Below are positions 1 to 32,514 of a stretch of 32,514 nt of DNA, in pieces. The DNA is from Bacteroidia bacterium (GTDB lineage: Bacteria > Bacteroidota > Bacteroidia > SpSt-205). How positions within the stretch are numbered: the first letter of the stretch is position 1; each line of letters starts with the position of its first letter. The stretch is from NCBI GenBank assembly GCA_025060275.1, contig JANXCJ010000003.1:1-32514 (forward strand). Reading direction: 5' to 3'. The position numbers and the translations under genes were made by a program. The notes beneath the pieces are model-generated. The model made no database searches. It was not told the origin of the DNA and saw only the letters and a list, made by a program, of their open reading frames with translations.

Positions 1-1
1 C

Positions 2-916
2 TATGCATTAGCTACCCTTGCAGTGGGGTATACGGTTATTTACTTAGGCTATCATCTATATAGGCAGGGCAGCACTGAGCTTCTTCCGTGGAAGGGGCTG
101 CCGGTACTATATGCTAATGTGTTTTTGTGCCTGATAGTTTATCCTTTGATATATCTTATAGAGCGAACTTTTCGTATAAGTTCGGACATCACATTTTTGG
201 AATTATTGGATACTAATCATCCTCTTTTGAGGGAGCTTGCGCGTAAAGCTCCAGGTACTTTTCAGCATAGTTTAGCAGTAGCAGCCTTAGCAGAAGCAGC
301 AGCTCAAAAAATAGGCGCTCACCCCCTCAAAGCCCACGTAATGGCACTCTTTCATGATATAGGTAAGTTGGAAGCCCCTCAGTTTTTTGTTGAGAATTTT
401 GCTACTGTATCCCATGGGGGAGTACCCAATCCTCATTATAATCTGACCTTTCACGAAAGTGCTACGATAATTCGCAATCATGTTGAGTATGGTGTGTATT
501 TGGGAATGCGCCATCGTCTCCCCAGAGAGATAATCGGAGGAATTAGAAGCCATCACGGAACGAGTTATATCCAATATTTCTGGGAAAAACAGAAGAGCCA
601 AAATCCCCAAGAGGCTATGTTGTTAGAGGAAGATTTCCGCTATCCAGGTCCTCTGCCTACTACTAAAGAAGAGGCTATTCTTATGTTGGCTGATACACTG
701 GAAGCCAGTACGCGCGCCATACCTTCACTCACCCCTGAAAAACTTCGGAAACACATCCAGAAAATGATTCAACAGCGAATAGCGGAGGGACAGTTGCGCT
801 CTTCCCCGATTACCTTTGCTCAAATCCAAGAGTTAGAAGAGGTTTTCTATCAGCAGCTCCTTTCTCTCCATCATGCCCGCATTAGCTATCAGGAAAAACA
901 GCCTGAGTTGGTATAA
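2..916 (+). CDS. 7TM-HD family phosphohydrolase (PgpH-like), C-terminal part; truncated by the window start
   Basis: Reading frame is open to the window edge (YALATLAVGYTV...). HD-domain motifs are visible: ARKAPGTFQHSLAVAALAEAAA, ALFHDIGKL, FHESATIIRNHVEYGV, IRSHHGTSYIQYF, MLADTLEASTRA. Membrane segments precede the HD domain. Confidence 0.88.
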   Translation, partial: YALATLAVGYTVIYLGYHLYRQGSTELLPWKGLPVLYANVFLCLIVYPLIYLIERTFRISSDITFLELLDTNHPLLRELARKAPGTFQHSLAVAALAEAAAQKIGAHPLKAHVMALFHDIGKLEAPQFFVENFATVSHGGVPNPHYNLTFHESATIIRNHVEYGVYLGMRHRLPREIIGGIRSHHGTSYIQYFWEKQKSQNPQEAMLLEEDFRYPGPLPTTKEEAILMLADTLEASTRAIPSLTPEKLRKHIQKMIQQRIAEGQLRSSPITFAQIQELEEVFYQQLLSLHHARISYQEKQPELV

Positions 917-1197
917 AAGTAAAAGAGAAGTGCCTTAAGTCACATTAGTATGGGATAGTACCGGAGGGGTAAGATACATCTTTTGTTTCATCATACGTTT
1001 TCCTGCTGGCGATTCATCGGATAAAGCTATATTAGGTGAAAGAGATGGGTTCTGCCCGTAGGGGATGAATGAAAAGCTCCCCATGTAAAAAAATTTTTCT
1101 TACTTTGTCGGGAACTTACATAAGACATTGCAGGTAATAGGTGGGTATCCCCGTCTATACATGGATGCGTAATGTAAGTGAAACATAAGTGTTGCTT

Positions 1198-2566
1198 ATG
1201 AAAACGCAGAACATATTCGGCTTGAGCATGGCGTCCTTACTATTGTGGGGGCAAACAACTGTACTTGTTGATCCAACTAGTCAAGGAAGCTTTGAGGTCT
1301 CAGGCTCAGCAGGTTGGACAGTTGCTAATCAGTCGGGAAGCCCTAACCAGTGGTGTATTGGCAGTAGTGGTAAATGCTTCTCATGGCAGCAGGTGTGCTT
1401 ATATAACCGATAATAGTAGCTGTACGGAGCATCACTACAATCCTAATACTTCTACGACTGTCCATTTGTATTACCCTATTACCATCCCTCTCGGACAAAT
1501 TTATCTAACCCTCTCCTTCAAAGCTAAGCTTAAGGGAGAATATGCCGACTTGATGGAAGTGTTCCTAGTGCCTCGAGCTACTTCTATCATGGGTGGCCAA
1601 CCCTTGAATAGTTATGCACGCCTATTCAAAGTTTTATATGACTCTGATGGTTATGAGCCCGAAGCCTATGTAGTCTCTCCTACGAACTGGGTCGTAGTTA
1701 CACATCATACGTGCAGCGAACCTGGTGATTATTATTTAGTATTCACATGGAGGAATGATAACTCGCTGGGGCTTGACCCCCCCATAGTTTTGGATGAGGT
1801 TTCTTTGACTGCCTCAGCGGTACAGCCAGACCCTGGGGCAGCCCTTGGAAGTGGGGTAACTGTGATTAAATAACTTTCCCTATACTCATAGTTCTGTTCC
1901 TACTACTACTTGTGGGCAAGTAAATGACCTACAACCCTTCAACATTCGGAATAGGTGTAGTGAAAACTCATTTGGGAGGTGAAGACCGGGTATGGGCATT
2001 CACTGCACCTTAAGATGGATGTGTGCGTGTGTCATTTTATAGGTGATACCCTTGAGACTTCAGAGGCTTGGAGGTATTTCGGCCTGCAGCTTTTTGAGGG
2101 TAATCCGGTGGCTTGTGGTAGATGCATAGCGTCTCATACTACTTCTTCTCAGGCCCGACGCACACTCCAAGCAAATGTTATCGCTGGTAAAAAGTACTAC
2201 TTACTTTTAGATAACTACACGCCTCCTGCATGTGGCCGCTTTTTAGAAATGCAGATTACGTTTACTACAGGTGGTTGTGCATCAAGTTTGGAATCTCTGG
2301 AGGGAGAAGCAGGTCTAAGCTGGTCCCTAAGCCCCTCACCGGCCTATGGTTTTATTCGGCTCAGTGGCTATCTTACCGATAGTCGTGACTTTCACATCCA
2401 GGTACTTAGTGCTAGTGGGAAACTAATCTATGAAGAATGGATAGGGGAAGTTGTTGGGCATTTCAATTATGTTATAAACTCAGGGTCTTGGAGCGGGGGC
2501 TTGTATCTAATCCGGCTAAGCGATGGTATAACCACTTCCTCTCGCTCTATTCTTATATTGAAGTAG
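1198..2566 (+). pseudogene. Decayed secreted protein with C-terminal type A T9SS sorting domain
   Basis: Consecutive ORFs 1189-1413, 1265-1873 and 1979-2566 join into one plausible product: signal peptide, GWTVANQSGSPNQWCIGS / NASHGSRCAYITDN, LSFKAKLKGEYADLMEVFLVP, then (frame beginning 1863) NNFPYTHSSVPTTTCGQVNDL, then GGEDRVWAFTAP (in-frame TAA 2011-2013), then ETSEAWRYFGLQLFEG..., then WSGGLYLIRLSDGITTSSRSILILK. Confidence 0.75.
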
Positions 2567-2702
2567 ATAAATAAAACAGCACCATGCTCGTATAAGAGCA
2601 TTTGCCATAGTACGCATGTGTTGGTATCAATATCCCAGATTTAGCTGTAGACCCTGGCATGTTCTTTCCACTCTCGGGCATAAATGCCTATGCTTTGGGC
2701 AG

Positions 2703-4619
2703 TTAAGTAGCGAGTATAGCTGCATCACCTTTTACAAGCGGGCGGTATCTTAGGGAGGGCGAAGGAATCAGCTCTCCCAAGCCATACTCGGCCCAGCGTC
2801 TGTCTACTTTCTGGATAGTCTCTTCGTTCATCACGATTACATTAGGCCAGGGGCGAGCAAAGCCATCTAATTCAGCACTCTTAGTAGAAGCATCTAATAT
2901 TAGATGGGGGCGTCCCTCAGCGTCACAGATGAGCTTTGCATCTCGCCGCATGTCGGTATTATTTGCGAATCGCCAGAACACATCTCCTAAGTCTTGGATA
3001 GACATATCGCCGTCAAGTAGGACAATTACTTTGACGCCAGCAAAAAGAGGATGACAAGCTATTTTTTCTCCTAAGGTTAGCCCTTGTTTTGGTTGGGTTT
3101 TTCTAAAGCGCCCTATCCACACGGGAATCCCCCGCTCCAAGAGGCGCAGATTTACTTCCTCAATTTCTGGAAATTCTTTTTGGAGAGCTGAGGTACCGAG
3201 AAGGCTCACAGTAGGAGAAGGATATGAGAGAGGAGGCAGTATGCGCTCCTCAGGTAACTTGCGCGTCCCATCTATGCCCAGCTTCCCTCCAAATCCCGCT
3301 TGACTGCATGCATGATCTAGGACATCTATAGGCCCTTGGCTAAAGATGATATCCGTACGAAGGTCTAAATTCTCCGCTATTAACTCAGCTACTCTCCAAT
3401 AGTCTCTTAGGGGCACGTCTTTATCTACTATCAAGGCTATCTTAGTGAGCATTAGCTGTCCTGCACCCCACAGAGTGTGTATAGCTTTTAGACCTTGACC
3501 AGGGTAAGCCTTTTCAATAGAAGCTATAGCTAAATTGTGAAAAACACCCTCTATTGGCAATTCTATATCCACTAATTCAGGTAGAAACGTAAGGCGAAGC
3601 GGAGCTAAGAAGATTCTCTCTGTAGCTTTTCCCAGCCAGGCATCCTCCTGAGGGGGAATACCTACTATGGTAGCAGGATAGATAGCTTCTCGCCTATGCG
3701 TAATAGCTGTTACATGAAAAGCAGGATAATAATCGGGAAGTGAGTAATACCCTGTATGGTCTCCAAAAGGCCCCTCTAAAACTAAAGGCTCATGTGGGTC
3801 CACATACCCCTCTATCACAATATCCGCATCTGCAGGTACTTCTATGGGCTGTGTGATGCAAGGAACCATTTCTACTCTGCGGCGGCGCAAAAAACCTGCT
3901 AGAATGTATTCGTCTATATTCTCAGGCAAAGGGGCTGTTGCAACATAAGCATACACAGGGTCTCCACCAAGGGCAATTGCTACAGGCATCTTTTCTCCTT
4001 TAGCCTTCCAGGCCTCATAGTGGCGGCGTGATACTTTGTGTAGTTGCCAGTGGATCGCAGTGGTGTAGTCATCAAATACCTGAACTCTGTACATGCCGAC
4101 ATTGCGTATGCGAGTCTCTGGGTGATATGTATGTATAATAGGTAGCGTGATGAAAGGGCCACCATCCAAGGGCCAGCACTTGAGAATAGGGAGCATGGAA
4201 AGCCTTGCTTCTTTACCTATATGCACTACCTCTTGACAAGGGGGGTGTCGAAGCTTTACTCTGCGAGGAAGGTAGCTTGCTAGTTCTCCAAGGGTAGGCA
4301 GGAGTGCAAGCTTTTCTCGCAGGGAATTTTTCGGAGCTGTAAGCTTGCGGAAGAGATTTAGTACTCTCTCTGATACCTCTTCTATGCGAGAGGCTCCGAG
4401 CGCTAATGCCATGCGTCTCTCTGAGCCATAGGCATTTATCAGGAGGGGAAAGGAAGTACCTGTATTCTCAAAGAGCAGCGCGGGTCCGCCTGCTTTCGTA
4501 ATTCGGTCAGTAATCTCAGTAATCTCTAAATGAGGTGAGACAGCTATAGCTATTCGCTTAAGCTCACCTGCCGCTTCTAGCCGGGCTATGAATTCCCGTA
4601 GTCCACCCCTCTTGGACAT
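2703..4619 (-). CDS. UbiD family decarboxylase (long Bacteroidota-type, possibly menaquinone-related)
   Basis: MSKRGGLREFIARLEAAGELKRI N-terminus; EGPFGDHTGYYSLPDYYPAFHVTAITHR and PATIVGIPPQEDAWLGKATERIFLAPLRL are typical UbiD motifs. Start at 4619 preferred over the ORF-track TTG at 4634. Confidence 0.9.
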   Translation of the reverse strand: MSKRGGLREFIARLEAAGELKRIAIAVSPHLEITEITDRITKAGGPALLFENTGTSFPLLINAYGSERRMALALGASRIEEVSERVLNLFRKLTAPKNSLREKLALLPTLGELASYLPRRVKLRHPPCQEVVHIGKEARLSMLPILKCWPLDGGPFITLPIIHTYHPETRIRNVGMYRVQVFDDYTTAIHWQLHKVSRRHYEAWKAKGEKMPVAIALGGDPVYAYVATAPLPENIDEYILAGFLRRRRVEMVPCITQPIEVPADADIVIEGYVDPHEPLVLEGPFGDHTGYYSLPDYYPAFHVTAITHRREAIYPATIVGIPPQEDAWLGKATERIFLAPLRLTFLPELVDIELPIEGVFHNLAIASIEKAYPGQGLKAIHTLWGAGQLMLTKIALIVDKDVPLRDYWRVAELIAENLDLRTDIIFSQGPIDVLDHACSQAGFGGKLGIDGTRKLPEERILPPLSYPSPTVSLLGTSALQKEFPEIEEVNLRLLERGIPVWIGRFRKTQPKQGLTLGEKIACHPLFAGVKVIVLLDGDMSIQDLGDVFWRFANNTDMRRDAKLICDAEGRPHLILDASTKSAELDGFARPWPNVIVMNEETIQKVDRRWAEYGLGELIPSPSLRYRPLVKGDAAILAT

Positions 4620-4645
4620 GCAAAATAGAAACAATAATCATGAAC

Positions 4646-5821
4646 TCATATGCGTTCTATGACTATAGCTGAGGCGCCCCCTCCGCCGTTACATATGCCT
4701 ACTGCCCCATATTTGCCTCCTGTATGATTCAGGGCTGTCAAGAGTGTGACTAATATCCGGGCTCCACTCGCACCTAGCGGATGCCCTAATGCCACAGCTC
4801 CGCCTAATATGTTCAACTTCTCTGTAGGGATGCCTAAGAGCTTTTGATTGGCTAAGGCTACGACTGCAAAAGCCTCATTTATCTCAAAGAGGTCTATCTC
4901 CCTTATTTGCATGCCTACCCTTTGGAGAGCTTTCTGAAGAGCATCTGTAGGAGCGATAGTGAACCACTCTGGCTCCCTTGCAGCGTCTGCCCAGCCGATA
5001 ATCCGTGCAAGAGGAGTAAGTGAGTATCTTTTGAGAGCCTCTTCACTGGCTAAGATGAGAGCGGCAGCCCCGTCATTAATCTTAGAGGCATTCGCTGCTG
5101 TGATGGTGCCATCAGGCTTGAAGGCAGGCTTTAGGGTAGGGATTTTCTCAAAATTAGCTTTCTTAGGCTCTTCATCTTCTCGTATTTCTTCGGTTTTGCC
5201 TTTGAGTGTAATAGGTACGGCAGCTATTTCATTACGGAATATGCCTTGGGCTTGGGCTTCTTGAGCACGCTTGTAGGAAAGGATGGCATATTCATCTTGC
5301 ATTTCTCGGGTAATTTGGTAAGTGGAAGCGCAGTTCTCGCTGATTGTGCCCATTGTCAGCCCACAGTAAGCATCCTCTAATCCATCTCGTAGAATGCCAT
5401 CTATAGCTTGAGTGTGTCCATAGCGAGCTCCACTGCGCAAGTGTGGTAGATAGAAGGGCACCTGACTCATGTTTTCCATTCCTCCCACAGCGATAAGGTC
5501 TGCTTGCTGAAGTGCTATCGTTTGTGCTCCTAAGATTACTGCTTTTAGTCCAGAAGCACATACTTTATTGACAAGGGTAGTAGGTGTAGTGGGAGGAAGC
5601 CCCGCTTTGAGAGCTACTTGGGTAGCAGGTGCTTGGCCTAAGTTCGCAGATAAGACATTTCCGAAATATAGCTCTTCTATGGCTGTAGGGGGGATATTTG
5701 CTTGCTCCAAGGCTGCCTTTAGAGCGATTGCCCCTAAATCAGGTGCAGGGACAGCGGATAGGCTCCCCAAAAAGCTCCCTATGGGAGTACGCTTTGCAGC
5801 TACGATATATATGGGTCTCAT
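4646..5821 (-). CDS. Acetyl-CoA C-acetyltransferase (thiolase)
   Basis: NKVCASGLKAV active-site Cys, GGMENMSQVPFYLP, NEAFAVVALANQ, GGAVALGHPLGASGARI and CNGGGGASAIVIE motifs. Confidence 0.95.
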   Translation of the reverse strand: MRPIYIVAAKRTPIGSFLGSLSAVPAPDLGAIALKAALEQANIPPTAIEELYFGNVLSANLGQAPATQVALKAGLPPTTPTTLVNKVCASGLKAVILGAQTIALQQADLIAVGGMENMSQVPFYLPHLRSGARYGHTQAIDGILRDGLEDAYCGLTMGTISENCASTYQITREMQDEYAILSYKRAQEAQAQGIFRNEIAAVPITLKGKTEEIREDEEPKKANFEKIPTLKPAFKPDGTITAANASKINDGAAALILASEEALKRYSLTPLARIIGWADAAREPEWFTIAPTDALQKALQRVGMQIREIDLFEINEAFAVVALANQKLLGIPTEKLNILGGAVALGHPLGASGARILVTLLTALNHTGGKYGAVGICNGGGGASAIVIERI

Positions 5822-5826
5822 AAGGG

Positions 5827-5834
5827 CAAATTAA
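5827..5834 (-). promoter_or_regulatory. Near-consensus -10 TTAATTTG, 5 nt before the thiolase ATG
   Basis: Minus strand TTAATTTG-CCCTT-ATG (one mismatch to TAnnTTTG). Confidence 0.4.
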
Positions 5835-5853
5835 GTAACTAAGTTAATCAATT

Positions 5854-7068
5854 TCATCTGCCGCTAAGAGGAGCATGCATGTCAATAATATGGCGCTTCC
5901 TTATTGCGCGTGAACGGGCTTCTGCCGTGAAATAATACCTAAATGTGGCATGAATTCTTGAGCGGCGAGCTTGTGTGGCTTCTAATACTGCCAACATGGC
6001 GGGGTTGAAATCACCTACCCAGCTCAGTTCTGCATGGGTAAAACCCATCTGGATCACAGGAGGTACGGGTAGGTACGCTAAAGCGGACTCTAACCCCCTT
6101 CGCTGAAATTTTGGACGAACCCCCATGAGCATAACTCGGAGTTTTGTGAGGATGCCATGCTTGCGGTACCAGGCATATCGGTTTCGCTTGCGCCACAGGA
6201 ATGTAAGAAGCTGAAAGAGTGTAGGTTTTCCTCTCCATGGACGGAAAATCTGATTGAGGTCTGGGATAGCCAAAATAATCCCTGCTGGTTCTCCTCCCAC
6301 GTAAGCAAAGTATATGAGTTCTGGGATGAGGATAGGCTTTAGGCTCTCCACTAAGCGGATAACTCGGTTTTCTGAGAGGGGTACGAAATGCTCATGAAAT
6401 TGCCAGGCATCGTTGTAGATAGTGCGGAAGTCCATCGCATACTTGTATAGGTTGTGAAGGTCGGGGTAGGCAAATTCCACGCCCTCTTTTTGTGCGGCTC
6501 GCTGGGCGATACGAGCTATTCTCTCCGGAATTTCACTAAGCCTCAGCTCCCGAGACTCCTGCTGGAAATATAGCTCAAAACCATAGCGCGTAAGGAAGTC
6601 CGCATAATAAGGCTTGTTATAGGGCATTCCATAAGCAGGAGGTGAGTCAAAACCCTCAATGAGTACCCCCCAAAAACGATCATTTTCTCCAAAGTTTACA
6701 AATGCATCTGCTGCCTCCATGCCCCTTTCTGCGAGCCATGCCTGCGCCGTAGAAATAAGGTCTGCTGCTACTGAATAGTCTTCTATGCATTCAAAAAAAC
6801 CCATTCCTCCTGTGGGCACAGCATATCTGTGGGCTTTGGGGTAATAGATGAAGCTTGCGATGCGTCCTAAAACTCGCCCTTTTCTATCTTGGGCTATCCA
6901 CCATTGGGCTTCTCCCTCTGCGAAGTGGGGATTCTTGTTGGGATTGAATAGCGCGCGCAGTTCCATATCTAAGGGTCCTACCCAATTTGGATCCCCTGCA
7001 TAGAGCTCTCGGGGAAGCTCTAAAAAGGCAGCTTGCTGGGTGGCATTGCGAACGGGTAGGACAGCCAT
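5854..7068 (-). CDS. GNAT-superfamily-like protein (about 404 aa) of unknown substrate
   Basis: Intact ORF with a typical N-terminus (PRELYAGDPNWVGPLDMELRALFNPNKNPHF) and a GNAT-like core (AYVGGEPAGIILAIPDLNQ, RVMLMGVRPKFQRRGLESALA). Confidence 0.75.
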   Translation of the reverse strand: MAVLPVRNATQQAAFLELPRELYAGDPNWVGPLDMELRALFNPNKNPHFAEGEAQWWIAQDRKGRVLGRIASFIYYPKAHRYAVPTGGMGFFECIEDYSVAADLISTAQAWLAERGMEAADAFVNFGENDRFWGVLIEGFDSPPAYGMPYNKPYYADFLTRYGFELYFQQESRELRLSEIPERIARIAQRAAQKEGVEFAYPDLHNLYKYAMDFRTIYNDAWQFHEHFVPLSENRVIRLVESLKPILIPELIYFAYVGGEPAGIILAIPDLNQIFRPWRGKPTLFQLLTFLWRKRNRYAWYRKHGILTKLRVMLMGVRPKFQRRGLESALAYLPVPPVIQMGFTHAELSWVGDFNPAMLAVLEATQARRSRIHATFRYYFTAEARSRAIRKRHIIDMHAPLSGR

Positions 7069-7075
7069 CCGATTA

Positions 7076-7083
7076 CAAATTTA
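7076..7083 (-). promoter_or_regulatory. -10 box TAAATTTG, 7 nt before the GNAT-like gene ATG
   Basis: Minus strand TAAATTTG-TAATCGG-ATG; overlaps the TAA stop of the upstream nuclease gene. Confidence 0.5.
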
Positions 7084-8013
7084 GCGGTGGGGCTTCTTTC
7101 TGGTTTCTTGCCAAAAAGATTTATCCACTCTTCTCTCTATCTCTTTTTCTATGCTGTCAGGCAGTCGGGGGAAAAAGTCAATCCCTGTAAGTTTTTCTAC
7201 AGAGTCTACAGGTACCAGAAAATCTAAGGGTCTTCGCTTAGAAGGGGCATGGGGTACTAAGAAAGCTACTGCACGAGGGGATTTTTCTGCCTCTATCCAA
7301 TAAACTGCCTTGTAAAAGGCCCCTGGTACAGCTATGCGACTTTTCCCGATGTATTCTATGGGATTGCTCAGGATAGGGCCTGTGTATACCACTAATCTCT
7401 TCTTTTGTTTTGCCCACTGGCGCACTATGCTTTCTACCTCCTCCCAGATTCCAGCATTGAACTCATGGATTTGCGGGCTCATATTAGAGAGAAAGAAGGT
7501 CTCACTCATTCCTACTGAGTCCCACTTGAAGTCTCCAGCGGGCACAAGGTGTCCTCTGTCATAGCCTGAGTGCCGGTAGTCCTCTAAATTAGCGGAGCCT
7601 GTTTTTACCATAGGGTCTGGCCTGAAGTCCTGTGTGCGTCTTAGACGTCCCTTGCTCAGCTTTTCTCCTTCCAGAATGTGCACTGTCCAGCGGGGCTGCT
7701 CATTCTGCTCATCATAACATAAGGCATAATACTTGTGCTGGACTATTTCGCAGTTTGGCGATTCGGCAAAGGTGAAGGATAAGCTCAGCTGGGAAGGAAG
7801 CCCTAAACTTTCTTCCTTAGGCTTTGATAAAGGCTCTTTTTGAGCAGGAGTAGGAGTAGCTGGAGTGCTATCCTGGGGAGTTTGAGTGAAAGAAATCTCT
7901 TGGTACTTGGTGATGAGGGTGTGGGAGGCCTTTTGGGCGGCGAGCCTCTCCCAAATAAGCCAGGTAGCTACGCCCAAAACAATTAGAAGTCCCAAAAGGA
8001 GTAAAACACGCAT
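7081..8013 (-). CDS. DNA/RNA non-specific endonuclease (NUC1/EndoG family), N-terminally membrane-anchored
   Basis: DRGHLVPAGDF catalytic motif, FFLSNMSPQIHEFNAGIWEEVE, VVYTGPIL; N-terminal hydrophobic helix MRVLLLLGLLIVLGVATWLIW followed by a P/T-rich linker. Confidence 0.92.
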   Translation of the reverse strand: MRVLLLLGLLIVLGVATWLIWERLAAQKASHTLITKYQEISFTQTPQDSTPATPTPAQKEPLSKPKEESLGLPSQLSLSFTFAESPNCEIVQHKYYALCYDEQNEQPRWTVHILEGEKLSKGRLRRTQDFRPDPMVKTGSANLEDYRHSGYDRGHLVPAGDFKWDSVGMSETFFLSNMSPQIHEFNAGIWEEVESIVRQWAKQKKRLVVYTGPILSNPIEYIGKSRIAVPGAFYKAVYWIEAEKSPRAVAFLVPHAPSKRRPLDFLVPVDSVEKLTGIDFFPRLPDSIEKEIERRVDKSFWQETRKKPHR

Positions 8014-8017
8014 AGCC

Positions 8018-8025
8018 TAAAAGTA
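8018..8025 (-). promoter_or_regulatory. Near-consensus -10 TACTTTTA, 4 nt before the nuclease ATG
   Basis: Minus strand TACTTTTA-GGCT-ATG (one mismatch to TAnnTTTG). Confidence 0.45.
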
Positions 8026-8048
8026 AGCTTTTCAATGGTAGTTCTTAG

Positions 8049-8056
8049 TAGTTTTG
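8049..8056 (+). promoter_or_regulatory. Bacteroidota-type -10 box TAGTTTTG, 5 nt before the prfB ATG
   Basis: TAGTTTTG-TAGGC-ATG matches TAnnTTTG exactly. Confidence 0.65.
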
Positions 8057-8061
8057 TAGGC

Positions 8062-9142
8062 ATGACGCATGAAGCCCTCAAGCAGCTTAAGGAGCGCCTC
8101 TCGGTGCTAAGGAGGTTTCTTTGACATCTCTCAGAGAGAAGCCTATGTCTCTGCCTTAGAGGCTCAAGCACAGGCACCAGATTTCTGGGAGGACCCTGAT
8201 AGGGCCCAGAAAATCTTGTCTGAGCTAAAAGCTGAGCGAGAGTGGGTAGAGAAATTTCAGCGGGCTGCTTCGGCTGTGGAATTAGCCGAAATGGCTTTAG
8301 AGCTCAGTAAAGAAGATAGCTTAGCAGAGGATGAGGTTCGGAGGGCTTTTGAGGAGGCAGAAGAGTACCTCGTAGAGTTAGAGTGGCAGAAAATGCTTTC
8401 TTCGCCAGAGGACAGCTATGGATGTGTAATAGAAATCAATGCAGGTGCAGGGGGTACGGAGGCCCAAGATTGGGTGGCTATGCTGGCGCGTATGTACACT
8501 ATGTACGCACAAAAAAAAGGTTGGAAGGTCGGAATCATTGATGAACTGATAGGGGATGGGGCAGGCTACCGAAATATTACCTTAGAGATAGATGCTCCCT
8601 ATGCTTATGGCTATCTGAAAGGAGAGAGTGGCGTGCATAGACTTGTGCGAATTTCCCCCTTTGATGCTAATGCGCGTAGGCATACTTCTTTTGCCGGCGT
8701 CTTCGTTTATCCACTCGTGGATGATAGAATAGAAATAAAGATAGATCCTAATGACTTAGAGTGGGATACATTCCGAGCTGGAGGGCATGGGGGGCAGAAC
8801 GTAAATAAAGTTGAAACAGCTGTCCGAGTGAAGCATATTCCCACGGGAATTGTAGTAACTTGCCAGCAAGAGCGCTCTCAGCATCAAAATCGTGAAAAAG
8901 CCCTACAGATTCTCAAAAGCCGCCTCTATCAATTGGAACTCCAAAAGAGACAAGAAGAAAGAGCTAAGATTGAGGCGCAAAAGCGCCCTATTGAATGGGG
9001 CTCTCAGATTCGCAGCTATGTGCTACATCCCTATAAGCTCGTCAAAGACCTTCGCACTAACTACGAGACAAGCGATGCTTTTGGGGTATTAGACGGAGAT
9101 ATTGAAGCTTTTTTGAAGAGCTACCTTCTGCAATTTTCTTGA
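8062..9142 (+). CDS. prfB: Peptide chain release factor 2, expressed by +1 programmed frameshift at TGA 8122-8124
   Basis: Frame 0: [20 protein letters not shown] then TGA. The +1 frame continues [40 protein letters not shown] in phase with ORF 8216-9142. [17 protein letters not shown] (GGQ) and [19 protein letters not shown] (SPF) motifs identify RF2. Confidence 0.97.
8110..8125 (+). promoter_or_regulatory. RF2 programmed +1 frameshift signal
   Basis: AGG AGG TTT CTT TGA C: SD-like AGGAGG, 3-nt spacer, CTT slippery codon and TGA stop followed by C, the same layout as the classic prfB site. Confidence 0.95.
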
Positions 9143-9157
9143 GGGAAGAACTCTATC

Positions 9158-11359
9158 TTAGCGTAAGTATTCCTCTATCTTAGTCTCTTCCTGTTTATCT
9201 TCTTCTGAGGGGGATTGGCAGTCGGGTAGTTTGATTCCTGGGGGAAAGGGAATGCGCCTGCGAGGTAACTTGAGAGAAGTATCTGAATAGGCAGCTTTCA
9301 TATACAATGCCCAAATAGGCATTGCCATCCGTGCTCCTTGTCCATTCACTAAGGAGTAGAAATGTACGGCTCGGTCGGCTGTGCCTACCCACACCCCCGT
9401 TACAAGCTCTGGGGTAAAGCCTACAAACCACCCATCAGCATGGTTTTGCGTAGTACCTGTCTTCCCGCCTATATCTAAATCTGTCAATCCATAACGCCAG
9501 CGCAGCTCACCAGCCGTCCCCGCTATGGTAACCCAACGAAGCATATCCACCATGAGATAAGCAGTTTTCTCGCTTAGAGCCCGGCGACTTGTGCTGGTGA
9601 AGCTTTCTATAAGGTTTCCTCTTCTATCCCTTATTTCTCTTATGAAAATAGGCTCTCGCCAGATACCCAGCGCAGGAAAGCAACCATATGCACTCGTTAG
9701 TTCCAATACACTGAGGTCACATACTCCTAATCCTAAGGCATACACAGCTTCCAGCTCCGACTGAATGCCCATACGACGAGCATACTCCACTACTACCTGC
9801 GGACCTAATGCTTTCATAAGGCGAGCAGTAACAATATTCAGTGAAAGGGCTAACGCTTTTCGGAGCTGTACCTTACCGCCTATTTCTCTGTCGGCATTTC
9901 TCGGGCTCCAAACCGTGTCCCGTCCATCTACGCGCACTGGAATCTCAACTGGCACATTGAGCTCTTCATAACAGGGAGAGTAGCCATTATCCATCGCTGC
10001 TGTATATACGAAAGGCTTGAAGGTAGAACCCACCTGTCGCTTAGCTTGAATCACATGGTCATATTTGAAGTAGGTATGATTGATGCCCCCTACCCAGGCC
10101 TTGATTTCGCCTGTATGGGGGTCTATCGTAACAAGTCCTGCTTCTAAGAAACGCAAATAATAAGCCAAAGAGTCCCACGGCGTGAGTATCGTATCTATGT
10201 ACCCTGGTGGATTCCAAGAAAAAAGGTGCATGCGTACGGGCTGATGGAACTGCTTGTAGATTTCCTTTTCGGGTACGCCTGCACTTTTGGCGACATTGTA
10301 CCTTTCACTCCGGAGCATGGCTCGCCACAGTATGCTTGTATCTTTTTTCCAGGGAAGGGGGCGGCTGCTTAGCTCTTTCTCAAAGACTTTTTGGAATGCT
10401 CTCAGGTGTGCTACCACGGCAGACTCGGCATGCATTTGCAGGCGGCTATCTATGGAGGTGTAGATTTGGAGACCATCTCGGTAGAGATCATAACCTCTTC
10501 CCCTTGCCCACTCTGTAAGCCAACCTCGGAGGTATTCTCGGAAGTAAGGCGCTAATCCCTGGCTTTGACTAGCCGTGTGAGGGGCAGACCCTACACCTAA
10601 AGGTTGACGCCGAGCTATCCTTGCCTCTTCTGCCGTGATGAAGCCGGCTTCTACCATAAGATCCAATACAAGATTGCGTCGGGCCAAGGCACGCTTAGGA
10701 TGCTTGTAAGGGCTGTAGTAAGTGGGTCCTTTCAAAAGCCCTATCAGAAGAGCTGCCTCAGAAAGGGTCAATTGCTGAACATCTTTTCCGAAGTAGAACC
10801 TACTAGCAGCCTGTATTCCGTAGGTTACGCCCCCAAAGGGCACCGTATTTAGATACATCGCGAGGATTTCCTCTTTGCTATAGTGGTATTCCAGGAAAAT
10901 TGCTACAATCATCTCCTTTAGCTTACGGCTGATAGAGCGCTCTACACCTACGGCATCGTAAAGATTGCGAGCAAGCTGTTGTGTAATGGTACTGCCTCCC
11001 CGAGTCCTACCCGAAAGAATAGAGAAAATAGCTCCTACTATACCCAAGGGATCAATTCCAGAATGCTCATAAAAGCGCCTATCCTCTACTGCGATTAGGG
11101 CATTTTTGACTACAGAGGGGATAGCGTTAGCAGGTACTCGCACTCTGTCACTGTTCAGATAAAAGGTTCCTATTATTTTCCCATCAGCGGAATAAACTAC
11201 GCTGGCTAATTCAGGCGTAGGGTCCTCTAATGTACGGAAAGAAGGCATATCTATGAATACATATAGGAAAAGCCCTAAGGGTATTCCCCAAAGGAAAAAG
11301 AGAACAATTCCGATGAGTAAAGCCCTCTCTTTGCGATACTCAGGATTTAACTGCCACAT
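9158..11359 (-). CDS. Class A penicillin-binding protein 1A (transglycosylase/transpeptidase)
   Basis: VEDRRFYEHSGIDPLGIVGA, GGSTITQQLARNLY (GT51), VGSTFKPFVYTAAMDNG (SxxK), GGKTGTTQNHADGWFVGFTPELVTGVWVG (KTG). Confidence 0.96.
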   Translation of the reverse strand: MWQLNPEYRKERALLIGIVLFFLWGIPLGLFLYVFIDMPSFRTLEDPTPELASVVYSADGKIIGTFYLNSDRVRVPANAIPSVVKNALIAVEDRRFYEHSGIDPLGIVGAIFSILSGRTRGGSTITQQLARNLYDAVGVERSISRKLKEMIVAIFLEYHYSKEEILAMYLNTVPFGGVTYGIQAASRFYFGKDVQQLTLSEAALLIGLLKGPTYYSPYKHPKRALARRNLVLDLMVEAGFITAEEARIARRQPLGVGSAPHTASQSQGLAPYFREYLRGWLTEWARGRGYDLYRDGLQIYTSIDSRLQMHAESAVVAHLRAFQKVFEKELSSRPLPWKKDTSILWRAMLRSERYNVAKSAGVPEKEIYKQFHQPVRMHLFSWNPPGYIDTILTPWDSLAYYLRFLEAGLVTIDPHTGEIKAWVGGINHTYFKYDHVIQAKRQVGSTFKPFVYTAAMDNGYSPCYEELNVPVEIPVRVDGRDTVWSPRNADREIGGKVQLRKALALSLNIVTARLMKALGPQVVVEYARRMGIQSELEAVYALGLGVCDLSVLELTSAYGCFPALGIWREPIFIREIRDRRGNLIESFTSTSRRALSEKTAYLMVDMLRWVTIAGTAGELRWRYGLTDLDIGGKTGTTQNHADGWFVGFTPELVTGVWVGTADRAVHFYSLVNGQGARMAMPIWALYMKAAYSDTSLKLPRRRIPFPPGIKLPDCQSPSEEDKQEETKIEEYLR

Positions 11360-11829
11360 GCTTTACTGAGTAAAGCTGTGGTAGAATAGTTTGGAACTAA
11401 GGGAAGGATGATTACTTCACCCCCCCATTCTCGGACGTATTCACTGCCTACGACTTTGTTAGGCGTGTAGTCTCCTCCTTTTACAAGCACTTGTGGTTGA
11501 ATTCGCTGAATGAGTCGTAGAGGGGTATCCTCATCAAAGACTACTACCGCATCTACGAATTCCAGTGCAGCTAAGAGGCGCGCACGAGATTCCACAGGCT
11601 GTATGGGGCGGCGAGGACCCTTGAGACGCCTCACAGACTCATCACTATTTACTCCTACAATCAATACATCCCCCAGTCGGGAGGCCTCTTCTAAATACTC
11701 CACATGTCCTAAGTGTAAAATGTCAAAACACCCGTTTGTAAAGACAATTTTCTGCTCTAAAAACCGCCAGTAAGCCAGCCATCTCTCTAAGTCCTCTTCA
11801 TTGAGAATTTTCTGTCGCGTTTCGTACAT
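11347..11829 (-). CDS. Glycero-manno-heptose 1-phosphate adenylyltransferase-like (RfaE2 domain only)
   Basis: VFTNGCFDILHLGHVEYLEEASRLGDVLIVGVNSDESVRRLKGPRRPIQ; overlaps the PBP1A start by 13 nt. Start MYETRQK chosen at 11829 rather than the ORF-track 11880. Confidence 0.9.
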   Translation of the reverse strand: MYETRQKILNEEDLERWLAYWRFLEQKIVFTNGCFDILHLGHVEYLEEASRLGDVLIVGVNSDESVRRLKGPRRPIQPVESRARLLAALEFVDAVVVFDEDTPLRLIQRIQPQVLVKGGDYTPNKVVGSEYVREWGGEVIILPLVPNYSTTALLSKACGS

Positions 11830-11831
11830 TC

Positions 11832-11839
11832 TATTTTTG
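11832..11839 (+). promoter_or_regulatory. -10 box TATTTTTG, 4 nt before the LRR-gene GTG
   Basis: TATTTTTG-CAGG-GTG. Confidence 0.6.
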
Positions 11840-11843
11840 CAGG

Positions 11844-12983
11844 GTGCGTGCTTGGGCAAAGGTAGGAATTTTTTTCCCACTTCTTGTTTGGGCGCAAGAG
11901 TACATTCCTACCCGTCTTGTAGTATATGATGAGCTTATAGATCGTTTCTTTCATATTACTCACTGGTCTCTTTCTGGGCAGACGGCTCGTCCAGATACTA
12001 TCCTCTACCTCAAAGTTGCTGAGAATGTACCTCCCCTTCATCGCTTCCCTAACCTTCAAGCCCTTTATCTTTCTGGAGTAGAGGAGCTTGATCTGGATGC
12101 TCTTGTAAAGGAAATCAAGAAGTACTGCCCTAAACTCAGAGCATTAGCTTTAGAGGATTGCGAAATTGTAGATATTTCTCCTCTGGCTCAACTAAATCTA
12201 CAAGGACTGCTGTTAGATCAAAACCCTATCACGGACTTTTCGCCCCTTAGCCGCTTCAAAAATCTTCAGTTTATCAGCTTAGCGCATACGGGTATTCGTG
12301 ATGTGAGTGTACTGGGACAAATTCCTACCTTGCAAGCGATAGACCTGAGTGAAACGCCTGTGGCAGACCTCAGCCCCCTTCGTACTCTCTCTCGGCTACG
12401 AATGCTCGTGCTTTTCCGGTGCAGGGAACTAAAAGACCTAACGCCCTTGCCTAACTTTACAAACTTAGAATTATTAAATATCTCTCATATACATCATAGT
12501 GTAGCTAAAGATATCCTTTTCCAGATAAGCAGACTATCAAACCTGAGGGTCCTACAAGCCCAAGGCGTAATCCAAGACGTGGCTATTTTAGCTGCGATTG
12601 GCACTCTGACGCAGTTAGAGGAGCTTACGATAGGGCAAAATCCTGCTATTCAGGATTTATCTTTTGTGAGGCTTCTTCGTAGGCTCTTATATTTAGATGT
12701 TCATCACTCTTCGGTTCGTGATCTTTCTCCCTTGGCAGGTCTGCCCAACCTTGTGAAGCTCTCCATTGGAAAGAACCAGATCACCTCATTAGCGCCTCTT
12801 AGGCAGTGTCCTAAGCTATCCTATCTATACTGCTATGAGAATCCTATTCAAGACTGGGAGAAGCTCTTAGAAATACCCTCTCTGAGCTATGTGATGTTGA
12901 GCCGAAATGATTTACCGCCCGAACGCCTAAAGTCCCTAAAAGCACAGCTGCAGTGGAAAGGTATCAAGGTGGATATTCCATGA
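11844..12983 (+). CDS. Exported leucine-rich-repeat protein (internalin-like ~22-aa LRRs)
   Basis: GTG start with signal-peptide-like MRAWAKVGIFFPLLVWAQ; repeats such as LQGLLLDQNPITDFSPLSRFKNLQFISLAHTGIRDVSVLGQIPTLQAIDLSETPVADLSPL. Confidence 0.88.
   Translation: MRAWAKVGIFFPLLVWAQEYIPTRLVVYDELIDRFFHITHWSLSGQTARPDTILYLKVAENVPPLHRFPNLQALYLSGVEELDLDALVKEIKKYCPKLRALALEDCEIVDISPLAQLNLQGLLLDQNPITDFSPLSRFKNLQFISLAHTGIRDVSVLGQIPTLQAIDLSETPVADLSPLRTLSRLRMLVLFRCRELKDLTPLPNFTNLELLNISHIHHSVAKDILFQISRLSNLRVLQAQGVIQDVAILAAIGTLTQLEELTIGQNPAIQDLSFVRLLRRLLYLDVHHSSVRDLSPLAGLPNLVKLSIGKNQITSLAPLRQCPKLSYLYCYENPIQDWEKLLEIPSLSYVMLSRNDLPPERLKSLKAQLQWKGIKVDIP
11857..11864 (-). promoter_or_regulatory. -10 box TACCTTTG for the hldE-like gene, 27 nt before its ATG
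   Basis: Plus-strand CAAAGGTA is TACCTTTG on the minus strand, inside the 5' end of the LRR gene. Confidence 0.45.
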
Positions 12984-13987
12984 GAGAGGAGGAAGAGGAG
13001 ATACCTACTTATGAGCATCATACCTTAGTGGTAGACCCAGGGCAGGCACCTCTTCGTTTGGATCAATATTTAGCACAACGGCTTACGCACTTGAGTCGCT
13101 CTCGTCTGCAGCTTGCGATAGAGGCAGGGCTCATTACGCTGGATGGCAAGCCAGCTAAACCTAGTACTCGAGTAAAGCCCAGTCAGGTCATCGTGGTAAG
13201 GCTTCCTTATCCGCCTCCATTAGAGTTACAGCCTGAGCCTATCCCCCTCACTATTCTTTATGAGGACCCCTACCTTTTAGTGGTAGATAAGCCAGCAGGA
13301 ATGAGCTGCCATCCCGGTGCAGGTGTTTATTCAGGTACCTTACTCAATGCTCTGCTTTTCCATCTCCAAGGGACAAACCTACCTGCCTCTGAAAAGAATC
13401 TCCACCGTCCCGGTCTGGTACATCGTATTGATAAAGATACTACGGGAGTACTGGTAGTAGCTAAAGAAGAGCGTGCCTACATGGGTTTGGCTAGTCAGTT
13501 TTTCTCCCACATAGTTGAAAGACGCTACTATGCACTAGTATGGGGGCATCCCAAGCTGGAGGAAGGTACTATTCGGACCTTCATCGGCAGAGACCCACAC
13601 CAGAGAAAAAAGTACAGAGCCTTTCCTGAAGGAACCCAAGGCAAACTTGCCATTACACACTGGCGCATAATACAGCGCTTCCCTTTAGCTACTTGGATAG
13701 AATGCCGGCTTGAGACGGGGCGCACCCATCAGATTCGGGTACATATGGCTCACATAGGGCATCCCTTAATAGGAGACAAGGTGTATGGAGGTATGCGTCC
13801 TCGTGTGCCTATTCTAAGCCCTCGTTTGGGCCAGCAGGCTCATTATCTTCTCCAGCTCATGCATAGGCAGGCTCTTCACGCAAGGAGCCTCGGTTTCTTT
13901 CATCCTATCACGAAGGAGTGGCTATTTTTTGAGTCTCCCCTTCCTGAAGATTTTGAAAAATCACTGGAATTTTTGAAGTCGCTATAA
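12980..13987 (+). CDS. RluD-family 23S rRNA pseudouridine synthase
   Basis: S4-like N-terminus (LRLDQYLAQRLTHLSRSRLQLAIEAGLITLDGK), HRIDKDTTGVLVVAK catalytic motif, LETGRTHQIRVHMAHIGHPLIGD. ATGA overlap with the LRR stop. Confidence 0.95.
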   Translation: MREEEEEIPTYEHHTLVVDPGQAPLRLDQYLAQRLTHLSRSRLQLAIEAGLITLDGKPAKPSTRVKPSQVIVVRLPYPPPLELQPEPIPLTILYEDPYLLVVDKPAGMSCHPGAGVYSGTLLNALLFHLQGTNLPASEKNLHRPGLVHRIDKDTTGVLVVAKEERAYMGLASQFFSHIVERRYYALVWGHPKLEEGTIRTFIGRDPHQRKKYRAFPEGTQGKLAITHWRIIQRFPLATWIECRLETGRTHQIRVHMAHIGHPLIGDKVYGGMRPRVPILSPRLGQQAHYLLQLMHRQALHARSLGFFHPITKEWLFFESPLPEDFEKSLEFLKSL

Positions 13988-14044
13988 GACTCCTTAGGAT
14001 AGCTCACCTTTTCTTTCTGGAATCCTTACCCCTACGGCTTTTTT

Positions 14045-14052
14045 TACTTTTG
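14045..14052 (+). promoter_or_regulatory. -10 box TACTTTTG, 4 nt before the saccharopine-dehydrogenase-like ATG
   Basis: TACTTTTG-CGCC-ATG. Confidence 0.65.
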
Positions 14053-14056
14053 CGCC

Positions 14057-15268
14057 ATGCCTAAGGTGATGGTAGTGGGTGCGGGCGCAGTAGCCCAGGT
14101 CACCGTATGTAAGCTAGCTCGACGCCCTGATCTATTCCCGGAGATCGTATTAGCTAGTCGCACTTTTGCTAAGTGTCAGAAATTAGCTGAACGCTACCCG
14201 CAGACTCGTATAATCCCCGAAGAGCTGAATGCAGATGATAAAGCCCAAACCCTAAACCTGATAGAAAAACATCGCCCAGTGCTCGTACTAAATCTAGCTC
14301 TTCCTTATCAAGACCTTTCACTTATGGACGCATGCTTGGAAGCGGGTGTAGATTATCTGGATACAGCCTCCTATGAGCCGCCTGAGCTTCCCCTCTATGA
14401 GTACAAGTATCAGTGGGCGTACAAAGAAAAATATGAAAAAGCAGGAATTACTGCCATATTGGGAATAGGCTTTGATCCAGGTGTAACTAATGCCTTTGTA
14501 GCTTATGCAGCGCGACACTTTTTTGATGAGATACACTACTTAGACATTATAGACTGCAACGCGGGGGATCACGGGCTTCCTTTTGCCACAAATTTCAATC
14601 TGGAAATCAACCTAAGGGAGATTACCCAGAATGGACGCTACTATGAAAATGGGAAGCTGATAGAGGTCCCACCTCTCTCTATTTCCCAAGATGTCCGTTT
14701 CCCTGAGATAGGTGTAAGAAAAGCCTATCTTATATTTCATGAAGAGCTGGAGTCCCTGGTGAAAAATTTCCCCACCATTCGTCGGGCCCGCTTCTGGATG
14801 ACTTTTAGTGAGAAATATCTTATGCACCTAAAGGCATTTATGAATGTAGGGCTAACTCGCATTGATGCAATAGATTATGAGGGTCATCCTGTTGTGCCTA
14901 TAAAATTTCTGCAAAAGCTCTTGCCTGATCCTGCTGCGCTCGGGGCGAACTATAAGGGGTGGGTCTCCATTGGTGTGCAGCTGCGAGGTGTATATCAAGG
15001 TCAGCCTCGCACAGCCTTCCTATATACGAATATTCGTCATGAGTGGGCTTATCAGGATTGCGGCTCTCAAGCCGTAGCTTATACGGCTGGGGTCCCGCCT
15101 GCGATAGCCGCAGAGCTTATTGTAACAGGTGCCTGGAAAAAGCCAGGGGTATGGAATGTAGAGGAGCTCCCTCCCGAGCCTCTCTTAGAACTTCTACCTG
15201 CTGCGGGATTGCCTTGGAAAGCTGTGATAGATTATCCTTTAGATTTCATAGATATTCCTCAAGAATGA
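14057..15268 (+). CDS. Saccharopine dehydrogenase family protein (carboxynorspermidine synthase-like)
   Basis: VMVVGAGAVAQVTVCKLA Rossmann motif; GVDYLDTASYEPPE; AILGIGFDPGVTNAF; DCNAGDHGLPFATNFN. Confidence 0.88.
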   Translation: MPKVMVVGAGAVAQVTVCKLARRPDLFPEIVLASRTFAKCQKLAERYPQTRIIPEELNADDKAQTLNLIEKHRPVLVLNLALPYQDLSLMDACLEAGVDYLDTASYEPPELPLYEYKYQWAYKEKYEKAGITAILGIGFDPGVTNAFVAYAARHFFDEIHYLDIIDCNAGDHGLPFATNFNLEINLREITQNGRYYENGKLIEVPPLSISQDVRFPEIGVRKAYLIFHEELESLVKNFPTIRRARFWMTFSEKYLMHLKAFMNVGLTRIDAIDYEGHPVVPIKFLQKLLPDPAALGANYKGWVSIGVQLRGVYQGQPRTAFLYTNIRHEWAYQDCGSQAVAYTAGVPPAIAAELIVTGAWKKPGVWNVEELPPEPLLELLPAAGLPWKAVIDYPLDFIDIPQE

Positions 15269-15978
15269 CTCGCCTGAGCGTAAATATTAACAAAGTAGCT
15301 CTTTTGCGGAATTCTCGGGGAGGTAATTTGCCAGACGTAATTGCTTTTGCTCAAACCTGCGAGCGTTTAGGGGCGGATGGGATTACCGTACATCCTCGTC
15401 CTGACGAGAGACATATAAGAAGAGCCGATGTAATAGCGCTTAGAGATGTACTAGGAGTAGAGCTAAATGTAGAGGGCTATCCTTCTCCGGCTTTCCTGGC
15501 TCTTATTCAGCAGGTGAAGCCTACACAGGTTACTTTAGTACCTGATCCACCGCAAGCACTCACCTCCGACAGAGGATGGGATATTATAGGAAATAGAGAG
15601 TTCTTAGTTCCTATACTAATAAAACTGAAGGAATGGCAAGTCAGAGTAAGTCTTTTCATTGATCCTGACCCCTTACAGGTGGAAGCAGCCGCAGAGATAG
15701 GAGCAGATTGTGTGGAGCTTTACACGGGTCCTTATGCCCAGCGGTTCCTCGCTGATCCTGAGGGGGCTATTTCCCCTTATCGTGAAGCTGCTTCTCGGGC
15801 GGCAGCTCTTGGCTTGCGCTTACATGCAGGACATGACTTGAATCTCCTCAATCTTCGTTTCCTTCGGCAAAATTTACCTAACCTAGTGGAGGTATCAATC
15901 GGCCATGCGTTGATAGCTGATGCTCTATATTTGGGAATTGAAGAGACGCTGCGTCGTTATAAGCAAGCGTTGGAATGA
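15265..15978 (+). CDS. pdxJ: Pyridoxine 5'-phosphate synthase
   Basis: MTRLSVNINKVALLRNSRGGNLPDVIAFAQTCERLGADGITVHPRPDERHIR; GADCVELYTGPYA; LHAGHDLNLLNL. Start at 15265 (ATGA overlap) preferred to ORF-track 15043. Confidence 0.97.
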   Translation: MTRLSVNINKVALLRNSRGGNLPDVIAFAQTCERLGADGITVHPRPDERHIRRADVIALRDVLGVELNVEGYPSPAFLALIQQVKPTQVTLVPDPPQALTSDRGWDIIGNREFLVPILIKLKEWQVRVSLFIDPDPLQVEAAAEIGADCVELYTGPYAQRFLADPEGAISPYREAASRAAALGLRLHAGHDLNLLNLRFLRQNLPNLVEVSIGHALIADALYLGIEETLRRYKQALE

Positions 15979-17087
15979 AGTTTTCTATTCTTATTCGTTT
16001 TGGAATTTCCTTGCTTCTTACAGTCGGTGGTGCTTTAGCCTTGGATGCACTCATACCTCTGCATAAGTGGGGATGGGATATACGAGATTTGATCTATCGT
16101 CGGCTTCCTCCTCAATCACCCGATACGCAGATAGTTATCGTGGATATTGCTAAGCTAAACCGTGCTGCACTCGCCCAGCTTCTCAAGCGATTAGCTATGT
16201 CTGATCCTCTTATTATTGCGATAGATGCAGTTTTTCCCACCCCTCTTTCAGGAGAAGAAGATAGTCTATGGCAAAAAGCTTTGTGTGAAGTTTCAGTGAA
16301 TGTGCCTGTCTGTCTGGCAGCTACACTAGACTTGCGTAAGCCCATAGAAGAAGCGCCTGTTCAATCTGTGAGTATGACTGCTTTCACCCAGTGTGTAGAG
16401 CAGGCGTATGCTAACATGATTACGTATGAACCTTATGCCCCCAAGACGGTGCGTGAATTCATACCTTATACAGTCTCAGACTCAGATACACACTACTCTT
16501 TAGGTTTACGAGTAGCTCTTGCCTTAGACCCCTCTCTTCTTGGGGAGCTTCCGAACCTAATCGGAAAGGTTCCCATTCGTTACTTAGGAAATCTGGAACA
16601 TTTTTACTACCTAAGTGGTGAAGAGGTCCTGCGTGACACTAACTTGCCTAATTGGCTTCAGAATAAGGCACTTTTCTTAGGATTAGTGGACCCCCTAAAA
16701 CTCACGCTGGAGGACATTTTCTTTACTCCCCTCAATGCAGCTTTTCTGCGGCAGGATTTCCCTGATATGTATGGTGTGGTGATTCACGCAAATATTACTT
16801 CTATGCTTCGTCATAGAAGATTTTATGAAATAATCCCTAAGATATGGGCTGTACTTCTCTTAGGTCTTTTTCATCTTTTCTTATTTTTCCTATGTGGGTA
16901 CTTAGAGGGAGCATGGCGATGGGTTAGTATTCGCCTCTCCCAGATTTTAGCTTTCATAGGAACGGTTGAACTTACAATAGAATTAGGTGTCAGGGGGTTC
17001 TGGTTTCCCATAGAATCCCTTTTATGGGGGATAGTAATAGCTGGTGAGCTACTAATATGGCAGCGGCGATGGATGAAATTGGCATAG
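15975..17087 (+). CDS. CHASE2-domain membrane protein without a recognisable C-terminal output domain
   Basis: N-terminal TM, then RDLIYRRLPPQSPDTQIVIVDIAKLNRAALAQLLKRLAMSDPLIIAIDAVFP and PNLIGKVPIRYLG...VLRD...LQNKALFLGLVDP, DMYGVVIHANITSMLRHRRFYEIIP; ends after several TM helices. ATGA overlap with pdxJ. Confidence 0.85.
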   Translation: MKFSILIRFGISLLLTVGGALALDALIPLHKWGWDIRDLIYRRLPPQSPDTQIVIVDIAKLNRAALAQLLKRLAMSDPLIIAIDAVFPTPLSGEEDSLWQKALCEVSVNVPVCLAATLDLRKPIEEAPVQSVSMTAFTQCVEQAYANMITYEPYAPKTVREFIPYTVSDSDTHYSLGLRVALALDPSLLGELPNLIGKVPIRYLGNLEHFYYLSGEEVLRDTNLPNWLQNKALFLGLVDPLKLTLEDIFFTPLNAAFLRQDFPDMYGVVIHANITSMLRHRRFYEIIPKIWAVLLLGLFHLFLFFLCGYLEGAWRWVSIRLSQILAFIGTVELTIELGVRGFWFPIESLLWGIVIAGELLIWQRRWMKLA

Positions 17088-17109
17088 ATTTTGCCCTGGA
17101 ACTTTCCAT

Positions 17110-18027
17110 ATGTGGTCGCTACGAAAACTATCAGCAGTACTTTTGTATGCATTTGCCGCCGTTCTGTGCGGGCAAAATGTAACAATCCTTGCAACTAAAG
17201 GAGATGTCCAAGTAGAGCAGCCTAATGGCACTTGGGTAAAAGCCACAGCAGGGATGAAAGTGAATGAGCAGCAGAAGATTAGAGTAGGCAATCAATCTTA
17301 TGCTGCGCTCGTATTTCCGGGTAATAAAACGCGAGAACTGCGCCAGGCAGGCACCTATGTGTTATCACAACTCCTTGCGCAAAAGTCTAGTGTAGATGAT
17401 AACCCTTATGCGGTTCGTTATACAGGTTATATCCTGAACCAGGCTGTGGCCTCTACCGCAGGTCGTGCGTCTGGAAAGACATTAGGGGCTGTAACTCGTT
17501 CTACTATGGCGCCTGCTCCTCGTACCCCTGCTCAGTCTAGCTTCTATGCAGAAAAGATCGTATTCGCCTGGGACCGAGTGCCTGGCTCAGAGGGATACAT
17601 TGTTCAGATTTTGGATGATACTGGTCAGATTATACACGCTCAAGAAGTAGCAGCAGACCAAACTGCTGTAGAAATTTCTACTCTTGGTAATAAACTCAAA
17701 CCAGGGGTCTGCTACTACTGGCGTGTGAGTACTCGTCGTCATGCTAGTTTGCATTCTACAAATACGTGTTTTCGTATCTTGAGTGCGGATAAAGCCGCAG
17801 CTATAAAGAAGGAGGAAGAAGGGCTGCGCCGGAATATAGACTTGAATACAGCCCTTGGCCAGGCTCTCCTCGGAGCTTTTTATGAGCAAAATGGCCTATA
17901 TGGTTATGCATGGAGCGCCTATAATCAGGCGGTAACCTTGGAGCCAGGAGCAGATGGGTATGTAGCTCTTCGGGATGCGCTTCCTCAGCGCGTAAGCCAG
18001 CAGGCCTCTGTTAGTGTAAGCGAATAA
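17110..18027 (+). CDS. Exported FecR-like domain protein with Fn3-like middle and TPR-like C-terminus
   Basis: Signal peptide; VTILATKGDVQVEQPNGTWVKATAGMKVNEQQKIRVGNQSYAALVFPGNKTRELRQAGTYVL resembles FecR; FAWDRVPGSEGYIVQILDDTG; ALLGAFYEQNGLYGYAWSAYNQAVTLEPG. Confidence 0.75.
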   Translation: MWSLRKLSAVLLYAFAAVLCGQNVTILATKGDVQVEQPNGTWVKATAGMKVNEQQKIRVGNQSYAALVFPGNKTRELRQAGTYVLSQLLAQKSSVDDNPYAVRYTGYILNQAVASTAGRASGKTLGAVTRSTMAPAPRTPAQSSFYAEKIVFAWDRVPGSEGYIVQILDDTGQIIHAQEVAADQTAVEISTLGNKLKPGVCYYWRVSTRRHASLHSTNTCFRILSADKAAAIKKEEEGLRRNIDLNTALGQALLGAFYEQNGLYGYAWSAYNQAVTLEPGADGYVALRDALPQRVSQQASVSVSE

Positions 18028-18051
18028 ATACAAGATTGTAATGTGGATAGG

Positions 18052-18096
18052 ACAGTGAGTCTCTATGAAGAGACTCACTGTTTTTTTATTTTTTTG
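18052..18096 (+). terminator. Intrinsic terminator downstream of the FecR-like gene
   Basis: ACAGTGAGTCTCT-ATGA-AGAGACTCACTGT: 13-bp perfect stem with a 4-nt loop, followed by TTTTTTATTTTTTTG. Confidence 0.93.
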
Positions 18097-18100
18097 TAGG

Positions 18101-18889
18101 ATGAGCAAAGCAGGAATAGCCGTGCCTCTTCCTATTCTTTATCAAAGAGTGAAATGGATATATCCCTTTTTATTTGATGAAATTGTGGTGCGCAGTACGC
18201 CGCCCTTGCGCGAGGTAATGAATCGCTATCCCAAAGTTCTGCATGTGGTTAGTCATGCGGGTACCTTGGGATGGATTCCGGCTATTCTGGGACTGCTATG
18301 GGCTGCGATACTAGAGGGGGGAAAGGAGCGACGAGCAATGGGTTTATTTCATCGGGGATTGTATAGGTTCGGATTGAGTCGCTGGATATTACGCACAGTT
18401 TTTCAGAGTTATGAACCTCCTACCTTTGCTAAGGTGATACAGGCTTTTCAAAAGGAGCCTGTTAATGATATAGCTCTATTTCCGGAGGGGGATAACTGCA
18501 TACTCGGAGATGTGTATGAAATTAGACCTTTCCGCTCCCCGAAATTTATTGAGCTAGCTATAGCCGTAGAAGCACCCATCTTAGTAACCGTGCATCGCGG
18601 CTCAGAAGAGTGGGGCAAAGATTTTTATATTCCTAGCTGGATGCTAAGGTGGATAGCTAAGTGGCAGCCCACTTACATTCGTCCCCTAATGAAAAATCCT
18701 ATTTTGAATTTGCCTATTCGCATAGGGCGCATTCCGAAGTTTAGTATGCGCTGCTCCCTTTATTTTCCGAAGCTCTCCTATGATCAGCTAAGCTCTCGCC
18801 CGAGAGAGAGATGGTTTCAGCTGCATAGCGAAGCACAACGCGTCAAGCGTCTGATGGAAGCTCTCTTACAGGATATGCCTTATGTCTGA
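18101..18889 (+). CDS. Lysophospholipid acyltransferase-like protein (PlsC-related)
   Basis: VVSHAGTLGWIPAILGLLWA and ALFPEGDNCILGDVYEIRPFRSPKFIELAIAVEAPILVTVHRGSEEWGK. Start ATG 18101; the ORF-track ATG at 18065 lies in the terminator loop. Confidence 0.75.
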   Translation: MSKAGIAVPLPILYQRVKWIYPFLFDEIVVRSTPPLREVMNRYPKVLHVVSHAGTLGWIPAILGLLWAAILEGGKERRAMGLFHRGLYRFGLSRWILRTVFQSYEPPTFAKVIQAFQKEPVNDIALFPEGDNCILGDVYEIRPFRSPKFIELAIAVEAPILVTVHRGSEEWGKDFYIPSWMLRWIAKWQPTYIRPLMKNPILNLPIRIGRIPKFSMRCSLYFPKLSYDQLSSRPRERWFQLHSEAQRVKRLMEALLQDMPYV

Positions 18890-21461
18890 GAATACTGCCC
18901 TAATGGAGCAGTACAAATCAATAAAGGAAAAGAATCCCGGTGCTATCCTCCTTTTTCAGATCGGCGACTTTTATGAGACTTTTGAGGAAGATGCCCGTCT
19001 CCTGTCTTCCATTTTAGGTATTACACTTACCCGCAGGAACAATGGTAGAGCAGGGGATGTAGCACTGGCTGGGTTTCCTGTAAAAGCACTGGATACCTAT
19101 CTCCCTAAGCTGTTGGAAGCAGGATACCGAGTGGCTATATGTGATCAGGTAGAACCGCCTCACAAGGCTAAGAAGGTAGTTCGGCGAGAGGTAACTGAGG
19201 TGGTGAGTCCGGGAGTTTTTTGGGGGGGTGAAGAAGAACAAATGGATGGGCACTCCGCTTACTTAGCAGTTTTCTGGGCTCATAAGGCTACGGAAGCAGC
19301 GATAGTCCTCGCAGATGTTACCCGCACGGGTAGGATTTACTACTATGCTGGTTCTCTATCTCAGATAGAGGGGGTGCTGACGGCTTTTCAGCCTGTAGAG
19401 AGTCTGATTTATACCCAGCAGCGGAGTTTATGGGACAACCTTTTTCCTGGTGCAGCGCGAGTAGAAGAGCTGCCAGAGTGGTACTTTGATACTGGCAATC
19501 TACCCTCCCTTTTTGCAGAGGTATACGGGTATGAAGCTCCCAAAGGCTCTATCGTATGGGAGTCATCTCCTCAAGCGGCTGTTTTGGCTGCTCTTTTAGG
19601 ATACCTACGCTCTCTCAAGCAAGTACTTCTACCTCATCTACGCTTTCCTGTTCCTCTACCTGTAGGGGAAGCCTTTCTTCTTCCGCGGGAGACGTTGCGG
19701 CACTTAGAGGTGTTAGCTCCTCTTCACCCTGAGGGCAAGAGTCTTTTCCAGGTGCTCTGTTTGACTGTTACAGCAGCAGGTAGTCGTCTTTTGCGCGTTC
19801 GCCTTACCTTACCTCTTCGTGAAAGAGCTAAGATTGAGTATCGCCTTTCTCAGGTAGAAGCAATTTACGCTCATATAGAGAGTGTCTCTGTCCTTCAGGA
19901 TAGGCTTCGCGCAATTGGAGATTTAGAGCGTAGAGTAGCGCGCCTTAGCGCCCGGAAATCTTCACCCCGAGAAATAGCCCAATTGTACTATTCTCTCAGA
20001 GCTGCTACTGCTTTATGGGAAGCTCTTCCTGCTTCCTATCAAGGAGCGCCTAAAAATAGCTTTTCTGATGTATTAAGAGCGGTGGAGCTAATCTATGATT
20101 TTCTTATTCTCTCTTCTGAACCTCCTTATACAGGAGAGAAAATAGGAGAAGGCAAGGTAATCCGTGAAGGGCTAAGTGCGGAGCTGGATCGGGCTCGTTA
20201 TATACTCTCCCATGCACACGAGGAGCTCAGCCGATTAGAAGAAAAGGAAAGAGCCCGATTAGGCATACCTTCTCTAAAAATTCAGGAGAATAAGCAGTTA
20301 GGGTATGTATTTTGTATCACTTCTACTCATGTAAATAAGGTACCTCCTGAGTATCGCTTACGTCAGCAGTTAGCCCAGGGGGTAGCCCGTTACAGCAGTG
20401 ATGAGCTAGATAAGCTAAATGCGGAAATAGCTTCGGCACAGGAGGTCCTGGCACAAGAGGAGGCTCGGCTTTATGAGGTGCTTTTAGAGCAGATTAGAGT
20501 TTATATCCCTGCAATGCAGGAGGTAGCTCAATGGGTAGCTGAGGTGGACGTAGATGTAGCGTTAGCTTTGGCAGCCCACCGTTATGGATATGTGCGCCCG
20601 AAATTTACTGATAAACCTTCTATTACTATACGCAAGGGGCGCCACCCTGTGATAGAGCGTTTTCTACCCCCTCATCAGCCATATCAGCCTAATGATCTGG
20701 TGCTTACACCTGAGCAGCGCATCCTTCTCCTCACAGGGCCTAATATGGCGGGCAAGTCTGCTTACATGCGTCAGAATGCGCTGATTATCCTTTTGGCTCA
20801 GATAGGTAGCTTTGTGCCAGCAGAATCTGCCTGTATTTACCCTGTGGAGCAGATTTTTAGTCGGGTAGGAGCGTCTGACAACATTGCGGCAGGGCAGAGT
20901 ACCTTTCTTGTAGAAATGCAGGAAGCTGCGCGTATCCTTCATGAAGCTACCCCTAATAGTTTCGTTATACTGGATGAAATAGGGCGGGGTACGAGTACTT
21001 ATGACGGACTAGCAATTGCATGGGCTATCTTGGAACATCTACATAATGATCGCTATTGTTCTCCTTGGGTACTTTTCGCTACGCATTATCATGAACTAAC
21101 AGAGTTGGAGAAAGCCTTGCCTCGTCTAGCTAATTTTCATTTAGCTGTAGAGCAGCGGGGAGACAATCTGGTTTTTCTCCACCAACTGCGGAAGGGGGCC
21201 ATGCGTCGCAGCTTCGGCATTAGGGTGGCTGAGAAGGCAGGTCTTCCCCCCTCCGTGATTCAACGAGCCCAAGTTATTCTCAAACATTTAGAGAAGCAAG
21301 AGATACCCCCCTTTACAAGCGAACCTACCCTCTTCAATCTTCCTGCAGATAAGGAAGGAGCTTTGCGGCGTGCCCTCTTGGAGATAGACCCTAATACGAT
21401 CACGCCTATACAGGCCCTCTTCAAGCTGCAAGAATTACGCCTATTAGCTCAAGGAGAGTGA
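18882..21461 (+). CDS. mutS: DNA mismatch repair protein MutS
   Basis: LLFQIGDFYETFEEDARLLSSILGITLTRR mismatch-binding motif, LTGPNMAGKSAYMRQNALIILLAQIGSFVPA Walker A, LDEIGRGTSTYDGLAIAWAILEHL. Confidence 0.98.
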   Translation: MSENTALMEQYKSIKEKNPGAILLFQIGDFYETFEEDARLLSSILGITLTRRNNGRAGDVALAGFPVKALDTYLPKLLEAGYRVAICDQVEPPHKAKKVVRREVTEVVSPGVFWGGEEEQMDGHSAYLAVFWAHKATEAAIVLADVTRTGRIYYYAGSLSQIEGVLTAFQPVESLIYTQQRSLWDNLFPGAARVEELPEWYFDTGNLPSLFAEVYGYEAPKGSIVWESSPQAAVLAALLGYLRSLKQVLLPHLRFPVPLPVGEAFLLPRETLRHLEVLAPLHPEGKSLFQVLCLTVTAAGSRLLRVRLTLPLRERAKIEYRLSQVEAIYAHIESVSVLQDRLRAIGDLERRVARLSARKSSPREIAQLYYSLRAATALWEALPASYQGAPKNSFSDVLRAVELIYDFLILSSEPPYTGEKIGEGKVIREGLSAELDRARYILSHAHEELSRLEEKERARLGIPSLKIQENKQLGYVFCITSTHVNKVPPEYRLRQQLAQGVARYSSDELDKLNAEIASAQEVLAQEEARLYEVLLEQIRVYIPAMQEVAQWVAEVDVDVALALAAHRYGYVRPKFTDKPSITIRKGRHPVIERFLPPHQPYQPNDLVLTPEQRILLLTGPNMAGKSAYMRQNALIILLAQIGSFVPAESACIYPVEQIFSRVGASDNIAAGQSTFLVEMQEAARILHEATPNSFVILDEIGRGTSTYDGLAIAWAILEHLHNDRYCSPWVLFATHYHELTELEKALPRLANFHLAVEQRGDNLVFLHQLRKGAMRRSFGIRVAEKAGLPPSVIQRAQVILKHLEKQEIPPFTSEPTLFNLPADKEGALRRALLEIDPNTITPIQALFKLQELRLLAQGE

Positions 21462-22519
21462 GTAGATTGGATTATTATATCTTCCGAACTTTCTTAGTTA
21501 GTGTCTTAGGGAGCTTAGGATTACTGGTAGTGACGTTGGTGGCGATAGATGTGGCAGAGAAAATAGACGATTTTGTAGAGCGTCAGGTACCTGTTTCGGC
21601 TCTATTTCGGTATTACCAACATTTTATCCCATTTTATGCAAATCTTCTCTCTCCGTTAGTGGTGTTCATTTCTGTGCTTTTTTTTACCTCCAAGCTGGCT
21701 CAGCGCTCTGAAATAGTAGCTCTATTGGCAGGTGGCGTGAGCTTTTGGAGAATACTGCGTCCTTATCTTCTCATGGCTTCATGTTTTTCAACTATAAGCT
21801 GGGTTCTTCAGCTGTACATAACGCCTAAAAATGTACGCCGCATACAGGAATTTGAGTATAAGTATATCAAGGGAAGGTACTGGTTTGATCAGCGGCAAGT
21901 GCACATTAAGCTGACGCCTGAGGGCTATCTTTTCATACGGGCTTTTGATAGATTTGACAAAGTAGGCTTTGGAGCTCACTTAGAGCGTATAGAGAAAGGT
22001 AAATTAAGAGAGCGATTTGTAGCAGAGGAAATTCAGTGGGTAAAGGGAAAGCACTGGAAATTTCAGCGAATATGGTACTTTTCAGAGGGGCATTTACCTG
22101 CCTACAGGTTCGCCCTAGATACAATCCTACCCCTCACACCTGAGGATGTGATTCGTTCAGAACTCTATACGCGTACGATGAACCTACCTGAACTATGGGC
22201 AGAATACCAACGGCAGAAGTATGTAGGGGGTGATATCGCAAATCTCTTAGAGATGGAGCTACATGAACGGGTAGCTATTCCTATGGCTTCTATGATACTG
22301 ACTGCGTTGGGGTTTGCTTCTGCCTCTCGCAAAAAAAGGGGAGGCGTAGCCTGGCAAATCGGGTTAGGATTGCTCTTGGCATTTGTGTATGTTTTTTTAC
22401 TTAGCATCGCTAAAAGTTCTTTGGGGTCGCTTTCCGGATGGGCATGGCTTGGCATATGGATACCTAACATAGTGTTTAGCGCTGTGGGTGTAGTATGGCT
22501 GAGGTGGGTACCCAAATAG
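21458..22519 (+). CDS. LptF/LptG-family LPS export permease (YjgP/YjgQ)
   Basis: LDYYIFRTFLVSVLGSLGLLVVTLVAIDVAEKIDDF; LSPLVVFISVLFFTSKLAQRSEIVALLAGGVSFWRILRPYL; C-terminal TM block. GTG start overlapping the mutS stop. Confidence 0.92.
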   Translation: MSRLDYYIFRTFLVSVLGSLGLLVVTLVAIDVAEKIDDFVERQVPVSALFRYYQHFIPFYANLLSPLVVFISVLFFTSKLAQRSEIVALLAGGVSFWRILRPYLLMASCFSTISWVLQLYITPKNVRRIQEFEYKYIKGRYWFDQRQVHIKLTPEGYLFIRAFDRFDKVGFGAHLERIEKGKLRERFVAEEIQWVKGKHWKFQRIWYFSEGHLPAYRFALDTILPLTPEDVIRSELYTRTMNLPELWAEYQRQKYVGGDIANLLEMELHERVAIPMASMILTALGFASASRKKRGGVAWQIGLGLLLAFVYVFLLSIAKSSLGSLSGWAWLGIWIPNIVFSAVGVVWLRWVPK

Positions 22520-22552
22520 AAGAGTATTTGTTATTTGACAAGCATAAGAGTG

Positions 22553-22560
22553 TAGTTTTG
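22553..22560 (+). promoter_or_regulatory. -10 box TAGTTTTG, 4 nt before the DUF393 GTG
   Basis: TAGTTTTG-TATA-GTG; the TAG of the box is an in-frame stop for the DUF393 ORF. Confidence 0.65.
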
Positions 22561-22564
22561 TATA

Positions 22565-22894
22565 GTGTCTGAGAGAAAGCTGTATTACGACCGAAACTGC
22601 CCCATATGCAGCAGTCTCGCCAGCTGGATAGAGAAGGATGCCCATAGGGCAGGCCTCCAACTGGTGCCCACGGAGTACGATAATTTGGAGCCCCTTCCTC
22701 TACCAGTGGACTCTGTCATCTATGACCAAGAGGGAAAGCTGTGGATTAAGTCTGAAGCTATCCGGCATATTTTGAAAGACATAGGATGGGTAATTCCTGC
22801 TAAAATCGTAGGTCTGATACCCTTGCGATGGCGGGATAAAATGTATGATATCTTAGCTGCTCTCCGAAAATGGTTATTTTTATGGCGTCCCTAG
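22565..22894 (+). CDS. DUF393 (thiol-disulfide oxidoreductase DCC family) protein
   Basis: [32 protein letters not shown]: typical DxxCPxC N-terminal motif; GTG start. Confidence 0.88.
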
Positions 22895-23391
22895 TCGGTG
22901 TCGTGATGGGGAGTAAGAGTGATGCGGAGGTCATGGAGCCAGCTAAGGGCGTTTTGGAAAGTTTTGGTGTGCCTTATGAATTTACGATTGTTTCGGCCCA
23001 TCGCACACCGGATCGGCTGTGGGCTTACGGGAAGCAAGCGGCAGCTCGGGGGCTGAAAGTGATAATTGCAGCGGCAGGTGGAGCAGCACATTTACCGGGC
23101 ATGTTGGCTTCTCTTACACCGCTTCCTGTGATTGGCGTTCCTATTCGTTCTTCTCAGTCGCTATTAGGCTTGGACTCTCTGCTCTCTATTGTACAGATGC
23201 CTAAAGGAGTGCCTGTGGCTACCGTGGCTATAGATAATGCAGTAAATGCAGCTCTTTTAGCGGTGAGGATTTTAGCTATACATGATGAGAATCTGCGGTC
23301 TCGGCTCCTTGTGTATCAGGAACAGCTTAGCCGGGAGGCGCTTTTACCTATTCAGGAAGAGCCGCAGCGGTTCCATTCGGTGTCGCTGTGA
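22882..23391 (+). CDS. purE: 5-(carboxyamino)imidazole ribonucleotide mutase
   Basis: [84 protein letters not shown]. Confidence 0.96.
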
Positions 23392-23963
23392 GATACCTCA
23401 TAATAGCTTTGTTCAGTATGGGTATGGCACAAATAGAGGAGGCTACCTTTGGAGGGGGATGCTTCTGGTGTACTGAGGCTCTCTTCAAACTATTGAAGGG
23501 AGTTGAAATGGTATTTCCAGGATATGCAGGGGGGCACGTACCAAATCCGTCCTACGAACAGGTCTGTTCTAAAACCACAGGACATGCCGAAGTGGTGAGG
23601 GTACGATTTGACCCTCAGGTAATATCTTACGAAATGCTGGTAGAATACTTCTTTCTTACCCATGATCCCACCACGCTCAATCGGCAAGGAAATGACGTAG
23701 GACCCCAATATAGGTCTGTAATCTTTTACCATTCGGAAGCGCAACGAGAAACCGCAGAAAGGGTTAAAGCCCGCCTAGAGGCCCAAAAGATTTTTTCTAA
23801 GCCTATAGTTACTACCATAGAACCTCTTACTACCTTTTATCCTGCGGAGAAGTATCACTGGGATTATTTTAGTCAGCACCCTGACCAGCCTTACTGCGCT
23901 TTTGTTATCGCTCCCAAAGTCCATAAGGCAAGAGAGAAATTCAAAAAACTTCTGAGGGAATAA
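23388..23963 (+). CDS. msrA: Peptide-methionine (S)-S-oxide reductase, with N-terminal signal-like sequence
   Basis: [63 protein letters not shown] start overlapping the purE stop. Confidence 0.96.
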
Positions 23964-23981
23964 GAGTTTGAATAAGGTGAG

Positions 23982-23989
23982 TATATTTG
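23982..23989 (+). promoter_or_regulatory. -10 box TATATTTG, 4 nt before the barrel/Lys-tail gene ATG
   Basis: TATATTTG-CCGT-ATG. Confidence 0.65.
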
Positions 23990-23993
23990 CCGT

Positions 23994-24995
23994 ATGCAGC
24001 GATTCCCTTTTATAGGGCTGATAGTAATACTATTAGCTCAAGAAGCACCAGTAGGATTCGGACTGGTGCTGCGTGGGCACAGTGGCGTTGCAATAGGTTC
24101 GTTTGGCAAGCTTCGTGAGGATCTGAAAGCTGCGAATGCATTAGGTAAAGATTTTCGTATTATCCCATGGGCTACTACTGCGGGGGGAAGTTTTGATTTA
24201 CTCTTCGGGGGGCGCGTACCATTAGGGGGCGCAATACAACTTCAACATTATGATGCCTCAGAAACAGAGAGAGGTTTAGCCCGCCCTTATGCACTCCACT
24301 ATGGGGGTCAGGTAGGCTTTGCCCTTGTCAATAAAAATCTCTGGCTTTTCTATCCTTACGTAGGCTATCAGGTGGGCAGTTACCAAGTGCGTTATACAAA
24401 CTATTTCACAGAGCCGATATTTTTTGGTAATAATCAGGAGCTTCGTCCTTTGCAGAAGCGCACTTTTTCTAGTCAATTGGGTTTGGCTGAAATCGCTTTA
24501 GCTCTGCGGCGATGGAAACGAGAGCAAGGTATTACCTTGGTGTGGGGAGTAGATGTAGGGGGCTTTTTCTCTCCTTCCAAGGGTAGCTGGAAAGCTTCGG
24601 AAGGACCTAATCCTACGGGGGTTAGTCCGGCTCAACTAAGTGGAGGGTATCTTCGTTTTTCTTTAGGAGTAGGATACGTCAAGCCGAAGTCTGAGGCTTC
24701 TGCGGCGCCTCCTCCTCCCGAGCCCTCAGAGGAAAAGCCGAAAAAGAAGCGCAAGAAGTCTGAGGAGCCTGAACAAGAACCCGAGCAGAAGAAAGTAGAA
24801 GATAAGACTCAACCTCAGCCTCCTCCATCTACCATGCCCACAGAAAAACCTGAAGAAGATAAGAAGAAGCGCAAAAAGAAAGAAAAGGAAACTAAAGAGA
24901 CTAAGATAGAGTCAGCCCAACCCACAGTCTCGCCAGAAAAACCTCAAAAGGAGAGTAAAAAGAAGAAAAAATCTGACGAGGAGGATGAAGATTAG
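23994..24995 (+). CDS. Predicted exported/outer-membrane barrel-like protein with long Lys/Glu/Pro-rich C-terminal tail
   Basis: Signal peptide MQRFPFIGLIVILLAQ; barrel-like strands (GGRVPLGGAIQLQHY, LWLFYPYVGYQVGSYQVRY); tail EEKPKKKRKKSEEPEQEPEQKKVEDKTQPQPPPS...KKKRKKKEKETKETK...KESKKKKKSDEEDED. Confidence 0.7.
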   Translation: MQRFPFIGLIVILLAQEAPVGFGLVLRGHSGVAIGSFGKLREDLKAANALGKDFRIIPWATTAGGSFDLLFGGRVPLGGAIQLQHYDASETERGLARPYALHYGGQVGFALVNKNLWLFYPYVGYQVGSYQVRYTNYFTEPIFFGNNQELRPLQKRTFSSQLGLAEIALALRRWKREQGITLVWGVDVGGFFSPSKGSWKASEGPNPTGVSPAQLSGGYLRFSLGVGYVKPKSEASAAPPPPEPSEEKPKKKRKKSEEPEQEPEQKKVEDKTQPQPPPSTMPTEKPEEDKKKRKKKEKETKETKIESAQPTVSPEKPQKESKKKKKSDEEDED

Positions 24996-25021
24996 GAAGT
25001 TATTTGTTTAGGTACTAGAGG

Positions 25022-26104
25022 ATGAAGGTTTCAGAAGAGCGGATTAGGCGTGCCCTCTCCCATATCATAGACCCGGACCTCAAACAAGATATCGTAACTG
25101 CGGGGCTAGTAGCCGGTCTAGCCTGGAACGAAGAAAATCAGAAAGTATCCATATCACTGCAGCTTACTACGCCTGCCTGTCCTCTGAAGAGTTATTTTGA
25201 GAGCCAGGTTAGAAGGGTTCTGCAGGAGGAGCTTGGTGAGGCTTGGTCGGTAGAAATAGCTTTCACAGCGCAGACCATAGGCGGTAGTTTTTCGGAACTT
25301 CCGCAGGTCAAGAATGTTCTCCTTGTAGCTTCGGGGAAAGGTGGGGTAGGAAAATCCACTCTATCTGTAAACTTGGCTGTCTGTTTAGCAAAGCGTGGCG
25401 CAAAGGTTGGACTTCTGGATGCAGACATTTATGGTCCAAGTGTCCCTATTCTGATGGGGTTAGAGCGAGCGAAACCCTCTGTGGAAGAAAAGGAAAGTCG
25501 TCCCTATTTATTACCCATATATAAGTATGGGGTTTATGTAATGTCCATGGGTTTTCTGGTTCCTACAGGGCAAGCTACGCCCTGGCGAGGTCCTATGGCT
25601 TCTAATACGCTGCGGCAGCTCCTTACTGATACGCTATGGCCTGAGTTGGATTATCTGATTGTAGATATGCCGCCGGGCACGGGCGACATCCAGATTACAA
25701 TGGCTCAACAATTTAGACCTCAAGGGGCAATAATCATAACTACTCCCCAGAAAGTAGCCCTTGCTGATGCAGAAAAAGCGCTGAGTATGTTCAAAATGCC
25801 CCTTATTCAGGTGCCTATTATAGGGATAGTAGAGAATATGTCATATTTCTGGACTCCTCTACTACCAGAGAGAAAGTTTTATATCTTTGGAGAAAAAGGG
25901 GGCCGTATGTTGGCAGAAAAATATGAAGTTCCTTTTCTGGGGGAAATTCCTCTCATAGAGGATGTAGTTCAAGAGGGAGATAGGGGTATCCCCTCAGCTC
26001 TTTCTGAAGGCACACCGATGTCAGAGGCGTTTAGTAGAGTAGCGGACGAAGTGGTTCGTGAAGTGGCTCGCTTAGCTTTTTTCTCTTCTGTGGTATGCAG
26101 ATAA
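25022..26104 (+). CDS. Mrp/NBP35-family Fe-S cluster carrier ATPase with N-terminal MIP18 (DUF59) domain
   Basis: ALSHIIDPDLKQDIVTAGLV; VASGKGGVGKSTLSVNLAVCLAKRGAKVGLLDADIYGPSVPILMG; DYLIVDMPPGTGDIQITMAQ. Confidence 0.95.
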   Translation: MKVSEERIRRALSHIIDPDLKQDIVTAGLVAGLAWNEENQKVSISLQLTTPACPLKSYFESQVRRVLQEELGEAWSVEIAFTAQTIGGSFSELPQVKNVLLVASGKGGVGKSTLSVNLAVCLAKRGAKVGLLDADIYGPSVPILMGLERAKPSVEEKESRPYLLPIYKYGVYVMSMGFLVPTGQATPWRGPMASNTLRQLLTDTLWPELDYLIVDMPPGTGDIQITMAQQFRPQGAIIITTPQKVALADAEKALSMFKMPLIQVPIIGIVENMSYFWTPLLPERKFYIFGEKGGRMLAEKYEVPFLGEIPLIEDVVQEGDRGIPSALSEGTPMSEAFSRVADEVVREVARLAFFSSVVCR

Positions 26105-26334
26105 CTTTAGAGGACATAGCAGCTCGTTTAGAACCTATTCGTACTCATTTGACTCTTGATGGAGGAGATATAGAGGTAGTTCGCCTGAGCCCAGATAACC
26201 GTGTGTTATACATAAGGCTTGTGGGAAGCTGCCGAACCTGTGACTTGAGCCCTACCACTGTTCAATTAGGTGTTTTAGAGCCACTTCGTCGCCATTTCCC
26301 CTTTCTTGAAGCAGTAGAGGTAATTCCAGACTAA
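26095..26334 (+). CDS. NifU C-terminal-domain (Nfu-type) Fe-S scaffold protein
   Basis: RTHLTLDGGDIEVVRLSPDNRVLYIRLVGSCRTCDLSPTTVQLGVLEPLRRHFPFLEAVEVI; CxxC present. Confidence 0.92.
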   Translation: MQITLEDIAARLEPIRTHLTLDGGDIEVVRLSPDNRVLYIRLVGSCRTCDLSPTTVQLGVLEPLRRHFPFLEAVEVIPD

Positions 26335-26347
26335 ATAGATAAGTCCT

Positions 26348-27046
26348 ATGCAACGAATTGTAGTAGGCGTTTTAGTTTTCCTTTTCATTGGGTGTGAGAA
26401 GCTAGAGGTGCCACAAGGTGAGCAGCTTACAGAGGAGGAGGTGGTAGCTGGTTTGAAAGAGGCGCTTCGTGTGGCTACAGATACTACTGTGCGCTACCTC
26501 AATCGGATAGATGGATACTATGGAGATGCTCTTATTCGTATTCTTTTTCCCGAGGAAGCCTGGAAGGTCAAAGCAGCTATAGAAGCCCTTCCTGGGGGGA
26601 GGGACCTCATACAGGACTTAGTGATTAAGATGAATAGAGCGGCTGAGGAAGCTGCCGCAGAAGCCAAGCCTATTTTCTGGAATGCCATAGCAGCTCTCAC
26701 TATTCAAGAAGGTATGCGAATCCTAAAAGGGGACAGTGTGGCAGCTACCACCTATCTCAAAAATCAAACTCAAGACAGTCTCTATGTGCGATATAAGCCT
26801 AAGATTCAGGCTGCCATGGAGAGTGTAGGGGCGCAGCAAGCGTGGGAGTATATCGTAGATACCTATAATAGCCTCCCTACTACGGATACCCCCCTAGAAA
26901 ACCGGGATTTGTCGGCATATGTTACCCATCGCGCGCTCTATGGTTTATTTCTCAAGATAGGACAGCATGAGACCAAGATTCGTCGTGAAGTACAGTATCG
27001 TGTCACTGACCTTCTTCAGAAGGTATTTGCCCATGCTACGAGCTGA
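26348..27046 (+). CDS. DUF4197-family lipoprotein
   Basis: Lipobox-like LFIGCEK; LTEEEVVAGLKEALRVATDTTV...LFPEEAWKVKAAIEALPGGRDLIQDLVIKMNRAAEEAAAEAKPIFWNAI pattern of DUF4197. Confidence 0.85.
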   Translation: MQRIVVGVLVFLFIGCEKLEVPQGEQLTEEEVVAGLKEALRVATDTTVRYLNRIDGYYGDALIRILFPEEAWKVKAAIEALPGGRDLIQDLVIKMNRAAEEAAAEAKPIFWNAIAALTIQEGMRILKGDSVAATTYLKNQTQDSLYVRYKPKIQAAMESVGAQQAWEYIVDTYNSLPTTDTPLENRDLSAYVTHRALYGLFLKIGQHETKIRREVQYRVTDLLQKVFAHATS

Positions 27047-27113
27047 CTACAAGGGAGGCGTAAAAAAAGGATGATGAAGAATATCTCTAAGAGTAGAGAC
27101 GGAGTTTTGAAGT

Positions 27114-28568
27114 TTGAATAGGATAGAAGCCAAGAAAGTAGAAAGTTTTAGGCTATCCCTCCTACTTTTTGGACTTACAACCTCTGCGGCTATCCTTTTT
27201 GCCTGTAAGCGTGAGTTTCTTTCACCGCGTGCAGGTGCCCTTCGCTTTTCCAGAGATACGGTAACTTTTGATTCCCTTTTTTCAACCGTACTCTCTCCCA
27301 CACAGCGCTTATGGATATATAATCCCCATAATTTCCCTGTGGTGATACGCTCTGTGCGCTTAGCAGGGGGAGAGAGGAGTCCATTTTCTTTCATTATAGA
27401 TGGGCGAGAGGGGGGGGACTATTCTACCTATACGCTTGCTGCAAGGGATAGTGCCCAGCTATTTATACAGCTGCGTGATACGACATTTATAGATGAAACA
27501 CGAATAGATCGTCTTTTATTTGAAACGGATGAGGGGACCCAAGCGGTCGTCCTAAAAGCTACGCTAATCGCGGCTTATGTTTATAGAGACTTTGGGTTTG
27601 ACAGTGTGGTAGTTTCTCTGCCTACGGATAAACCCATCATAGTTGATGGATACTTTTATGTAGGGCCTGCAGCGACTTTGAGAATATTACCTGGGACGCG
27701 TTTATATTTCTCTGGACGGCGATGGCAGGAGGGCCCCCTCCAAGGAGAATTAGCTTCTGGCTTATACATTGCGGGGAGATTAGAGGCTTTAGGGACGCCT
27801 ACAGCTCCTGTACGGATGCAGGGATGGCGGTTGGAGCCGTACTATGCCCAAGCTGCAGGACAATGGCAAGGGATATGGTTTTTTCCTTCTAGTGCTCGTA
27901 ATAAAATCACTTATACTCACATCTCCCAAACTAGTATAGGAATTCGCATAGACTCTGCAGGGAATTCAGAGGCACCAAAAGTATATATAGAAGGATGCTT
28001 AATTCACAATGCGGCTAATTACGGGATAGTAGTGCAGGGCTTTACGCCTGTCCTTCCCTCCTTCCCCATACTGCATGCTGTAAATACTCTTATCTATCGT
28101 TGTGGACAGGCTTGTGTAGCGTTTGTGGCAGGAGGAGCTTATAGGTTAGTAAATTGTGCTTTCATATACGACCAAGGAGATTTACGCAGGGGTATCACAG
28201 GGTTAGTAGTTACGGATTTTTTCCGCTTCCCTCAGGGAGAGCGTACCTATCCTTTAGACTTTAGGGCATTAAATTCCCTTATTTGGAGCAGTAAAGAAGA
28301 TGCTGTGGCAGCGGAGATAAAGGGTACTCCGCAGCAGTGGACTTTTGATCACTGTGCTCTTCGTCAAAAAGCCTCTCTCCCCGGTACCGGTAATATTTAC
28401 CCTTCTCTTTTGGGATTAGGCTCTGCTGAGGAAGGGTACCCTTTGACAGAGCAGAGCCCTCTGATAGATGCTGGGCTCTATGAAGCGGAACTTTCTCCTG
28501 CAGTAGATATAAACGGCAAGCGGCGAGATAACCAGCCTGACATAGGGGTTTATGAATACGTTCGGTAG
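27114..28568 (+). CDS. Exported lipoprotein with parallel beta-helix-like repeats
   Basis: Lipobox-like AAILFACKRE; Ig-like N-terminal region; GLYIAGRLEALGTPTAPVRMQGW and IEGCLIHNAANYGIVVQGF beta-helix-like segments; ends PAVDINGKRRDNQPDIGVYEY. TTG start assigned by the ORF track; exact start uncertain. Confidence 0.8.
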   Translation: MNRIEAKKVESFRLSLLLFGLTTSAAILFACKREFLSPRAGALRFSRDTVTFDSLFSTVLSPTQRLWIYNPHNFPVVIRSVRLAGGERSPFSFIIDGREGGDYSTYTLAARDSAQLFIQLRDTTFIDETRIDRLLFETDEGTQAVVLKATLIAAYVYRDFGFDSVVVSLPTDKPIIVDGYFYVGPAATLRILPGTRLYFSGRRWQEGPLQGELASGLYIAGRLEALGTPTAPVRMQGWRLEPYYAQAAGQWQGIWFFPSSARNKITYTHISQTSIGIRIDSAGNSEAPKVYIEGCLIHNAANYGIVVQGFTPVLPSFPILHAVNTLIYRCGQACVAFVAGGAYRLVNCAFIYDQGDLRRGITGLVVTDFFRFPQGERTYPLDFRALNSLIWSSKEDAVAAEIKGTPQQWTFDHCALRQKASLPGTGNIYPSLLGLGSAEEGYPLTEQSPLIDAGLYEAELSPAVDINGKRRDNQPDIGVYEYVR

Positions 28569-29631
28569 AGCATTCCGGATCACCACCTTTGGAGAATCGC
28601 ATGGGGTTGGAATTGGGGTGGTCATAGATGGGCTTCCAGGAAACCTGCCTATAGATATAACCCTTATCCAGAAGATGCTTGCGCGGCGTCGCCCGGGTCA
28701 GTCTCAGTTTACTTCTAGTCGCTCTGAGCCTGATGAGGTGGAAGTGCTCAGTGGTCTTTATCAAGGGCGAAGCACAGGGGCTCCCCTTACGCTCTGGATA
28801 GCTAATCGAGATGCCCGTCCTGAAGATTACTCAGCTTTGGCTGAGGTGTATCGCCCCTCCCATGCTGATTTCACTTATCATTACAAATATGCTAATCCTG
28901 ATCCTCGTGGAGGTGGGCGCAGCTCAGCCCGAGAGACAGTGGCTCGGGTAGCCGCAGGAGCCGTAGCCCTTCAACTTTTACAACATATTTATCCTGAATT
29001 AAGGTTAATTGCATGGACGGCGGCGATAGGTCCTTATGCTTCCTCTTATGAACCTGTGAGTATAGAAGAAGTGGAGAAGTCACCTGTGCGGTGTCCTGAT
29101 CTTTCCATAAGTGCCTTGATGGAAGCATATCTTCAACAGCTTCGGGAAGAGGGAGATACAACAGGAGGTATTATTGCGGTGAAGGTAGAGGGAGTGCCCG
29201 TAGGCTTAGGGGAGCCTATTTATGACAAGTTGTCTGCGAGATTGGCATATGCTATGTTTAGCATCAATGCTGTTAAGGGGTTTGAGATGGGGGAGGGGTT
29301 CGGTTCCAGTCAAAAACGGGGCTCCGCGCATAATGACCTTTTTATCGTAGATGAATTAGGTCATATAAGACCTGCTACAAATAATGCGGGGGGTGCTTTA
29401 GGGGGTATTACCAGTGGGGCTCCCCTACTGTTCCGTGTGGCTTTCAAGCCGGTTGCTACCCTCCGCCAACCCCAGCGCACTGTATCACGAGAGGGTAAAC
29501 CCGTCGTGGTCGCAATTGAGGGTCGTCATGATCCCTGCCCGGTGCCTCGCGCCGTACCTATTGTGGAAGCAATGACAGCTATCGTACTGGCAGATTTTGC
29601 CCTCTTAGCACGAGCTTCAGCTCATTTCTGA
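28552..29631 (+). CDS. aroC: Chorismate synthase
   Basis: FRITTFGESHGVGIGVVIDGLPGNLP; RRRPGQSQFTSSRSEPDEVEVLSGLYQGRSTGAPL; GRSSARETVARVAAGAVA; HDPCPVPRAVPIVEAM. Confidence 0.98.
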   Translation: MNTFGRAFRITTFGESHGVGIGVVIDGLPGNLPIDITLIQKMLARRRPGQSQFTSSRSEPDEVEVLSGLYQGRSTGAPLTLWIANRDARPEDYSALAEVYRPSHADFTYHYKYANPDPRGGGRSSARETVARVAAGAVALQLLQHIYPELRLIAWTAAIGPYASSYEPVSIEEVEKSPVRCPDLSISALMEAYLQQLREEGDTTGGIIAVKVEGVPVGLGEPIYDKLSARLAYAMFSINAVKGFEMGEGFGSSQKRGSAHNDLFIVDELGHIRPATNNAGGALGGITSGAPLLFRVAFKPVATLRQPQRTVSREGKPVVVAIEGRHDPCPVPRAVPIVEAMTAIVLADFALLARASAHF

Positions 29632-29676
29632 AACCCATTTGAGTGAATTCTAAGTAAGAGGATAAAGAGCCCTTTC

Positions 29677-31110
29677 CTAACGCAAGAGCGTCAAGGTACC
29701 AGAACGGCGATATGGCTTCCCTTGTAGAGTTTCTACCTCTACCACGAAGACATACACTCCTTCTGCGCAGGGTTCCCCCTTCTTAGTTCCATCCCACCGG
29801 CTTGTAAGCCCTTCTCCTTGCGAGATTAGGGCGCCCCACCTATCATATATCCACCAGCGTAGGGCTTTCAGCTGTCCGCGAGCCTTTATTTCCCAGAAAT
29901 CATTTATCCCATCATTATTAGGTGAAAATGCATTTGGAATAAATACCCAGCCTGGCAGGATAACTACGATTTGACGATAAGCTGTATCACTACATGGAGG
30001 TGCGCTAACGCTTACTTGATATACGCCCGGTTGAGCATAGGAATAGCTTTCTGTGCCTCCTCCATTTCTTATTGTACCTTCTCCGAAATTCCATGTGTAA
30101 TTCTGTGATGTAGGCTGGCTAGCAGCCGTGAAGGTTACTGTTTGTCCTACTTCTATGGTATCCGCAGAAGCAGAGATGGAAACTTGGGTTCGGGGAGTGG
30201 AGAAAGCAAAGTATGGTTCAACGAAATCGCTCCAATTGGGTAAGCTCCACCCTGAGACAATAGGCTGAGCAGGTGTGGGGACCCATAGGACCGTTTTCCA
30301 CTGGGCTAAAGGTCCTTGTACAGGATCGCCTGCCTCGTAATAAACCTGCAGCTCTGCAGGGTCACTGCCAGAAAGCCTCTGGATGTAATGGTCATATAGA
30401 GGATTTATCTCGCATAGCTTAGGATCGCGTTGGTCCCGGTGCCTCCCCTCTGAGGTAGGGTCTACATTTGTCATGCGAACTCCAAAGCGGTGGAGATTAG
30501 AAGTAGAAGGAATTATTTCTACCGGTCTGTACCGAAGGGGAGTATGGCCACCTACGGGAAATAAATATGTAGCCGTGCGATCTGTTACCCTTTCTAAGTA
30601 ACCTCCAATATCACTGGAGACAAAGCCACTCTGACGAGTAATAGAGCCCGGTTCAGGATTGCGAACGGCTGCGATGCGATTCTGCGTTCTGAGTTCTGCA
30701 TTCCCTAAGGAAAGGAGGTGGTCTATATAGAGATGAGTACTGAGAATTTTGGGATCGTTTCCCTGTAGAATAAGGGTATCTGTGCGAATAGGAAAACTTC
30801 CCGATAGATTTTGAATTGCGCCGTTCAAAACAAGTGTGCCGGGGGAGCCTGCAGGAGGAAATAAAAGCCCTGCATCATCATTCTGGATGTCTCCGCTTAT
30901 GTAGACAGTTCCCTCATTTTGGAAGATTCCTCCCGCTTGATTTTGCCACCCTCCTTCACACCAGACTAAACCTCCTGCCTGAAGATAAAGCTGTACCCCC
31001 GTGTTAGTAGCAAGGGGTTGGGCTCTAATCACTTCTCCTTTCCAGAGCAAAAATCCTGCGAGAAGAAGTGATTGTGGGAGGGAAAGCACCCTTCTTTTCA
31101 TGGCACTCAA
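29677..31110 (-). CDS. Secreted protein with PKD domain and gliding-motility/type B T9SS C-terminal domain
   Basis: GQTVTFTAASQPTSQNYTWNFGEGTIRNGGGTESYSYAQPGVYQVSVS (PKD); VFIPNAFSPNNDGINDFWEIK...WWIYDRWGALISQGEG...WDGTKKGEPCAEGVYVFVVEVE (T9SS-B). Confidence 0.93.
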   Translation of the reverse strand: MSAMKRRVLSLPQSLLLAGFLLWKGEVIRAQPLATNTGVQLYLQAGGLVWCEGGWQNQAGGIFQNEGTVYISGDIQNDDAGLLFPPAGSPGTLVLNGAIQNLSGSFPIRTDTLILQGNDPKILSTHLYIDHLLSLGNAELRTQNRIAAVRNPEPGSITRQSGFVSSDIGGYLERVTDRTATYLFPVGGHTPLRYRPVEIIPSTSNLHRFGVRMTNVDPTSEGRHRDQRDPKLCEINPLYDHYIQRLSGSDPAELQVYYEAGDPVQGPLAQWKTVLWVPTPAQPIVSGWSLPNWSDFVEPYFAFSTPRTQVSISASADTIEVGQTVTFTAASQPTSQNYTWNFGEGTIRNGGGTESYSYAQPGVYQVSVSAPPCSDTAYRQIVVILPGWVFIPNAFSPNNDGINDFWEIKARGQLKALRWWIYDRWGALISQGEGLTSRWDGTKKGEPCAEGVYVFVVEVETLQGKPYRRSGTLTLLR

Positions 31111-31116
31111 AGACTT

Positions 31117-32514
31117 CTAATTTCCTTGTGGCGTAGGTAGTGTAATTCGTTCAGCTTTGTGTCTGCGAGGAGCAGGGGGGAAACGCAAGCCCTCATGCCG
31201 AGAAATAATTTTGCCTGTAGTTGGCTCTACTTCATCCTTCCGATTAGCTATCACGTACCATGAGAAACGTGCATTAGACCGACCCCCTCGCAACTCTCGT
31301 ACCTCAAAGCCACGGCTGGACTTGTTTGTTACATACACGCCTTCGCATTCGTCTTCTAATTGTATGTATACTCGTAGGGGGTGTTGTTCATTTACGACGA
31401 TATTGTTTGCGAAAATTGGATCTAAGGCGATGTAGGCTTGCCCATTTTGCAGTTGCCCGCTACCAAAGTCCATAAAAACCACCTCAGGAGCTTCAGGAGC
31501 GAACATAATTTTATCTTGAAAGTTGCCCGGGCTACTAACTAAAGTTGAAACTTGACCAGGGCCTACTATTTTGTAGGTAGTGCCCATAAATGAACTTCCT
31601 ACGAGCCATCCTTGAGGCACGTTTATGCCTATTTGTAGGTAAGCAGCTTCTCTATCTCCTGCGTCGTTTGTAGCAAATGCAGCAAGACCCGTTTCAGTGC
31701 CTGTAAAGCTACCCCCACTGCCATTGGGAACGACATAGGTAGTAACCGCGCCATTACCACTCCCCGCAATTCCTGTTCCGGTAGCGGAAGCATTATAGCC
31801 CCAAATTCCTACTCCACTAATTCCTCCAGCGGCTGTGAAACCAAGTATTGCAATGGGGTTAGCCCCTGAGCCATAGATAGAGAACTTTATGCCCGGTCCC
31901 GGTGCACCCGGCCCATCTCCCTGGTTCCATATTTGATTGGTCGCGTTTTCTGCCAGAGTGGTATTACAAGTAGAGGTAGGAGAAGTGAATTTCATGATAC
32001 GGTTTGTTGTTGCCGTGACACAGATAGGATTAGGGGCCCATACAGGCGTCCCACCAGGCCCGATTATTAGTATGCTTCCGACAGCACCGGGGGCTAACCA
32101 TACTGGTGGGGCTCCGGCTCCTGCAGACAGAAGAAGACTACCATTTGTACCTGGGAGGTTATTTGGCATGAAAGCTCCTTGAAGGCGAAGATTGCCTTCT
32201 ACATGAAGACGTTCTGTAGGGTTAGCTGTACCTATTCCTATGTTTCCTGTAACGCCGGTAAAGGTGAGGTTGAATCCTCCTAAGGCTATATCTGTGTTTC
32301 GAATGAGGTTGCCCCCTAGTTCTATGGCAGGGGTAGGAGCGAGGGCGAATGTGAGGCCGTTACGCACAGCTGGCGTGGCAATAGTCCAGCTTGCTCCATC
32401 CCATATGAGGATCTGACCGGGGGCATTTCCATTTTGGAGTGTGATGGGGTTAGCTGCAGTTCCATTTCCTGTGATGGGGCTGCTTGTGGCAGCTACTTGT
32501 GAGCCCCAGTTATC
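31117..32514 (-). CDS. Fibre/tail-like secreted protein, N-terminus outside the window
   Basis: Frame is open from the window edge (DNWGSQVAATSSPITGNGTAANPITLQNGNAPGQILIWDGASWTIATPAVRNG...), then NIGIGTANPTERLHVEGNLRLQGAF and gly-rich fibre-like repeats. Confidence 0.82.
   Translation of the reverse strand, partial: DNWGSQVAATSSPITGNGTAANPITLQNGNAPGQILIWDGASWTIATPAVRNGLTFALAPTPAIELGGNLIRNTDIALGGFNLTFTGVTGNIGIGTANPTERLHVEGNLRLQGAFMPNNLPGTNGSLLLSAGAGAPPVWLAPGAVGSILIIGPGGTPVWAPNPICVTATTNRIMKFTSPTSTCNTTLAENATNQIWNQGDGPGAPGPGIKFSIYGSGANPIAILGFTAAGGISGVGIWGYNASATGTGIAGSGNGAVTTYVVPNGSGGSFTGTETGLAAFATNDAGDREAAYLQIGINVPQGWLVGSSFMGTTYKIVGPGQVSTLVSSPGNFQDKIMFAPEAPEVVFMDFGSGQLQNGQAYIALDPIFANNIVVNEQHPLRVYIQLEDECEGVYVTNKSSRGFEVRELRGGRSNARFSWYVIANRKDEVEPTTGKIISRHEGLRFPPAPRRHKAERITLPTPQGN

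What the first reader, a model, noticed from the sequence alone, without database searches (positions are those of the whole stretch)
5819..23996. Recurrent -10 box TAnnTTTG placed 4-7 nt before start codons: predicted leaderless transcription at transcription-unit heads
Exact TAnnTTTG boxes sit immediately before six start codons: prfB (TAGTTTTG-TAGGC-ATG), LRR gene (TATTTTTG-CAGG-GTG), saccharopine-DH-like (TACTTTTG-CGCC-ATG), DUF393 (TAGTTTTG-TATA-GTG), barrel/Lys-tail gene (TATATTTG-CCGT-ATG) and GNAT-like (TAAATTTG-TAATCGG-ATG). One-mismatch versions precede the nuclease (TACTTTTA-GGCT-ATG) and thiolase (TTAATTTG-CCCTT-ATG). The spacer is exactly 4 nt in five of the eight. Genes overlapping or abutting an upstream gene (rluD, pdxJ, CHASE2, mutS, lptG, purE, msrA, aroC) did not show it where I looked. 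In Bacteroidota this box is centred near -7, so transcription would begin at or within a few nt of the start codon, giving mRNAs with essentially no 5' leader. I did not find consistent -33 TTG elements, so the upstream half of the promoter may differ or be weak.
Basis: partly seen in the sequence, partly recalled or inferred. Interest (0 to 1): 0.8.

Follow-up and report, generated by a model that had tools for sequence, protein, structure and literature searches.

The report
Leaderless mRNAs dominate a hot-spring Bacteroidota
In this little-known Bacteroidota genus (one named member comes from a hot spring), the promoter sits 4-8 letters before the start codon of a large share of the genes that begin a transcript, so those messages probably begin at or within a few letters of the start codon, which is rare in the rest of the phylum.

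Summary
TAnnTTTG-N4-ATG occurs 143 times in the window's genome against 10 for the reversed control, and 1871 against 110 over all 11 genomes of the genus. In 1.59 Mb from four species, with starts called without using the box, 270 of 733 unit-head genes have an exact box 4-8 nt before the start, against 36 of 588 tightly packed (internal) genes (p = 9e-44); shuffled upstreams give about 1. Boxes at leader distances (20-60 nt) are nearly absent. In 66 other Bacteroidota contigs the figure is 30 of 759 (4%). prfB, rpsU and infC keep the box at 4-8 nt in 25 of 28 orthologues. Two further marks place transcription start 5 nt after the box: a purine there when the start codon is 7 nt away, and avoidance of A after the start codon mainly when that codon sits at the predicted start. 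No -33 element or Shine-Dalgarno (SD) signal was found, although the 16S anti-SD is intact. I conclude, without RNA data, that unit-head genes of this lineage make mostly leaderless or near-leaderless mRNAs. Two details were wrong: the GNAT-like gene is not a unit head, and msrA does carry a box.

The parts
8049..8056 (+). -7 box TAGTTTTG before prfB (ATG 8062, spacer 5)
   Evidence: orthologous prfB starts carry an exact box at 4-5 nt in 8 of 9 genus genomes
8062..9142 (+). prfB (RF2) with +1 frameshift at 8119-8125; predicted near-leaderless unit head, divergent from the nuclease gene
   Evidence: PCRF and RF-1 domains; frameshift site CTAAGGAGGTTTCTTTGAC conserved
11832..11839 (+). -7 box TATTTTTG before the LRR gene (GTG 11844, spacer 4)
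   Evidence: LRR Pfam match; orthologue in G006 has a box at the same distance
14045..14052 (+). -7 box TACTTTTG before the saccharopine dehydrogenase-like gene (ATG 14057, spacer 4)
   Evidence: Pfam; same distance in the G006 and G004 orthologues
22553..22560 (+). -7 box TAGTTTTG before the DCC1-like (DUF393) gene (GTG 22565, spacer 4)
   Evidence: the Pfam match starts at residue 6 of the ORF from GTG 22565
   Evidence: PMSR domain begins 7 residues after this ATG
23982..23989 (+). -7 box TATATTTG before the 333-aa gene (ATG 23994, spacer 4)
   Evidence: no Pfam match
7076..7083 (-). -7 box TAAATTTG before the 404-aa gene (ATG 7068, spacer 7); its TAA is the stop of the upstream nuclease gene, so an internal-promoter candidate
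   Evidence: no Pfam match
8018..8025 (-). one-mismatch box TACTTTTA before the nuclease gene (ATG 8013, spacer 4)
   Evidence: Endonuclease_NS; one-mismatch boxes peak at spacer 4-5 in heads lacking an exact one
5827..5834 (-). one-mismatch box TTAATTTG before the thiolase gene (ATG 5821, spacer 5)
   Evidence: thiolase Pfam match
18089..18096 (+). weak one-mismatch candidate TTTTTTTG in a T-run before the gene starting at ATG 18101 (spacer 4)
   Evidence: low weight because of the T-run

Best explanation
The TAnnTTTG boxes are the -7 element of the Bacteroidota housekeeping promoter, placed so that RNA polymerase starts at the first base of the start codon (spacer 4-5) or about 2-4 nt before it (spacer 6-8). 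About 37% of unit-head genes by exact box, and 56-64% of divergent heads in the two best-sampled species when one mismatch is allowed, therefore make mRNAs with no or almost no leader. Their translation must begin by recognition of the 5'-terminal AUG or GTG, probably by ribosomes already carrying initiator tRNA. Genes inside tightly packed operons lack the box and are probably translated by coupling to the gene upstream. Shown: the boxes, their distance peak, their restriction to heads, their conservation, and the absence of SD and -33 signals. Inferred: the TSS position, the leaderless state of the RNA, and the ribosomal route.
For: 143 against 10 pattern hits in the own genome; 1871 against 110 over the genus, most other Bacteroidia at ratios of 1-2.5; 270/733 heads against 36/588 internal genes, p = 9e-44, shuffles mean 1.3; hardly any boxes at leader distances, unlike other Bacteroidota; G depleted at the two free positions of the box as in F. 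johnsoniae (PMC6847099); purine/G at the fifth base after the box when the spacer is 7, p = 8e-7 for G; A after the start codon avoided at spacer 4 but not at 7-8; prfB, rpsU and infC boxes kept in 25 of 28 orthologues; orthologous heads agree, odds ratio 25.
Against: No transcript data. Units were inferred from gene spacing. About 40% of divergent heads have no box even with one mismatch and are unexplained (alternative sigma factors, wrong starts, or real leaders). The adjoining genus and the rest of the order were sampled thinly. KatS3mg026's 22-kb locus has only 2 of 9 heads with a box.
Confidence: 0.88

Rival explanations
1. TAnnTTTG next to the start codon is a translation signal (an unusual ribosome-binding motif) inside a normal leader, not a promoter.
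For: The box is tied to start codons, and Bacteroidota are known for non-SD initiation signals (PMC6847099).
Against: Internal genes, which must also be translated, have it in only 6%. It equals the known -7 element including G depletion at the free positions. No other set of boxes exists upstream to serve as promoters. A purine at +1 is a transcription mark.
Confidence: 0.04
2. The boxes are real promoters, but these genes also have stronger upstream promoters of another sigma class, so most mRNA molecules carry leaders.
For: Alternative sigma factors are widespread in the phylum; about 40% of divergent heads lack a box.
Against: Median divergent gaps are only 40-65 bp, leaving little room; no -33 or other upstream motif stood out in the spacer-4 genes; near-start boxes are kept in orthologues of prfB, rpsU and infC.
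Confidence: 0.07
3. The pattern is chance, an artefact of base composition, or of start-codon calling.
For: In the window the motif count alone is unremarkable (27 against 20.8).
Against: The reversed pattern, shuffles, shifted offsets, internal genes and other Bacteroidota do not show it; the gene caller did not use the box; orthologous boxes survive with changed spacer length (16 of 31 pairs).
Confidence: 0.01

Closest known systems
Bacteroidota housekeeping (sigma-ABfr) promoter, -33 TTTG / -7 TAnnTTTG (PMC6847099, PMC9723704, PMC7366714)
   Same: The same -7 octamer, G-poor free positions, and a likely TSS 4-5 nt after it.
   Different: No -33 element was seen in the two species tested (already weak in F. 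johnsoniae), and the box is placed at the start codon instead of some 20-30 nt upstream of it.
Leaderless genes of Actinobacteria, Deinococcota and other bacteria (TA-led genes, PMC3160421)
   Same: A -10-type box about 10 nt before the start, at unit heads, with no SD; the share here is in the range of the richest bacterial phyla in that survey.
   Different: A different sigma factor and box. That survey found leaderless genes in 1 of 37 Bacteroidetes/Chlorobi genomes, at 2.4%.
SD-independent initiation of Bacteroidia with a sequestered anti-SD (PMC6847099, PMC8710568, PMC9976891)
   Same: Anti-SD CCUCC intact in the 16S tail, bS21 present, SD absent from mRNAs, prfB frameshift with AGGAGG kept.
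   Different: Leaders themselves appear to be missing at unit heads. rpsU, which carries an extended SD in many Flavobacteriales, here has a box 4-6 nt before its start, leaving no room for such an SD.

Membership tests
Leaderless genes (bacterial, TA-led type) | A promoter -10-type box a fixed short distance before the start codon, far above chance | tested here: met
   270/733 heads at spacer 4-8; shuffles mean 1.3
Leaderless genes (bacterial, TA-led type) | Found at unit heads, not inside operons | tested here: met
   37% against 6%, p = 9e-44; units inferred from spacing
Leaderless genes (bacterial, TA-led type) | No Shine-Dalgarno signal before these starts | tested here: met
   SD-like words no more frequent than at a control offset
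Leaderless genes (bacterial, TA-led type) | Transcript 5' end at or within a few nt of the start codon | not testable with these tools
   Needs 5'-end mapping; indirect marks agree
Leaderless genes (bacterial, TA-led type) | Translation by recognition of the 5'-terminal start codon | not testable with these tools
   Needs ribosome profiling or in vitro initiation assays
Bacteroidota sigma-ABfr promoter | -7 element TAnnTTTG with G disfavoured at the two free positions | tested here: met
   G 5-9% at these positions in spacer-4 genes of G000 and G006
Bacteroidota sigma-ABfr promoter | TSS 4-5 nt after the box | tested here: inconclusive
   Indirect: G in 23 of 37 and purine in 29 of 37 at the fifth base when the spacer is 7
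Bacteroidota sigma-ABfr promoter | -33 TTG/TTTG element | tested here: not met
   No conserved base near -33. The element is also barely seen in F. johnsoniae genome-wide (PMC6847099), so I do not treat it as defining; recognition by the lineage's own sigma factor was not tested.

The most novel reading that the evidence does not exclude
This lineage has made leaderless initiation its default for unit heads and has evolved a second-codon rule tied to it: where the start codon coincides with the predicted TSS, A after the start codon is avoided and C (often a CGN arginine codon) is favoured, so part of the start signal lies inside the coding sequence.
Probability: 0.4. Interest if true: 0.75.

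Novelty: new variant of a known kind. Interest (0 to 1): 0.66.

Why it matters
Bacteroidota are the standard example of bacteria that do without SD signals, and how their ribosomes find start codons is still open. A lineage in that phylum that seems to have dropped leaders at most unit heads, while keeping the anti-SD, bS21, IF3 and the SD-driven prfB frameshift, is a natural experiment for separating these functions. It would add a Bacteroidota lineage to the leaderless-rich bacteria known mainly from Actinobacteria and Deinococcota. It coincides with strong genome compaction (median divergent gap 40-65 bp against 221-301 bp in two control genomes) and gives a way to correct start annotation in these genomes.

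Tried and rejected
2) 16S: the family search found none in the genus; in the one complete genome most of the gene is masked, so only the unmasked 3' tail was read and nothing was done to recover the rest. 3) A -33 element: looked for, absent. 4) SD in head or internal genes: absent. 5) Loss of bS21 or IF3 as a cause: not supported; bS21 found in 10 of 11 and IF3 in 9 of 11 genus genomes. 6) The second-codon bias as a signal-peptide effect: rejected, because Arg:Lys in spacer-4 genes stands out at residue 2 and not at residues 3-8. 7) Naming the lineage: only one member has a public name (KatS3mg026), absent from the taxonomy copy; the single-gene MutS tree puts the genus on a long branch without a reliable sister group. 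8) Rfam on the window: nothing. 9) A column-by-column conservation count of boxed orthologue pairs is circular, since both were required to have the box, and is not used; the both/one/neither table is.
Full report
WHAT WAS CLAIMED. All six exact and two one-mismatch boxes are present as described. The motif by itself is not enriched in the window (27 against 20.8 expected), so the question is position.

GENOME-WIDE TEST. The window is one contig of a 1.9 Mb, 212-contig, 83% complete Bacteroidia genome. TAnnTTTG-N4-ATG occurs 143 times there against 10 for the same pattern read backwards. In an annotation-free count over 390 kb, ATGs of long open frames peak 4 nt (31) and 7-8 nt (19, 13) after the box, against about 2 per position elsewhere. 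I then called genes by codon usage, without the box, in 1.59 Mb from four species of the genus, and split them by context: divergent neighbour, co-directional gap over 50 nt, 16-50 nt, and 15 nt or less. Exact boxes 4-8 nt before the start: 270 of 733 heads against 36 of 588 tightly packed genes (Fisher p = 9e-44). Shuffled upstreams give a mean of 1.3 and a maximum of 4. With one mismatch allowed, 64% (G000) and 56% (G006) of divergent heads have one, against 2-8% at shifted offsets. Divergent heads without an exact box still show one-mismatch boxes peaking at 4-5 nt (34 and 10 among 196).

LEADERS ARE RARE. In the four species, boxes fall to 0-3 per position beyond 20 nt. In 66 other Bacteroidota contigs treated the same way, 30 of 759 heads (4%) have a box at 4-8 nt, and the boxes lie mostly at 15-30 nt and beyond. 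That 4% is close to measured values: 3.7% of 5' UTRs under 10 nt in B. thetaiotaomicron (PMC7366714) and 5.5% leaderless in F. psychrophilum (PMC9723704). Of two larger control genomes, G052 gives 1 of 42 divergent heads and G033 gives 7 of 44, so the trait varies within the class.

PHYLOGENETIC REACH. Over 11 genomes of the genus the counts sum to 1871 against 110 for the control. Most other Bacteroidia have ratios of 1-2.5, and other classes of the phylum are mostly near 1. A second enriched group is family f41 (G051 356/75, G090 269/77, G122 288/89); a small G051 sample has 10 of 38 heads with a box at 3-9 nt. Another genus of the family, G011, has 4 of 8 divergent heads, and another family of the order, G012, 3 of 12 heads (small samples). 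One genus member is publicly named: Bacteroidia bacterium KatS3mg026, whose contig has the same length (183,018) as contig 5 of G008. From my own knowledge, KatS3mg names belong to the Katase hot spring metagenome, a 52 C spring (PMC9671151); the paper's main text does not name this MAG, so the habitat link is an inference.

WHERE TRANSCRIPTION STARTS. In F. johnsoniae the TSS lies 4-5 nt after the box (PMC6847099), which with a 4-nt spacer is the first base of the start codon. Two features not used to find the boxes point to the same place. First, when the start codon is 7 nt away, the fifth base after the box is a purine in 29 of 37 and G in 23 of 37 (background G 24%, p = 8e-7), as expected for +1. 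Second, the base after the start codon is A in 39% of internal genes and 35% of spacer-7/8 genes but only 14% of spacer-4 genes (p = 0.001 against spacer 7-8, 1e-9 against internal). Arg:Lys at residue 2 is 43:5 in spacer-4 genes and 71:75 in internal genes; at residue 3 it is 17:9 against 66:42. The second-codon bias was found while exploring, the tests are not corrected for that, and it should be re-tested on fresh genomes. Heads without a box show a weaker form of it (A 21%), which would fit some of them being leaderless with degenerate boxes.

CONSERVATION. prfB, rpsU and infC were examined across the genus: an exact box 4-8 nt before the start in 8 of 9, 9 of 10 and 8 of 9 orthologues. 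Among orthologous head pairs, 31 have the box in both, 10 in one, 20 in neither. The spacer differs in 16 of the 31 while staying within 4-8, so distance to the start rather than spacer sequence is kept. The pairs are not all independent, because four species were compared two by two.

TRANSLATION SIDE. There is no SD signal in any gene class. The 16S tail in G006 reads GGATTACCTCCTTT, so the anti-SD is intact. bS21 is found in 10 of 11 and IF3 in 9 of 11 genomes. The prfB frameshift site with AGGAGG is identical in nine genomes; the frameshift occurs in 72% of Bacteroidia examined in PMC8710568. About 40% of co-directional neighbours overlap, against about 9% in two control genomes, which fits translational coupling of internal genes (inference).

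CORRECTIONS. The GNAT-like gene is not at a unit head, and msrA does carry a box (spacer 6, ATG 23418). My caller cannot see prfB's true start because of the frameshift, and it mis-starts DCC1; those two were placed by hand and by Pfam.

LIMITS. There is no RNA evidence. Units were inferred from spacing, and only part of each genome was read. The literature search was limited to open-licence PMC papers, in which no report of a mostly leaderless Bacteroidota lineage was found. One review of gene-start models says 21.6% of bacterial species are predicted to use leaderless transcription and assigns the FCB group to non-canonical AT-rich RBSs instead (PMC9581028). [quoted passage not shown] I could not read the sources it cites, and the measured species above do not agree with it.

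Noticed in passing
window 8110-8125; loci L250-L258: prfB keeps a +1 frameshift site (CTAAGGAGGTTTCTTTGAC) with a perfect SD-like AGGAGG in nine genus genomes, although no gene class shows SD signals at starts; the anti-SD is therefore probably still used during elongation.
   Followed up: partly
start codons of G000, G002, G004, G006: At spacer 4, A after the start codon is avoided and C favoured (Arg:Lys 43:5 at residue 2 against 71:75 in internal genes); at spacer 7-8 the avoidance of A is gone.
   Followed up: partly
G051, G090, G122 (family f41): A second Bacteroidia family with strongly enriched near-start boxes; its relation to the focal genus is unclear.
   Followed up: partly
loci L262-L271: rpsU (bS21) has a box 4-6 nt before its start in 9 of 10 genus genomes, so the extended SD known from rpsU of many Flavobacteriales has no room here.
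   Followed up: partly
loci L272-L280: infC begins with GTG, with the box at 7-8 nt in 8 of 9 genomes: a predicted leader of about 3-4 nt that is itself conserved.
   Followed up: partly
window 11829-11864: The LRR gene and a divergent cytidylyltransferase-like gene start only 14 nt apart. The minus-strand box 11864-11857 lies inside the LRR gene, 27 nt before ATG 11829: a possible rare leadered case with overlapping divergent promoters.
   Followed up: no
G000, G002, G004, G006: Strong genome compaction: median divergent gap 40-65 bp and about 40% overlapping co-directional neighbours, against 221-301 bp and 8-10% in two control genomes.
   Followed up: partly
L229 1575-3022: Most of the 16S gene of the complete genus genome G006 is masked as N; only its 3' tail (GGATTACCTCCTTT) is readable. 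Nothing was done to recover the rest.
   Followed up: no
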